A stretch of 64,000 nucleotides of DNA. It comes from Saccharopolyspora gloriosae. Its GTDB lineage: Bacteria > Actinomycetota > Actinomycetes > Mycobacteriales > Pseudonocardiaceae. A model generated the notes under the pieces. It did not search any database and was not told the origin of the DNA. It was given only the letters and a program-made list of their open reading frames with translations. Of this stretch, positions 1 through 64,000 are shown piece after piece (within the stretch, counting starts at the first letter, position 1; each line of letters begins with the position of its first letter). The DNA lies in assembly GCF_022828475.1 (NCBI RefSeq), contig NZ_CP059557.1, positions 5,627,470 through 5,691,469 of the forward strand, in the 5' to 3' direction. A program made the position numbers and the translations under genes.

Positions 1-455
1 TCGATCGTCTCGGCTCGAACGCCGCAGTACACGCAGCGATGCCCGTCGCGGTGCATTAATGCGGAGCGGGTGAGCGGAACCCGGCCTCGATAAGGCACCC
101 GTACGAAGTTGCTCAGCCGGATCACCGACGGCACCGCATGGCTGCTCGTCGCCGAGTGCAGCGTCATGCCCGCCGAGTCACCGTGGACGACCTCCGCCTT
201 ACCGCAGACCAGCAGCACGATCGCCCTGCGCAGCGGAAGCGCGGTCAGCGGTTCGAAGGTCGTGTTGAGCAACAGCACCCGCCGCTTGCGCCACGGGGGT
301 ACCGGATTGCCCGACTGCACGCTGGGCTGGACCGGTGCTTGGCACAGCCCTGCCCGAGACGCGAGCCCTGTGGCCGCGCCTGTCGGAGTCGGTATTCGGT
401 CGTGCACGCGACCACCTCCACCGGTTGGCAAGAACCAGTCGACCACAATCGACAC
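1..455 (-). CDS. HNH endonuclease domain protein (3-prime end beyond the window)
   Basis: The minus strand is open from a stop at 474-476 to the left edge. Reading inward, the product has a stretch beginning RVLLLNTTFEPLTALPLRRA, and near the edge it has HRDGHRCVYCG, the start of an HNH nuclease core whose Cys-x2-Cys is the usual structural zinc ligand pair. This arrangement is the common actinobacterial stand-alone HNH family protein. The remainder of the HNH core, including the last His/Asn, lies outside the window. The start is uncertain: GTG codons at 455, 446 and 320 are all possible and none has a strong ribosome-binding site. The homologous block begins close to 290, so the true start may be 320. 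Biological role (DNA repair, restriction or other) cannot be told from this fragment. Confidence 0.8.
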   Translation of the reverse strand, partial: MSIVVDWFLPTGGGGRVHDRIPTPTGAATGLASRAGLCQAPVQPSVQSGNPVPPWRKRRVLLLNTTFEPLTALPLRRAIVLLVCGKAEVVHGDSAGMTLHSATSSHAVPSVIRLSNFVRVPYRGRVPLTRSALMHRDGHRCVYCGVRAETI

Positions 456-595
456 CCCGAACGCACGTGTGATTCACCACGTGCTAGCCAGTCGCGCTCG
501 CGGTACGAGCCCGCTGTCGCGACGGTCCGGAAGATCGATGAGCCGACCGGCACCACTGCCGTCGATCGTATGGGCTCCGGTGTTGATCGTTCAGG

Positions 596-2767
596 GTGAA
601 TTCGGTGAACGCCGCCGCCGAACCGTCACCACCGGCGCGCGCACCCGTATCGTCGGCGAACGTGACGAAGGTTCAGCCGCCCCTGTCTTATCCGCACGCC
701 GAACGCGCCGACACGGTCGATGACCTGCACGGCAGACTGGTCCCCGATCCGTATCGCGGTCTTGAGGACCCGGCCGACCCGCGTACCGAATCCTGGTCGG
801 CAGCGCAGGACGAGTTCGCGCGGGCGCGGCTCGACGGACTTCCCGGACGCGCGGAGATCGCGCGACGCCTGACGTCCCTGCTCGCGGCGGGGTCGGTGTC
901 GGCCCCGGTATGGCGGGCCGGGCGGGCGTTCTTCACCCGGCGTGCACCGGGCCAGGAGTTCCCGGTGCTGTACCTGCTCGACGAAGACGGTTCCGAGCGG
1001 CCGTTGATCGATGTCACCGAGCTGGACCCGTCCGGCCTGACGACGCTGGACCGCTGGTCGCCGAGCTTGGAGGGCGACCGGCTCGCCTACCAGGTCTCGG
1101 TCGGCGGCGACGAGGAGTCGCTGCTGTACGTGCTGGACGTGGCCACCGGTGAGCTCGTCGAAGGGCCGATCGACCGCTGCCGCTACTCGTCGATCTCCTG
1201 GATGCCGGGCGGCGCGGAGTTCTTCTACGTGCGACGGCTGCCCCCGGAGGCGGTGCCCGCCGGCGAGGAGCAGTTCCACCGCCGGGTGTGGCGCCACCAG
1301 GTCGGCAACCACCCGGACGACGATCTGCTGATCCACGGCGACGGCCTGGAGCACACCTTCTACTACGACGCCCGGGTCTCCCGGGACGGCCGTTGGCTGC
1401 TGATCCACGGCAGTCCGGGCACCGCGCGGCGGGACTCGATGTGGATCGCGGACCTGTCCGCGGGCGGCGAGCTCCGCCAGGTCGTGGACACCTCGGAGGG
1501 CATCCGGGCCTCGGCGTGGGTGGAGCGCGACGGCAGGCTGTACGTGCAGACCACGCTCGACGCCCCGCGCTGGCGGCTGTGCGTCGCCGACCCGGAGGCC
1601 CCGGAACCGGCGAACTGGCAGGAGCTGATCCCCGAAGAGCCCGATTCGGTGCTGGAGGCGGTGCGCTGGTTCGACGACGGCACCGACGATCCGAAGCTCG
1701 CGGTGCTGCGCACCAGGCACGCGGTCTCCGAACTCGCCCTGCACGATCCCGTCACGGGAGAGCGCACCGACGAGGTGCCGCTGCCCGGAACGGGGCAGAT
1801 CACGGCGCTGACCGCCGTCGACGAGGACACCGAGGGCGACTGGGATCGGCTGTGGATCGGCTGGACCGACTTCGCCACGCCGCCGTGCGTGCAGCTCTAC
1901 ACCCGGGCCTCCGGTACGACCCGGCAGGCGCGGCGCGCTCCCGGTGCGGCCGAGCTGCCCGAAGTGCACACCTCGCAGGTCGAGTACACCTCCGAGGACG
2001 GGACCACCGTCCGAATGTTCCTGCTCACGCCCACCGCGGAACCGGATCACCCCAGGCCCGCGATGGTCACCGGTTACGGCGGGTTCTCGCTGTCCATGGA
2101 ACCCTCCTACTCCCCCACCGCGCTGGCCTGGGTCGCCGCCGGCGGAGTGTGGGCGTTGCCGTCGCTGCGCGGCGGCGGTGAGGAAGGTGAGGCGTGGCAC
2201 CGCGCGGGCATGCGCGAGAGCAAGCAGAACGTGTTCGACGACTTCCACGCCGCGGCGGAGCACCTGGTGGCCACCGGCTGGAGCTCGCCGCAGCAGCTCG
2301 CGATCACCGGTGGTTCCAACGGCGGCCTGCTGGTGGGGGCGGCGCTGACGCAGCGCCCGGACCTGTACCGCGCGGTGGTGTGCTCGGCTCCGCTGCTGGA
2401 CATGGTGCGCTACGAGAAGTTCCTGCTGGGCCGCACCTGGAACGACGAGTACGGCACCGCCGACGACCCGGAGGAACTGGACTGGCTGCTGTCGTACTCG
2501 CCGTACCACGCGGTGACCGAGAACACGGCTTACCCGTCGGTGCTGTTCACCGTCTACGAGTCGGACACGCGGGTGGATCCGAACCACGCGCGCAAGATGT
2601 GCGCGGCGCTGCAGCACGCGACCGGTTCGGATCCCGCGCAGCGGCCCGTGCTGCTGCGCAGGGAGACCGAGGTAGGACATTCCGCGCGTTCCGTGTCGCG
2701 TACGGTAGGCCTGGCGACCGACCAGATCGCCTTCCTAGCGGAGGCCACCGGGCTCCCCCTCGCCTGA
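596..2767 (+). CDS. prolyl oligopeptidase family serine peptidase (S9A)
   Basis: A cytosolic-type prolyl oligopeptidase that cleaves short peptides, typically after proline. About 430 residues of N-terminal beta-propeller precede an alpha/beta-hydrolase domain. The catalytic triad is visible: nucleophile Ser574 in GGSNGG, Asp657 in ESDTRV and His695 in EVGHS. Length (723 aa) is normal for the family. No signal peptide or membrane segment is seen. The start is uncertain: GTG at 596 and GTG at 605 lack a clear Shine-Dalgarno, and the family-conserved sequence begins only near residue 28 (QPPLSYPHAERADTV), so a GTG near 661 is also possible. It is followed by mscS after about 190 bp, so it is probably a separate unit. 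Confidence 0.92.
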   Translation: MNSVNAAAEPSPPARAPVSSANVTKVQPPLSYPHAERADTVDDLHGRLVPDPYRGLEDPADPRTESWSAAQDEFARARLDGLPGRAEIARRLTSLLAAGSVSAPVWRAGRAFFTRRAPGQEFPVLYLLDEDGSERPLIDVTELDPSGLTTLDRWSPSLEGDRLAYQVSVGGDEESLLYVLDVATGELVEGPIDRCRYSSISWMPGGAEFFYVRRLPPEAVPAGEEQFHRRVWRHQVGNHPDDDLLIHGDGLEHTFYYDARVSRDGRWLLIHGSPGTARRDSMWIADLSAGGELRQVVDTSEGIRASAWVERDGRLYVQTTLDAPRWRLCVADPEAPEPANWQELIPEEPDSVLEAVRWFDDGTDDPKLAVLRTRHAVSELALHDPVTGERTDEVPLPGTGQITALTAVDEDTEGDWDRLWIGWTDFATPPCVQLYTRASGTTRQARRAPGAAELPEVHTSQVEYTSEDGTTVRMFLLTPTAEPDHPRPAMVTGYGGFSLSMEPSYSPTALAWVAAGGVWALPSLRGGGEEGEAWHRAGMRESKQNVFDDFHAAAEHLVATGWSSPQQLAITGGSNGGLLVGAALTQRPDLYRAVVCSAPLLDMVRYEKFLLGRTWNDEYGTADDPEELDWLLSYSPYHAVTENTAYPSVLFTVYESDTRVDPNHARKMCAALQHATGSDPAQRPVLLRRETEVGHSARSVSRTVGLATDQIAFLAEATGLPLA

Positions 2768-2958
2768 GCGGTCGCCACTTCTGACAACCAGTCGCGGAAG
2801 GCCTGTGCCATGTCGGCGCACGGCCGGCTGCGGGAGCTGCGGACGGCGGGGCGTCCACAGCTCCCGATCCTCAGCCGGACGGCGCCTTCGATGTGGTCAC
2901 CGGCCTTCGGCGGCGCACACAGGTCGACGCAACACCCGAGCATGGAGATCCCCGACCC

Positions 2959-3936
2959 ATGACACCCCCGCTGTTAACCCAGCCCGACTGCGTCCACGAC
3001 GACGGCAGCTGGTGCCAGACCGTCTCCCGCTGGACCGGCAACGACTGGCTGGCGATGTACTCGGATCTGCTCATCGCCAAGCCGCTGAACATCCTGCTGA
3101 TCGTCCTCACCGCGTTCCTGGCGCGCTACTTCGTGCACCGCACGATCACCCGGCTGACCCGGGGCAACGGCGGCAAGACGCCGAAGCTGCTGACGCCGCT
3201 GAAGGAACGTCGCAACGAAGCCGCGGGCATGGCGCTGCTCTCGGAGCGCCGCGTGCAGCGCGCCCGCACGATCGGTTCGGTCCTCAAATCGCTGACCTCG
3301 TTCCTGATCTTCGGCTTGGCGTTGATGTACGCGCTCAAGTCCCTCGGCATCGAGCTCGCCCCGATCCTGGCCTCCGCGGGTGTGCTGGGTGTCGCGGTGG
3401 CGTTCGGCGCGCAGAACCTGGTCCGGGACTTCCTGTCCGGGATGTTCATGATGGTCGAGGACCAGTACGGCGTGGGCGACATCGTCGACCTCGGTGAGGC
3501 CGCGGGCACCGTCGAGGCCGTCGGGCTGCGCGTCACCACGCTGCGCGATCTCAACGGGACCGTCTGGTATGTGCGCAACGGCGAGATCCTGCGCGTCGGC
3601 AACTCCAGCCAGGGCTTCGCGGTCGCCGTCGTGGACTTCCCGATCTCGCACACGAGCTCCGTCGAGAAGGCGATGGAGGTCGCGACGCGGGTCGCCACCG
3701 AGGCCGCCTCCAGGGAACCGCTGTCCAAGGACGTGATGGATCCGCCGGAGATGCTCGGCGTGGACCAGATCACCTCGGACACCATCACGCTGCGCCTGAC
3801 CGTGAAGGTGCGACCCAGCACCCAGTGGGCCGTGCAGCGCAGGCTCCGCGTGGCGATCAAGCGCGCCTACGACGACGAGGACATCCAGCCGCCCTACCCG
3901 AACGGAAGACCACAGATCGACTCGGCCCAGGTATGA
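2959..3936 (+). CDS. mscS: mechanosensitive ion channel, MscS family
   Basis: A small-conductance mechanosensitive channel of the inner membrane that releases solutes on hypo-osmotic shock. Using ATG 2959 the protein is 325 aa. It has one N-terminal membrane segment (about residues 29-48), a second hydrophobic helix, and the Gly/Ala-rich pore helix with the typical run [20 protein letters not shown], followed by the MscS beta domain ([13 protein letters not shown]) and the alpha/beta C-terminal domain. An in-frame ATG at 2893 exists, but ATG 2959 is preceded by GGAG at 2944-2947 and gives the usual family start. It lies 31 bp upstream of glbO and reads in the same direction, so it is probably the first gene of an mscS-glbO-GH13 operon. 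Confidence 0.9.
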
Positions 3937-3967
3937 GCACCGCCACCGGCAGGGGAGGATGGAACGT

Positions 3968-4351
3968 GTGAGCGCACCGGAGACCTTCTACGACCAAGTC
4001 GGCGGCGAACCCACCTTCCACTTCATCGTGGCCCGGTTCTACGAGGAAGTGGCCAAGGACGAACTGCTGCGCCCGCTGTACCCCGAGCAGGACCTGGGTC
4101 CCGCCGAGGAACGGCTGCGGCTGTTCCTCATGCAGTACTGGGGCGGCCCGCACACCTATTCGGATCGCCGGGGCCACCCCCGGCTGCGGATGCGGCACGC
4201 ACCGTTCAAGGTGGGGCCTGCGGAGCGGGACGCGTGGCTGCGCTGCATGCGGATCGCGGTGGACGAGGCCGAGCTCAGCGACGAGCATCGCGAACAGCTC
4301 TGGCAGTACCTGGAGATGGCAGCGCAGAGCATGATGAATTCGTGGTTCTAG
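3968..4351 (+). CDS. glbO: group II truncated haemoglobin (GlbO type)
   Basis: A 127-residue truncated globin binding haem and O2 or other ligands. Visible family features are the B-helix [17 protein letters not shown], the E-helix [23 protein letters not shown] with the proximal His in RHAPF, and the Trp of the G helix in RDAWLRCM, the residue diagnostic of group II globins. The start is set at GTG 3968: the perfect AGGGGAGG at 3951-3958 abuts ATG 3959 but sits at the right distance (9 nt) from GTG 3968. The next gene starts 17 bp after the stop. In Mycobacterium tuberculosis glbO is likewise followed by a GH13 alpha-glucosidase gene, so the pairing is conserved. Confidence 0.95.
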
Positions 4352-4368
4352 GAGCCTGATCGTTTGTC

Positions 4369-5613
4369 ATGAACGCACCAGTGGGGGACTCGCGAGCGGC
4401 TTCGGCCGCCCCGTGGTGGAGCGATGCGGTCTTCTACCGGGTGGATCTGCGGTCGTTCGCCGACGCCAACGGTGACGGCGTGGGAGATCTCGACGGCGCC
4501 CGGCTGCGCCTGGGGTATCTGGAGCTGCTCGGCGTGGACGCGCTGTGGCTGACGGCGCTGACGGCGAGCCCGCTCACCGACCCGGCGCGCGGCCGCGGCG
4601 TTGATCCCGTGCTGGGCGAGCTGGAGTCGTTCGAGTCGCTGGTCGACGAGGCGCACGCCTCGGGCCTGCGGGTGGCGATCGACGTGGCCGCGCAGCGCGA
4701 TCTGGTCGACCGGATCGGCACCGACGGCCACGAGGTGTTCGCGACCTCGGTGCGGTTCTGGCTGGATCGCGGCGTGGACGCCCTGCGGGTCGCGGTCGCT
4801 CCCGGCGCGGGAGAGCCCGCCGGTGCCGCCGTCCGCGAGGTCCTGCGCGAACTCGCGCCCATCGCGGCGGACTATCCGGGGCGCGGCATCGGGGTGCTGA
4901 TCGACGAGTCGTGGTTCGACAGCTACGCCGACCACGCCGGCTGGGACATCGGCATCGATCTGCGGCTGGGCCGCACCTTGTTCGACGCGGCGGACCTGCG
5001 CGAGGTCATCACCCGGATGCTGTCTTCGGCGGAGATGCTGGGAGTGCCCGCCGTGTGGGTCGTTGCCGGTGAGGACCGGACGCACCCGGTGACCCGGTTC
5101 GGCGGTGGCGCGTCGGGCGAAGCGCGGGCGCGGGCGCTGGCACTGGTGTCGCTGGGCCTGCCGGGAATCGTCGGCCTGGACACCGGTGAGGAACTGGGTT
5201 TGCCGACCGCCGGAGGTTCCCGCTCCGCCTCACCCACGCACGGCCCGATGCCGTGGGAAGGCGACGAACCGTCGTTCGGCTTCTCACCGGTGCCGGGCGG
5301 CTGGTGGCCGATGTCCGAAGAGTGGGCGCCTTACACCGTGGAGGCGCAGCTGGAGGATCCGGACTCGACGTTGTCGCTGTACCGGAGTGCGCTGGAGTTG
5401 CGCAAGGAGCATCCGGCGCTGCGCGGCGACCAGGTGTCGTGGTTCGGAGCTCCGCCCGGCTGCCTCGCGTTCCGCAGGGAACCGGGCGAGCTCACCTGCG
5501 CGTTGAACGCTTCGGCGGAGTCGGTGACGTTGCCGCCGGGTGAGGTGCTGCTCGCCAGCGGTCCGCTGGAGGGCGATCGCCTGCCGCCGAACACCGCGGT
5601 GTGGCTCATCTGA
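4369..5613 (+). CDS. degenerate GH13 alpha-amylase-family protein, probably not a hydrolase
   Basis: The protein (414 aa) follows the GH13 (alpha-glucosidase) fold: it begins with WWSDAVFYRVDLRSFADANGDGVGDL and keeps the region order of the TIM barrel, then a C-terminal beta domain. The active site is damaged. The nucleophile position in GVDALRVA is Ala142 instead of Asp; region I reads DVAAQR (105-110) instead of the usual D-x3-NH; the NHD of region IV is GED (234-236). Glu180 and Asp236, at the acid/base and stabiliser positions, remain. It is also shorter than active alpha-glucosidases (500 or more residues), with the B domain missing. Position downstream of glbO matches M. tuberculosis Rv2470-Rv2471. 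I infer a pseudoenzyme, perhaps a sugar-binding or scaffold protein. Confidence 0.85.
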   Translation: MNAPVGDSRAASAAPWWSDAVFYRVDLRSFADANGDGVGDLDGARLRLGYLELLGVDALWLTALTASPLTDPARGRGVDPVLGELESFESLVDEAHASGLRVAIDVAAQRDLVDRIGTDGHEVFATSVRFWLDRGVDALRVAVAPGAGEPAGAAVREVLRELAPIAADYPGRGIGVLIDESWFDSYADHAGWDIGIDLRLGRTLFDAADLREVITRMLSSAEMLGVPAVWVVAGEDRTHPVTRFGGGASGEARARALALVSLGLPGIVGLDTGEELGLPTAGGSRSASPTHGPMPWEGDEPSFGFSPVPGGWWPMSEEWAPYTVEAQLEDPDSTLSLYRSALELRKEHPALRGDQVSWFGAPPGCLAFRREPGELTCALNASAESVTLPPGEVLLASGPLEGDRLPPNTAVWLI

Positions 5614-5898
5614 CCATTCCGGCCGCGTTGACCTGATCGCAGTGCCCGGATGGGCGGTCTCCTCGTGGTTCCGGTGGATCGAACGGATCATCCGGCGACG
5701 CCCGTTCAGCCGAACAGGCCGTTCGCGATCGCCTCGTCCTGGCCGCGAGGTTCCGGGCGAACGCGCAGGCGGAAGCGGGTACCGACGATCTCGGAACGGC
5801 GCACCGGACGCACTGTCCGACCGTGCGACGAGTGCGTGATGACCGACGGGTAAGTTGTGCAACGCCCGAGTTCCGCCTTCAGTCTCTTTCAGGACGTC

Positions 5899-7230
5899 AT
5901 GACCGCAGCGAGCCCGGCACCTCGCCACGAGGCCCAGCGCCGTGATCAACTCCCCCGGACAGTCCGCGGTAACCGGCTGCTCGGTGTGGACCTGGCCCGA
6001 TTCGTCGCCATCTTCGGCATGTTCGTGATCCACTTCGGTGCGCCGTTCAGCGGAGGCTTCGTCGAGATCGGTCTGGCGCAGGCCTCGAGCGGCCGCGCGA
6101 CCGCGTTGTTCACCTTCCTCGCCGGGGTGTCGCTGGCGATGCTCACCGGCCGCAGAACTCCGCTGACCGGCGCCGCGTTGCGCGACGCGCGGGTTCGGGT
6201 GGCGATCCGCGCAGTGCTGCTGCTGATCATCGGACTGGCGCTGGCGAAGGCCACGGATGCGACGGGCTTCCTGCTCACCGTGATCATTCCGTTCTACGGC
6301 GTGTACTTCCTGCTGTCGTTGCCGTTCCTCGGATTGGGGCCGCGCGGCACGGCGATCGCCGCGGCGATCCTCATCGTGGGCGGGCCGCAGGCCTCATACC
6401 TGCTGCGCAGCTCACTCGCCGGGAACAACTCGGTGTCGGTCGTGGTGGGGGCGATCAACTCCGTCGACCCGGGGCGGCTGTTCGCCGACCTGGGCGTGCT
6501 GGACCTGACGCTGCTGGACTTCTACCCGGCGGCGACGTACCTCGCGCTGGTGCTGGCGGGGCTCGCCGTCGGCAGGCTCGACCTGCGGTCCCGCGCGGTG
6601 CGGCTGCGGCTGGGCATCTGGAGCGTGCTGGCGGCAGTGGTGACGTACACGACCTCCGCGCTGCTGGGGCTCGTCGCGGGTCCGCCGCCGGAAGTGCTCA
6701 CCGAAGGCACCGTGCCGATCGAGCACCCGCAGTTCCTGCTGGCGGCCCGCCCGCACAGCGGCTCCTCCTTCGAACTGCTCGGCTCGCTGGGCGTTGCCGT
6801 GGCGATTCTGGTGCTGTGCCTGGAATTGGCGGACCGCTACGAACGCCCGCTGCTCCCGCTGATCAAGGCGGGGACGATGGCGCTCACCCTGTACGCGCTG
6901 CACGCACTGGTGATGGCGTGGCAGATCGTCACCGGCGGCTGGCCGATGAGCGGAGTCCCGGAGACGCTGGACAACCTGGCGAGCATGGGACAGGCGGCCA
7001 CCTGGGTCCCCGATCTGCCCGCCTTCCCGCCGGACGGGCACCGCCCTGAAGGCATCGTGGGGTTGGTGAACACCTACATGTCGGAACTGTTCTTGGTGTT
7101 CTCGCTGATGTTCGCGACGGTGTGGAAGCGGTTCTTCCGGCGTGGGCCGTTGGAGGGTGCCGTGAGCACAGCAGTCAACTGGTGCACTGATCGGTTGAGC
7201 AGTCGTTCGTTGCACGGCTCGTCTGTCTGA
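5899..7230 (+). CDS. polytopic membrane protein, HGSNAT/DUF418-like acyltransferase
   Basis: The N-terminus has RLLGVDLARFVAIFGMFVIHFGAPF, the signature first helix of heparan-alpha-glucosaminide N-acetyltransferase-like and DUF418/DUF1624 proteins, which move acyl groups across or at the membrane. About ten hydrophobic segments follow, the last near NTYMSELFLVFSLMFATVWKR. ATG 5899 (443 aa) is chosen over ATG 5857 because AGGA at 5891-5894 lies just upstream and the extra residues have no homology-like character. The substrate is unknown. The stop codon is followed directly by a repeat element (7232 onward), so transcription probably ends there. Confidence 0.8.
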   Translation: MTAASPAPRHEAQRRDQLPRTVRGNRLLGVDLARFVAIFGMFVIHFGAPFSGGFVEIGLAQASSGRATALFTFLAGVSLAMLTGRRTPLTGAALRDARVRVAIRAVLLLIIGLALAKATDATGFLLTVIIPFYGVYFLLSLPFLGLGPRGTAIAAAILIVGGPQASYLLRSSLAGNNSVSVVVGAINSVDPGRLFADLGVLDLTLLDFYPAATYLALVLAGLAVGRLDLRSRAVRLRLGIWSVLAAVVTYTTSALLGLVAGPPPEVLTEGTVPIEHPQFLLAARPHSGSSFELLGSLGVAVAILVLCLELADRYERPLLPLIKAGTMALTLYALHALVMAWQIVTGGWPMSGVPETLDNLASMGQAATWVPDLPAFPPDGHRPEGIVGLVNTYMSELFLVFSLMFATVWKRFFRRGPLEGAVSTAVNWCTDRLSSRSLHGSSV

Positions 7231-7231
7231 G

Positions 7232-7387
7232 GTGGTCGGGTGGCGGAACCTCAGTTGGTCTCTCGCTGCGGGATCTTTTTCCCAAGTGGCTCCGCCACGA
7301 GGGAAAAAGCTGTCCTCGCGAGAGACCAACTGAGAACCCGCCGGTGGTCACCTTCTTGACGTGGGCTATGTGCTTCGCACATACAGG
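7232..7387 (+). repeat. stop-codon-anchored hairpin element, copy 1 (head)
   Basis: It begins two bases after the upstream stop codon with the motif GGGTGGCGGAACCTCAG. An 81-nt inverted repeat follows at 7252-7332: outer arms CAGTTGGTCTCTCGC / GCGAGAGACCAACTG, inner arms CTTTTTCCC / GGGAAAAAG, and a central GTGGC-TCC-GCCAC. A smaller palindrome (TATGTGC-TTC-GCACATA) follows at about 7368-7384. The whole block recurs nearly base for base, in opposite orientation, at 61167-61330, and a decayed relative lies at 41525-41617. There is no ORF worth calling. It could be a terminator/3-prime-UTR module or a MITE-like element. Confidence 0.85.
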
Positions 7388-7740
7388 CACGGCCTCCGGC
7401 CGCAAGGCAAGCGGGGCTTCGCCCGCCCTTCGCGGACTCCGCCGCCAAAAGCACGGCTACGCCGCAAAACACGGCCTCCGGCCGCAAGGCAAGCGGGGCT
7501 TCGCCCGCCCTTCGCGGACTCCGCCGCCAAAAGCACGGCTACGCCGCAAAACACGGCCTCCGGCCGCAAGGCAAGCGGGGCTTCGCCCGCCCTTCGCGGA
7601 CTCCGCCGCCAAAAGCACGGCTACGCCGCAAAACACGGCCTCCGGCCGCAAGGCAAGCGGGGCTTCGCCCGCCCTTCGCGGACTCCGCCGCCAAAAGCAC
7701 GGCTACGCCGCAAAACACGGCCTCCGGCCGCGAGGTGGGC
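7388..7740 (+). repeat. 82-bp tandem repeat array (4 full units plus a partial)
   Basis: Units start at 7388, 7470, 7552, 7634 and 7716 (partial), each 82 bp and almost identical. Each unit is itself a chain of short palindromes: GGCCTCCGGCC, GGGGCTTCGCCC, GGCGGACTCCGCC (imperfect) and CGGCTACGCCG. As 82 is not a multiple of 3, the ORFs across it are frame-cycling artefacts. There are no unique spacers, so it is not a CRISPR. It directly follows the hairpin head at 7232-7387 and fills the convergent gap between the acyltransferase gene and the gene ending at 7763. Array RNA would fold into a row of tiny stems. Confidence 0.9.
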
Positions 7741-7762
7741 GGGCTTCGCCGCCCTTTGCTTG

Positions 7763-8404
7763 TCACATGAGTAGGGGGAGCAGGGCGTGGCGGCGGCGGA
7801 CTACGGCGCCGAAGCGGGAGTCCAGGCGCAGCCAGGAATCGGTGGCGCTGACCCGCACGATCTCCGAATCCGCCGGGTCCGAGACCAGGAAACCCATGCC
7901 GGACAGCACGAACAGGCAGCGCAACGGGATCTTCACGTCCAGCCCGGAACCGCTGACCGTGAACACCTCCTGATCGAGCAGTGAGGCAGGCGGGGTGCCC
8001 TTCGGACCCACGTTCTCCTTCGCCACGCCGATCCCGCGGTCGGCGACGTCCACGACGAGCTTCGCGGGCAGGTCGTCCACCCGCCGCCAGCCTTCCGGCG
8101 GCGGCAGCTCGGAACGCCACATCAGGTCCCTCGGCGGGCCAGGATCCATCTTCGGGCCGCCCGCGACGGTCAACGCGGCCAGCAGTTCGTTGCCGGACAC
8201 GGTGACATCGGCTGGGTCCGCCTCGCCCTCCACCGACCGCGTGCACAACGCGTCGAACGGCGTCGCCGCCCACACGTCGATGCGGCCGGTGTCGCGGCGG
8301 TTGCGCAGCCGGATCGCCGTCTGCGAGTCCAACCGCACCGAACGTGCCACGAACGCGCCGAGGTCGTCGCGTTCCACCGAATCCGGCATGCGCAGCTCAG
8401 GCAC
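7763..8404 (-). CDS. conserved actinobacterial protein of unknown function
   Basis: A 213-aa soluble protein that I do not recognise at family level. It has no signal peptide, membrane helix or catalytic motif that I can point to. It starts at GTG 8404, overlapping the thioesterase stop by 8 bp, with GGGGCAGGA just upstream; ATG 8389 is an alternative. The overlap implies translational coupling with the hotdog thioesterase. The C-terminal part (IPLRCLFVLSGMGFLVSDP followed by SATDSWLRLDSRFGAVVRRR) looks like a compact conserved domain. Confidence 0.75.
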   Translation of the reverse strand: MPELRMPDSVERDDLGAFVARSVRLDSQTAIRLRNRRDTGRIDVWAATPFDALCTRSVEGEADPADVTVSGNELLAALTVAGGPKMDPGPPRDLMWRSELPPPEGWRRVDDLPAKLVVDVADRGIGVAKENVGPKGTPPASLLDQEVFTVSGSGLDVKIPLRCLFVLSGMGFLVSDPADSEIVRVSATDSWLRLDSRFGAVVRRRHALLPLLM

Positions 8405-8840
8405 GGTCCTGCCCCACTTCCGACGAGGCCAGCGTTGCCTGCCACTCGGCGAGGAACGTCCGCTCGTCTTCGCTGATCCTCCGCGGCGACCCGGCCTTGA
8501 GGTCGTAGGGCACCATGACAGTCTCGGCGGTGGCGACCTCCGCGGAACCACTCGTGGACGCCGAGTAGTCGATCACGAACGAGGCCGCTTTCAGGTCCCG
8601 CACCGACATCCGCACCTGCAAAGTGCCCGCCGAGTGCGCCACTGGAATCCGGTAGTGGACGGCGAGGCGTGCCACGACCATGCCTTCGGCCATGCCGAGC
8701 AGGCCCTGCCTGCCCGCTTCGGTGAACAGCAGCTGCACCCGGGCCTCTTCCAGCAGCGTCACCGTCCTCGCGTGGTTGACGTGCCCGAACGCGTCCATGT
8801 CGGACCAGCGCAGCGGAACATCGGCTACGAACGCACCCAC
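8397..8840 (-). CDS. acyl-CoA thioesterase, 4HBT hotdog fold
   Basis: A 147-aa single-hotdog protein. The motif RWSDMDAFGHVNHARTVTLLEEAR (residues about 11-34) is the 4-hydroxybenzoyl-CoA thioesterase/FcbC-type signature, with the Asp in DMDAFGHVN as the likely catalytic carboxylate. It should hydrolyse an acyl-CoA thioester, substrate unknown. GTG 8840 has a GGAAGGA sequence upstream. It is the first gene of a two-gene operon with the overlapping unknown gene. A strong hairpin (8970-9000) separates it from gdh upstream. Confidence 0.9.
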   Translation of the reverse strand: MGAFVADVPLRWSDMDAFGHVNHARTVTLLEEARVQLLFTEAGRQGLLGMAEGMVVARLAVHYRIPVAHSAGTLQVRMSVRDLKAASFVIDYSASTSGSAEVATAETVMVPYDLKAGSPRRISEDERTFLAEWQATLASSEVGQDRA

Positions 8841-8969
8841 TCGTCGGTGTCCTTCCGTGGTTGTGGCTGAGACCTACCCGGATCGTAGTCCGATCGCCGG
8901 ATCGAACCATCGGCCTCGCACCCCGAGCCTCGCACAGCGGCGGAGCCGCTCCGCACCACCCGCACCGAA

Positions 8970-9000
8970 GAAGGGGCGGGCCTGCCCGGCCCGCCCCTTC
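8970..9000 (-). terminator. strong GC hairpin after gdh
   Basis: A perfect 12-bp stem GAAGGGGCGGGC / GCCCGCCCCTTC with a 7-nt loop, about 60 bp beyond the gdh stop and before the thioesterase gene on the same strand. No T-tract follows, as is common for actinobacterial terminators. Confidence 0.65.
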
Positions 9001-9059
9001 TCGCTCACTTCGATTCGCCCCGTACGCACCACCTCAGCGCGGCGCACGGGAATCCGGCA

Positions 9060-12000
9060 TCACCGGACCATGCTGCGCAATTGACGCGTGGCCACCGACA
9101 ACGTCGCCAGATCCAGGCTGCCGGAGCGCTTGATGGCCTCCAGCGACGTCCTCGCCCGCCCGATCCGGGAAGCGTTGGTGGCCTCCCACTGGGCGATCTT
9201 GTCCGCCGCCGGTTCCTCCGGGTCGCTGGTGCTGAGCACGTCGATCGTCAACGCCCGCAACGAGGCGTAGAGGTCGTCGCGCAGCGCCAGCCGGGCCAGC
9301 GAATGCCAGCGGTTGCCGCGTTCCAGCCCGTTGACCGCCAGCAGCAGCCGCTCCATGTCGAGGTGCTCGGCGAGCATGTAGTACAGCTCCGCGCTCTCCC
9401 GAGGGCTGCGTTCCGGGCTGAACCCGGTGTCGCGTTCGGCGAGCTCGGCGACCTCGGTGATGTCCAGCAGCGCGTAGGTGTCCAGCAGCGCCCCGACGCG
9501 TTCCGCCAGGTCGGCGGGCACGCCCTCGGACATGAGCCGTTGCGTCGTCTCCTGCGCCCCGCTGGCGGCCCGGCCGTGCAGCATGCCCGGCACGCTCGCG
9601 GACAGTTCGGCCACGACCGGCCGGAACCGGCTGATCTCCGCACCGATCGCCAACGGCTGCGGCCGGTTCGACAGCAGCCAGCGCGCCGCCCGGTCCAGCA
9701 ACCTGCGGACCTGCAGCACCATCTCGTCGGCGACCCTGCTGGGCACCACGTTGTCCAGCTCGTCGATCCGCCGCCACAGGTCCGGCAGGTCGTACACGCC
9801 GGTGACCACGGCGAACGCCCGCACCGCGTCGGTGGCGGTGGCGGAGATCTCCTCGGACAGCCGGTACGCGTAGGACACGCCCGCGCCGTCAACGACCTCG
9901 TTGACCAGCAGCGTCGAGGTGATCTCGCGGCGCAGCGGGTGCGCCGGGATCGCGTCGGCGTAGCGCTCCCGCAGCGGCTTCGGGAAGTAGTCCGGCAGCC
10001 GCCCGCTGAACGCGTCCGCGTCCGGCAGATCGCTGGCCAGCACCTGAGCTTTCAGCGACAGCTTCACGTGCGCCATCAGCGTCGCCAATTCCGGCGAGCT
10101 CAGCCCGGTTTCCTTCTTCTCCCGGTCGCGCAGCTCCTTCTTGCCGGGCAGCGCCTCCAGTTCGCGGTCGAGGCCGTTGTCCTCCAGCGCGGTGATCTGC
10201 CTGGCATGCACCGACACCATCTCGGCGGCGTGCGCGCGGGAGATGCCGAGCACCGCGTTCTGCCGGTAGTTGTCGGCGAGCACCAGCTCGGAGACCTCGT
10301 CGGTCATCTCCGCGAGCAGCTCGTTGCGCTGCACGTCGTCCAGCGTGCCCTCGGAGACCAAGTGGTCCAGCAGGACCTTGATGTTGACCTCGTGGTCCGA
10401 GCAGTCCACGCCCGCCGAGTTGTCCAGCGCGTCGGTGTTGACCTTGCCGCCGGCACGGGCGAACTCGATGCGCCCGAGCTGGGTGAGGCCGAGGTTGCCG
10501 CCCTCACCCACGACCCGCACCCGCAGTTGACCGCCGTCGACGCGGACCGCGTCGTTGGCCTTGTCCCCCACGTCGCCGTGCGTCTCGCTGCCTGCCTTCA
10601 CGTAGGTGCCGATGCCGCCGTTCCACAGCAGGTCGGTGGGAGCCTGCAAGATCGCCTTGATCAGCTCGGCCGGTGGCAGCGCGGTCACCGAGTCGTCGAT
10701 GCCCAGCGCGGTGCGGACCCGGTCGCCCAGCGGAATCGACTTCAGCGACCGCGACCACACGCCGCCGCCCTCGCTGATCTTGCCGCGGTCGTAGTCGTCC
10801 CACGTGGATCGGGGCAGGTGGAACAGCCTGCTGCGCTCCGCGAAAGAACTCGCCGCGTCCGGTTCCGGGTCGATGAACACGTGCATGTGGTTGAACGCGG
10901 CGACGAGCCGGATGTGCTCGGACAGCAGCATGCCGTTGCCGAAGACGTCACCGCCCATGTCGCCGATGCCGACGACGGTGAAGTCCTCGCGCTGGGTGTC
11001 CACGTCCAGCTCGCGGAAGTGCCGCTTGACGCTCTCCCAAGCGCCCTTCGCGGTGATGCCCATGGCCTTGTGGTCGTAGCCCACGGAACCACCGGAGGCG
11101 AACGCGTCACCGAGCCAGAAACCGTAAGAACCGGCGACCTCGTTGGCGAGGTCGGAGAACGCCGCCGTGCCCTTGTCCGCGGCCACCACCAGGTACGTGT
11201 CGTCGCCGTCGTGCCGGACGACGCCCTGCGGCGGATCGACCTCACCGGCGACGAGGTTGTCGGTCAGGTCCAGCAGGCCGGAGATGAACATGCGGTAGCA
11301 GGCGATGCCCTCGTTCAGGTTCGCCTCCCGGTCCTTGCCGGGATCACCGGTGGGCAGCGGCGGCCGCTTCACCACGAAGCCGCCCTTCGCGCCGACCGGC
11401 ACGATCACCGCGTTCTTCACCGCCTGCGCCTTGACCAGGCCCAAGATCTCCGTGCGGAAGTCCTCCTGCCGGTCCGACCAGCGCAGCCCGCCGCGCGCGA
11501 CGGAACCGAAGCGCAGGTGCACACCCTCCACTCGCGGCGAGTACACGAAGATCTCGTACTCCGGCCGCGGCTCCGGCAGGCCCGGGATCTCCTTCGGCTC
11601 CAGCTTCATCGCCAGGTAGGAGCGAGTGCCGTCGGTGTAGTAGTTCGTGCGCAGCGTCGCCGTGATCAGGCTCAGGTAGCTGCGCAGGATCCGGTCCGCG
11701 TTGAGGCTGGTCACATCGTCGACCAGCCGGGTGATCTGGGTGCGCAGCTCCTCCTGGTGCGCGTCGCGGTCGTCCGCGGCGAGCTTCGGGTCGAAGCGCA
11801 CCTCGAACAGCCGGGTCAGCGCCACCGTCGTCGCCCGGTGGGTGAGGATGACGTCGGCGATGAACTCCTGGCTGTAGGGCACGCCGGTCTGGCGCAGGTA
11901 CTTCGCGTAGGCGCGCAACACCGAAGCCTGGCGCCAGCTGAGCCCGGCGCGCAGCACCAGCGAGTTGAAGCGGTCCACCTCCGCCTCGCCCTGCCAGGCC

Positions 12001-13985
12001 GCGCGGAACGAGTCCTCGAAACGTTCGCGCAGCGTGTCGAGCCGTTCGGCGCCCTCGGTGTCGAGCAGCCCGGCCTCGAGCCGCAGGCCGAAGTCGTAGA
12101 TCCAGCACCTTTCGCCGCCCTCGGGCACCACCTCGTAGGGGCGCTCGTCGACGACCTCGACGCCCATGCTCTGCAGCACCGGCAGCACCCGCGACAACGT
12201 CACCCGCTCACCGGTGACGTAGATCTTGAAGCGGCGCTCGCCGGGCGCGGCGTTCTGCGGCGTGTAGAACGACATGCGCAGGTCGTGCTCATCGGACAGG
12301 GATTCCAGTTTCCACAGGTCCCGCAGGCCCTCTACCGCGCTGAAGTCCTCCTTGTAGGCCTCGGGGAACGACGCGGCGTAGCGCTGGGCCGCCTCGCTGG
12401 CGGCCTCCGAGCGGCGCACCCGGCGCGGTTCCTCGGTGTCGGCCGAGGCGATCTCCACCTCGGCGACCATCTGGTCCTCCCAGGTGTGGATCGCTTCGGA
12501 CAGCCGCTGCTGGATGCGAGCCAGGTCCGGTTCCGGGGCGTCACCGCCGGGCTTGGTGTGCACCACGAAGTGCACGCGGGCCAACGCCGACTCCCCGACG
12601 CGAGTGCTGTACTCCACGCTCGCGCCGCCCAGCTCGGCCAGCAGCACTTCCTGCATCGCCAACCGGGAACGGGTCGTGTAGCGATCCCGCGGCAGGTACA
12701 CGAGGCAGGAGAAGAACCGGCCGTACGGGTCGCGGCGCACGAACGGCTTGAGCTTGCGGCGTTCCGCGAGCGCCAGCACCCCGGTCACGGTGTCGCGCAG
12801 CGTCTCCAGGTCCGTGGAGAACAGTTCGGTGCGCGGGTAGTTCTGGATCTCCTCCAGCATCCGCTGCCCCGAGTAGGACTCCAGCGGGAATCCCGCGCCA
12901 TGAATGGCTTTGCGCACCCGGCGCTCGATGAACGGAATGTCGAGCACGTTCTCGTGCAGCGCCGTGGTGGTGAACAACCCGAGGAAGCGGTGTTCCCCGC
13001 TCACCTCGCCGCCGTCGTCGTAAGTCAGCACACCGACGTAGAACGGATGCACCGAACGGTGCACTGTGGACGGTGTGCTCGCCTGGGTGAGCACCAGCGG
13101 TTCGCCGGACCCGGTGCTGACGAGCACGTCCGGCCCGGTGGTGAGGTCCTGCGCGGCGAAGCTGTCGCTGCGCAGCACGCCTAGCCCGGACGCCAGCACC
13201 GGGTTCAGCTTCGACCGGCCGTCCTGCTCGGCGAGTTCGTTGTGCCGGTAGCCGAGGAAGGTGAAGTGCCCCTCGGCGAGCCAGCGCAGCAGCCCCGCGG
13301 CGTCCTGCGCGTCGCGGCCGCGCCGCCCTTCGAGCTCGTCGGCCACCGAGCGGACCTTCGCCAGCATCCGCTCGGTGTCCTCGACGACCTCCCGGACATC
13401 GCTGAGCACGGTGAGCAAACCCTGCTCCAGCGCCTGCAACCGGTCGGCGTCGGTGATCCGGTCGACCTCGGCGAACATCCACGACTCCGCCAGCGCGTCC
13501 TGCGGCGGCGCTCCCGGATCGGCCTGCGGCAGCACTTCGAGCAGCTCGCCCGCCGCATCGCGGCGCACCACGACGATCGGGTGGATGATCCGCTGCACTT
13601 CGGCGCCGTGCCGGGTCAGCTCGGCGATCACGCTGTCCACGAGATAGGGCATGTCGTCGGTGACCAGCTGCAACACGGTCGCCGAGTTCCGCCAGCCATC
13701 CGGTTCGAGACTGGGATTCACGATCCGCACCAGCGGACGGCCCGCGGCTCTCACACCGGCGAGCTCGTAGTGCGACTGCAGGGACGCGACCAGCTCCGCC
13801 GGTTCGTCGCCCGCGAGTTCTTCGGCAGGCACGTGCCGAAAATAAGTACGCAACAGCTCGCCGAGCCCCCCAGCGGCTTCGACGGCACGATCCAGCAACC
13901 AGGCCTTCGAGGCCTCCGGATTCTCGATTACGGCCGGCCTGACCGTGTCGGCGTCAGGAATAGCGGATCGGGGTTTCGAGGTCAT
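9060..13985 (-). CDS. gdh: NAD-specific glutamate dehydrogenase, large (GDH2/L_180) type
   Basis: Catalyses oxidative deamination of glutamate to 2-oxoglutarate with NAD+, normally in the catabolic direction. With ATG 13985 it is 1,641 aa, matching the 1,600-residue bacterial NAD-GDH class. An N-terminal regulatory half (ACT-like regions) precedes the catalytic core, visible as ARGGLRWSDRQEDFRTE (around 830), VKNAVIVPVGAKGGFVVKR (around 860) and the nucleotide-binding GIGDMGGDVFGNGML (around 1008). ATG 13985 is preferred to GTG 14000 because GGAG lies 9 nt before it. It is transcribed alone: a 126-bp gap separates it from the upstream gene and a terminator hairpin follows. Very long ORFs on the opposite strand are shadows of its codon bias. 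Confidence 0.95.
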   Translation of the reverse strand: MTSKPRSAIPDADTVRPAVIENPEASKAWLLDRAVEAAGGLGELLRTYFRHVPAEELAGDEPAELVASLQSHYELAGVRAAGRPLVRIVNPSLEPDGWRNSATVLQLVTDDMPYLVDSVIAELTRHGAEVQRIIHPIVVVRRDAAGELLEVLPQADPGAPPQDALAESWMFAEVDRITDADRLQALEQGLLTVLSDVREVVEDTERMLAKVRSVADELEGRRGRDAQDAAGLLRWLAEGHFTFLGYRHNELAEQDGRSKLNPVLASGLGVLRSDSFAAQDLTTGPDVLVSTGSGEPLVLTQASTPSTVHRSVHPFYVGVLTYDDGGEVSGEHRFLGLFTTTALHENVLDIPFIERRVRKAIHGAGFPLESYSGQRMLEEIQNYPRTELFSTDLETLRDTVTGVLALAERRKLKPFVRRDPYGRFFSCLVYLPRDRYTTRSRLAMQEVLLAELGGASVEYSTRVGESALARVHFVVHTKPGGDAPEPDLARIQQRLSEAIHTWEDQMVAEVEIASADTEEPRRVRRSEAASEAAQRYAASFPEAYKEDFSAVEGLRDLWKLESLSDEHDLRMSFYTPQNAAPGERRFKIYVTGERVTLSRVLPVLQSMGVEVVDERPYEVVPEGGERCWIYDFGLRLEAGLLDTEGAERLDTLRERFEDSFRAAWQGEAEVDRFNSLVLRAGLSWRQASVLRAYAKYLRQTGVPYSQEFIADVILTHRATTVALTRLFEVRFDPKLAADDRDAHQEELRTQITRLVDDVTSLNADRILRSYLSLITATLRTNYYTDGTRSYLAMKLEPKEIPGLPEPRPEYEIFVYSPRVEGVHLRFGSVARGGLRWSDRQEDFRTEILGLVKAQAVKNAVIVPVGAKGGFVVKRPPLPTGDPGKDREANLNEGIACYRMFISGLLDLTDNLVAGEVDPPQGVVRHDGDDTYLVVAADKGTAAFSDLANEVAGSYGFWLGDAFASGGSVGYDHKAMGITAKGAWESVKRHFRELDVDTQREDFTVVGIGDMGGDVFGNGMLLSEHIRLVAAFNHMHVFIDPEPDAASSFAERSRLFHLPRSTWDDYDRGKISEGGGVWSRSLKSIPLGDRVRTALGIDDSVTALPPAELIKAILQAPTDLLWNGGIGTYVKAGSETHGDVGDKANDAVRVDGGQLRVRVVGEGGNLGLTQLGRIEFARAGGKVNTDALDNSAGVDCSDHEVNIKVLLDHLVSEGTLDDVQRNELLAEMTDEVSELVLADNYRQNAVLGISRAHAAEMVSVHARQITALEDNGLDRELEALPGKKELRDREKKETGLSSPELATLMAHVKLSLKAQVLASDLPDADAFSGRLPDYFPKPLRERYADAIPAHPLRREITSTLLVNEVVDGAGVSYAYRLSEEISATATDAVRAFAVVTGVYDLPDLWRRIDELDNVVPSRVADEMVLQVRRLLDRAARWLLSNRPQPLAIGAEISRFRPVVAELSASVPGMLHGRAASGAQETTQRLMSEGVPADLAERVGALLDTYALLDITEVAELAERDTGFSPERSPRESAELYYMLAEHLDMERLLLAVNGLERGNRWHSLARLALRDDLYASLRALTIDVLSTSDPEEPAADKIAQWEATNASRIGRARTSLEAIKRSGSLDLATLSVATRQLRSMVR

Positions 13986-14110
13986 CTTCAGCTGCTCCAC
14001 GCTTGGACGGCACCGCGTTGTGCCAACACGGATTCCACCCTAAGCCTGCCAGGCCAAGGGCGGATCAGGTGGGAGCGGCATCGCTCCCGAGGGGAACTCC
14101 GGCACAACGT

Positions 14111-17100
14111 TCAGTGGCCCCAGGAAGTCCAGGGCTCGTGGTGCGACGCGGGCCGCCGATGGCGTGGTGTGCCGGGCTCCTCCGGGTCCGCGTCGTGTGG
14201 ATGCGGCAGGCCGACCGGGTGCCCGTCGGCCGTGGGCTGCCCGTGCTTGCCGGAAGCGTCGGCGTCGTCCTGGCCGCGTCTGCCGTTCTCGTAGGCCAGC
14301 AGCGCCTCGGCCAGCAGGTCGGCCAGGCCGACCTCGTTGCCCGGTTCCGCGCCGGCCTGTTCGGTGCCGCCGTCGCGGTGTCGCGCCAGCAGTTCCGCCG
14401 CCGATTCGAGCCGTTCAGCGGCAGGGCGGCCGGGGTCGGCGAGTGCCGAGCCGGAGGATTCGGTGCCGGTGCCCGCGGGGGCGGAATGGGCCGGGCCGAA
14501 TTCGGGGCGGGTCCGGTCGAACGGGGAGGCGTCCGTGCCGCTCGGGTCGGCGAACACCGATTCGGCGTAGGACGTCCCCGTGTAGTGGGGCTCGGAGTAG
14601 GACGGTTCGGACAGCGCTCCCAGGTTCGGGGGCAGCGCGCTCGCCGAGTCGGTCGTTCTCGGCGAGCCGAGCGGGTCCGGAGTCCCGGTGGATCGCGTCG
14701 AACTTCCGCCCCAGGGCGCGGAAGCCCACGGCGGTGCCTCCGGCACGGGAGTGTCCGACTGCTCATCGGGGTCGGCGTGCCGGGCTCGGCGCCTGCCGCC
14801 GGAGGGCGGCTCCGGGACGGTCTCCTGCCGGTCGCCGCCGAGGTAGGAACCCAGGTACCGGTCCGCCCACGACGCCCCGGACCGTGGCGGCTCATCGGTC
14901 TGCTCACCCGGCGCGTCCGCTGCCGCCCGGTGCGCGGAGTCCTGCCCCGTGCCCTCCCGGCCGTGGCGTTGCATCTCGGCGAGGCTTTCGCGGATCTCCG
15001 CGAGCGACCGGCCGCGGGTCCGGCGGCCCTGCTCCTCGTACGGCTCCGAGGCGGCTCCGCTGAAAGATTCCGGGGTGGCCGGGGCCGGATCCGCGGACCA
15101 GCGCTCGGGTCCGCGGGACAGAGCGGAGTCGTCGAGGTGCTCCACGGCGCCGACCTGCTCCGAAGGCTTCGGTGGTTCGTCGTCCGACATGGAGATCACC
15201 GGCATGATCGCGGTGACGTCCGGCGGAGCGACCGGCTCCGCGGTCGGGCGGTGGTCCCACGGGGCGCTCATGTCGGGCGCGGACTCCGCCGGTTCTTCGG
15301 CGGCGGTCTCCCGGCGTCGCCCACCGCGAGTGCCGAACTCCGGGAAGTCGTCGGCGCTGCTGCCGGGACGCGATTCGGCGGTGTGAGGTTCGGCGCGGCC
15401 AGGTTCGGCGCTGTCGGGTTCGGGCCGGTCCGGTTCGAAGCGGGCCGATCGGCCGGATCCGAAGTCGTAGACCGGGAATCCCTCGCCGAACGGCGCCGCG
15501 GTGACTCGTCCGACCGGGACGTCCACGCCGCCGTGGCGGCCCGGTGCCTCGTCGTCGGTGGACGGGTCCGGTTCCGGCGCACGTCGCTTGCCGCCGGATC
15601 CCGCGGTCGTCGCGGCGGGGTCCTGCTCCGGCACGCGGGGCTGGGGCATCGCGGAACCCGAGGTGTCCGAATCCGGTGCCGGACGGCCCGAATCGGCGGC
15701 TTCCGGGGACGGCCTGCGGTCGTCGGCGACGCGGCTGGTGAGCGTGTCCATCAGCCTGCGCGCGGCGTCCCGCACGCTGCTCTCACCCGGCTTGCGGTAC
15801 TCGTCGAGCGGGTCGCCCTCGGAGAGCTGCTGCGCGGACGCTTCCGGCTCGGGGTCCGGCTCCGACCATGCGGCCTCCTGCGGTGCGACCGGAGTCGGGG
15901 GCTGGAAAGTCGGCGGCTGGGAACTCGGGGCCTGGGAAGTCGGCGATTGGGAAGCCTGCGCCTGGGATTCGGATTCCGCGATGCGCTGCGGGCGACCGGT
16001 GCCGTCGGCGCGGCGTCGTCCGGCGGTCTGTCGCGGCGCGGGAACGTCGGTGCTCGCGTCGTGCGCCTGCGCATCGTGGGCACCTGCGTTGCGCGCCACG
16101 ACGTCGTGCGGTTCGGCGGTACGTGATCGCCAGGTGCGTTCGGGAGCGGATTCCTCGGGCACGGCGACCGATTCGGCCTCTTGCCGGGAATCCGCATCGG
16201 CTACGGGAGCCACCGGAGTCGCGCCGGCGACGGGGACGGCGGCCCGCTCCGCTCCGCTCGCCGTGGCCGGATTCGAGGTCGCCAGCGCCGGAAACTCCTC
16301 CAGCAACCGGACCCGCGCGGAGTGCACCGCGGCACGCCACCGCCGATCCGCCGCGTACGCACGGCGCAGCGTGGCCAGCGCCTCGACGTACTCCTCGGCC
16401 CGCTCATGCGTCTGGGAGGACATGCTCAGCGATTCGGTGAGCAGGCAGTCCAGCTTGTGCCGTTCGGCGTTGGCCGCCGCGTCGTTGAGCAGCCGCACCG
16501 CGGCGGCGAGCTCACCGGAGGGCAAGTGCACACGGGTCGCCAATGCGAGCCGCAACCACCCCGACGGCCCGGCCGCGGCCGCCCGGACGGGAGTGCGGAT
16601 CACCGGTGAGGCCGCCTCGACGGCCTCACCGCGACGTCCCAGGTCCAGCAACGAGTGCACTTGTTCCAGCACCAGGCGTGCCCGGAGCTCGCCGCTCTCC
16701 GCGGCGGGATCGCCGAGCCGGTCCAGCAGCGCCAGTCCCGCTTCGGCGGAGCGGGCCGCCTGGTCGAAGTCCCCATTGCGCCGCAGGTGCCCGGCCCGTG
16801 CCGTGCGCACCCGCGCCAGCAGCAGCCTGCTGGTGTCGCGGTTGAGCTCGGTGGCGGCGGCGTAGAGCCGCTCGGCTTCGTCCAACGCCTCGGAACGTTC
16901 GGCCTCCCGCTGCTTGCCCGGCAGCGCGGCCGCCAGTTCCAGCAGCGCGTGCGCACGCAGCGACGGCTCGATCCGCTCGCGCTCCAGCACCGGCTGCAGC
17001 ACGCGCAACGCGACCTCGTACCCACCTGCCGTACGAGCGCAGCAAGCCAGCTCGACGCGCAGCTCCGCGGCGATCTCGTGATCACCCGCGCGCTCCGCGT

Positions 17101-17338
17101 CGCGAACGGCCGTGATGGCCCGATTGGTCACCGCGACCCCGTGCCCGAGGCGGTTGGACGCGAACAGCGCCACCGCCTCGGCACGGAGCCGCAGCGAACG
17201 ATCACCGACACGTCTGGCCTGTGCAACGGCCTGATCGCCGAGCACCAAGGCAAGCTCGGGAACCCGCCAACGCATCTGCCAAGCGGGTTCGAACAACTCT
17301 TGCGCACCGCCCGGTTGAGCTCCGTGCATGCTGGCCAA
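14111..17338 (-). CDS. TPR-like N-terminal domain with a 700-residue disordered tail
   Basis: A 1,075-aa protein of unknown function. Residues about 20-330 are helical repeats of tetratricopeptide character (alternating AxxLLELAAAL / RARLVLEQV-like helices). From about 350 to the end it is Pro/Ser/Glu/Arg-rich, low complexity and probably disordered, with a short ordered-looking island around RSLAEIRESLAEMQRHGRE. No signal peptide or membrane segment is seen. The start is TTG 17338 or ATG 17329; GGGGAGG lies 4 nt before the TTG, so the spacing is awkward for both. It begins 18 bp after ettA, so it should be co-transcribed. The pairing suggests a translation- or stress-linked scaffold, but this is inference only. 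Confidence 0.75.
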   Translation of the reverse strand: MASMHGAQPGGAQELFEPAWQMRWRVPELALVLGDQAVAQARRVGDRSLRLRAEAVALFASNRLGHGVAVTNRAITAVRDAERAGDHEIAAELRVELACCARTAGGYEVALRVLQPVLERERIEPSLRAHALLELAAALPGKQREAERSEALDEAERLYAAATELNRDTSRLLLARVRTARAGHLRRNGDFDQAARSAEAGLALLDRLGDPAAESGELRARLVLEQVHSLLDLGRRGEAVEAASPVIRTPVRAAAAGPSGWLRLALATRVHLPSGELAAAVRLLNDAAANAERHKLDCLLTESLSMSSQTHERAEEYVEALATLRRAYAADRRWRAAVHSARVRLLEEFPALATSNPATASGAERAAVPVAGATPVAPVADADSRQEAESVAVPEESAPERTWRSRTAEPHDVVARNAGAHDAQAHDASTDVPAPRQTAGRRRADGTGRPQRIAESESQAQASQSPTSQAPSSQPPTFQPPTPVAPQEAAWSEPDPEPEASAQQLSEGDPLDEYRKPGESSVRDAARRLMDTLTSRVADDRRPSPEAADSGRPAPDSDTSGSAMPQPRVPEQDPAATTAGSGGKRRAPEPDPSTDDEAPGRHGGVDVPVGRVTAAPFGEGFPVYDFGSGRSARFEPDRPEPDSAEPGRAEPHTAESRPGSSADDFPEFGTRGGRRRETAAEEPAESAPDMSAPWDHRPTAEPVAPPDVTAIMPVISMSDDEPPKPSEQVGAVEHLDDSALSRGPERWSADPAPATPESFSGAASEPYEEQGRRTRGRSLAEIRESLAEMQRHGREGTGQDSAHRAAADAPGEQTDEPPRSGASWADRYLGSYLGGDRQETVPEPPSGGRRRARHADPDEQSDTPVPEAPPWASAPWGGSSTRSTGTPDPLGSPRTTDSASALPPNLGALSEPSYSEPHYTGTSYAESVFADPSGTDASPFDRTRPEFGPAHSAPAGTGTESSGSALADPGRPAAERLESAAELLARHRDGGTEQAGAEPGNEVGLADLLAEALLAYENGRRGQDDADASGKHGQPTADGHPVGLPHPHDADPEEPGTPRHRRPASHHEPWTSWGH

Positions 17339-17356
17339 GACGCCTCCCCGCCAGGA

Positions 17357-19033
17357 TCAGCCCCGGGTCAACTTCCGGTGGGTGACACGATGCGGACGGG
17401 CGGCCTCCTGCCCCAGTCTGTCGATCTTGTTCTTCTCGTAGCCCTCGAAGTTGCCCTCGAACCAGTACCACTTGGCCGGGTTCTCGTCGTCGCCTTCCCA
17501 GGCGAGGATGTGCGTCGCGACGCGGTCCAGGAACCACCTGTCGTGCGAGATCACCACGGCGCAGCCGGGGAACTGTTCGAGCGCGTGCTCCAGCGAGCCC
17601 AGGGTTTCGACGTCGAGGTCGTTCGTCGGCTCGTCCAGCAGGATCAGGTTGCCGCCCTCTTTGAGGGTCAGCGCGAGGTTCAGCCGGTTGCGCTCACCGC
17701 CGGAGAGCACGCCCGCCGGCTTCTGCTGGTCAGGACCCTTGAACCCGAACGCGCTCACGTAGGCGCGGGACGGCATCTCGACCTGGCCGACCTGGATGTA
17801 GTCGAGACCGTCGGAGACCACCTCCCACACGTTCTTGTTCGGGTCGATGTGCGACCGGTTCTGGTCGACGTACGACAGCCGCACGGTGTCGCCGACCTTG
17901 ACGGTGCCCGCGTCCGGCTGCTCCAGCCCGACGATGGTCTTGAACAGCGTCGTCTTGCCGACACCGTTCGGGCCGATGACGCCGACGATGCCGTTGCGCG
18001 GCAGGTCGAACGTCAGGCCGTCGATGAGCAGGTTGTCGCCGAAGCCCTTCTTGAGGTTCTCCACCTCCACGACCTGGTTGCCCAGTCGCGGTCCCGGCGG
18101 GATCTGGATCTCCTCGAAGTCGAGCTTGCGGGTCTTCTCCGCCTCGGCCGCCATCTCCTCGTAGCGCTCCAGCCGGGAACGCGACTTGGTCTGGCGGGCC
18201 TTCGCGTTGGAGCGGACCCACTCCAGCTCGTCCTTCAGGCGACGCTGAAGCTTCTGGTCGCGCTTGCCCTGGACGGCGAGTCGCTCCTGCTTCTTCTCCA
18301 GGTACGTGGAGTAGTTGCCCTCGTACGGGTAGGTGCGTCCGCGGTCGAGCTCCAGGATCCAGCCCGCGACGTTGTCCAGGAAGTACCTATCGTGCGTCAC
18401 GGCCAGGACGGCGCCGGGATAGTTCGACAGGAACTGCTCCAGCCACAGCACGCTCTCGGCGTCCAGGTGGTTCGTCGGCTCGTCCAGCAGCAGCAGGTCG
18501 GGCTTGCTCAGCAGCAGCTTGCACAGCGCGACCCGGCGGCGCTCACCACCGGAGAGGTGGCTGACCTCGGCGTCCGGCGGCGGGCAGCGCAGCGCGTCCA
18601 TCGCCTGTTCGAGCTGGGAGTCGATCTCCCACGCGTCCGCGTGGTCGAGGTCCTCCTGGAGCTTGCCCATCTCTTCCATCAGCTCGTCGGTGTAGTCCGT
18701 GGCGAGCTGCTCGGCGATCGCGTTGAAGCGGTGCAGCTTCTCCATGATCTCGCCGACGCCTTCCTCGACGTTGCCGAGGACGGTCTTGTCTTCGTTGAGC
18801 GGCGGCTCCTGCTGCATGATGCCGACTGTGTAGCCGGGCGAGAGGAACGCTTCACCGTTGTTCGGGTGTTCGAGTCCCGCCATGATCTTGAGCACGGTCG
18901 ACTTGCCGGCGCCGTTCGGGCCAACGACGCCGATCTTGGCACCGGGGTAGAACTGGATGGTCGCGTCATCGAGGATGACCTTGTCCCCGTGCGCCTTCCG
19001 CACCTTCTTCATGGTGTAAATGAACTCGGCCAT
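17357..19033 (-). CDS. ettA: energy-dependent translational throttle protein EttA (ABC-F)
   Basis: A 558-aa soluble ABC-F ATPase (E. coli EttA is 555 aa) that binds the ribosomal E site and gates entry into elongation according to ATP/ADP. There are two nucleotide-binding domains: Walker A GPNGAGKS (about 39-46) and GPNGVGKTT (about 354-362), signatures LSGGERRR (about 158) and LSGGERNR (about 444), and Walker B segments LLLLDEPTNHLD and LILLDEPTNDLD. The arm and linker regions between them are present. ATG 19033 (MAEFIYTMKKVRK) is the conserved start; an upstream in-frame start at 19072 is not needed. It leads an operon with the TPR-like gene. Confidence 0.95.
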   Translation of the reverse strand: MAEFIYTMKKVRKAHGDKVILDDATIQFYPGAKIGVVGPNGAGKSTVLKIMAGLEHPNNGEAFLSPGYTVGIMQQEPPLNEDKTVLGNVEEGVGEIMEKLHRFNAIAEQLATDYTDELMEEMGKLQEDLDHADAWEIDSQLEQAMDALRCPPPDAEVSHLSGGERRRVALCKLLLSKPDLLLLDEPTNHLDAESVLWLEQFLSNYPGAVLAVTHDRYFLDNVAGWILELDRGRTYPYEGNYSTYLEKKQERLAVQGKRDQKLQRRLKDELEWVRSNAKARQTKSRSRLERYEEMAAEAEKTRKLDFEEIQIPPGPRLGNQVVEVENLKKGFGDNLLIDGLTFDLPRNGIVGVIGPNGVGKTTLFKTIVGLEQPDAGTVKVGDTVRLSYVDQNRSHIDPNKNVWEVVSDGLDYIQVGQVEMPSRAYVSAFGFKGPDQQKPAGVLSGGERNRLNLALTLKEGGNLILLDEPTNDLDVETLGSLEHALEQFPGCAVVISHDRWFLDRVATHILAWEGDDENPAKWYWFEGNFEGYEKNKIDRLGQEAARPHRVTHRKLTRG

Positions 19034-19066
19034 GCCCTGAATCGTAGTTGCGACCCGTGTCGGCCC

Positions 19067-19104
19067 GTGCACCGCCGTCGATTGCCACCCCGATGACGGT
19101 GCAC
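19067..19104 (-). terminator. hairpin between ssb-like gene and ettA
   Basis: Arms GTGCACCG (19067-19074) and CGGTGCAC (19097-19104) around a 22-nt loop that can extend the stem. It lies 57 bp beyond the ssb-like stop and 34 bp before the ettA start. It may end ssb transcription or be part of the ettA leader. Confidence 0.4.
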
Positions 19105-19160
19105 GCCCCGGACTCTCCCGGCTTCACCGCTGGTCACCGACCCGAAGCGCTCCGCTCGGG

Positions 19161-19598
19161 TCACCCGCTCCGCGCCGCCGCCCGCCGATGCTGATCCACC
19201 CCGGAGACGCCCTTGACGGCGTCGAGTTCCGCGGCGAGGCGGTCGGCGGCTCCGGGAATGCGGTTGCCCCGCGCCAGATCCAGTCCGACCGCCGCGGCCT
19301 CCACCTCGACCGAAGTGCGCCAGCCGCCCGCTGATTCGTACTCACGGGTGTACAAGCGTCCGGATACGAGCACCGGAGTGGTTTTGCCCACCACGCCGAT
19401 CACTCCGTCGGCCACCCGCCGCCAGCAGTGGACGGTGACGATCAAGCGGTCGCCGTCCACCCACTTCTCGGCTTCCTTGTCGTAGCGCCGGGAATTGCCC
19501 GCCAGCCGGAAGCTGACGACTCGCTCACCACCGGGCGTCTCCCGGATCCTCGGCTCGGAGAGCACGGTTCCCACCACTGCCACGGTCGTCTCGAACAT
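19161..19598 (-). CDS. ssb: single-stranded DNA-binding protein (SSB paralogue)
   Basis: A 145-aa OB-fold protein: MFETTVAVVGTVLSEPRIRETPGGERVVSFRLAGNSRRYD, then WVDGDRLIVTVHCWRRVADGV and TPVLVSGRLYTREYE follow the SSB core pattern. It lacks the long Gly-rich linker and acidic DxDxPF-like tip of housekeeping SSB, so it is likely the second SSB of actinomycetes (competence or septation associated in other species) rather than the replication one. ATG 19598 has GAAGGGTGG upstream; an in-frame ATG at 19619 is less likely. Confidence 0.85.
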   Translation of the reverse strand: MFETTVAVVGTVLSEPRIRETPGGERVVSFRLAGNSRRYDKEAEKWVDGDRLIVTVHCWRRVADGVIGVVGKTTPVLVSGRLYTREYESAGGWRTSVEVEAAAVGLDLARGNRIPGAADRLAAELDAVKGVSGVDQHRRAAARSG

Positions 19599-19755
19599 CA
19601 CGGCCACCCTTCGGCGCATCGGAGCCGTCCCTCGGCCCGACTCCAGATTGCGCGGCGCCGATCACTCCGCGCTACCCCGCGATCACAATCTGTGGACAGA
19701 TCGAGCGCTTGTGGACAACTGCGGCGAAAATCGGGCCTGACTCCCCCTCCGAGGG

Positions 19756-21798
19756 TCACCCATCAGCGCGAGATTGGGAGCCTGACGACCCCGACCCGGC
19801 GGCATCGCCGCCGGAGAGCCGCCGCAGCATCTCGTTGTAGGCGGCCAAATCCGCGTCCCCGTCGGCGGCGGCCCTGCGGTCGTAGCGCCGCGCCTCCCGC
19901 TCATCGGCGCGCGACCACTGGATCAGCAGCGCCAGCATCACGACCACCAGCGGCACCTCGCCGGACGCCCACGCGAGCCCGCCGCCGAGGTTCTGATCCG
20001 CCAGCAGATCCTGCGCCCAGGGCAACGAAAGACCTCGGTAGAAGTCCGACCCGATCACGTTGTTCGACATCATCAAGGTGATGCCGAAGAACGCGTGGAA
20101 CGGCATCGAAGCGAACACCATCCCGACCTTCGCCAGCGAGGGCATCGACCGCGGTGCGGGGTCGATGCCGATCACCGGCCAGTAGAAGACGTAACCCACC
20201 AACAGGAAATGCGCGTTCATCAGCAGATGCGCCCAGTGCTGCGGCAACGCGGCGTCGAACAGGCCGGAGAAGTACAGCGCCCAGAACGATCCGACGAACA
20301 ACGCCAGCGCCACGAACGGATTGGTCAGCCACCGGGTCAGCGGCGAGTGCAGGAATGCCAGCAGCCACTCCCGCGCACCCGGCGGCTCCCCCTTCGCCGC
20401 GGGCCGCAGCGTCCGCAGCGCCAGCGACGTCGGCCCCGCCAGCACCAGCAGCACCGGCGCGAGCATGGACAACACCATGTGCTGGCCCATGTGCACGCTG
20501 AACATCGCGGGCGCGTACCGGCCCATGCCCGAGGACGTGGCGAACAGGATGCTGGCGCAGCCGCACAGCCAGGCGATGGTCCGGCCCACCGGCCACTGGT
20601 CCCCGCGGCGGCGCAGCACGTGCACGCCGTAGAGGTACAACCCGGCGAGCACGATCGACAACGTCCCGAATACCAGGTCGAACCGGCCATCGAAGATCAA
20701 TTTCATGGCCGTCGGCGCCCCGTCCAGCGGATAGCCGATCAGCAACTCGGTCCGGTCCGGAACCGCACCGAGCTCCGCAGGCGGCGGAGTGCGCCCGAGC
20801 GCGACGGCGACCCCGATGGTCGCGAACATCGTCAGCACTTCGATGGCACCGAGCCGCAGCAGGGTGTCCGCGCCCTCCTCGACGCGCCGCACGGCCCGCT
20901 CCCGCTGGAAGTAGGCGATGACGCCGAGCACGGCCAGCAGCCCGATCTTGACCAGGACCAGCACCCCGTAGGTCGTCGTGACCAGCTGATCCGGCGGAAC
21001 CCGCACGAAGGAGTTCAGGACACCGGACACGGCCATGACGATCCAGCAGACCAAGGCGATCCGGGAGAACCGCCGCGCCACCAGACCCGCGTGCGCGCCG
21101 TTGCGCGCCAGGTGCGCGAGCAGCGCCACCAGCCCACCGACCCACAACGTGGCCGAGAAGAGGTGGAACAGCAGGCTGTTCGTCGCGATGTCGTGGGCAC
21201 CGCCGCTGGCCGAGTGCCCGGTGGCGATCACCGGGAACAGGCCGAGCAGCGAGACCGCGAACAGCACGACCGCCCAGCCCCAGGACAGCACCACCCGGCA
21301 GGCCACTACGAGCACCAGCGCGATCACGGCAGTGAGCAGCCACGCCTTGGCCTCTTCCAAAGCATCGACGAGCCCGAACAGCACCTCCGTGTTGAGCACT
21401 TCGTGGATCGGGCGGCCGGTGGCATCGGCCGCCGTGAACGGCACGAGCAACGCGGCACCGACGCACCACACCGCAGCGGCCCAGCCTGCGGTGCGCACCG
21501 CGGCGTAGCCGTCGGCGAGCAGCGGCCCGGACCGTCGCGCGGGAATGCCGAACGACGCCAGCAGCAACGATCCGATGCAAATGACCGCACCGGCCTCGGC
21601 GAGCACCCGAACGACCGGAAGCCCGAGGCTGGTCACCGTCCCCGGGTCGGGCAGTCCGATGGCGGCGTAGGCATCGCTCGCCGACATCGCGGTGAGCGCC
21701 GCCGCCACCACCGCGGCGAGGATCCCGGCCGTGACGACCAGGATCCCGACGGTGGTGGACCTGGTGCGCGGGTCGGGCGGAACGGTCTCAGAAGCCAC
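19756..21798 (-). CDS. CopD-CtaG fusion: copper resistance / cytochrome c oxidase assembly membrane protein
   Basis: A 680-aa polytopic membrane protein. The first half (about 1-330) resembles CopD, with eight or so helices and conserved membrane histidines (for example in SLLFHLFSATLWVGGL). The second half (about 345-640) is a caa3-type CtaG domain with MGRYAPAMFSVHMGQHMVLSMLAPVLLVLAGP and HWAHLLMNAHFLLVGYVFYWPVIG. Together they likely handle copper at the membrane for cytochrome oxidase CuB or for copper homeostasis. The fusion is well known in actinobacteria. It starts at GTG 21798; the C-terminal 40 residues are charged and cytoplasmic. Confidence 0.9.
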   Translation of the reverse strand: MASETVPPDPRTRSTTVGILVVTAGILAAVVAAALTAMSASDAYAAIGLPDPGTVTSLGLPVVRVLAEAGAVICIGSLLLASFGIPARRSGPLLADGYAAVRTAGWAAAVWCVGAALLVPFTAADATGRPIHEVLNTEVLFGLVDALEEAKAWLLTAVIALVLVVACRVVLSWGWAVVLFAVSLLGLFPVIATGHSASGGAHDIATNSLLFHLFSATLWVGGLVALLAHLARNGAHAGLVARRFSRIALVCWIVMAVSGVLNSFVRVPPDQLVTTTYGVLVLVKIGLLAVLGVIAYFQRERAVRRVEEGADTLLRLGAIEVLTMFATIGVAVALGRTPPPAELGAVPDRTELLIGYPLDGAPTAMKLIFDGRFDLVFGTLSIVLAGLYLYGVHVLRRRGDQWPVGRTIAWLCGCASILFATSSGMGRYAPAMFSVHMGQHMVLSMLAPVLLVLAGPTSLALRTLRPAAKGEPPGAREWLLAFLHSPLTRWLTNPFVALALFVGSFWALYFSGLFDAALPQHWAHLLMNAHFLLVGYVFYWPVIGIDPAPRSMPSLAKVGMVFASMPFHAFFGITLMMSNNVIGSDFYRGLSLPWAQDLLADQNLGGGLAWASGEVPLVVVMLALLIQWSRADEREARRYDRRAAADGDADLAAYNEMLRRLSGGDAAGSGSSGSQSRADG

Positions 21799-22000
21799 GC
21801 GACGAGCCTAACGTCCGCTCTCTGACCTGCGGTTTCGGGTTCGGCGTGACGGCCGTCCCGCACAGGTTCCCACGTCGATCGGGGACATCGCTTCGAGCGG
21901 AACCGGCGCCGTCACCGCAGGCGGCGCCACGACCCGGCTCCTGCTCGCGCACCACCCGGCGTCGCGGGCGGGAGGTTTCGCCACGGCACCGGCGGGTTCA

Positions 22001-23041
22001 TCAAACAGAGCTCCTCGCCCGGTCGGCGGCCCGCAGCGGAGCCCCCATCTCGTGCAAGTGCCGCAGCACGTGGCGGTAGGACTGCACGACTCCGGCTTGG
22101 GTGTACGAGATGCCGTGCACGGCGCAGAACCGCTCCACGATGGGCTGCGCTCGGCGCAGGTGCGGCCGGGGCATGTTCGGGAACAGGTGGTGCTCGATCT
22201 GGTAGTTCAGCCCGCCGAGGACGAAATCGGTGATCGGCCCACCACGGATGTTGCGCGACGTCAGCACCTGCCTGCGCATGAAGTCGACCTTTTCTCCGGT
22301 CATGGTCGGCATGCCCTTGTGGTTGGGCGCGAACGCGCAACCCATGTACACGCCCCACAGCGCCTGGTGCACGAGGATGAACACGACGGCGAGACCGGGC
22401 GAGAGCACCAGGAACACCGCCGCGAGGTACAGCACGACGTGCGCGGCCAGCACCGCGCCTTCGACTCGGCGACGCTTCGTCTCCCCGCTCAGCACCGACC
22501 GGATCCCGGAGACGTGCAGGTTCAACCCTTCGAGCGTGAGCAGCGGGAAGAACAGCACCGCCTGGTACTTGGCCATCCAACGGAGGAAACCGGTCCGCAG
22601 GCGGGCCTGCGCTCCGGTGAACACGACGGCGGGCACGTCCAAGTCCGGATCGTGCTCCTCGTGGTTCGGGTTGGCGTGGTGGCGGTTGTGCCCGCTGACC
22701 CACTGCTGGAAGTTCATGCCGACCAGTCCGCCGTGCGCCGTGCCGACCACGTCGTTGGGGCGCCGAGTCCGGAAGATCTGCTTGTGCCCCGCGTCGTGGC
22801 CGATGAAGGCGAGCTGCGCGAACACGACCGCCAGCAGCGCCGCGATGACGAGTTGCCACCAGGTGTCGCCGAGGAAGGCGAACGCCGTCCACAGGCCCGC
22901 GAACGCCAGCAGGTTTCCGGTGATCTTCAATCCGTAGTAGCCGCGCCTGCGCTGCAGCAGTCCCGCCTCGCGGACCTCGCGGGACAGCTCTGCGAACTCG
23001 CTACCGGTGCGTTGCCCGGTGCTCGACGGCGCTTCGCTCAT
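22001..23041 (-). CDS. membrane fatty acid desaturase (acyl-CoA / acyl-lipid type)
   Basis: A 346-aa diiron membrane desaturase. The three histidine clusters are visible: HDAGH (82-86), HNRHH (118-122) and QIEHH (281-285). The Q in the third box is typical of front-end (delta-5/6-type) and linoleoyl-CoA-type desaturases, so regiospecificity may differ from delta-9. Four hydrophobic segments lie between the boxes. It introduces a double bond using O2 and electrons from a ferredoxin or flavoprotein partner; none is adjacent. ATG 23041 overlaps the stop of a small upstream ORF (ATGA), implying translational coupling to it. Confidence 0.92.
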   Translation of the reverse strand: MSEAPSSTGQRTGSEFAELSREVREAGLLQRRRGYYGLKITGNLLAFAGLWTAFAFLGDTWWQLVIAALLAVVFAQLAFIGHDAGHKQIFRTRRPNDVVGTAHGGLVGMNFQQWVSGHNRHHANPNHEEHDPDLDVPAVVFTGAQARLRTGFLRWMAKYQAVLFFPLLTLEGLNLHVSGIRSVLSGETKRRRVEGAVLAAHVVLYLAAVFLVLSPGLAVVFILVHQALWGVYMGCAFAPNHKGMPTMTGEKVDFMRRQVLTSRNIRGGPITDFVLGGLNYQIEHHLFPNMPRPHLRRAQPIVERFCAVHGISYTQAGVVQSYRHVLRHLHEMGAPLRAADRARSSV

Positions 23042-23202
23042 CGTCCCGCAGTGGTCGGCTCGGAGAAGCGGATGTCCCGGGAGTGGCGATCGGTGCGCCC
23101 GCCCGCGACCGGGCGGGTGGGGGGATGCTGGTCCTCGGGGTGGCTGAACACCGCGGGCTCAACGCCGTCGGCGGTGGACGAACGGGTGTAGGTACTAGTC
23201 AA
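23038..23202 (-). CDS. small ORF (54 aa) coupled to the desaturase gene
   Basis: TTG 23202 has an excellent ribosome-binding site (GAGGAG, 5 nt spacing) and opens a 54-codon frame reading MTSTYTRSSTADGVEP and ending with SRDIRFSEPTTAGR. Its TGA overlaps the desaturase ATG as ATGA. The product is polar, Pro/Arg/Ser-rich, without a membrane helix or known motif. It may be a real small protein or a leader peptide whose translation delivers ribosomes to the desaturase start. I do not recognise it. Confidence 0.5.
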   Translation of the reverse strand: MTSTYTRSSTADGVEPAVFSHPEDQHPPTRPVAGGRTDRHSRDIRFSEPTTAGR

Positions 23203-23225
23203 TGAAACTCCTCATGTCTTCGGGT

Positions 23226-23244
23226 GGACCGGCCGACGGCCGGT
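23226..23244 (-). terminator. short GC hairpin after the DUF5994 gene
   Basis: Perfect 8-bp stem GACCGGCC / GGCCGGTC with a GAC loop. It lies 26 bp past the stop of the minus-strand DUF5994 gene and just upstream of the small ORF ribosome-binding site; it may separate the two units. Confidence 0.45.
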
Positions 23245-23269
23245 CTCCGGTGGGGCGTGCCGGCTCCGC

Positions 23270-23770
23270 TCAGCGGACGGCGGCCACCCGGCCGCCTTCG
23301 GCTTCCCACCGCTGTTCCGCCCTGGCGTCCGCCCCCTGCGGGAGCGGCACCAGCGCGACTGCGTCTTCGACGCCCGAGAGCCCGGCCGCCGAACTAGTCG
23401 TGTCGGCCGCGTCCTCGGTGGTGCCCGGTGGCGCGACCAGCAGGCTCACCCGCCGACCGTCCGCGCCGATCACCACGACGGTGCGCGGATCCATCGCCCG
23501 GAAGCCCTCGAACCGCACCAGCCGGCCTCCGATGGTCATTTTTCGGTCCATCGCACCCCACGTCGCGAGGTGGTAGGACACGCGGCTGATCGGTCCGACC
23601 GCGTCGCCGAGCGCGACCGCCAGTTCGGTGAACTCGATCACCGGCTCCGCGGAGCCGGGCCACCAGCCGCCGTCGAACCGGCCAGGAGCGGCGTCGGCCG
23701 CCTTCATCCGCAGGCGCGGCGCGGAAGTTCGGTGTGCTGCGAATGTTGAATCAGGCTGAACCGAGGTCAT
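23270..23770 (-). CDS. DUF5994 family protein
   Basis: A 166-aa actinobacterial protein of unknown function. The stretch GRFDGGWWPGSAEPVIEF followed by ISRVSYHLATWGAMDRKM matches the DUF5994 pattern (GWWPRS...L, then a Trp and RK region). It is soluble, with no signal peptide. ATG 23770 is chosen (GGGAG upstream); the longer frame to 23920 has an Arg-rich, non-conserved N-terminus. Function unknown. Confidence 0.75.
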   Translation of the reverse strand: MTSVQPDSTFAAHRTSAPRLRMKAADAAPGRFDGGWWPGSAEPVIEFTELAVALGDAVGPISRVSYHLATWGAMDRKMTIGGRLVRFEGFRAMDPRTVVVIGADGRRVSLLVAPPGTTEDAADTTSSAAGLSGVEDAVALVPLPQGADARAEQRWEAEGGRVAAVR

Positions 23771-24008
23771 CTCGGCGCTCCCGTCCCAAGCCCGAACGGG
23801 CCGGACAATCGTGGTGCGCCCGAAGCGGCACCCGCGAAACCGCGGATAGTCGAACGCCTCCGGTACCCTGATCCTACGCCCCTTCGCCGGATCCCGGGTA
23901 ATCCGGCGGCTTCCGGCCACTAGGTGCGACTACCGCGCGGAGCCGGGGTAAGGTCCGGAGGTGATCTTGGTCGAGGTTGCTCCCCGCCCCCGGCGACCAG
24001 TGAAAAGG

Positions 24009-24082
24009 CGCCCCCGGCAGGACTCGAACCTGCGACCTAAGGATTAGAAGTCCTTTGCTCTGTCCAGCTGAGCTACGAGGGC
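24009..24082 (-). tRNA. tRNA-Arg (anticodon TCT)
   Basis: On the minus strand the sequence begins GCCCTCGTAGCTCAGCTGGA and ends CGGGGGC with a G discriminator. The acceptor stem pairs 7/7 (allowing G-T), the D arm and the T arm (GGTTCGAATCC) are canonical, and the anticodon loop CTTCTAA gives TCT. No CCA is encoded; the discriminator is followed by CCT. It serves the rare AGA codon. No integrase or att duplication is seen beside it. Confidence 0.96.
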
Positions 24083-24283
24083 TTGTGCATTGCTCACGTG
24101 AGCTGCAGGAAGCAGGGTAACCGTCCACTCCGTCGACAGTGGTACCGACGCCGTCGGCGTTGCAGAGCCGGTATCGAACGGCAAGCTGATCGACAACTCG
24201 GCGCCATGACCGAGCCGGAAGCGGCCGCCCACACCCTCGAATGATCACAAAGGAATCACGGTGACACGGCCGGAAAACCCGCG

Positions 24284-24321
24284 CCGGGGCCGCTGCGCCG
24301 AGTTCGACGCAGCGGCCCCGG
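24284..24321 (-). terminator. very strong hairpin after the secreted protein gene
   Basis: A perfect 14-bp stem CCGGGGCCGCTGCG / CGCAGCGGCCCCGG with a 10-nt loop, starting 8 bp after the stop of the minus-strand gene at 24330. No T-run. Confidence 0.75.
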
Positions 24322-24329
24322 CGGTCCGG

Positions 24330-24977
24330 TCACGCGCAGGAATCGGGCGCCACGTCCAACACCGGGTCGTCCTGGCCGACGCCGGCGAACGGGTACTCGT
24401 CGACCGGGGCCGCCACGCCGTCGCGCACGTCATGAGCGATGCGCTTGCCGTCGTAGGCGGGCTCCGGAGCCTGGCTCTCGTTGGAGGCGGCGAGGGTGAT
24501 CAGCACGCGACCGTCCGATCCGGCCGGTCCGCACTCGTATCCGAGCCGCGCGGCCACACCCCCACCTTCGTTGATCTTGAGCGGTGCGCCGTCCTGCGTG
24601 GTCAGCTCCCTCGGAGCACCGTCGGCCCCCAGATCCCAGATGCCGAACCACTCGGTGTTCGCCCCGACGGACTCGGTGACCAGCAGTTCCTGCCTGCCGT
24701 CGTTGTTGACGTCCAGGACTCGCATGGGCCGCGTGCCCGCGTAGGCGTCCCCGGTCAGCGTCGCCTCAGTGGTGCGTCCGTCTACTGTGAACTGAATAAC
24801 CTGCTGTGATCCGTCCCCGACAGCGGAAAGCCTTGCAGAGTCGAGTGTTCCGTTTCCATCAAGATCCAATGTGGACTGCTGACTCGAATCCGCGGCAGCG
24901 ATTCCCGCCGGGACCAGCGCCATCGCGAAGGCCAGCGCACCGATGCCCACACCTGCTCGAATTCCGTTCTTCCCCAC
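24330..24977 (-). CDS. secreted protein with VCBS/FG-GAP-like repeats
   Basis: A 215-aa exported protein. GTG 24977 has AGAGGAAA upstream. The N-terminus VGKNGIRAGVGIGALAFAMALVPAGIAAADS is a Sec signal peptide with a likely cleavage after AxA-A. The mature part has DLDGNGTLDSARL and DVNNDGRQELLV, the Ca-binding DxDxDGxxD loops of FG-GAP/VCBS-type repeats. It ends with a Cys (DSCA) and has another in YECGPAG, possibly a disulfide. Function unknown, presumably extracellular. The divergent neighbour is the cobalamin-regulated metE. The long frame extending to 25439 runs through the riboswitch and is not the real start. Confidence 0.8.
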   Translation of the reverse strand: MGKNGIRAGVGIGALAFAMALVPAGIAAADSSQQSTLDLDGNGTLDSARLSAVGDGSQQVIQFTVDGRTTEATLTGDAYAGTRPMRVLDVNNDGRQELLVTESVGANTEWFGIWDLGADGAPRELTTQDGAPLKINEGGGVAARLGYECGPAGSDGRVLITLAASNESQAPEPAYDGKRIAHDVRDGVAAPVDEYPFAGVGQDDPVLDVAPDSCA

Positions 24978-25159
24978 AGTGTTTCCTCTCGAATCGACGT
25001 GCTCGGCAAGGCCTGAGCGCCCCTCCCCTCCCCTGTTCAGATGACGCTCCACCGCGCCGCAGGTTGCCTCCGAAGCCGAAAACGCAGTCGTGTGCACGCT
25101 GGGTGACCTGGACGTCAAGGCCTTGTCTTCCGGCCAGAAGCAAGTAGCCTCCGAAGTGC

Positions 25160-25372
25160 TGGTGGTTCGCACAGCTCTGCGAAAGCGGCGCGGTGCGAGG
25201 CAAGAGGGAACCCGGTGCGAATCCGGGACTGCCCCGCAGCGGTGAGTGGGAACGAACGCCGTCACTGGTCCACGACCGGTCACAGCACTGAGCGCACGCT
25301 CGGGAAGCGACGGCCAGTAGGAACCCCCGGCTAGGCCGGGAAGAGCCCGCGAGTCCGAAGACCTGCCGCCGG
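25160..25372 (+). promoter_or_regulatory. cobalamin (B12) riboswitch
   Basis: The adenosylcobalamin element: GGGAACCCGGTGCGAATCC at about 25206-25224 followed by GGGACTGCCCCGCAGCGGTGA is the conserved B12-box core, preceded by the CGAGGCAAGAGGGAA arm and closed by GAGTCCGAAGACCTGCCGCC at 25351-25370. About 138 nt separate it from the metE start. Repression of the B12-independent enzyme when cobalamin is present is the expected logic. Confidence 0.92.
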
Positions 25373-25510
25373 TGCACGCGTCCACGCGACGCGTGCTGTT
25401 GCGAGGTCCCGCGGGAGGACCTGGTCGACGAGTCGCCACAAGGGCGACGTGTGCCGATCACCTCCTGCTCGACCTCGCAGAACTGTTGTCCAGCTCGCGA
25501 GGAGAGAGCG

Positions 25511-27799
25511 TTGACCAGCACAATCGGATCCACCGTGCTCGGATTTCCCAGGATCGGACCGAACCGGGAACTCAAGCGGGCACTGGAGAACTACTGGAAG
25601 TCCCGCATCGGTGAACCGGAGCTGCGCGAAGTCGCGCGCACGCTGCGCACCGACACGTGGCGGTCGCTGCGCGACGCCGGGCTGGACTCGGTGCCGGGAA
25701 ACACGTTTTCGTACTACGACCAGGTGCTCGACGCCGCCGTCACCTTCGGCGCGGTACCCGCCCGGTTCGCCGAACTGGGCCTGAACCCACTGGACACCTA
25801 CTTCGCGATGGCGCGCGGCGTGGAATCGGCGCCACCGCTGGAAATGACGAAGTGGTTCGACACGAACTACCACTACATCGTCCCGGAGATCGGCCCGGAA
25901 ACCGAATTCCGGCTGACCGACCAGACGGTCGTGGACCAGTACAACGAGGCCGCCGAACTGGGCATCACGACCCGCCCGGTCGTGGTCGGGCCGCTGACGT
26001 TCCTGCTGCTGTCGAAGCCGCGGGACGGCGCCCCGGAGTCGTTCCGCCCACTGGACAAGGTCGACGATCTGGTGGCCGCGTACGCGGAACTGCTCGGCGA
26101 ACTGCACCGGGCCGGCGTCGAGTGGGTGCAGCTCGACGAACCCGCTTTCACTGCCGACCGCTCCCAGGCCGACCTGGACGCGCTGCGCACCGCCTACCGC
26201 AAACTCGGTGAGCTGACGGAGCGGCCGAAGATCCTCGTCGCCTCGTACTTCGGGGATCTCGGTGACGCGCTGGGCGTGCTGGCCTCGGCTCCCATCGACG
26301 CGCTGGGCGTGGACCTCGTCGCCGGGCAGCACACGGTGGACGAACTGCCGTCGATCTCGGCGCTGCGCGACAAGACGCTGGTCGCCGGGCTCGTCGACGG
26401 CCGCAACATCTGGCGCACCGACCTGGACAAGGCGTTGAAGAAGGCGGCGACGCTGCTGGGCCTGGCCGGTGAGGTCTCGGTCAGCACCTCGTGCTCGCTG
26501 CTGCACGTGCCCTACGACGTCGAAGCCGAAACCGACATCGACCCGCAGGTGAAGTCCTGGCTCGCATTCGCCGCGCAGAAGGTCGGCGAGGTCGTGACCC
26601 TGGACCGGGCGCTGCACCAGGGCCGCGAGTCGGTGTCCGCGGAACTCGACGACGCGCGCGCACGCATCACGGACCGCGCAGGTGCGGAACGAGTGCGCAA
26701 CAACCGGGTGCAGGCGCGGCTCACCTCGCTCAAACCGGAGCACGCCCAACGCGGGGACTACGCGAAACGCCTTGCGGCGCAGCAGAAATCCCTGCGCCTG
26801 CCGCCGCTGCCGACGACCACCATCGGCTCGTTCCCGCAGACCACCGACGTGCGCAAGGCCCGCGCGGCGCTGCGTTCCGGCAGCATCGACCAGGCCACCT
26901 ACAAGCAGCGGATGCGGGACGAGATCGAACGCGTCATCCGGTTGCAGGAAGACCTGGGACTCGACGTGCTGGTGCACGGCGAACCGGAACGCAACGACAT
27001 GGTGCAGTACTTCTCCGAGTACATGGACGGGTTCGTCAGCACCCACAACGGCTGGGTCCAGTCCTACGGCTCCCGCTGCGTGCGCCCGCCGATCCTGTTC
27101 GGCGACGTGTCCCGGCCCGAGCCGATCACGGTCGAGTGGGCGAAATACGCGCAGAAGCTCACCGAGAAGCCCGTGAAGGGCATGCTGACCGGCCCCGTCA
27201 CCATCCTCGCCTGGTCGTTCGTGCGCGACGACCAGCCGTTGGGCGACACGGCGCGGCAGGTCGCGCTCGCCATCCGGGACGAGGTCAAGGACTTGGAGAA
27301 CGCGGGCATCCGGGTGATCCAGGTCGATGAGCCCGCGCTGCGCGAACTGCTGCCGCTGCGTTCGTCGCTGCACCAGGCTTACCTGGACTGGGCGGTGGAA
27401 TCGTTCCGCCTGGCGACCTCCGGCATCGCCGAGAGCACGCAGATCCACACCCACCTGTGCTACTCGGAGTTCGGCGACGTCATCAATGCGATCGTGGCGC
27501 TCGACGCCGACGTGACGAGCATCGAGGCGGCCCGCTCGCGCATGGAGGTGCTCGACGACCTCAACGCGGTCGGGTTCGGACGCGGTGTCGGGCCGGGCGT
27601 GTACGACATCCACTCGCCACGCGTCCCAGAGGCCGATGGGGTCACGGACCTGCTGAAGGCGGCGCTGGCGGCGGTGCCCGCGGAACGCCTGTGGGTGAAC
27701 CCGGATTGCGGTCTCAAGACCCGCGGCTACGCGGAGGTCGAGGCCGCCCTGAAGAACGTGATCAGCGCGACGGAAGCCGTGCGCCCGGCTTCCAGCTGA
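25511..27799 (+). CDS. metE: cobalamin-independent methionine synthase
   Basis: Transfers a methyl group from 5-methyltetrahydropteroyltri-glutamate to homocysteine, the last step of methionine synthesis. It has 762 aa starting at TTG 25511 (GAGGAGA upstream); the frame opening at 25451 adds a non-conserved leader. The N-terminus [21 protein letters not shown] is typical. The zinc/homocysteine site is intact: His648 and Cys650 in HTHLCYSEF, and Cys733 in [11 protein letters not shown]. The duplicated barrel appears as [20 protein letters not shown] in the second half. A cobalamin riboswitch lies upstream, so a B12-dependent MetH elsewhere in the genome is likely. Confidence 0.97.
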
Positions 27800-28277
27800 T
27801 CTCGAAGCCGGGGGCGGTGCTCGCTCTTCCCACCGCTCACCGCCCCCGGCCCCCGCCTGGAGTGAACGGACCCTTCGACCAAACTCGTTGGACAAACGGT
27901 CCGCTCACTCCATCCCACCTCCCCCACATCCACGCCGTACAGAGGTCACGTTCCCGAGTGAACGGACCCTTCGACCAAACTGGCTGGACGAACGGTCCGC
28001 TCACTCCATCCGGCCCGACGAACGGTCCGTTCGCACTCCGCTGCCGACGGCGAGGCCGCGGGTGGATCACTTTTGCACTACGGCTGAGTAATGGATCGAC
28101 CCGTCCAGGCGCTCAGGAACGTCCGGGGCACGGCACTCCGAGCGACGGAGCGAAGTTCGCTCCCTTCGCAATCCCTTGCACCACAACGAGATTCGATCGC
28201 CCGGACATGCCCGGCAAGGATCACCTCGGGCGACGGCGACCTGGGGAAGCCGCTGTGCAGGCGGTTAAGGTGAGCCG
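27800..28277. repeat. intergenic region with two full 49-bp palindromes and a half copy
   Basis: There is no gene between metE and the methyltransferase. Full palindromic elements lie at 27860-27910 and 27956-28006; a right-arm half copy (GACGAACGGTCCGTTCG) lies at 28018-28034. The first begins 61 bp after the metE stop. Arms here carry GACCCTTCGACC instead of the usual GACCGTTCGTCC, so the pair is slightly diverged from the family consensus. Nothing recognisable is seen in 28040-28277 apart from the promoter space of the methyltransferase. Confidence 0.9.
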
Positions 28278-28898
28278 GTGGCTGGGGAGTTCTGGAATCA
28301 CAACGTGCACTACCACCGGCTCGTGCTCGACACGGTCCCGGACGGATGCGGCAAGGCTCTTGACGTCGGATGCGGCGACGGGTTGCTGGTGCGCAAGCTG
28401 GCGGCGCGGGCGAACCGCGTCACGGGGATCGACCGCTCCCGCAGGATGATCCGGGAGGCCCGGCGGGCCAGCATCAACCTCAGTAATGTGTCCTATGTGG
28501 ACTCTGATTTCGTGGACTTCGAGGCGAAGGAGCGCGGCGGCGAATACGGGTTCATCAGCAGCGTCGCCGCGCTGCACCACATGGACTTCACCTCCGCGCT
28601 CACCGGCATGGCCCGACTGCTCGCCCCCGGCGGACGCCTGGTGCTCATCGGCCTGGCACGGCACCATACGCCACTCGACTGGGCGTGCGACATCGCGGCG
28701 ATTCCGGCGCACCGCATCCTCGCCCGTCGCCACGGCGGCGTCACCGAACCTCCCGACCTACCCACTCGGGACCCGGCGATGACCTGGGACCAGGTGCGCC
28801 ATGCCGCGCGAGACCTGCTGCCCGGCTCCCGGTACCGACGGCTGCTGCTCTGGCGCTACGCCCTCACCTGGCAGAAGCCCGAGCCGGCATCCAGCTGA
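28278..28898 (+). CDS. class I SAM-dependent methyltransferase
   Basis: A 206-aa Rossmann-fold methyltransferase. Motif I KALDVGCGDGLLVRKLA (about residues 26-42) binds SAM; VTGIDRSRRMI is the acidic-loop strand and ARLLAPGGRLVLIGLAR motif III. The substrate is unknown; the helical insert after HHTPLDWACDIA is of the small-molecule type. GTG 28278 is used. The stop codon TGA at 28896-28898 is followed immediately by a family palindrome. Confidence 0.88.
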   Translation: MAGEFWNHNVHYHRLVLDTVPDGCGKALDVGCGDGLLVRKLAARANRVTGIDRSRRMIREARRASINLSNVSYVDSDFVDFEAKERGGEYGFISSVAALHHMDFTSALTGMARLLAPGGRLVLIGLARHHTPLDWACDIAAIPAHRILARRHGGVTEPPDLPTRDPAMTWDQVRHAARDLLPGSRYRRLLLWRYALTWQKPEPASS

Positions 28899-29033
28899 AG
28901 TGAACGGACCGTTCGCCCAATCCAGCTGGACGAACGGTCCGCTCACTCCACCGACCCCCCGCGCCGGCCGAGCGGTCCGGAACGAGTGAACGGACCGTTC
29001 GCCCAATGCGCTTGGACGAACGGTCCGTTCACT
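28899..29033. repeat. two 49-bp palindromes between convergent genes
   Basis: Elements at 28899-28947 and 28985-29033. The first starts at the base after the methyltransferase stop; the second ends 17 bp before the stop of the minus-strand marR. Left arm AGTGAACGGACCGTTCG; right arm CGAACGGTCCGTTCACT (first copy CGCTCACT). Confidence 0.95.
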
Positions 29034-29050
29034 TCAGCGGATCAGCCGGA

Positions 29051-29500
29051 TCAGGCTCGGGCGGTGACGCGGTGGAAGGCGTCGACGAGGTCGCTGAGCT
29101 CCGGCACCTGTTCGGCCTCGGCGAGGGACTTTTCGAGTGCCGCATCGTGGGTGGGGCGGGCCTGCTCGAGCAGGGCGCGGCCGTCGTCGGTGAGCTCGGT
29201 GTAGATGCCGCGTCGGTCGTCCTTGCACAGGATCCGGGCGAGCAGGCCGCGATCTTCGAGCCTGGTCACGAGCCTGGTCGTGGCGCTGCCGCTGAGCGCA
29301 GCGGCACGGCTGAGCTGCTGCATCCGCATGTGCCAACCGTCCTGGCGGCTGAGCGCGTCGAGCACGGTGTACTCGACGACGGACAGGCCGTGGCCGGTAC
29401 TCAGCGCCTTCTCCAGCGCGGTTTCCAGCATTCCGTGCAGCGCGGCGAGCGTGCGCCAGCCTTGCGCGCGCACTTCGACCGCGTCGTCGGCGATACCCAC
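29051..29500 (-). CDS. MarR family transcriptional regulator
   Basis: A 149-aa winged-helix repressor. The HTH spans about residues 55-80 (MQQLSRAAALSGSATTRLVTRLEDRGLL) and the wing CKDDRRGIYTELTDDG follows. GTG 29500 has AGGAGG 6-7 nt upstream. It is divergent from an SDR gene, and the shared 204-bp promoter region has operator-like repeats, so it probably represses the SDR and itself. The inducer is unknown. Confidence 0.92.
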   Translation of the reverse strand: MGIADDAVEVRAQGWRTLAALHGMLETALEKALSTGHGLSVVEYTVLDALSRQDGWHMRMQQLSRAAALSGSATTRLVTRLEDRGLLARILCKDDRRGIYTELTDDGRALLEQARPTHDAALEKSLAEAEQVPELSDLVDAFHRVTARA

Positions 29501-29564
29501 TCGCCACCTCCTGCCAGCGAGCCCCCGCCACCGGTGAGCTCAGTCTCTCCGCTCAGCCTAGCAG

Positions 29565-29614
29565 CTTGCGCAGATAGCAAGCGCCTGCAACTATTTACCA
29601 GGCGCGTGCAACTA
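29565..29614. promoter_or_regulatory. candidate MarR operator region
   Basis: In the marR-SDR divergent promoter: an inverted repeat CTTGC-N7-GCAAG (29565-29581), an overlapping inverted repeat GCGCCTG-N11-CAGGCGC (29581-29605), and a direct repeat TGCAACTA at 29586 and 29607, spaced 21 bp (two helical turns). This stretch is more AT-rich than its surroundings. The operator role is inferred. Confidence 0.55.
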
Positions 29615-29704
29615 CCTGTTCGAGCATGGTTTCACCGCGCACTCCGCATCCGAAGGACCTGAGATGGGCATCCGACGGGGACCTCACGAGGAAAGCGAGC
29701 ATCG

Positions 29705-30493
29705 ATGAACACCGACATGTCCGGCCGCACGGCGCTGGTCACCGGCTCCACCAGCGGAATCGGCCAGGCGATCGCCGCGAGCTTCGCCCGCGCCGGAGCC
29801 GACGTCGTGGTCAACGGCAGGTCCCGCGAACGAGTCGACAGAACCGTCGACGCCCTGCGCGCCGAGACCGGCGGCAACGTACGCGGGATCGCCGCGGACA
29901 TCGGCACCGCCGAGGGCGCTGAGACGCTGTTCGCCGAACTGCCCGACGTGGACGTCCTGGTGAACAACGCCGGGATCTTCTCCGCCACCCCGGTATTCGA
30001 GATCAGCGACGCCGAGTGGAGCCGATTCTTCGAGGTCAACGTGCTGTCCGGAGTGCGCCTCGCCCGGCACTACACACCGCGCATGGTGCAGCGCGGCTGG
30101 GGACGAGTGATCTTCATCAGCAGCGAGTCCTCGATCTTCATCCCGACCGAGATGGTGCACTACGGGATGACGAAGACAGCCCAGCTCTCCGTGGCGCGCG
30201 GCATGGCGCAGGAGGTCAAGGGCACCGGTGTCACCGTGAACAGCGTGCTGCCCGGGCCGACGCTCACCCCCGGCGTCGCCGAGTTCATCGGCAGCCGGGT
30301 CGGCCCGGACGTTCCGTTCGAGGAGGCCGAACGCCGCTTCATCGCCGAGGAACGCCCGAGTTCCCTGCTGGGACGGCTGATCCGGCCGGAAGAGGTGGCG
30401 AACCTGGTGCTCTACGCCGGTTCCGAAGCGGGCTCCGCGACCACCGGCGCCGCGCTGCGCGTCGACGGCGGAGTCGCCCCGTCGCTGACCTGA
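29705..30493 (+). CDS. short-chain dehydrogenase/reductase
   Basis: A 262-aa classical SDR that oxidises or reduces a carbonyl/alcohol with NAD(P). The cofactor motif TGSTSGIGQAIA lies at about 14-25, NNAG at about 88-91, and the catalytic Ser...Tyr-x3-Lys is present as ISSESSIFIPTEMVHYGMTK; the PG motif follows in NSVLPGPTLTPG. It is divergent from marR. The frameshifted hydrolase gene ends convergently 53 bp downstream. Confidence 0.93.
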   Translation: MNTDMSGRTALVTGSTSGIGQAIAASFARAGADVVVNGRSRERVDRTVDALRAETGGNVRGIAADIGTAEGAETLFAELPDVDVLVNNAGIFSATPVFEISDAEWSRFFEVNVLSGVRLARHYTPRMVQRGWGRVIFISSESSIFIPTEMVHYGMTKTAQLSVARGMAQEVKGTGVTVNSVLPGPTLTPGVAEFIGSRVGPDVPFEEAERRFIAEERPSSLLGRLIRPEEVANLVLYAGSEAGSATTGAALRVDGGVAPSLT

Positions 30494-30545
30494 GCACGAC
30501 GGACGACGCGGGGCTCGCGAACCGGATCGCGCCCCGCGTCCAGCG

Positions 30546-31477
30546 TCACGCCGGGCGGCACTCGGAGAGGAACGGACGCATGGCGTCCAGCATCCCCGGC
30601 GCGTCCTCTTCGGGACGTAGTGCCCGGCGCCCGGCAGCACCACGCTGGTGACGTGCTCGGCGACGGAGCCGATCTCGTCGGCCATGAGCTCCCCGACGGA
30701 TTCGGAACCCGCGATCGTCAGCACCGGCAAGGTCAGTTTCGTCTTCTTGCGCACCAGGTTCTGTTCGATGATCGCGTCGATGGCGCGGTAGTAGTCGAAG
30801 CTCGCCCGCAACGCCTCAGGGTCGCGAAGCGCGTCGACGTACACCTGAACGGCGTGCTCGGGAATCGCCGTCGGTGTCGCGGCCTTCGTCGCGAACTGGT
30901 GCCCGAAGTAGATCTCCTCCCGCCCCTGGACCAGGCGCTCGTTCACGCCGAAGGCGCGATTGAAGTTGAAGTGCCACAACAGATCACTCGTCCGGCGATC
31001 GGCCAGCAGCGGCGGCGATTCGGCCAAGCCCGGCACGATCGCCTCGCACAGCACGGCACGTTCCAGCACCTCGGGGTGATCCGCGGCCAGCGCGTAGCCG
31101 GTCCACACGCCGATGTCGTGCGCGACGAGCGCGAACCGCTCATGCCCCAGAGCTCGCATCAGGCCGACCAGGTCGGCCGCCAGCGTCCCGGAGTCATAGC
31201 CGGTGGCGGGCTTGTCGGTCAGGTTCACGCCGCGCGGATCCACGGCCACGACGGAGAACCGTTCGGCCAGCTCCGGCAGCACGAATCGCCACTGGTACCA
31301 GTTCTGCGGCCACCCGCCGAGCACCAGCAGCGGCGGGCCTTGCCCACCGGCGAGGTAGTGCGTTCGGAGGCCGTCGACCGTGGCGTAGTGGTCGTGGAAG
31401 ACGTCGGTGAAACCCGCCGGGAGCCGGGGCGCGGACTCGATTGATCCGGGGCCGTGCGGGACTTCGGATGAGGACAC
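30546..31477 (-). pseudogene. epoxide hydrolase/haloalkanoate-type alpha/beta hydrolase with a one-base frameshift
   Basis: From GTG 31477 (GGAG upstream) the frame reads a normal alpha/beta hydrolase: oxyanion region GGWPQNWYQW, nucleophile Asp in VAHDIGVWTGYALAA, and the catalytic His in LPGAGHYVP. Directly after HYVP the frame goes wrong (KRTRRGCWTPCVRSS), while the next frame continues EEDAPGMLDAMRPFLSECRPA and stops at 30546. Restoring one base in the CCCG run at 30611-30614 gives exactly 311 codons, the normal length. In the uncorrected frame translation would run antisense through the SDR gene to 29684. It is divergent from the TetR gene. It may be a real pseudogene or a sequencing/assembly error; catalytic residues survive on the 5-prime side. 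Confidence 0.8.
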
Positions 31478-31586
31478 GAGGAAACTCCGTGTTCGACGAA
31501 GGAAGAAGGGGACCGGCCGGTGCCGCACGGCGCCGAGCGGACGGCTCACCTTGGTGGCCGACCCGGCTGGTGCGACCTACACTAGC

Positions 31587-31612
31587 CATGTTGGAACGAT
31601 CGGTCAAACATG
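31587..31612. promoter_or_regulatory. candidate TetR operator (26-bp palindrome)
   Basis: An imperfect palindrome with outer arms CATGTT / AACATG, inner GGA...TCx and a central CGATCG-like core; 11 of 13 base pairs match. It lies between the hydrolase (start 31477) and tetR (start 31631), the classic position for autoregulation and control of the divergent gene. Confidence 0.6.
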
Positions 31613-31630
31613 GTCGAGGGGAGTGCTCGA

Positions 31631-32221
31631 ATGGCAGGACGCAAGCAGTTCGACGTCGACACCGCCCTGGACGGCGCGATGCACGTGTTCTGGGAGCACG
31701 GCTACGCCGAGGCCAGCCTGAACAGGCTGCTCACCGCCACCGGACTCGGACGCGGCTCGCTGTACTCCACTTTCGGCGGCAAGGAGCAGCTGTTCCGGCT
31801 GAGCCTCCAGCGCTACGCGGAACTGTTCGGCTCCCGGCTCACGCAAGCCCTGCGGGAGCACCCCGACGATCCGGTCGCCGCGATCCGCGCCTTCTACGAC
31901 GCCGTGCTGGATCGCCTCGCGAACCCGGAGGTTCCCGCGGGCTGCCTGATCACCCGGCTCGCCGCCGAAACCGCCGAACTCGACGAGCCGGTGCGCGACG
32001 CCGTCGGGAACGCGCTCAACGAGCAGCGCGCCGAGGTGCGGGCGGCACTGCGACCGGCGGAGAAGTCGCTGTCCGGCAAGGAACTCGACGACCTGGCGCT
32101 GTACGTGTCGGCGGTGAACCAGTCGCTGACGGTGCTGCACGTCGCCGGGACCCCGCTGGAGGAGCTGCGCACCGTCGCCGACATGGCCCACTCGCACCTG
32201 GCCGCCGCCCTGCACGGCTGA
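31631..32221 (+). CDS. TetR family transcriptional regulator
   Basis: A 196-aa repressor. The N-terminal HTH is DTALDGAMHVFWEHGYAEASLNRLLTATGLGRGSLYSTFGGKEQLF, typical of the YxxFxxKExLF TetR class, and the C-terminal ligand domain is helical. ATG 31631 (GAGGGGAG upstream) is preferred to 31610. It is divergent from the hydrolase gene and probably controls it through the palindrome at 31587-31612. Confidence 0.93.
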   Translation: MAGRKQFDVDTALDGAMHVFWEHGYAEASLNRLLTATGLGRGSLYSTFGGKEQLFRLSLQRYAELFGSRLTQALREHPDDPVAAIRAFYDAVLDRLANPEVPAGCLITRLAAETAELDEPVRDAVGNALNEQRAEVRAALRPAEKSLSGKELDDLALYVSAVNQSLTVLHVAGTPLEELRTVADMAHSHLAAALHG

Positions 32222-32247
32222 ACCCGGCCGGCGCCCACATCGTTCGG

Positions 32248-32415
32248 AGTGAACGGACCGTTCGCCCAATCCCACTGGACGAACGGTCCGTTCACTCCAC
32301 CAACTCGTCGCCGGCGGCCCCCGGCTGACGCACCGCACCGTCGCCTCGCGCCGCCGATTCGGGTTGAGTGAACGGACCGTTCGTCCCACTGGATCGGACG
32401 AACGGTCCGTTCACT
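32248..32415. repeat. two 49-bp palindromes after tetR
   Basis: Elements at 32248-32296 (27 bp after the tetR stop) and 32367-32415. Arms AGTGAACGGACCGTTCG / CGAACGGTCCGTTCACT. In the second copy the spacer-side bases are CCCACTGGATCGG, so the inner arm is shorter. Confidence 0.95.
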
Positions 32416-32561
32416 CCCGTCGGAGCCGCGCGCCGGTGCTGGGCGTTCGTCCGAACGAGTGTGGGGTGCGGCGCTCTTGCTCTGTGGAATCTGACGCAGT
32501 GTTCAGGCATGGAAGGTGATGAGCTGAGTTCACCACGAAGTCGGGACCTCGGAGGAACGCC

Positions 32562-33176
32562 ATGCACCGCGAGCAGCTCGCCACGATCGACCGCGACGAC
32601 CGGCGGTGCCCCGCACCGGAGCCGAACCGCCACGTCACCGTTGCACGCGATGCGAACAGCCACCTCACCCGCGAGCAGGAACTGGAAGTGGCGCTGCGCA
32701 CCGCGGGCGACTTCCGCACGTCCATCTCCGGGGCCGACACCAAGGCCGGCCTGTTGATCTCCGCGCTCGGCATCTGCCTCGGCGGCGCGGGCAAGGCGAT
32801 GGCCACGCCGCCCCCAGCGGTGCTGGACGGCCTGCCGAAGTTCACCTCGCTCGGGCTGCTGGCGTTGCTGCTGTGCGGCGCGCTGGGCGCACTGCTCTAC
32901 CTCACCGCAGTGCTCACGCCGCTCACCCGCGCACCTTCCGGCGGGCCGAACCTGTTCGCATTCCCCACCTTCCCGCATCAGCGGGAAGCGCACGTCCACA
33001 CGGCCACCACGGCGGAACTGTGCGCGCAGGCGTGGCTGCAGGCGGAGACGCTCGCGCACATCGCGGGCACCAAGTACCGGCGGCTGCGCAACGCGCTGCG
33101 CTGCTTCTGCGCCGCGCTGCTGGCCTTCCTGCTGTGGACGGGACTGCTCATGTTCCTGCCCGTCGCGGGAAGCTGA
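32562..33176 (+). CDS. Pycsar-type membrane effector (DUF5706-like)
   Basis: A 204-aa protein with a cytoplasmic N-terminus of about 55 residues, the motif ISGADTKAGLLISALGI (Asp59, Lys61), a first membrane helix about 61-82, a second about 93-117, and a C-terminal helix about 178-202 after the amphipathic stretch AWLQAETLAHIAGTKYRRLRNA. D-x-KA at the head of a membrane helix plus a late alanine-rich helix and Lys-x2-xLR is the pattern of Pycsar effector TM proteins (PF18967), which in phage defence depolarise the membrane when a cyclic pyrimidine nucleotide is made. No nucleotide cyclase is adjacent. GGAGG lies upstream of ATG 32562. It is convergent with a Crp/Fnr gene 17 bp away. The family assignment is from pattern, not a search. 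Confidence 0.7.
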   Translation: MHREQLATIDRDDRRCPAPEPNRHVTVARDANSHLTREQELEVALRTAGDFRTSISGADTKAGLLISALGICLGGAGKAMATPPPAVLDGLPKFTSLGLLALLLCGALGALLYLTAVLTPLTRAPSGGPNLFAFPTFPHQREAHVHTATTAELCAQAWLQAETLAHIAGTKYRRLRNALRCFCAALLAFLLWTGLLMFLPVAGS

Positions 33177-33187
33177 ACGGGCCGTTC
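33175..33187. repeat. half copy of the palindromic repeat overlapping a stop codon
   Basis: GAACGG-G-CCGTTC, the core of one arm of the 49-bp family, starts inside the TGA of the membrane-effector gene and fills most of the 17-bp gap before the Crp/Fnr stop. Confidence 0.6.
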
Positions 33188-33193
33188 CCGAGC

Positions 33194-33853
33194 TCACTCA
33201 TTCCGTTTCGCCGCCTCGGCGAGCAGGTCACCTCGCAGCACGACGATCCGGCGGCGCTGCGTGCTGACCGCGCCGGACTCCCGCAACTCGCGTAACGCGC
33301 GAGCCACCGCCTCGCGGGACGCGCTCGTCGCACTCGCGAGTTCCGCCTGGCTCAACGGGATCGCGATCGTGTGCCGACCGGCACCGTCGGGAATCCCGTG
33401 CTCCCGCACCAGTTCCAGCAGCAACCGGGCGAGCCGCTCCGAAACCCCGGACGAGGCGAACTCCACGCGGTGCCGATCCGACTCCCGCATCCGGGCGACG
33501 ACCCTGGTGAGCAGTTCGAACATCGCCTCCGGATGCTCGTGCAGGAACCGGCGGAAGTCTCCGCCGGACACGACGTCCGCCTCCACCTGTTCCAGCGCGG
33601 TCACCGTGGCGCCGCGCGGTTCTCCGTCGATCGCGGCGAAATCGCCGATCATCGAACCTGGTCCGCGAATCGCCAGCATCGCCTCGGTTCCCCGCACCGA
33701 CATCGACCACACCTTGACCCGGCCGCTGCGAATGAGCAGCACGTGGTCCGACTCGTCCCCCACCGAGAACACGACGGCGCTCGCTCGCCACCGCCGCCGC
33801 CTCGATACCGACCGGAACGCGGCCACCGCATCCGCACTCCACCGCTCGCTCAT
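33194..33853 (-). CDS. Crp/Fnr family regulator with cyclic-nucleotide-binding domain
   Basis: A 219-aa transcription factor. The beta-roll cNMP domain spans about 10-125 and contains SGRVKVWSMSVRGTEAMLAIRGPGSMIGDFAAIDGEPRGATV; the phosphate-binding cassette reads IGDF...EPRGAT, where CRP has GE...RSA, so ligand binding is plausible but altered. The Crp HTH is in LSQAELASATSASREAVARALRELRESGAV. ATG 33853 is chosen over TTG 33877 (GGGATGGGG upstream). It is convergent with the Pycsar-type effector, which suggests the two respond to the same nucleotide signal, but this is inference. Confidence 0.9.
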   Translation of the reverse strand: MSERWSADAVAAFRSVSRRRRWRASAVVFSVGDESDHVLLIRSGRVKVWSMSVRGTEAMLAIRGPGSMIGDFAAIDGEPRGATVTALEQVEADVVSGGDFRRFLHEHPEAMFELLTRVVARMRESDRHRVEFASSGVSERLARLLLELVREHGIPDGAGRHTIAIPLSQAELASATSASREAVARALRELRESGAVSTQRRRIVVLRGDLLAEAAKRNE

Positions 33854-33975
33854 GAACGCCCCCATCCCGCAAGTCAACGATTACGCGGCACCGTTCGTCG
33901 TCCGCGAACCTCCCTCGCAACGCTCTCGGTCGTGTTCTCCTGATGCTCAGCGACCGCAAACCGGGGGAGTACATC

Positions 33976-34602
33976 ATGATCGTGGACGCGCTCGACCAAG
34001 CTTGGCAGGCCTGGGCGCAACTCGGCACGCATCTCGGCGCTGAACAATGGGATCGGCCGACACGGCTGGAAGACTGGACGGTGCGGCACGTCTTCGCGCA
34101 CTACGCGGACATTCCAGGCGTGCTCGGAGCCGCGCTGAACGGCGAGGGCGCCCCGGAGTCCGGGGCTGCGCCGACTTTCGCGGACGCGGCGGAACTGCTG
34201 GCGTTCATGCAACGCCCCGGCGGGGTCGCGCGCACCGAAGCCGACCGGATCCGCGATGCGGGCATCGCCGACTCCCGTTCCACCGACGAACTCGTCGCGC
34301 AGTTCACCGAAGTGGCGCCGAGGACGATCGAGCGACTGCGCGGCCGAGACCTCGGCACGCTGGTCCCCTACTCCGAACTCGGCACCGTGGCGGCCGGCGA
34401 GGCGCTGCGCATCCAGTTGATGGAGGCGGTGGTGCACTACCTCGACTTGGCCACCGCGCTGGAACTGCCCAAACCCGGTCCGCCGGCGGGTGAACCCATG
34501 CGGGTGACCGCTGCGCTGCTCGCCGCCATCGCTGACCCGGTGCACCTCATCGAAGCGGCCACCGGGCGCAGCGACACCGGGATCTTCCCCGTCCTGCGCT
34601 GA
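33976..34602 (+). CDS. DinB-type / maleylpyruvate isomerase-N family protein
   Basis: A 208-aa protein of the mycothiol-dependent-type DinB/TIGR03086 superfamily: EQWDRPTRLEDWTVRHVFAHYADIPGVLGAAL is the typical first helices with WxxxxxxxDWTVxxVxxHY, and a later His in LMEAVVHYLDLATAL completes the putative metal site. Such proteins are often thiol transferases using mycothiol, but many have unknown substrates. ATG 33976 has GGGGGAG upstream; the ATG at 33943 is less likely. It is divergent from the Crp/Fnr gene (about 120 bp shared promoter). Confidence 0.8.
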   Translation: MIVDALDQAWQAWAQLGTHLGAEQWDRPTRLEDWTVRHVFAHYADIPGVLGAALNGEGAPESGAAPTFADAAELLAFMQRPGGVARTEADRIRDAGIADSRSTDELVAQFTEVAPRTIERLRGRDLGTLVPYSELGTVAAGEALRIQLMEAVVHYLDLATALELPKPGPPAGEPMRVTAALLAAIADPVHLIEAATGRSDTGIFPVLR

Positions 34603-34659
34603 GAAAGCGGCGATGCTGTGCTCAGCCCGCGCGGGTAGGCGGTCCGACGGACCTCCGGC

Positions 34660-35592
34660 TCAGGTGAGCGTCGGGAGGCCCACGGCGGCGTCCACCGCGA
34701 TGGCCACGAACAGGACCGCCAGGTACGAGTTCGACAAGTGGAACAACGTCATCGGGTTCGTCGCGCGCCCCTGCCGCACCGAAGCGTGCAGCCGCTGCGC
34801 CACGATCAGGAACGCGGCACCGGAGAGCACCGCGATCGCCACGTACACCCAGCTCGTCGCGGGCACCAGCAGCAACGTCGAGGCCACCGTGGCCCAGCTG
34901 TAGACCAAGATCCGCGCCGACACCTGCCGCGGCGTGGCCACCACCGGCAACATCGGCACCCCCGCGCGCGCGTAGTCATCGCGGTACTTCATCGCCAACG
35001 ACCAGAAATGCGGCGGCGTCCACAGGAACACCACCGCGAACATCACGATCGCCGGCCACTCGACCTTGCCCGCCACCGCGGCCCAGCCGATCACCACCGG
35101 CATGCAGCCCGCGGCACCGCCCCACACGATGTTCTGCGAGGTCCGCCGCTTGAGCAGCAGCGTGTACACGAAGACGTAGAACAGGATCGCCGCCAGCGAC
35201 AGCACCGCCGACAGCAGGTTCGCACCGATCGCGAGCACCGCGAACGACACCGCGCCCAACACGATGCCGAAGATCAGCGCGTGCTTGCGCGGCACCTCGT
35301 AGCTCACCAGCGGACGGCTGCGGGTGCGGTGCATCACCGCGTCGATGTCCGAGTCCGCCACGCAGTTCAGCGCGTTCGCGCTACCCGCGGACATGGCGCC
35401 GCCGACCAGCGTCACCAGCACCAGCCACGGCGACGGGATACCGCGTTCGGCCAGGAACATCGCCGGGATCGTCGTCACCAGCAGCAGCTCGATGACCCGC
35501 GGTTTCGTCAGCGCCAAGTACGCGGCGAGCACACCGCGCCGCTTCGAAGTGGTGGTGGGGGCAGTCTCAGCCTGTTCGGGAACCGCCGTCAT
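34660..35592 (-). CDS. ctaB: protohaem IX farnesyltransferase (haem O synthase)
   Basis: A 310-aa UbiA-type membrane prenyltransferase converting haem B to haem O for cytochrome c oxidase. It has about nine helices. The first Asp-rich motif is [20 protein letters not shown] and the second region [28 protein letters not shown], both characteristic of CtaB/CyoE. ATG 35592 overlaps the TGA of the DUF3817 gene (TGATG), so the two are translationally coupled. It fits functionally with the CtaG-type assembly gene at 19.8 kb. Confidence 0.95.
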
Positions 35593-35963
35593 CAGCTCGT
35601 CGCCTCCGACGCCGCGGCCTCGAACGGCAGCGGCTCGCCGCTGGTGCGCAGCCGGTGCCACAGCACGACCTTGCGCTCCGCGAAGAAGGCGCCGAACGGG
35701 ATGGTGCCCGCCAGCAGGACCAGCAGCATCCGGCCGTAGGGGATGCGCAGCTGCACGGTGGTGACCAGCGCGACGAACAGGTACACGATGTAGAGGTAGC
35801 CGTGGCCGATGCCGATCGTGGTCGTCCACTGGTCGCCCAGCAGCTGCATGGACGAGCCCTCGGGCCACAAGTACTTCAACACCATGGTCAGGCACAGCAA
35901 GATGAGCAGCACCGCTGTCACGTACGCCATGACCCGGTAGAAGGCCAGAACGCCAGGCTTCAC
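35592..35963 (-). CDS. DUF3817 membrane protein
   Basis: A 123-aa membrane protein with three or four helices and the pattern [26 protein letters not shown]...[23 protein letters not shown]...[14 protein letters not shown], typical of DUF3817 (integral membrane, YdzA-like). Function unknown. GTG 35963 (GAGGGA 6 nt upstream) is preferred to the far upstream frame start at 36071. It is the first gene of a two-gene operon with ctaB, which hints at a role in haem or cytochrome biogenesis. Confidence 0.85.
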
Positions 35964-36104
35964 CACAAATCCCTCAATCCCGCCGCTGCCACGAACACCG
36001 GAAACGACCGTACGCCACCGCTTCCGCAGCGTTGCGCGTGACCTGGCGAGACAGTGGTGCCGACCACGCACGCACGACGTCGGGGCCGCTCCGGCGCCCC
36101 GGAC

Positions 36105-37211
36105 TCAGCCAGCGCCCGGCAACCCGTATGCGCCCGCGATCAACTCGTAGGAACGCAGCTTCGACGTCCGGTCGTACATGTTCGCGGTGAGCATCAGCTC
36201 GTCGACCTCGGCGCTCTGCCGCAGCGCCTCCAGCTCGGCGTGCACCGATTCCGGAGTGCCGTAGATCGCGTCGGCCAGCCAGCTGTCCACGACGCTCTGC
36301 TCCATCTCCGAGTACCGGTACTCGCGGGCCTCCTGCGGGCTGGGCATGCGGCCGGGGTTGCCGCTGCGCAGCCGCAACATGCTCAGCGCCATCGGACGGG
36401 CCAGATCCAGCGCCTCCTCCTCCGTGTCGGCGGCGATCGCCTGCGCGCCGATCATCGAATAGGGCTCGTCGAGCACCTCCGACGGCTGGAAAGACTGCCG
36501 GTAGAGGTCCAGTGCGGGCAGCGTGTTGCGCGCCGAGAAGTGGTGGGCGAACGCGAACGGCAAGCCCAGCGCGCCCGCGACCTGTGCGCTGAACCCGCTG
36601 GAACCCAGCAGCCACACCGGCGGTGCCTGACCGTGCGGAATCGAGTTCACCTCGGCGTAAGGATGGTCGGCGGTGAAGCCGTCGCCGAGGAAGCGCAGCA
36701 GCTCACCGAGCTGCTGCGGGAAATCGTCGACCGACAGCGGGCCGCTGGTGCGGCGCAGCGCGCGGGCCGTCCCTTGATCAGTGCCCGGGGCGCGGCCGAT
36801 GCCGAGGTCGATTCGGCCCGGATGCAACGCCTGCAAGGTGCCGAACTGCTCCGCGACGACCAGCGGCGCGTGGTTGGGCAGCATCACTCCGCCGGAACCG
36901 AGGCGCAGCGTGCTCGTAGCCGCTGCGAGGTGCGCGATCACCACCGGTGGCGAGGAGCTCGCGATCCCCGGCATGCCGTGGTGCTCGGCGACCCACATCC
37001 GGTGGAAGCCCCAGCGTTCGGCCGCCTGCGCGAGCTCCGTCGTGGTGGCCAGCGCCTCACCCGGCGTGGTCTCCACGCCGACGGGGGCGAGGTCGAGGAT
37101 CGACAGCGGAACGGCCGACCGCCCCCGTGCCGTGCCGCGAATCGGGTCGGTCTGGTCCGCGTGACCGGGTGCCCCGAGGGCGGTGCGGTCCGGGTTGGCG
37201 ACAGTGTCCAT
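36105..37211 (-). CDS. LLM class flavin-dependent oxidoreductase
   Basis: A 368-aa bacterial-luciferase-like monooxygenase using reduced flavin and O2 on an unknown substrate. Family features: [19 protein letters not shown] at the first strand, [22 protein letters not shown], then [42 protein letters not shown], which is the MsnO8/CE1758-type signature. ATG 37211 has GGGA 7 nt before it; the longer frame through the palindromic repeats (to 37448) is spurious. No obvious operon partner. Confidence 0.93.
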
Positions 37212-37290
37212 CGCCGTTCCCAACCATCCGATCACCACGCTTTGTTCCCACCCCGCACCTGTGCCAGTGATCACAGGCCGACGGCCGCGA

Positions 37291-37554
37291 AGTGAGTGAA
37301 CGGACCGTTCGCCCAATCCCACTGGACGAACGGTCCGTTCACTCACTACCAGCCCCACAGCAGCACCCCGCAGCACCGCCGGCCGGGCGGCCTCGGATGA
37401 AGTGAACGGACCGTTCGTCCAAGCCGGCTGGACGAACGGTCCGTTCACTCACTCCCACCCGGGGCGCGCGGTTTGAGGTGGCGCCGTCGATCAGGTTCGA
37501 GGTCGAGTGGACGGACCGTTCGTCCGAACTCGCTGGACGAACGGTCCGTTCACT
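37291..37554. repeat. three 49-57 bp palindromes between the LLM and monooxygenase genes
   Basis: Elements at 37291-37347 (extended perfect arms beginning AGTGAGTGAACGG), 37401-37449 and 37506-37554 (AGTGGACGG variant). The last is 42 bp beyond the monooxygenase stop on the minus strand, the same stop-codon association seen at other sites. Confidence 0.95.
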
Positions 37555-37596
37555 TCGAATGCCGGGGTGCGGGGTGAGCCAGGCGCGGTCGGCGGC

Positions 37597-38940
37597 TCAG
37601 GCGCGGTCGGCGGTGAGGGCGTAGTCGGGGTGCGCGGCGGCTCGCGGGGTGTTGCGGTACCGGAGGACCGAGTCGCGGATGTCGCCCGCGCGGACCGCCC
37701 CGTTGGACAGCAACGAGGACATGATGCCGTGGGTGTGCTCGGTGCCGCCTTGGAAGTACACGCCGCCGTTGACGTCGCCGGTGGTGCGCACCCGGTAGTC
37801 GCGGTCCACCTCGACCTGCCCGTCGGCGTCGCGCAGGCATTCGTCCCAGGTGCGGCCGAGGAACCGGCCGGGGTCGCCGGGGCTGCATCCGGTGGCGTAG
37901 ACGAGCACGTCGGAGTCGAGCACCATGCGTTCGCCGGTGGGCAGGAACTCGACGGTGACCGCGACGCCGTCGGCGGTCGTTTCGACGTCGACGACGCGGG
38001 AGGCGTTGAGCATCCGCAGCCGCTCCTTGCCCTGCACCTTCTCCTGGTAGGCGCGGGCGTAGAGCTGTTCGATGAGTTCGAGGTCGACCACCGAGTAGTT
38101 CGTGTTGCGGTGGTAGTCCATGAGCATCTGCTTCACCCCGGAGGGCGAGCTGTAGAAGTGATCGACCGCGTCCGGGTCGAAGATGCGGTTCGCGAACGGG
38201 CTGTCGTCCGCGGGGGTGTGTCCGTAGCGGCTGAAGACCGAGCACACTTCCGCGTCGGGGAACGAGCGGTGCAGGTAGTCGGTGACCTCGGCGGCGCTCT
38301 GCCCGGCTCCGACGATGGTGAACCGGCGCGGATCGGTGCCGTCGAGCTCACCGATGCGGTGCATCAGTTCGAGGTTGTGCCACACGTGGTCGCCGAGTTC
38401 CGCGCCGGGCGGCAGGCTCGCTTCGAGCCCCACGGCGACGACGATGTTGCGCGTCAGGTGCGCGGTGACCTGGCCGGAGCCGTGCCGCACGAGCACCTCG
38501 AACACGTCCCCGTCCTGCACGGGCCGCACGTCGATGACTTCGGCGTCGTACTGCGCGAGGTGTTCGAGCCGGCTCGCGGCCCATTCCAGGTAGTCGTGGT
38601 ACTCGACGCGGGTGGGGAACATCGTCTTGTGGTTGATGAAGTCGACCAGCCGGCCCTTGTCCTGCAAGTACGACAGGAAGGAGAAGTCGCTGGCGGGCTC
38701 GCGCATCGTCACTAGGTCTTTGAGGAACGAGACCTGCATGGTGGTGCCCTCGATGAGCATTCCGCGGTGCCAGCCGAATCTCGGTTTGCGTTCCACGAAG
38801 CTCACGTCGAGCCGTTCGTACTCGCCGCAGCGGCGGTTGTGTTCCTCGACGGCTACGGCCAGCGCTAAGTTGGAGGGGCCGAAGCCGATGCCCAGGATGT
38901 CCTGGACATGGCCTTGCACGTGGGTCGGAGCCGCAGACAC
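37597..38940 (-). CDS. L-ornithine N5-monooxygenase (SidA/PvdA family)
   Basis: A 447-aa FAD/NADPH enzyme that hydroxylates the side-chain amine of ornithine (or lysine) to give the hydroxamate precursor of a siderophore. FAD site GIGFGPSNLALAVA (about 17-30), conserved FVERKPRFGWHRGMLIEGTTMQVSFLKDL, NADPH site VGAGQSAAEV (211-215 in GAGQS), and the C-terminal ATGCSPGDPG and GVYFQGGTEHTHGIMSSLLSN, all diagnostic. GTG 38940 is the start. It lies 63 bp after the ferric-siderophore reductase gene in the same direction and closes the siderophore locus; ornithine is favoured over lysine by family resemblance and the NRPS context. Confidence 0.94.
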   Translation of the reverse strand: MSAAPTHVQGHVQDILGIGFGPSNLALAVAVEEHNRRCGEYERLDVSFVERKPRFGWHRGMLIEGTTMQVSFLKDLVTMREPASDFSFLSYLQDKGRLVDFINHKTMFPTRVEYHDYLEWAASRLEHLAQYDAEVIDVRPVQDGDVFEVLVRHGSGQVTAHLTRNIVVAVGLEASLPPGAELGDHVWHNLELMHRIGELDGTDPRRFTIVGAGQSAAEVTDYLHRSFPDAEVCSVFSRYGHTPADDSPFANRIFDPDAVDHFYSSPSGVKQMLMDYHRNTNYSVVDLELIEQLYARAYQEKVQGKERLRMLNASRVVDVETTADGVAVTVEFLPTGERMVLDSDVLVYATGCSPGDPGRFLGRTWDECLRDADGQVEVDRDYRVRTTGDVNGGVYFQGGTEHTHGIMSSLLSNGAVRAGDIRDSVLRYRNTPRAAAHPDYALTADRA

Positions 38941-39003
38941 GGTTGTCCCTTCGCCGGTACCCGGTCGGTGTCGCGCTCGGGCAGGGTGGAATCCGCAGAC
39001 CGC

Positions 39004-39840
39004 TCAGTCGCGGTCGTGGTTGTATCGATCGTGGTAGTCGGTTTCGGCCATTCCGGCTTTCCAGTAGCCGATGGCCAGCACCGATCGGGCGTCGAATCCG
39101 CGGTCCTCCCGCAGATGGCGGCGGATGCCGCGGACGATCCCTGATTCACCGGAGACCCAGGCCGACACATCGTGTCCGTCGGCGGGGATGTCGAGGTCGC
39201 GGACCGCGTCGGAGAGCAGCGTGGAGCGTCCTGCGGGCACGCCGTCGCGGTGCAGCCAGGTCATCCGCATGTTCGGTGGGCATTCGATGTGCTGCTGGTC
39301 GCTGCTGCCCGCGACTTCCAGGAAGACCTGGCCGCGAGCGGTCACCGGCAGCTCCTCGATGATCGAGGCGATGCCGGGCATCGCGGTCTCGTCACCGACC
39401 AGCAGGTACCAGTCGGCTTCCCGGCAGGTCCGGCCGCCGGGTCCGAGCACGCCGAGGTAGTCGCCCGGTTCGGCTCCGCGCGCCCAGGACGCGGCGACGC
39501 CGTGATCTCCGTGCATGACGAAGTCGATGTCGAGTTCGCCGCGTCGTTCGTCGTAGCGGCGCACCGTGTAGGTGCGCATGGTGGGCCGTTCGTGCGCTTC
39601 GGGCCACACGTAGCGGCCTTCGTCGTTGAGGACGGGAAGCACCGGGCGATGCTGGCCTGGTTGCGGGACGAACACCTTCACGTTCGGCCCGCTGTGTTGC
39701 TCCCGGAACCCGACGAGTTCGTCCCCACCGAGGGTGATGCGCCGCATCGAAGGCGACAGCTCCGCAGTGCGGAGCACCTCCAGCGTGCGGGTCGGTGGAC
39801 GGCGGTGTTCGCTGCGTCGGGGTCGGTCCGCTGTCGTCAT
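39004..39840 (-). CDS. siderophore-interacting FAD protein (ferric-siderophore reductase)
   Basis: A 278-aa SIP/ViuB-type reductase that releases iron from the imported siderophore in the cytoplasm. The flavin motif RTYTV is at 89-93, followed by DIDFVMHGDHGVAASWA and GPGG, and the NAD(P)-side ends with VLAIGYWKAGMAE, the family hallmark. ATG 39840. An iron box lies 45 bp upstream (39885-39903), so transcription should rise in iron limitation, together with the monooxygenase downstream. Confidence 0.94.
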   Translation of the reverse strand: MTTADRPRRSEHRRPPTRTLEVLRTAELSPSMRRITLGGDELVGFREQHSGPNVKVFVPQPGQHRPVLPVLNDEGRYVWPEAHERPTMRTYTVRRYDERRGELDIDFVMHGDHGVAASWARGAEPGDYLGVLGPGGRTCREADWYLLVGDETAMPGIASIIEELPVTARGQVFLEVAGSSDQQHIECPPNMRMTWLHRDGVPAGRSTLLSDAVRDLDIPADGHDVSAWVSGESGIVRGIRRHLREDRGFDARSVLAIGYWKAGMAETDYHDRYNHDRD

Positions 39841-39884
39841 CGGCCCTGGCGTTCCTTCCTCACTGTCTCCAGAACGATCACTGG

Positions 39885-39903
39885 AATTAAGGCTAGCCTA
39901 ACC
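39885..39903 (-). promoter_or_regulatory. iron box (IdeR/DmdR-type) before the reductase gene
   Basis: TTAAGGCTAGCCTAACCAT matches the actinobacterial iron-box consensus TTAGGTTAGGCTAACCTAA at most positions, including the central GGCTA...CCTAACC. It is in the promoter position of the minus-strand reductase-monooxygenase pair. Confidence 0.8.
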
Positions 39904-39974
39904 ATAGAACGCCGGGATGTCTTCCCCACGGTGGGCCAGATCTCGCCCGGAAACTCCGTCGAGCGGCCGTGCCG

Positions 39975-41396
39975 TCAGCTCCGCGCGGCCGGGACCGCCC
40001 CGGTTCCACTGCCCTCGTCCGCGCCCTTACCGGCATCGGCGCGCAGTGCGGCAGGATTCTTGATTCTCAGCGCCACCAACACACCGAGCAACGCGAATCC
40101 GGCGGAGACGAGCATCGCCACGTGGTACACGCCGAGCGAGCCGGAAGCTCCCGCTCCGCCGATGGCGAGCACTCCCGCCGTGACGGCCACGCCGAGCGCG
40201 GAACCGACCTGGCGCTGCACGTTGAACAGGGTGGACGCGCCACCGGTGGCGGTGGCGCTGATCGTCGCGAACGCCACGACCTGCAATTCGATCGAGGCGG
40301 CCCCGACGAAGAATCCGGAGGCGAACTGCACCGCGCCCGCCGACAGCGGGCCGGTCACGAGGTTCATCGCAGCGAACGAGGCGGCGGCGCCGAGCATCGA
40401 CAACGCGATCAGCAGCCGCGGTCCCAATCTCGGATGCGCCCAGGTCACCGCCTGCGAGGCCACCATCAGCCCGACGGCCTTCGGCAGCGTCACCAGGCCC
40501 GTTTCCCACGGCGACGCGCCCATGCCGGTCTGGTACATCAGCGTGAATCCGTAGAGCGTCCCGAGGAATCCGGCCACGCACGTCGCCAAGATGAGGCTGG
40601 CCCGCCGGAACGAGGCGTCACCGAACAACCGCACGTCCAGCATCGGCTGCCGGGATCGCAGCTGGGACACGACGAGCGCGATGAGGCAGCCCAGGCCCGC
40701 CACCCCGGCCACGTAGAAGTGCGGAGAGTCCGGCCCGCGCATGGACACCGCGTCCAGCGCGTACATCAGCAGGCCCAGGCCCGGCGCGGCCAGCGCGAAT
40801 CCGAGCAGGTCGAACCGCTTGTGCACGGACTCGACGTGTTCGCGCAGCCGCAGCGCGCCGTAGACCAGCGCCAGCACCCCGAACGGCACGTTCACGAAGA
40901 AGCCCCACCGCCAGGTGAGCTGTTCGACGAACAACCCGCCGAGCACCGGGCCGAGCGCGGGCGCGACCGCGGTCGGGATCACCAGCACCCGGGAGAGCTT
41001 GATCCGTTCCTGCGGCGGGTAGGCGCGGAACAGCATGGTCAGCGCCACCGGGCTCAGCACACCACCGCCCGCGCCCTGCACCACTCTGGCCAGGGTGAGC
41101 TGCGTCAGGTCCTGCGCAGCCCCGCACATCGCCGAGGCCAGGACGAACGAGCCGAACGCGGTCAGGAAGACCTTCTTGGTGCCGAACCTGTCGCCCAGCC
41201 AGCCCGAGACGGGGATGCACACCGCGAGGCTGACCAGGTAGCCGATGTTGATGGCGCTGGTCGCGCTCGGCGGCACCCCGAACTCGGCGCCGATGGCCGG
41301 CAGCGCCACGTTGACGATGGTGGCGTCCATGCCGTTCATGAACATCGCGGCGACGTAGACGATGCAGACCGCGACTCTGGGGTCGTTCACACGCAC
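39975..41396 (-). CDS. MFS transporter, DHA2 (EmrB/QacA) type, probable siderophore exporter
   Basis: A 473-aa, 14-helix drug:H+ antiporter-family permease: MFMNGMDATIVNVALPAIGAEF (motif D1), the motif A loop GWLGDRFGTKKVFL, and motif C LGPVLGGLFVEQLTWRWGFFVNVP. Its place between mbtH and the reductase suggests export of the finished siderophore. GTG 41396 or GTG 41390 is the likely start; the frame extending to 41507 runs into an intergenic repeat relic. No siderophore ABC importer is present in the window. Confidence 0.9.
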   Translation of the reverse strand: MRVNDPRVAVCIVYVAAMFMNGMDATIVNVALPAIGAEFGVPPSATSAINIGYLVSLAVCIPVSGWLGDRFGTKKVFLTAFGSFVLASAMCGAAQDLTQLTLARVVQGAGGGVLSPVALTMLFRAYPPQERIKLSRVLVIPTAVAPALGPVLGGLFVEQLTWRWGFFVNVPFGVLALVYGALRLREHVESVHKRFDLLGFALAAPGLGLLMYALDAVSMRGPDSPHFYVAGVAGLGCLIALVVSQLRSRQPMLDVRLFGDASFRRASLILATCVAGFLGTLYGFTLMYQTGMGASPWETGLVTLPKAVGLMVASQAVTWAHPRLGPRLLIALSMLGAAASFAAMNLVTGPLSAGAVQFASGFFVGAASIELQVVAFATISATATGGASTLFNVQRQVGSALGVAVTAGVLAIGGAGASGSLGVYHVAMLVSAGFALLGVLVALRIKNPAALRADAGKGADEGSGTGAVPAARS

Positions 41397-41524
41397 TGTT
41401 GGTTCCCGACTTAGGAGTTCTTGCAGAACTGTCTCGGTCGTTGTCTTGTCAGCAACGGAGCGGACGAGCAGCGGCCCCGAGCGAAACGACCACCGGCGGG
41501 TCCTCAACGGCGTCCTCGAGGACG

Positions 41525-41617
41525 GCAGCCCGGACCCGGATTTCGCTGCGCGGGGAGCTACAGGAGAGATCGACCCCGCAGCGAGGAAGCCGCTGAGGTT
41601 CCGCTACCCGACCACTC
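41525..41617 (-). repeat. diverged copy of the stop-codon-anchored hairpin element (copy 3)
   Basis: Reading on the minus strand, 14 bp after the mbtH stop, is the motif GGGTAGCGGAACCTCAG (one base different from the other copies), then an inverted repeat with arms TCGCTGCGGGG (about 41566-41577) and CCCCGCGCAGCGA (about 41550-41538). It lacks the inner CTTTTTCCC arms and the tandem array of copies 1 and 2. It separates mbtH from the MFS gene. Confidence 0.65.
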
Positions 41618-41629
41618 GGCAAGGAGTTC

Positions 41630-41823
41630 TTACGCGCCGTTGCGGACTGGACGGATGTCCGTCCAGTTCACCTCGATGTGGTCCAGGCAGGACCGTCTGT
41701 CCGCGGGGCCGTGCGCGATCGTCCAGCCATCGGGCACCTTGATCCGTTCCGGCCACAGCGAGAACTGGTCCTCGTCGTTGACCAGGGCGTAGAACGAACC
41801 GTCGGGGTCGTCGAACGGATTGC

Positions 41824-41827
<4 letters not shown>
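41630..41827 (-). CDS. mbtH: MbtH-like protein
   Basis: A 65-aa NRPS accessory protein that binds and activates adenylation domains. The signature is complete: [24 protein letters not shown]...[30 protein letters not shown], with the invariant S/L-W-P and the two conserved Trp. ATG 41827 overlaps the NRPS stop (ATGA), so it is translated together with the synthetase. Confidence 0.97.
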
Positions 41828-48933
<7,106 letters not shown>

Positions 48934-48959
48934 CGTTCTCCCCCACGGGACACGGACAA

Positions 48960-48978
48960 AGTAAGGCTAACCTTATTT
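48960..48978 (-). promoter_or_regulatory. iron box before the NRPS gene
   Basis: AGTAAGGCTAACCTTATTT, with the near-perfect core TAAGGCTAACCTTA (48962-48975), lies 27 bp upstream of the NRPS start. IdeR/DmdR would repress NRPS-mbtH, and perhaps the genes beyond, when iron is plentiful. Confidence 0.85.
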
Positions 48979-49105
48979 CACCCGCAGCCCGGTGACCAGA
49001 ACCCCCACCGCGTGCGTTACCTCTCAGCCCCACCACCGCCGCTCACCGGCAACCTCCCCCACCCCGAGCGCCGCCCCCACCCGGCCGGCGGCACCGACGC
49101 AACGG

Positions 49106-49436
49106 AGTGAACGGACCGTTCGTCCAACGGGATTGGGCAAACGGTCCGCTCACTCCCACCGTCCTCCGCACCGACACCGGTACCCCGCCGATACTGCGAG
49201 CTCAAGTGAACGGACCGTTCGTCCAACCAGCTTGGGCAAACGGTCCGCTCACTCCGGCAGCACGGGCTCGGCTCGATGAGTGAACGGACTGTTCGTCCAA
49301 CGGGATTGGGTAAACGGTCCGCTCACTCCGAAAGCCTTGCGCGTCGGCGCCGGATCCGTGGGTTTCAGCTGGCGGTCGCTGAGGAAGAGTGAACGGACCG
49401 TTCGTCCAGTGAGATGGGACGAACGGTCCGTTCACT
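49106..49436. repeat. cluster of four 49-bp palindromes between NRPS and GNAT genes
   Basis: Elements at 49106-49154, 49205-49253, 49279-49327 and 49388-49436 in a 525-bp gap with no gene. The last is 21 bp beyond the GNAT stop. Three copies share a variant right arm GGGCAAACGGTCCGCTCACT (the third GGGTAAACGG), so they look like local duplicates; the fourth has the standard CGAACGGTCCGTTCACT. Confidence 0.95.
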
Positions 49437-49457
49437 CCGAAAGAATCGCGCCGCCGG

Positions 49458-50774
49458 TCAGCGGGTGTGGACCATGAGGGCGGAGTTCTTGCCGGGCAGG
49501 CCCACCTCGCGAGACCGGTCGAAGCCGGCCTTCCCGAACGCCGCCACCGAAGCTCCATTGTGGACATTGGGTTCGGCGACGACGCGCACACACTCCGGGT
49601 CCGCAGCGAGCAGGCCGCGAGCAACCGCGTTCAGCAGGGACGAACCGAGACCGCGGCCGATGGCGTCCTTCTCCCCGATCGCGATGTGCACGCCGAGATC
49701 CCGCGGGTGCAGCGGGTAGCAGGCGGCGAGCTTGTCTCGGACCACCCGGTACAGCTCCACGTACGCGACCTCGCGGCCGTCGCGACTCACGATGCACGGC
49801 ACCGAATGCTCGCCGCCGAGCTGCGAGCTCAGTTCGTCCCGCCAACGCTGCAACGACCACGCCTGGTTCCAGTTGACCGCGACGTGATCCTCGTTCATCC
49901 AGCGGTGCACGAGCGCGGCGTCCTCCGACTCCAGCGCGACCGGCCGCAACGACCAACCCTCGTCCAACACCGGAACCGGAACCCCGGGCACCCCGTCCGC
50001 CGACACTTCGCGCAGCGGGTTCGACACCTCGTAGCGCACCGGCGCCACCGCCACCTTGCCCTCGGCCAAGTAGCGCAGACCCGACCCGTTGAGCACCGCC
50101 AGATCCGTCAAGGTGGCGCTGTTCAGCCAATGCCGCACCACCCGCTCAGTGTCCGGGTAGGTCTCGGCGAGCGCGGCCAGGTCGTGCGCCAGTGCCGTCA
50201 ACAGCTCCGACTCGTCCGCCACGCCGCGCAGCCCGAACCGGCCGATGACGGCCAGCGAACGGCGGGTCAGCAACCGTGCCGTCACCTCGTCCAAGTCGGC
50301 ACGGCCATCGAGGTTGCGCAGCGCGGGCGTCACGGTGCTCTCGATGTGCGAAGCGAGCCACCGCCGCGCTTCGTCCTGCGACGACACGCCTTGCCCGAGC
50401 ACATCGACATCGTCGTTGCCCGCCAGCGGATCGACCGCGCCGGTGCGCACCGCGTGCAGCAGCCAGTCGAGCAGCGTTCCCGCCCCTTCAGAGTTGATCG
50501 GGGCGTCAGCGGTGGCCCGGCCGCGCGCATCCGCCGAGCAGGCCGCGGCCAGCAGCGCGGAGTCCGCGACGGCACCGGAATCGGCCACCCGGATCGGGCC
50601 GAAACCGTGCGCGCCCGTCGGTGAGCGGTAGGTGACTTCGGTGGTGAACCGGAGCGGTCCGACCGTCACCTTCAACGGTCCCGGCGCGACCGGCGTGTGC
50701 GTCTCCGCCAGCCACCTTCGCAACAGCACCGCGGCCCGCGGATCCGCCTGCACGTTCTCGGTCACACCTGCCAC
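49458..50774 (-). CDS. GNAT acetyltransferase with long N-terminal domain, probable hydroxyornithine acylation
   Basis: 438 aa. The C-terminal 190 residues are an IucB/MbtK-like siderophore acetyltransferase: WSLRPVALESEDAALVHRWMNEDHVAVNW, VAYVELYRVVRD, HPRDLGVHIAIGEKDAIGRGLGSSLL (acetyl-CoA loop GRGLG). About 240 N-terminal residues (for example TEVTYRSPTGAHGFGPI) have no domain I can name; they vaguely resemble parts of IucA/IucC-type synthetases. It probably N5-acylates hydroxyornithine before the NRPS uses it. GTG 50774. A candidate iron box (50796-50814) sits just upstream, placing it in the iron regulon with the locus. Confidence 0.8.
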   Translation of the reverse strand: MAGVTENVQADPRAAVLLRRWLAETHTPVAPGPLKVTVGPLRFTTEVTYRSPTGAHGFGPIRVADSGAVADSALLAAACSADARGRATADAPINSEGAGTLLDWLLHAVRTGAVDPLAGNDDVDVLGQGVSSQDEARRWLASHIESTVTPALRNLDGRADLDEVTARLLTRRSLAVIGRFGLRGVADESELLTALAHDLAALAETYPDTERVVRHWLNSATLTDLAVLNGSGLRYLAEGKVAVAPVRYEVSNPLREVSADGVPGVPVPVLDEGWSLRPVALESEDAALVHRWMNEDHVAVNWNQAWSLQRWRDELSSQLGGEHSVPCIVSRDGREVAYVELYRVVRDKLAACYPLHPRDLGVHIAIGEKDAIGRGLGSSLLNAVARGLLAADPECVRVVAEPNVHNGASVAAFGKAGFDRSREVGLPGKNSALMVHTR

Positions 50775-50795
50775 ACGTCACCCCTTCACGCCGAG

Positions 50796-50814
50796 TTGGG
50801 AAAGCCGACCCTAA
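50796..50814 (-). promoter_or_regulatory. weak iron box before the GNAT gene
   Basis: On the minus strand TTAGGGTCGGCTTTCCCAA agrees with the iron-box consensus at 14 of 19 positions, 22 bp upstream of the GNAT start. Confidence 0.6.
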
Positions 50815-50884
50815 CTCAGCCGACAGGGTGGCGAACCCCTGTCGCCCGGTGCCCCGCGTCACCTCACCGTCACCGCGCTTGGTG

Positions 50885-51038
50885 AGTGAACGGACCGTTC
50901 GCCCAATCCCGTGGGACGAACGGTCCGTTCACTCCACCCGAGCTCCTCGGCCGGGTGGTGGCGCCGTCAGCTGCGGGGATCCGGGGGCGAGTGAACGGAC
51001 CGTTGGTCCAAGCGGATTGGGCGAACGGTCCGTTCACT
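50885..51038. repeat. two 49-bp palindromes after the ABC ATPase gene
   Basis: Elements at 50885-50933 and 50990-51038 (the latter with GTTGGTCC in the left arm). The second ends 34 bp past the stop of the minus-strand ATPase gene. There is no gene in the 298-bp gap. Confidence 0.95.
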
Positions 51039-51072
51039 TCGTCACGTCGTCGCGGCGCCGAGCGTGGCGGGG

Positions 51073-51840
51073 TCAGAGGACGCGGGTGAGGAATTCTCGG
51101 GTTCGGGGTTCGCGGGGTGCGAGCAGGACCTCGGCGGGCGGGCCGACTTCGACGACTCGGCCGTCGTCGAGGAACACCACGGAATCCGCGACCTCCCTGG
51201 CGAAGTCGATCTCGTGCGTCACCACGACCATGGTGAGCCCGCCGTGCGCGAGGTCCTTCATCACCGCCAGGACCTCCCCCACCAGTTGCGGGTCGAGCGC
51301 ACTGGTCGGCTCGTCGAACAGCAGCACCTTCGGCTCCATGGCCAGCGCCCGCGCGATCGCCACTCGCTGCTGCTGACCGCCGGAGAGCCGACGCGGATAC
51401 GACTCGGCGTGCTCGGCAAGGCCCACCTTGCGCAACGCCTCCCGCGCCCGCACCTCGGCGTCCTTTTTGGACAGTCGACGTACGCCGAGCAGCGCTTCCA
51501 TCACGTTGCGCAGCGCGGTCATATGCCCGAACAGGTGGAACCCCTGGAAGACCATGCCGATCTCGGCGCGCTGCCGGGAGATCACCCGATCCGGCAGCTC
51601 GTAGAGCCTGCCGCCGGACTCCCGGTAGCCGACCAGCGCGCCGCCGACCTCGACCCGCCCGGCGTCGACCTTCTCCAGGTGGTTGATGCAGCGCAGCAGG
51701 GTGCTCTTGCCGGAACCGGAGGGACCGATGACGCAGGTGACCGAGCCCTCGCCGACGGCGAGATCGACCCCGCGCAGCACCTGCACCGCTCCGAAGCTCT
51801 TGCGCGCTCCGCGCACCTCGACCATCGCTGACAAGATCAT
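51073..51840 (-). CDS. polar amino acid ABC transporter ATPase (GlnQ-like)
   Basis: 255 aa. Walker [18 protein letters not shown]-loop [18 protein letters not shown], signature [17 protein letters not shown], Walker [17 protein letters not shown] and H-loop [15 protein letters not shown], which is the GlnQ/HisP-type polar amino acid set. ATG 51840 overlaps the permease stop (ATGA), so it is coupled to it; ATG 51825 is an alternative. It energises uptake with the adjacent permease and the divergent binding protein. Confidence 0.95.
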
Positions 51841-52748
51841 CGACCTCCGGTCGTCGCGCTGCGGAATCGCTGCCACGGCGTCGGCACCGATTCCCGTTGC
51901 GCACCACGGGAATAGTGCCGCTCGACGTAGAACTGGCCGATCGTCAGCAGGCTTGTGACGATCAAGTACCAGACCGTCGCCACCAGCAGCAGCGGAATCA
52001 CCAGGTAGTTGCGGTTGTAGATCAGCTGCACCGAGTACAGCAGGTCGTGCACCGCGATCACGCTGACGATCGAGGTGCCCTTCAACGTGCCGATCAGCAT
52101 GTTCGCCGCGGGCGGCACGATCGCGCGCATCGCCTGCGGCAGCACGATCCGCCGGAGGATGCGGGTGCGGGTCATCCCGAGCGCCTGCGCCGACTCGGAC
52201 TGGCCGGCGTCGACCGACAGGATCCCGCCGCGCACCACCTCCGCCGCGTAGGCGGCTTCGTGCAGCACCAGGCCGATCACCGCCGTGGTGACACCGCCGA
52301 GCAGATCGACGGTGGGCGCCGAGAACTCCCCGAATCCGATCACCGGGTACAGCGCGCCGATGTTGAACCAGAACAGCAGCTGGACGAGCACCGGGACGGA
52401 CCGGAAGAACCAGATGTATCCCCAGCTCACCCCGGCCAGCACCGGGTTGCCGGACAGCCGCATGACCGCCAGCACGGTGCCGAGGGCGAATCCGAGCACC
52501 ATCGTCACCGCGGTCAGCCACAACGTCAGCCACAGCCCGTGCAACACGGCGGGCGTGCCGAAGTAGGCGGCGACGACGCTCCACTGGAAGTTCGGGTTGG
52601 TCGCGATCGAGAACACGGCGACGCCCAGCACCGACAGCACCAGCACCGCCGCGACCCAGCGGAACGGGCGGCGCAGCGGGACGACCTCCGGGGCCGTGTC
52701 CTCCGCCGCGACCTGTGCGGCGTCCGGTACGGCTTGCAGATGAGACAT
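51837..52748 (-). CDS. polar amino acid ABC transporter permease (HisM/GlnP type)
   Basis: 303 aa. After a 40-residue cytoplasmic N-terminus, it has five or six membrane helices and the EAA loop [34 protein letters not shown] that contacts the ATPase. ATG 52748 (GGGAGAA upstream) is preferred to 52787. First gene of a permease-ATPase operon; as a single permease it presumably works as a homodimer. The substrate is not evident. Confidence 0.93.
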
Positions 52749-53077
52749 GTTCTCCCGCCTGTGCAAGGGAATCGGGAACTCGAACATCCATCGCCGCGTG
52801 GAGATCCGTCAAGCGAACACCTCGGCCGTCCCACCCTGTGGCCACCGTTGACGTCCCCGGTGAATCCGGCGAAGCTCGCGGACGTGCCGCCCCGGACGCG
52901 CTTGGTCACGCGCACCTACATCGATCTCGGCCTGGTGTGGTCGGCCTCCTGTCGCCGCCACCGCTGGCCCCGAGACGATCCCGACCATTCGCCGAGCCGC
53001 ACGACTCCGGTGCTCCCCGTTCAACGCCCGACCGGTAGCGGGCATCAGCCCCGATGCGGCCCGGGAAAGGAAGCACG
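52749..53077. other. divergent intergenic region, no gene seen
   Basis: 329 bp between the ABC permease (minus) and its binding protein (plus). It must hold both promoters. I find no riboswitch, clear palindrome or family repeat; only the ribosome-binding sites at either end (GGGAGAA, AAAGGAAG). Confidence 0.6.
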
Positions 53078-54019
53078 ATGCGCAGTTCCTCCTCCCCCGG
53101 CTCGAAGCAGAATTGGCGTGCCGCGACCGCGTTCGCACTAGTGCTGGGCACGACGCTGCTCGCCGCCTGCGGCCCGGTTCCCGACACGTCGGTCGCGCCG
53201 GGGCTCGACGCGCGCGCCGACGTCGTCTCCGGGATTCAGCGAAGCGACGCCGCGGCGACCCTGCTGCCCGCTTCGGTCCGGGACGTCGGTGCGCTGCGCG
53301 TCGGCCGCTCGATCGGTTCGCCACCGGCCGGGTTCTACCTCGAGGACAACCGCACGGCCGTAGGCCTCGACGTCGACATCACCGAAGCGGTCGCCCGCAA
53401 GCTGGGGCTCCGCGTCGAAGCGGAAGAGGCCGCGTTCGAGACCATTCTTCCCGCACTGGGCAGCGGGAAGTACGACGCGGGCACCGGGAACTTCGGCGTC
53501 ACCGAGGAGCGCAAGAAGACCATCGACTTCGCCACTTACATCCAGGACGGGCAGGGCTTCGCGGTCCGCAAGGGCGACGCCGGAGGACCGATCACCGACG
53601 TGACCCAGTTGTGCGGGCGCACCGTCGGCACCTCCAAGGGCACCACTTTCGAAGCCACCCTCAACGCGCAGGTCCACCGGTGCGCCGAGATCGGCGAGCC
53701 CGCCTACCAGGTGCAGGTGTTCTCGGAGAGCAGCACGCTGTATTCGGCGCTGAGCCAGCACAAGATCGACGCGATCATGAGCACCATCAACGGCCTGCGT
53801 TACGCGTCGACGCAGCAGCCTGCGGTGGAGCTGCGCAATGAGTTCCGCAGGCTCGACGTCGGTTTCGCCTTGGCGAAGGGCTCGCCGCTGGCTCCGGCAT
53901 TGCAGGCCGCGGTGAACGAGCTGATCCGAGACGGCGACTACGAGCGCATCTTGAACAAGTGGGGCGTGGCCGCTTCGGCGATCCCCGAATCACAGGTCAG
54001 TCCGGCGGAGATCCACTAA
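53078..54019 (+). CDS. amino acid ABC transporter substrate-binding lipoprotein
   Basis: 313 aa, family-3 solute-binding protein anchored by a lipobox LLAAC (Cys31) after a short twin-positive signal peptide. The domain begins VGRSIGSPPAGFYLEDNRTAVGLDVDITEAVARKLGLRVE and continues with the typical KKTIDFATYIQDG and QLCGRTVGTSKGTTFE. ATG 53078 has AAAGGAAG upstream; ATG 53054 is less likely. It is divergent from the permease-ATPase pair and completes one transporter. Confidence 0.93.
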   Translation: MRSSSSPGSKQNWRAATAFALVLGTTLLAACGPVPDTSVAPGLDARADVVSGIQRSDAAATLLPASVRDVGALRVGRSIGSPPAGFYLEDNRTAVGLDVDITEAVARKLGLRVEAEEAAFETILPALGSGKYDAGTGNFGVTEERKKTIDFATYIQDGQGFAVRKGDAGGPITDVTQLCGRTVGTSKGTTFEATLNAQVHRCAEIGEPAYQVQVFSESSTLYSALSQHKIDAIMSTINGLRYASTQQPAVELRNEFRRLDVGFALAKGSPLAPALQAAVNELIRDGDYERILNKWGVAASAIPESQVSPAEIH

Positions 54020-54155
54020 GGACCGTCGGCTCGGCCGGTCCCGCCGATCACTACCTGATCAGGTGGTATCGGCCCGTCTCCACCGCGCGCGGGGTCCGGA
54101 TCAGACCTACTCTCCTCGGCGAGTCGACCCTCGCCTGTGGAGAGGAGTGTCCAAC

Positions 54156-55115
54156 GTGGAGGACTCCGCACACGCCGTCGTCCCGCTCCGGCCCGGATTC
54201 GACATCCAGGTACGAGGATTCCATCGCCGTCAGGTCACCGAGCACATCGAGTTGCTCGAGGACCAGCTGCGCATGGTCAGCATCGATCGCAACGAGGCGG
54301 TGGCGCTGAACTCCGACCTGCGCCGGCTCTGCGACGACGCGCGGCACGATCTCGCCGAAGCCGAACTCCGCCTCAAGCGCATCGAAGCCTCCGACACCGG
54401 TTTGCCGCACGCCTCGCAACGCGTGCAGAACATGCTGTCGCTGGCCGAGGAGGAAGTGCAGACCCTGCGCGAGCAAGCGCAGCGGCAGGCACAGACCATG
54501 CGTGGCAGCGCGGAATACGAGGCACAACAACTGATCACCGCGGCCGAACAGGCCGCCGACGCCATGCGGGAGGAGTGCTCTCGACTGGTCGATGAGATCG
54601 ACGCCCGGCAGCGCCAGATCCGCCGGGAACACGAGCAGAGCGTCGCCGACATCCGGGAACGTGAGCGCGTCATGCGCCACAACATCCGGGACGAGTACAA
54701 GGCGGTGATGACGGCCGCGCAGGAAGAGGCCGACGAACTGCTGTCCCGTACCCGGTGGGAATGCGGGCAACGCGACGCCGAGACCGAGCAGCTCCGGCTC
54801 GACGTGCTGCAGGACCTGCACACCAAGCAGGCCCGCATGGAGGAGCTCCGCACCGCCGTCATGTCCTCTTTGGACAGTGTCGGCAGGTTGGTCGGCGCCT
54901 CCACCAACGAGATCGGCGCGCAGGAGATCGACAACGTGATCGACGCCGAGCTCGTCGGCGAACCGGCGCACCACGTGTGGCTGCCGGAGCCGCGCGGGGA
55001 CACCCAGAGCTACCTGATCCCACTGGATTCCCCGCTGAAACCCGCAAGTCCCGGCGACGCTAAACCCGTCGCGGCCACCGATGGCGAACCGACCGACGCC
55101 GTCCAGCGGAACTGA
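54156..55115 (+). CDS. DivIVA-like coiled-coil protein
   Basis: 319 aa. Residues about 12-45 (LRPGFDIQVRGFHRRQVTEHIELLEDQLRMVSIDR) look like a DivIVA N-terminal membrane-curvature domain, followed by about 200 residues of coiled coil rich in Glu, Arg, Gln and Ala, and a short non-coiled tail. GTG 54156 has GAGAGGAG upstream; the earlier in-frame ATG at 54063 is less likely. Proteins of this type organise polar growth or chromosome positioning in actinomycetes. It is followed after 14 bp by a single-TM gene, likely co-transcribed, and both are closed by a terminator. Confidence 0.78.
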   Translation: MEDSAHAVVPLRPGFDIQVRGFHRRQVTEHIELLEDQLRMVSIDRNEAVALNSDLRRLCDDARHDLAEAELRLKRIEASDTGLPHASQRVQNMLSLAEEEVQTLREQAQRQAQTMRGSAEYEAQQLITAAEQAADAMREECSRLVDEIDARQRQIRREHEQSVADIRERERVMRHNIRDEYKAVMTAAQEEADELLSRTRWECGQRDAETEQLRLDVLQDLHTKQARMEELRTAVMSSLDSVGRLVGASTNEIGAQEIDNVIDAELVGEPAHHVWLPEPRGDTQSYLIPLDSPLKPASPGDAKPVAATDGEPTDAVQRN

Positions 55116-55129
55116 TTCGGAGCGAGCAC

Positions 55130-55570
55130 GTGGACCTGATCGTCATTTCCTTCGCAGGCGGTGTCGTCGTGGCGGCGGTGATCTTCTGGCCGTTGCTGCA
55201 CCGCGCACGGCGCCGGGCGCACGCAGACACTCCGCCCACCGGCAAGCACGCGTTGCGCAACCCGCAGCAGCCGGCCAAGCCCACCGGCGAGACCACCCGG
55301 CCCGCCTCGACCGAGCCCGATGCGCAACCAGCCGAGGCCGTTGAGCAACCCGCCGAGGCCGCTCAGGAACGGCCGGGCGTCCCGCACCAGGAAACCGCCG
55401 CCGACCGGGCCGCCGAGCCGTTGCCGCAGCGCCCCGACACCGACGGAGCAATGGGCGTCACCGTCGCGACGCTGCCGACGGCGCTGTTCGAGGAGCACTA
55501 CGAGGCGAAGTTCCGCCGCACCCGCGACCGCATCGAACGCCTCCGCAACCAACTGCACGAACAGAACTGA
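55130..55570 (+). CDS. single-pass membrane protein with disordered linker
   Basis: 146 aa: an N-terminal helix LIVISFAGGVVVAAVIFWPLLH anchors it, then about 80 residues of Pro/Ala/Glu-rich linker, then a charged helix LFEEHYEAKFRRTRDRIERLRNQL at the C-terminus that could form a coiled coil. GTG 55130 (GGAGCGAG upstream). It may anchor or partner the preceding DivIVA-like protein; no known family. Confidence 0.75.
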   Translation: MDLIVISFAGGVVVAAVIFWPLLHRARRRAHADTPPTGKHALRNPQQPAKPTGETTRPASTEPDAQPAEAVEQPAEAAQERPGVPHQETAADRAAEPLPQRPDTDGAMGVTVATLPTALFEEHYEAKFRRTRDRIERLRNQLHEQN

Positions 55571-55587
55571 GTTCACCGAACACGATC

Positions 55588-55637
55588 AACGGCGACAACG
55601 CACCGGTATTAGCACCGAGTCGTTGTCGCCGTTTTTT
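55588..55637 (+). terminator. intrinsic terminator with T-run
   Basis: Stem AACGGCGACAACG / CGTTGTCGCCGTT (13 bp), 20-nt loop, followed by TTTTTT at 55632-55637. Just 17 bp after the membrane-protein stop. It is the only textbook rho-independent terminator I find in this window. Confidence 0.9.
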
Positions 55638-55796
55638 GTTGCTCCTGCGACGGACGGCGTCCAAGTGGAGCACGGCCGCACCTCCGGACGCGCCGCCAGG
55701 CGGCCGCCGAGATGCCTCCGCGCGGGACCACGCGCACCGTGTTGTTAGGTTCGGCGCCTGCGCGCAGCCGCGACCCCGACCAGGTGGAGAGCTCCA

Positions 55797-56930
55797 GTGA
55801 CCAGTTCCGCAACACACCCCACGCTCTACCTGGTCGGCACGACCGGGAATCCGAACTACGGTGACGAGCTGATCGCCGCAACGTGGCTGAAGTACCTGGC
55901 CAAGGTCGCCCCCGACAGCGAAGTGTGGCTGGACTGCCCCAACCCCGGCCCCAGCGAAGTGCTGCTGGGCCACCTGCATCCGCACGTCCGGTTCACCGAC
56001 ACGCTGTGGCGGCTGTGCTGGTCCGCGCCCTCCGACGAGCCGTGGGAAGTGGCGTCCTTCGTGCAGCACGCCATGATCAACCCCGGGTTGGCACCGCACT
56101 GGCTCGCCGGGATCGAACTCGCCGCGCGCGCCGACCTCGTGCACATCATCGGCGGCGGGTTCATCAACGGCATCTGGCCGCGACACTACGGACTGCTGGC
56201 CGGTGCGGTCGCCGCGGTGCGCCGCTCCGGCGGGCGCGCGGTGATGACCGGACAGGGCCTGTGGCCGACACCGGCGGAAGCGCAGCCGCTGGTGCGCAAC
56301 CTCGCCTCGCAGTTCGAACTGATCGACGTGCGCGACGAGCCGTCCGCGGAGCTGCTCGACTCCGCCGGGCAGCTCACCGCCACCGGGGACGACATGTTCT
56401 TCGGCATCGAACCGGGGCTGTACCGCACCGACGACCTGCGGGACGTGGTGATCTGCCTGCAGTCGGACCTGTTGGACGTCACGGTTCCCGCACTGGCCGG
56501 GTTCCTGCTCGACACGTTGCGAACCTGGGACGTGCACCCCGATCAGGTCGGCATCATCGAGGGCATCCCGCGCGTGGACCGGGAGGTGTTCGCGCTGGTC
56601 GAGCACGACCTGCCCGGGTCCCGGTTCTACGCGTTCTCCGAGATCATGGACCACGGGCTGCCCGCGGCCGCCGGGCAGCGCTGGCTGTCGACCCGGTTCC
56701 ACATGCACCTGATGGCCGCGGCCGCCGGTGCGCACGGCGTCGCCGTCTCGATCAACTCCGGGTACTACACGAACAAGCACCGGTCGTTGATCCAGCGCGG
56801 ATCCGGCTGGGGGCTCAGCGAAGGACTGCAGGTGCCGCCTCGCCCGGAGGAAGGCGGGTACGAGCAGTCCACGCTCACCGCACTGCAAGAGGCCAAGTCG
56901 AAGCTCGCCTGGTCCATCTACGGGGACTGA
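55797..56930 (+). CDS. polysaccharide pyruvyl transferase family protein
   Basis: 377 aa. N-terminal LYLVGTTGNPNYGDELIAATWLKYL and IIGGGFINGIWPRHYGLLAGAVAAVRRSGGRAVMTGQG match the pyruvyltransferase fold (GNxNxGDEL, GGG), and the C-terminal ISTRFHMHLMAAAAG-like block (LSTRFHMHLMAAAAG) is the conserved RFH region. The family transfers pyruvate from PEP to a sugar, forming a ketal. GTG 55797 has GGAGAG upstream. There are no glycan genes nearby, so the acceptor is unknown. Confidence 0.88.
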   Translation: MTSSATHPTLYLVGTTGNPNYGDELIAATWLKYLAKVAPDSEVWLDCPNPGPSEVLLGHLHPHVRFTDTLWRLCWSAPSDEPWEVASFVQHAMINPGLAPHWLAGIELAARADLVHIIGGGFINGIWPRHYGLLAGAVAAVRRSGGRAVMTGQGLWPTPAEAQPLVRNLASQFELIDVRDEPSAELLDSAGQLTATGDDMFFGIEPGLYRTDDLRDVVICLQSDLLDVTVPALAGFLLDTLRTWDVHPDQVGIIEGIPRVDREVFALVEHDLPGSRFYAFSEIMDHGLPAAAGQRWLSTRFHMHLMAAAAGAHGVAVSINSGYYTNKHRSLIQRGSGWGLSEGLQVPPRPEEGGYEQSTLTALQEAKSKLAWSIYGD

Positions 56931-56955
56931 AGCCGGACGCCGGGCGGCGGCGAAG

Positions 56956-57390
56956 TTACGCCGCCGCGTGCTCCGATCCGGTTTCGAGGTTCGCGGACGG
57001 CGATTCAGGGTGCAGGACGATGATCTCCGCGTCCTGCTCTTCCTGCTCTACGTCCTGGATTTCAGGCTCTGCGGTCTGTTTTTCAGGCTCCGTGTCGGCC
57101 TGCGTCGCCTCGGCGTCGCGCCGCCGGTCGGCGATGTAGAAGGGCGCTGCGGCCAGCACCGGCACCAGCATCCCCGCCAGCATGATCAAAATAGAAGTCC
57201 CCGTACTCAAGGTCACCGAATCCTGCCGCCGCAGTGAGAAGAAGTCCCACGTCTGAACACGCCGAACGAACGTGTCGTAGGCCTCATCGTCGTGGCGGAG
57301 GGTATTCGTTAGCACCACTCGAAAGTGCTCCTGATCACGAATTGATCGAACGACCGCAGCGCCTCTGACCACCGGACTCTCCGGATTCAC
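56956..57390 (-). CDS. hypothetical single-TM protein with acidic tail
   Basis: 144 aa. An N-terminal cytoplasmic part with the pattern FRVVLTNTLRHDDEAYDTFVRRVQTWDFFSLRRQDSV, one helix TGTSILIMLAGMLVPVLAAAPFYIADRR, then an acidic Glu/Gln-rich tail (EIQDVEQEEQDAE). GTG 57390 with a weak ribosome-binding site. Local base composition is less GC-rich than its neighbours. I do not recognise it. Confidence 0.55.
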   Translation of the reverse strand: MNPESPVVRGAAVVRSIRDQEHFRVVLTNTLRHDDEAYDTFVRRVQTWDFFSLRRQDSVTLSTGTSILIMLAGMLVPVLAAAPFYIADRRRDAEATQADTEPEKQTAEPEIQDVEQEEQDAEIIVLHPESPSANLETGSEHAAA

Positions 57391-57489
57391 AACGCACTCG
57401 GATCAACTACTCCGCGTGATCAAATTTCGGCCGGTGGGAATCCGCGATCGGCGCCGCCGCAGCCGGAAAACCGTGCGGCCGCAACGAGT

Positions 57490-58203
57490 TCACGCCGGGA
57501 GCCAGCGCGCGGTCGGCCACTGCTCGCGGGTCCACGCGCCGTCCCAGAACATCCACTCGTACTCGCTGGCGCGCACGAACGCGGCCAGCATCCGCCGCCG
57601 CATCGGTTCGTCCGCCTCCGCCGCCACCCGGTCGGTGAGCTCGCGGGCGCTCAGCACCGCGTCCGCGAACTCCTCGTCCGCATAAGTCTCGATCCACCGC
57701 CGGTACGGATGCGCCGACACGTCGCCGACGGCGGCCAAGATCTCGCTGCCCACGTGCTGGTACACCCAGAAGCACGGCAGGATCGCCGCCAGCAGCACCG
57801 GATACGGCTCCACCAGCGCGCTCGCGCGCAAGAACGAGGTGTAGGCCACGCACGACGGCGAGGTCACCACCCCGTCGAGGTCGGCCTCGGTGAGCCCGAA
57901 CTCCTCGACGTACCCGGCGTGCAGCCGGCGCTCCTCCACCAGCGCACCGTGGGCCGCGCCCGCCAGGAACGCCGCGTCGGCGGGGTCCGCCGCCCGCGTA
58001 GACGCCGCGCTCAACGCCTGCGCGAAACCGACCAGGTACCGGGCGTCCTGCACGATGTAGAACGCGAACCGATCCCGGTCGAGGCTCCCATCGGCGAGCG
58101 CGCCGTTGAATGGGTGCTCGACGATGGCCTGCTGCAAGGCGGCGGTGTGCTCCCACGCTCCCGCGCAGAATCCCGCGGCCGGTGGATCGGGCAGCCTGCT
58201 CAT
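57490..58203 (-). CDS. tenA: TenA family thiaminase / aminopyrimidine aminohydrolase
   Basis: 237 aa. It salvages thiamine breakdown products by hydrolysing aminopyrimidines or thiamine. TenA features: FAFYIVQDARYLVGFAQALS, catalytic Cys in LPCFWVYQHVG, and Glu in ASEYEWMFWDGAW near the end. ATG 58203 has GGAGGA upstream. 21 bp after thiD, so it is in the TPP-riboswitch operon. Confidence 0.94.
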   Translation of the reverse strand: MSRLPDPPAAGFCAGAWEHTAALQQAIVEHPFNGALADGSLDRDRFAFYIVQDARYLVGFAQALSAASTRAADPADAAFLAGAAHGALVEERRLHAGYVEEFGLTEADLDGVVTSPSCVAYTSFLRASALVEPYPVLLAAILPCFWVYQHVGSEILAAVGDVSAHPYRRWIETYADEEFADAVLSARELTDRVAAEADEPMRRRMLAAFVRASEYEWMFWDGAWTREQWPTARWLPA

Positions 58204-58224
58204 GAACGGTTCCTCCAGATCGGT

Positions 58225-59055
58225 TCACCACCAGTGGTGGAAGTGGTGCACAGGTCCATGCCCCCGGCCCACGTCCAGCCGGTCCGCGGCGCGCAACGCC
58301 TCGGTCAGGTACTCCTTGCCGTCCCGCACGGCCGCCGCCCAGTCCGGGCGTCGCGGACGCAGTGCGGCGATGGCGGCCGACAGCGTGCAACCGGTGCCGT
58401 GATCGTTCGTGGTCTCGATCCGCTCCCGGCGCAAGAACTCGGCACCGCCGTCGCCGCAGAACAGGTCCAGTCCGGCATCGGCGCGCAGGTGCCCGCCTTT
58501 GAGCAGCACCTGCTTGGCGCCCAGTTCGGTCAGCCGCCGCGCCTGCCCGGCCATCCCGGCGGAGTCGGTGATCTCCCGCTCCCCCAGCAGATCCGCGGCC
58601 TCCGGCAGGTTCGGCGTGATCAGGTCCACTCGCGGCAGCAGCTCGTCACGCAGCACCGCCACCGCCTCGTCGGCCAGCAGCCGATGCCCGCTCTTGGCGA
58701 CCATCACCGGATCCAGCACCACGTGCGGCGGCGCGTAGCGCTCCAGCACCGCCACGACCGCGCGGATCACTCCGGCGTTCGCCAGCATCCCGATCTTCAC
58801 CGCGTCCACCCGCACGTCGTCGAGCAGCGTCGCGAGCTGGGCGGTGACGAACTCCGGCGGCACTTCCCGCACCTCGGCGACACCGGTGGTGGTCTGCGCG
58901 ACCAGCGCCGTCACCACCGACATGCCGTAGGCGCCGTTGGCGGAGAAGGCTTTGAGGTCGGCTTGGATCCCGGCACCGCCGCTGGGGTCGGTGCCCGCGA
59001 TCGTCAGCACGTTGGGAGCGGGCCGATGCGTCGGCCGGGCAACAGGAATGGTCAC
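58225..59055 (-). CDS. thiD: hydroxymethylpyrimidine/phosphomethylpyrimidine kinase
   Basis: 276 aa, ribokinase fold. It phosphorylates HMP and HMP-P for thiamine synthesis. NVLTIAGTDPSGGAGIQADLKAF is the substrate/Mg loop, MSVVTALVAQTTTGV the HMP pocket, and ETTNDHGTGCTLSAAIAA (Cys223) the anion hole. GTG 59055 start; the GGAGGG ribosome-binding site 11 nt upstream overlaps the 3-prime end of the TPP riboswitch, so regulation is probably translational. thiD-tenA operon. Confidence 0.95.
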   Translation of the reverse strand: MTIPVARPTHRPAPNVLTIAGTDPSGGAGIQADLKAFSANGAYGMSVVTALVAQTTTGVAEVREVPPEFVTAQLATLLDDVRVDAVKIGMLANAGVIRAVVAVLERYAPPHVVLDPVMVAKSGHRLLADEAVAVLRDELLPRVDLITPNLPEAADLLGEREITDSAGMAGQARRLTELGAKQVLLKGGHLRADAGLDLFCGDGGAEFLRRERIETTNDHGTGCTLSAAIAALRPRRPDWAAAVRDGKEYLTEALRAADRLDVGRGHGPVHHFHHWW

Positions 59056-59066
59056 GTCGGTGACGT

Positions 59067-59143
59067 CCCTCCGCTAGCACGAACTAGGTCAGGTTCGACG
59101 GGTCTGCTCTCAGCCCGGCCGATCGCCGGGCACCCCGCGTCAC
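59067..59143 (-). promoter_or_regulatory. TPP (THI-box) riboswitch
   Basis: Minus strand: CGGGGTGCCCGG near 59141-59130, then GGGCTGAGAGCAGACCC, CGAACCTGACCTAGTT and GCTAGCGGAGGGAC, the standard THI-element order. The terminal GGAGGG doubles as the thiD ribosome-binding site. Confidence 0.93.
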
Positions 59144-59219
59144 TGGCACCAACCTAGCAAGCACGGTCAACCGCCCTGCTCACCTGAGCCGGGCGATCAC
59201 GCCGCGGCCCGGCCCGCCC

Positions 59220-59489
59220 TCATTCGATGAGTCCGATGACCACGCCCGCGGTGAACCGCTCGCCCGCCTTGCCCTGCCACCACAACGTCCCGGTGGCCGA
59301 GGCGCGCACCGTGCGCCTGTCCCCCTCGGTCAGCACCTCCGCGACCGGGGCGCCGCTGCGAACCGGCTCGCCGTCGGCGACCAGCCAGCGGATGAGGGCG
59401 CCGGGCTCGTACGGATCCTGGCGCGGCCGGGGGAAATGCAGGTCCGTCACGAGCACGCCTCCGGGATCGATCACCGACGCGCTCAGCAT
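59220..59489 (-). CDS. lipoyl/biotinyl-like domain protein without the acceptor lysine
   Basis: 89 aa. The pattern RWLVADGEPVRSGAPVAEVLTEGDRRTVRASATGTLWWQGKAGERFTAGVVIGLIE follows a lipoyl-carrier beta-sandwich (VxxGDxVxxG...Ex...GxLxxxxxxxGExVxxGxxIG). The modified Lys of the ETDK turn is replaced (TEGDR); the only Lys is in WWQGKAGE. It is therefore unlikely to carry lipoate or biotin there. ATG 59489. Function unknown. Confidence 0.65.
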   Translation of the reverse strand: MLSASVIDPGGVLVTDLHFPRPRQDPYEPGALIRWLVADGEPVRSGAPVAEVLTEGDRRTVRASATGTLWWQGKAGERFTAGVVIGLIE

Positions 59490-59757
59490 GGGCGGTGATC
59501 CTTCTCACCACAAGTGAATCTCCGGCTCGGATCCGTACGGCGAGTGGCGCAGCCTGCACGCTGCGCTGGACCGAGAGTGTTCCGCCGAACAGCCGCCGTA
59601 ACACCATCGGAGCAGTGCATCCGATCGTTCCGGTAGCCACGCGAATGCAACGTGTGAGCTGATCGATCCGTCTAGAGTTCGAGACCCGGCCAGCGGACCG
59701 AAGCCGGGCGAGCCGCGCCAAGCGGAACGTCCTGACAGGTATGGGGGTGGAACCGAA

Positions 59758-60027
59758 GTGTTCCCCGATCAAGAGCACGTTTGGTGGATCGTCGGCGCCG
59801 GGCAGCGAGTCCGGCACGCGATCACGGTGCGCCCCGGTGCCAGACCAGCCGGTGATCCGGTGACCGCGCTGTGCGCGACCACGATCAAGCTCCCGCACGA
59901 AACCTGGCCGGCCACCAAGGAACCGTCGAGCCGCCGCATCACGGAGCGTTGTCCGGAGTGCGAACAGCACGTCGAGGAACAGCTGGAGCGTGACCGCGAT
60001 CTCTTGGTCACCACCTGGGACGCTTGA
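59758..60027 (+). CDS. small zinc-ribbon-like protein
   Basis: 89 aa with Cys in ALCATTIKLPHETW and a Cys-x2-Cys in ERCPECEQHV, resembling the small actinobacterial zinc-finger proteins that begin with RHA(I/V) and end with CPEC. GTG 59758; GGGGGTGGAA upstream. Role unknown. Confidence 0.7.
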   Translation: MFPDQEHVWWIVGAGQRVRHAITVRPGARPAGDPVTALCATTIKLPHETWPATKEPSSRRITERCPECEQHVEEQLERDRDLLVTTWDA

Positions 60028-60102
60028 GCGCGAGCGAAGTCACACAGCCGACCGCTGATCACCTAGTGAGGCGACCCTGCGTGGCGGATTAAGGTTGACG
60101 CA

Positions 60103-60837
60103 ATGGACACCACTGCCGACGCCCCTCAGTCCGCCCGCTCCCGCCGCTCGACCCGGCCGGATCCGGCGGAGGTCTGGGCTCCGCTGGCCGGTCTCGCCGA
60201 CGCCGCGGCGCAGAGCGGCACGTCCGGAGCCGTCGCGATCACCCGCGGATTCGACCGCAACAGCAGGCTGCGCGCGAAGGCGCTGCGCGACCTGCTGGAG
60301 GAGCGCGGTGTCGCGGCCATCGAGATCACGCCCGCGGTGGGCAGCGAACGCCTGCTCGCCGACACGGAGATCACCTCCGTGGTGAACCTCATCGGCGCCG
60401 GTTCCTGGCAGCCGCACCGGCTGGCGGCGAAGCTGCGCACCCCGCTGCTGGCCCCGCGGGCGGAGAACTCCGAGCAGGTCGAGGTCGCCAAGAACGTCAT
60501 CGGCGTCACCGGCGCCGAAGGAGCGCGCGACGTCGCCCTTTCGCACGTCGCGGTGCGCCCGGAGTCCGACGGCGAGGGCAGCCTCATCGTCACCGCCGAT
60601 GGCGAACCGCTGTCGGTGCCCGGCGGCGCCGCCGCGATCACCATGCGCGAGCAGCGGCTGGAGATCCAGCTCGCCGGGCCGGACTTCGCCGAGCAGACGT
60701 TCACCGCGGCCGAGGTGCGGGTGGAGACGGCCGACGCGCCGCACCGCCTGGTCCGCGACGAGCTGCCCATCGCCGAGTTCGAGGGCGCACTGACCTTCAC
60801 GGCCGAGCCGCAGGGCCTGATCGTCCGGCCGGTCTGA
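60103..60837 (+). CDS. conserved hypothetical protein
   Basis: 244 aa, soluble. It reads RSGAVAITRGFDRNSRLRAKALRDLLEERGV-like in the first third, then a beta-rich second half ending with LTFTAEPQGLIVRPV. I see no catalytic or cofactor motif and do not recognise the family. ATG 60103 start. A 10-bp-stem hairpin and a repeat array follow it. Confidence 0.7.
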   Translation: MDTTADAPQSARSRRSTRPDPAEVWAPLAGLADAAAQSGTSGAVAITRGFDRNSRLRAKALRDLLEERGVAAIEITPAVGSERLLADTEITSVVNLIGAGSWQPHRLAAKLRTPLLAPRAENSEQVEVAKNVIGVTGAEGARDVALSHVAVRPESDGEGSLIVTADGEPLSVPGGAAAITMREQRLEIQLAGPDFAEQTFTAAEVRVETADAPHRLVRDELPIAEFEGALTFTAEPQGLIVRPV

Positions 60838-60874
60838 CCAACTCCGCGCGGATCGCGCGGCACGCACACACCGA

Positions 60875-60910
60875 GCCGCTGCTCACCGGCGAAAGCCACC
60901 GAGCAGCGGC
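60875..60910 (+). terminator. hairpin after the hypothetical gene
   Basis: Stem GCCGCTGCTC / GAGCAGCGGC with a 16-nt loop, 37 bp after the stop at 60837. Confidence 0.6.
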
Positions 60911-60982
60911 TTCGCTGTGTCCGGGCAGAATTTCGGAGCTGTCTTCTGCTCCCTGCCTAGTCACGGCGAAGCCGAATCCTCG

Positions 60983-61134
60983 CGGCCGAAGGCCATGCCT
61001 TGCGGCGAAGCCGCGCCTCACGGCCGAAGGCCATGCCTTGCGGCGAAGCCGCGCCTCACGGCCGAAGGCCATGCCTTGCGGCGAAGCCGCGCCTCACGGC
61101 CGAAGGCCATGCCTTGCGGCGAAGCCGTGCCTTG
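60983..61134. repeat. 38-bp tandem repeat array (4 units)
   Basis: Units start at 60983, 61021, 61059 and 61097, each 38 bp, beginning CGGCCGAAGGCCATGCC and containing GCGGCGAAGCCGCGCC. Degenerate pieces continue to about 61170. The unit is again made of short palindromes (GGCCGAAGGCC, GCGGCGAAGCCGC), like the 82-bp array at 7388, but with a different sequence and period. It is joined to the hairpin head at 61167-61330. Confidence 0.9.
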
Positions 61135-61166
61135 CGGCAGCGAAGCAAGCCGTGCCTTGCGGCCGA

Positions 61167-61330
61167 AGGCCGTGCCTGTATGTGCGAAGCACATAGCCCA
61201 CGTCAAAAAGCCGCTCACCCGCGGGTTCTCAGTTGGTCTCTCGCGAGGACAGCTTTTTCCCTCGTGGCGGAGCCACTAGGGAAAAAGATCCCGCAGCGAG
61301 AGACCAACTGAGGTTCCGCCACCCGACCCC
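61167..61330 (-). repeat. stop-codon-anchored hairpin element, copy 2 (head)
   Basis: Reverse complement of 7232-7395 with only scattered differences, the main ones in the linker between hairpin and array. The 81-nt inverted repeat is at 61230-61310; the motif GGGTGGCGGAACCTCAG is read on the minus strand from 61324, 18 bp after the stop of the membrane-protein gene at 61349. The small palindrome GTGCGAAGCAC is at about 61182-61192. Confidence 0.85.
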
Positions 61331-61348
61331 CCAAGCAAAACGACCACA

Positions 61349-61738
61349 TCACAGCACCCGGTTAAGCAGTGCAGTCAGCGCTGCCAGGACCACGCCGACC
61401 AGGGCCAGGGTGAGCGGGGACAGGGTTCCGGGGAAGATCGCGTTGTTGACGGCCCACCAGAGCACCAGCAGGGTCACGAGAGCGAGCAGCGCCGCCATCG
61501 TGGCCATCAGCGGCCGGTAGCGCGGCACCGCCCGCAGGTTGCCGCGGGCGACCGGCGTCATCCGGCGCACCGTGATCGCCACCGGCAACGCCACGAGCGC
61601 GACCACGAGCACGCCCAGCAGCGAGTCGGATCGGGCCGGGCCGGAGCCGAGTCCGAGCATCAGCCCCAGCACTCCGATCGTGAGCACCAGCAGCACGCGA
61701 TGCAGAGTCCGCCACAGCAGCCTGTCGTAACCAGCCAT
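61349..61738 (-). CDS. four-helix membrane protein of unknown function
   Basis: 129 aa with four hydrophobic helices (LHRVLLVLTIGVLGLMLGLG, LLGVLVVALVALPVAITV, LMATMAALLALVTLLVLWWAV, LTLALVGVVLAALTALL) and basic loops. No family recognised. ATG 61738. Its stop is followed by the hairpin element. Confidence 0.65.
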   Translation of the reverse strand: MAGYDRLLWRTLHRVLLVLTIGVLGLMLGLGSGPARSDSLLGVLVVALVALPVAITVRRMTPVARGNLRAVPRYRPLMATMAALLALVTLLVLWWAVNNAIFPGTLSPLTLALVGVVLAALTALLNRVL

Positions 61739-61947
61739 GATCGCAGTATCCCAGGGTGATCCCCGAGTCCCTAGCGCGCGGCCGCAGCTCGTCCCCGAAC
61801 TGCGGCCGCACCGGTTCAGGTGATGAGCCGATCGGCGAATCCACGATTAATCAAGCGAACGCTCGTCACGTCGGTGATCCTGAGGCGTCTCACGCTGGGG
61901 AGAACCAGCCGGACCGGTGCGTTCGGCGCAGAGGGAGGAGGTCGCAC

Positions 61948-62163
61948 GTGGTCAGCAACGAGGAGTGGCAGGTCAGCTGCCGCGATGTCGCGGGCAGGCG
62001 GCGGAACATGGCGGTGTACGTGGAGCAGGGCAATGTCGTTGTGGTCGCCCCGCCCGGGGAGACCGCGGTGCTGGCACCATTGGAGGCGGGCCGGCTGCGG
62101 GCCGCGATACGAGAGGCCGTGGTGGCCGCCGCGGCACCGGAACAGGTCATTTCGGACCGCTGA
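61948..62163 (+). CDS. small conserved-type hypothetical protein
   Basis: 71 aa starting at GTG 61948 with GAGGGAGGAGG just upstream. It begins VSNEEWQVSCRDVAGRRRN, then hydrophobic beta-like VVVVAPPGETAVLAPL and an alanine-rich helix. No membrane segment. Function unknown; 66 bp before the acyl-CoA synthetase. Confidence 0.6.
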   Translation: MVSNEEWQVSCRDVAGRRRNMAVYVEQGNVVVVAPPGETAVLAPLEAGRLRAAIREAVVAAAAPEQVISDR

Positions 62164-62192
62164 GCTCTTCCCCCGTGCCTCCACTCAAGGCA

Positions 62193-62214
62193 TTATCTAC
62201 TGACGAGTAGCTAA
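62193..62214. promoter_or_regulatory. candidate operator before the acyl-CoA synthetase gene
   Basis: A 22-bp palindrome with outer TTA...TAA and inner CTACT-GACG-AGTAG (8 of 11 pairs), 15 bp upstream of the start codon and overlapping where the transcript should begin. The TetR/FadR-type operator style suggests repression relieved by an acyl-CoA. No regulator is adjacent. Confidence 0.5.
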
Positions 62215-62229
62215 CTTGGAGGAGAACGC

Positions 62230-63930
62230 GTGGCACTGTGGCGGCGGTCGGCGGGACGGACACGAGACGTGGCGGCGGAAATGGCCGCCAGAGCCAAGGC
62301 GGATCGCCTCAGCTCCAGCCTGCACACCCTCTGGCTGCTGGCCAGGCAAGGAGTGGTGCGCCCGATGCGCCCCGACAAGCTGGTGCGCATCGTGTTCGCG
62401 TGGCGGCGCTGGGGCGTGACACCGGCGCTCGGCTATGCCGTCGCCGCCATCCGGCATCCGGACCGGCCTGCCGTGATCGACGAGCGCGGCGCGCTGAGCT
62501 TCCTCGAACTGGACCAGCGCACCACCCGCCTGGCGAAGGGCCTGCGCGCCCGCGGCATCACGGACGCCAGCCGGATCGCCGTGCTGTGCCGCAACCACCA
62601 CGGGCTCGTCGAGACGATCGTGGCCTGCGGCAAGCTCGGCGTGGACGTGGTGCTGCTCAACACCGGCCTGCGCCCGCAGCAGGTGCGCACCGTGCTCGCC
62701 GAACAGCAGGCCGATCTGCTGGTCACCGACGTCGAGTTCACCGAAGAACTCGCAGAGCCGGACTCGGCGGATCCGGACCTCGACGTGGTGCTCGCCTGGA
62801 CCGAGGGCACCACCCGCAAGGCCACGCTCGAACACCTCATCGGCAGCTCCACGGCCGGTTCGCTGCCGCGCAGGCCCCGGCACTCGCGGCTCATCGTGCT
62901 CACCTCCGGCACCACCGGCACGCCGAAGGGCGCGCGCAGGCCCGCGCCGCCCGGCGTCGGCCCGGCGGCGACGATCATGTCCCGGATGCCGCTGCGCGCC
63001 GGTGAGCGGATCCTGCTGGCGGCCCCGATCTTCCACACCTGGGGGCTGGCCGCGTTCCAGCTCGGCTCCGCGATCGGCGCGACCCTGGTGCTGCGCCGCA
63101 AGTTCGAGCCCCAGCAGGCGCTCGCGGCGGTCCAGCGGCACCGCGCCACGGCGATGTTCATGGTGCCGGTGATGCTGCAGCGGATCCTCGACCTGCCGCA
63201 GGAAGCGAGAGCGCCGTACGACACGTCTTCGCTGCGCATCGTCGCGGCCAGCGGTTCGGCGCTGCCCGCGGACTTGGCGACCCGCTTCCAGCGGGTCTTC
63301 GGCGAGGTCCTCTACAACTTCTACGGTTCCACCGAGGCGTCCTGGGTCAGCATCGCGAACCCGCGGGACCTCGCCGAGTCCCCCGGCACCGCGGGCCGTC
63401 CGCCGCGCGGCACCAGCCTGAAGATCCTCGACGAGCAAGGTGCGCAGGTGCGCGACGGCGAGACCGGACGGATCTTCGTCAGCAACGACATGCTGTTCGA
63501 GGGCTACACCAGCGGCGCGGGCAAGGAAGTGCGCAGCGGCATGCTCAGCACCGGCGACCTGGGGCGGATCGACGAAGCCGGCCGGTTGCAGGTCGTCGGC
63601 CGGGAGGACGACATGATCGTCTCGGGTGGCGAGAACGTGTATCCGAAGGATACCGAGGACGCCATCGCCACGCTTCCCGAGGTCTCCGAGGTCGCGGTGA
63701 TCGGCGTCGACGACTCCGACTTCGGGCAGCGCCTGGCCGCGTTCGTCGTGCTCACCGAGGGCGCGGAACTCGACTCGGACACCGTGCGCGAACGCGTCCG
63801 TCCCACGTTGCCGAAGTTCGCGCTGCCGCGGGACGTCACGTTCCTCGCCGAACTGCCGCGCAACGCCACCGGCAAGGTCGTGCCCGCCCGGCTGCTCGAG
63901 GAATCGGAGCCCACCGAGACCGAACGGTGA
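62230..63930 (+). CDS. AMP-binding acyl-CoA synthetase (FadD-type)
   Basis: 566 aa of the ANL superfamily, activating a carboxylic acid to its acyl-CoA through acyl-AMP. P-loop LIVLTSGTTGTPKGARRPAPPG, A5 YNFYGSTEASWVS, A7 STGDLGRIDEAGRLQVVGREDDMIVSGGENVYP, and the A10 lysine in LPRNATGKVVPARL. An N-terminal extension of about 65 residues precedes the domain, as in mycobacterial FadD2/FadD12-type enzymes. GTG 62230 has GGAGGAGA upstream. Likely lipid or cholesterol/fatty acid catabolism; substrate not determinable. Confidence 0.93.
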   Translation: MALWRRSAGRTRDVAAEMAARAKADRLSSSLHTLWLLARQGVVRPMRPDKLVRIVFAWRRWGVTPALGYAVAAIRHPDRPAVIDERGALSFLELDQRTTRLAKGLRARGITDASRIAVLCRNHHGLVETIVACGKLGVDVVLLNTGLRPQQVRTVLAEQQADLLVTDVEFTEELAEPDSADPDLDVVLAWTEGTTRKATLEHLIGSSTAGSLPRRPRHSRLIVLTSGTTGTPKGARRPAPPGVGPAATIMSRMPLRAGERILLAAPIFHTWGLAAFQLGSAIGATLVLRRKFEPQQALAAVQRHRATAMFMVPVMLQRILDLPQEARAPYDTSSLRIVAASGSALPADLATRFQRVFGEVLYNFYGSTEASWVSIANPRDLAESPGTAGRPPRGTSLKILDEQGAQVRDGETGRIFVSNDMLFEGYTSGAGKEVRSGMLSTGDLGRIDEAGRLQVVGREDDMIVSGGENVYPKDTEDAIATLPEVSEVAVIGVDDSDFGQRLAAFVVLTEGAELDSDTVRERVRPTLPKFALPRDVTFLAELPRNATGKVVPARLLEESEPTETER

Positions 63931-64000
63931 TGTCCCCGCGGCGCCGGTGCGGTCCCGGCGCCGCGGGGCACCGCGTTAGGCTCGGTCAGGTGAACGACCG

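Follow-up and report, generated by a model that had tools for sequence, protein, structure and literature searches.

The DNA analysed is a stretch of 64,000 nucleotides (the window), which holds 15 full elements of 49 bp and two half copies, a number far beyond chance. Two full elements form array 1 (27861-27909 and 27957-28005), the first of them 61 bp after the stop codon of a metE-like gene (25511-27799, + strand), and a single arm (half copy) stands behind this array at 28020-28032. Array 2 occupies a convergent gap: its first element (28899-28947) follows directly on the stop codon of a methyltransferase gene (28278-28898, +), and 17 bp lie between its second (28985-29033) and the stop codon of a MarR-type gene (29051-29500, -). 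The stop codon of a TetR-type gene (31631-32221, +) is followed after 26 bp by the element at 32248-32296, which makes up array 3 together with the one at 32367-32415. The other half copy (33175-33187), also in a convergent gap, overlaps the stop of a PycTM-domain gene (32562-33176, +). Array 4 consists of three elements (37295-37343, 37401-37449 and 37506-37554), the last of which is separated by 42 bp from the stop codon of a lysine/ornithine monooxygenase gene (37597-38919, -). Three elements of array 5 carry a right-arm variant (49106-49154, where it gives G.T in the leading-strand sense, 49205-49253 and 49279-49327), and 21 bp separate the fourth (49388-49436) from the stop codon of a GNAT acetyltransferase gene (49458-50774, -). 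Array 6 has one element at 50885-50933 and one at 50990-51038, the latter with the stop codon of an ABC ATPase gene (51073-51840, -) at a distance of 34 bp.

An initial annotation of the window had listed 15 full and two half copies, all of which were located; 12 of its 15 starts of full copies are exact, whereas two are 1 bp off and the one given as 37291 is 4 bp off. Its confinement of the family to 27.8-51.1 kb holds for full copies, and elsewhere in the window there are just single-arm matches with one or two mismatches. The range of 0-61 bp that it gave between a stop codon and the copy nearest the gene end is likewise borne out at the six gaps with full copies (61, 0, 26, 42, 21 and 34 bp), the genes having been called with a simple in-house script. 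With at most two mismatches, GAACGGNCCGTTC occurs 45 times in the window, whereas 100 shuffles average 6.1 occurrences and reach 14 at most.

The host of this family is a soil actinomycete. About 250 members are present in a 6.9-Mb Saccharopolyspora-type genome (G000; 253 pattern matches genome-wide), the family was found in all six genomes of the genus that were examined, and elements of 47-49 bp with a like build are present in some other Pseudonocardiaceae. The element is an inverted repeat in which two arms of 16-17 bp flank a variable loop, and the flank profile reveals only a weak, roughly symmetrical extension. Isolated exact arms outside elements number 10 in 1.264 Mb of G000, all of them intergenic. 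There are 169 main elements in G000, and the pair counts took the 166 of exactly 49 bp; part of the G000 stretches and those of the relatives were picked for holding matches, and their element densities are not unbiased. The initial annotation knew no published name for the family and none was found in literature searches, which is not proof, and a search with a sequence string excludes nothing; the family is not described in the accessible parts of PMC3610266, PMC3364876, PMC12306157 and PMC6749651. Searching Rfam with positions 27000-51500 of the window returned three matches up to an E value of 1, all far below the gathering scores.

Beyond the window, the placement at gene 3' ends is strongly supported in 1.26 Mb of G000 (80% coding) and in relatives. 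Called genes contain none of the 200 element matches, 188 of which measure 43 bp or more. Main-type elements are present between convergent genes in 30 of 204 pairs, between tandem genes in 35 of 651 and between divergent genes in 7 of 193, and at 33 of the 35 tandem sites the array is closer to the upstream stop (median 27 bp) than to the downstream start (146 bp). A strong GC hairpin is scored at 162 of 526 element-less 3' ends, with a median distance of 21 nt; in this count one convergent-gap hairpin may serve both ends, and some of the hairpins are probably distantly related to the family. In samples, GC hairpins were detected at 19.5% of 200 element-less 3' ends, whereas shuffles gave 1.5% and a set of 150 divergent 5' flanks 3.3%. 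Because other 3' ends in the genome often bear GC hairpins too, the elements sit where terminators would.

It had been proposed that each element can form one large or two small hairpins. The large one appears in all six RNA folds of five window copies, and the two small ones are not general. The arms are not self-palindromic in several other lineages, and this, together with the few compensated changes in G000 (2 of 172 within an arm and 14 of 245 across arms), rules out self-palindromic arms as a conserved structure. Across lineages the two arms co-vary, with columns 3, 10, 11 and 13 well supported and columns 2, 7 and 9 supported by single sequences, in a set whose collection required 12-13 of 16 paired columns, so that the finder itself demanded pairing. 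A stable hairpin is predicted close behind the stop codon, which is a trait of intrinsic terminators. However, classical intrinsic termination is not indicated because the hairpin is not followed by a U-tract (T content like the control, n = 145). A terminator-consensus scan of positions 36000-52000 gave five terminator-like sites, and none of the nine elements was among them. Terminator hairpins of Streptomyces are described, in the available part of PMC12207403, as low in U and as the most stable hairpins, and the elements resemble such few-U terminators of high-GC actinomycetes in being long, stable GC hairpins tens of bases past the stop. They differ in that a single sequence family recurs, arrayed and phased, at many ends, and termination itself is what we infer here. 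Ordinary 3'-end RNA hairpins only, that is, U-less terminators or stabilisers spread by gene conversion, would agree with the anchoring at 3' ends, with the GC hairpins at many other 3' ends, with the single stable hairpin predicted and with an unrelated GC hairpin that another genome of the genus (G005) carries in a gap where G000 has two copies; the phasing of copies would then be a by-product of the gain or loss of tandem units.

This phasing is seen in G000, where the distances between neighbouring copies are quantised in steps of about 11.1 bp and peak near 63.5, 73.5, 85, 94.5, 107 and 118-120 bp. For 94 distances, all below 200 bp, the Rayleigh z is 25.6 at 11.16 bp, a value reached by none of 2000 jitter nulls. 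The signal persists when each array contributes a single spacing (n = 53, mean z 18.8) and when each spacer-homology cluster does so (n = 71, mean z 18.6). Duplication by itself does not produce this, and the account by RNA hairpins only is therefore rather unlikely. The facing arms of neighbouring copies lie near n x 11.0 bp apart. When period and phase were fixed in advance from G000, the sister genome G001 confirmed them (p = 3e-6), and G002 and G003 were not significant (p = 0.11 each); G003 is phased by itself (z 8.9), but 2.3 bp away in phase. G018, from another genus, agrees in phase when a single spacing is taken from each array (n = 16, p = 0.002), but this does not prove quantisation because most arrays there share one spacing of 64-65 bp. 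The distances from stop codons to first elements, used as a negative control, gave z 1.8 (n = 89), and distances spanning at least two copies show no phasing at 11 bp (z 0.6, n = 58) and fit best to a period of 11.9 bp (z 10.3). Helical phasing would also be expected if the arrays served DNA architecture only, as sites for gyrase, a nucleoid protein or chromosome domains, and stood behind genes merely to avoid promoters. The arms that in G018 are also arranged head to tail at a 30-bp pitch, where neighbouring arms are unable to pair, point the same way, as does a domain of G000 at 5.63-5.87 Mb that is dense in elements and has syntenic stretches in G001 and G003 that are likewise rich in them. 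We nevertheless consider an exclusively architectural role improbable, since the arrays hug stop codons and not gap middles, the two arms co-vary and other GC hairpins use the same place.

Known for decades, extragenic palindromes are still debated as to whether they serve RNA ends, DNA topology or mobility; among them, REPINs consist of oppositely oriented inverted repeats able to fold together. The elements are similar to REP and BIME of enterobacteria and pseudomonads in being high-copy extragenic palindromes, single or arrayed, located behind genes and in convergent gaps. According to the accessible parts of the sources, REP repeats have a like gap preference and frequent G-T pairs in their stems, GTAG- and CGTC-tagged palindromes are inverted repeats in opposite orientation able to fold together (both PMC3733652), and BIME form arrays (PMC8266576). 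In contrast to REP and BIME, the element described here is a nearly perfect palindrome of 49 bp with helix-quantised spacing, with a replichore polarity of its arms in some genomes and without a Y1 match in G000-G003, and a tetranucleotide head of the GTAG/CGTC type on one side was not encountered in the flank profile. From REPINs and tagged palindromes it differs in having no tag tetranucleotide, no RAYT in G000-G003 and no sign of dispersal to new sites.

Dispersal of the REP/BIME kind is likewise not seen in gap occupancy, for this genus and near the window: the occupancy of orthologous gaps agrees in 114 of 115 cases in G001, 60 of 60 in G002, 53 of 53 in G003 and 2 of 3 in G005, gaps being filled or empty in step across species, and copy number differs between species through tandem duplication. 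The transposase search that the initial annotation had suggested gave no Y1_Tnp match in G000-G003, one in G004 and two in G005, the latter being the two genomes of the genus with the fewest exact main-type arms. With fixed sites, tandem duplication and four genomes without a Y1/RAYT match, the suspected mobility of the REP/RAYT type is unsupported. Spacer units common to distant arrays were identified in 11 pairs, and units therefore do seem to move between existing arrays. These shared units, the hundreds of copies and the polarity of arm variants could be accounted for if the family were a non-autonomous mobile repeat of the REP/RAYT type that is copied in single-stranded form at the fork and is hence oriented by replichore. 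Given sites fixed between species, the negative result of a search that covered the Y1_Tnp family in G000-G003, and nearly symmetrical arms without a conserved one-sided head, such an origin is very improbable.

In the leading-strand sense, mismatched arms of G000 carry G.T at 36 sites and A.C at 10. The same polarity is present in G018 (20 versus 4 sites, five ties), where pair counts took 61 pattern-found elements and not the 66 of another set; the per-site count is preferred to the copy count of 82:9, which is inflated because one array supplies ten near-identical copies to the 61. Among the sisters it is weaker in two and absent in the third, G002 (17:20, after dropping two pieces with GC skew below 0.008 and elements that do not fit 49 bp). 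The replichore border was set from GC skew at 3.60 Mb (first 3.44 Mb), a shift that moves three single-copy sites at 3.51 Mb. A strand bias in the first match listing proved to be an artefact of that listing, as reverse matches lie in the same stretches, and the polarity rests on the element-level analysis. Selection at the RNA level on the transcribed strand is not supported as its cause, and replichore fits better. In gene sense, tandem sites have 92 G.U versus 63 A.C pairs, and convergent sites, assigned by nearest gene, 44 G.U versus 73 A.C. Polarity tracks the replichore and not the transcript even beside lagging-strand genes (8 sites versus 3, small numbers), which is a further argument against RNA hairpins only. 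As an explanation of the polarity alone, strand-biased mutation, acting on hairpins of the lagging-strand template and functionless in itself, comes close to an even bet and is compatible with any other reading: the direction is that of the genome skew, with more G and T on the leading strand, and C>T and A>G each yield G.T pairs. However, at fourfold sites of 142 gene trios the ratio of C>T to G>A is just 1.21 and 1.16 and that of A>G to T>C 0.95 and 1.12, far below the 142:39 in the elements, although hairpins may mutate differently from fourfold sites.

Taking in the computed placement, predicted hairpin, fixed sites, copy-number change, phasing and, in some genomes, polarity, we tentatively favour, with a probability of about 0.45, REP/BIME-like hairpins at 3' ends, with arrays that have an additional action on duplex DNA, probably via a putative protein. 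A lineage-specific extragenic palindromic family would mark the 3' ends of transcription units, and each element, transcribed from either side, would form a long hairpin without a U-tract where the genome elsewhere puts other GC hairpins, which are taken for terminators or 3'-end protectors; termination or RNA protection is the proposed role. Copies would multiply in place by tandem duplication, and exchange between arrays may keep them alike. The arrays would additionally work on double-stranded DNA. Since facing arms are near whole helical turns apart (about 11 bp per turn), the arrangement can be read as cooperative binding or bridging by the putative protein on one helix face, the effect of which could be a roadblock, insulation of neighbouring genes or the handling of supercoils. 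It is doubtful, if conceivable, that a dedicated architectural protein (putative) binds the 3'-end palindrome arrays on one helix face in a fork-oriented manner, which would make them a bacterial boundary system of duplex DNA as well as transcript-end hairpins. Spacing that follows the helix offers a direct handle, because shifting a copy by half a turn would separate a DNA-level from an RNA-level function. The family would point to a putative DNA-binding protein in an antibiotic-producing bacterial family and to natural 3'-end parts for high-GC hosts.

The palindromes belong to an element family that is real, large and conserved, and for which no published name was found in the literature searched. 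Each of the 15 full copies listed for the window in the initial annotation was found, as were the two half copies. The element consensus is AGTGAACGGACCGTTCG TCCAA N5 TTGGA CGAACGGTCCGTTCACT, where the five-base loop is often variable, even between copies of one array (neighbouring copies in one gene gap). In the window's own genome, G000, a single contig of 6,878,695 bases with dnaA at its start and the window at 5,627,470-5,691,469, the exact arm GTGAACGGACCGTTCG occurs 229 times (128 and 101 on the two strands). It is present in all six genomes of the genus (41 to 229 occurrences each) and in three of 30 further family genomes (one for each genus), and absent from 24 genomes representing other families of the order; a control search with the reversed arm gave no match. 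A wider 47-bp pattern, allowing at most two mismatches, marks 253 places in G000, the identical 253 on both strands as a palindrome behaves, and 105-130 places in three other sampled genus genomes; with these four counted in, it is present in 13 of 120 family genomes. Among other genera, G008 and G101 hold one such place each, g6 and g26 have window-like arms, and g14, g58, g4 and g8 have arm sequences of their own type. A pattern fitted to G008 and to G018, also a genome of another genus, matched 157 + 113 arms in G018, and therefore the 47-bp count is too low for other genera.

The proposed placement at gene 3' ends is borne out by profile searches of 1.264 Mb of G000 (the window and 60 stretches of 20 kb), which gave 169 elements of the window's kind (main-type) and 31 further diverged or partial hits. 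None of these 200 hits lies inside a called gene, though 80% of the sequence is coding. Among gene pairs, 30 of the 204 convergent ones hold main-type elements, as do 35 of the 651 tandem and 7 of the 193 divergent ones, and at 33 of 35 tandem sites the array is anchored to the stop codon (median 27 bp from the upstream stop versus 146 bp from the downstream start). The stretches fetched from relatives agree: of 235 elements none is inside a gene, and 121 lie in tandem, 88 in convergent and 25 in divergent gaps, with 1 at an edge. The same holds for G018, with 0 of 66 (34 tandem, 30 convergent, 1 divergent, 1 edge). Element density in G000 is much higher at 5.63-5.87 Mb than at 5.87-6.10 Mb, and many elements are also seen in the syntenic stretches of two genus genomes (G001, 0.69-0.92 Mb; G003, 5.22-5.34 Mb), taken by themselves.

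Five window copies are predicted to fold as single hairpins of -19 to -40 kcal/mol. Among 218 distinct sequences from nine element sets in seven genera, the arms covary at columns 3, 10, 11 and 13, with single sequences doing so at others; two more sets gave no sequences. A strong GC hairpin score is also found for 162 of the 526 3' ends that lack an element, the median distance past the stop being 21 nt. In samples it is found for 19.5% of 200 such ends, as against 3.3% of 150 divergent 5' flanks and, among shuffles, 1.5%; thus the elements occupy the genome's usual position for an end hairpin. Some of these GC hairpins are probably distantly related to the family, and in the one element-less gap compared in G005, another genus genome, a different GC hairpin is in place. 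Hairpins at these positions may terminate transcription. A search confined to the elements found no U-tract; U-poor terminator hairpins are known from Streptomyces (PMC12207403).

The surprising part is helical phasing, which makes a role at the DNA level directly testable. Centre-to-centre distances between adjacent copies form clusters, separated by gaps, near 63.5, 73.5, 85, 94.5, 107 and 118-120 bp, and facing arms lie at about whole multiples of 11.0 bp. At a period of 11.16 bp the Rayleigh z in G000 reaches 25.6 (n=94), a value that none of 2000 jitter nulls attains, and the mean z is 18.8 with one spacing per array (n=53) and 18.6 with one per spacer-homology cluster (n=71). With period and phase fixed beforehand from G000, p was 3e-6 in G001 (n=94), 0.11 in G002 (n=32) and 0.11 in G003 (n=24), the last having its own phasing (z 8.9), yet 2.3 bp off the G000 phase; the pooled p of 1.7e-6 includes orthologous arrays, which are non-independent between species. 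G018 gave p 0.002, as it did when each array contributed a single spacing (n=16). Most of its arrays share 64-65 bp, however, so this is phase agreement and not quantisation. Neither stop-to-element (z 1.8, n=89) nor element-to-start distances (z 0.7, n=32) have such a phase. Distances spanning at least two copies likewise lack an 11-bp phase (z 0.6, n=58), their best value being z 10.3 at 11.9 bp, so the ordering exists only between neighbours. Such phasing would fit two proteins on one DNA face, whereas an RNA hairpin would have no reason to obey it.

In general habit the elements resemble REP/BIME repeats, from which they differ in the other features tested, namely the tag tetranucleotide, which they lack, the transposase and dispersal. 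The mobility suggested earlier is unsupported: a search for a Y1 transposase gave no match in G000-G003, and no dispersal is seen across orthologous gaps near the window, where occupied or empty state agrees with G000 in 114 of 115 gaps in G001, 60 of 60 in G002, 53 of 53 in G003 and 2 of 3 in G005. At the sole gap where G001 disagrees, G000 has a diverged element. Copy number differs between genomes, being for example at one gap 3 in G000, 4 in G002, 6 in G001 and 1 in G003, one G001 array contains an exactly duplicated spacer, and 94 spacers include 15 homologous pairs within arrays and 11 between distant arrays, versus 1 hit among shuffled spacers. Arrays therefore grow in place, and they seem to exchange units with each other. 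Arms in G018 also stand head to tail at a 30-bp pitch (stretches L149, L152 and L147), and at 1218193-1218417 eight such arms follow in a row, the series being closed by one inverted arm.

In some genomes mismatched arms are polar with respect to replication. Read in leading-strand sense, G000 has 142 G.T and 39 A.C mismatches, besides 34 G.G and 10 C.C; counted by site, G.T leads 36 to 10 and 7 sites tie (sign test 8e-5), while beside lagging-strand genes it leads 8 to 3. The ratio in G018 is 82 to 9 by copy and 20 to 4 by site (5 ties, p 8e-4); its GC skew switches sign between stretches at 3.30 and 3.42 Mb, and exact-arm orientation switches there too, the matches listed being 23 plus, all before 3.32 Mb, and 4 minus, all after 3.42 Mb. 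Other genus genomes gave 144:76 (G001), 19:13 (G003) and 17:20 (G002). Fourfold sites of 142 gene trios have a strand bias of only about 1.2 (C>T versus G>A) and about 1 (A>G versus T>C). The polarity may reflect either hairpin-linked damage on the lagging-strand template or selection for a stable hairpin on that template.

A few genes deserve mention. A 2369-aa ORF with internal repeats (41824-48933, minus strand), which is putatively NRPS-like, sits between genes for a lysine/ornithine monooxygenase (37597-38919, minus) and a GNAT acetyltransferase (49458-50774, minus); together they look like a hydroxamate siderophore cluster, with the arrays at 37295-37554 and 49106-49436 on either side. 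A single palindromic arm overlaps the stop of a gene (32562-33176, plus) whose small product carries, according to Pfam, a PycTM (Pycsar effector) domain. Three weak DnaA-profile matches in G000 (5992295, 2948990 and 1534203), with identical scores and equal 269-aa frames, are perhaps three copies of a transposase helper.
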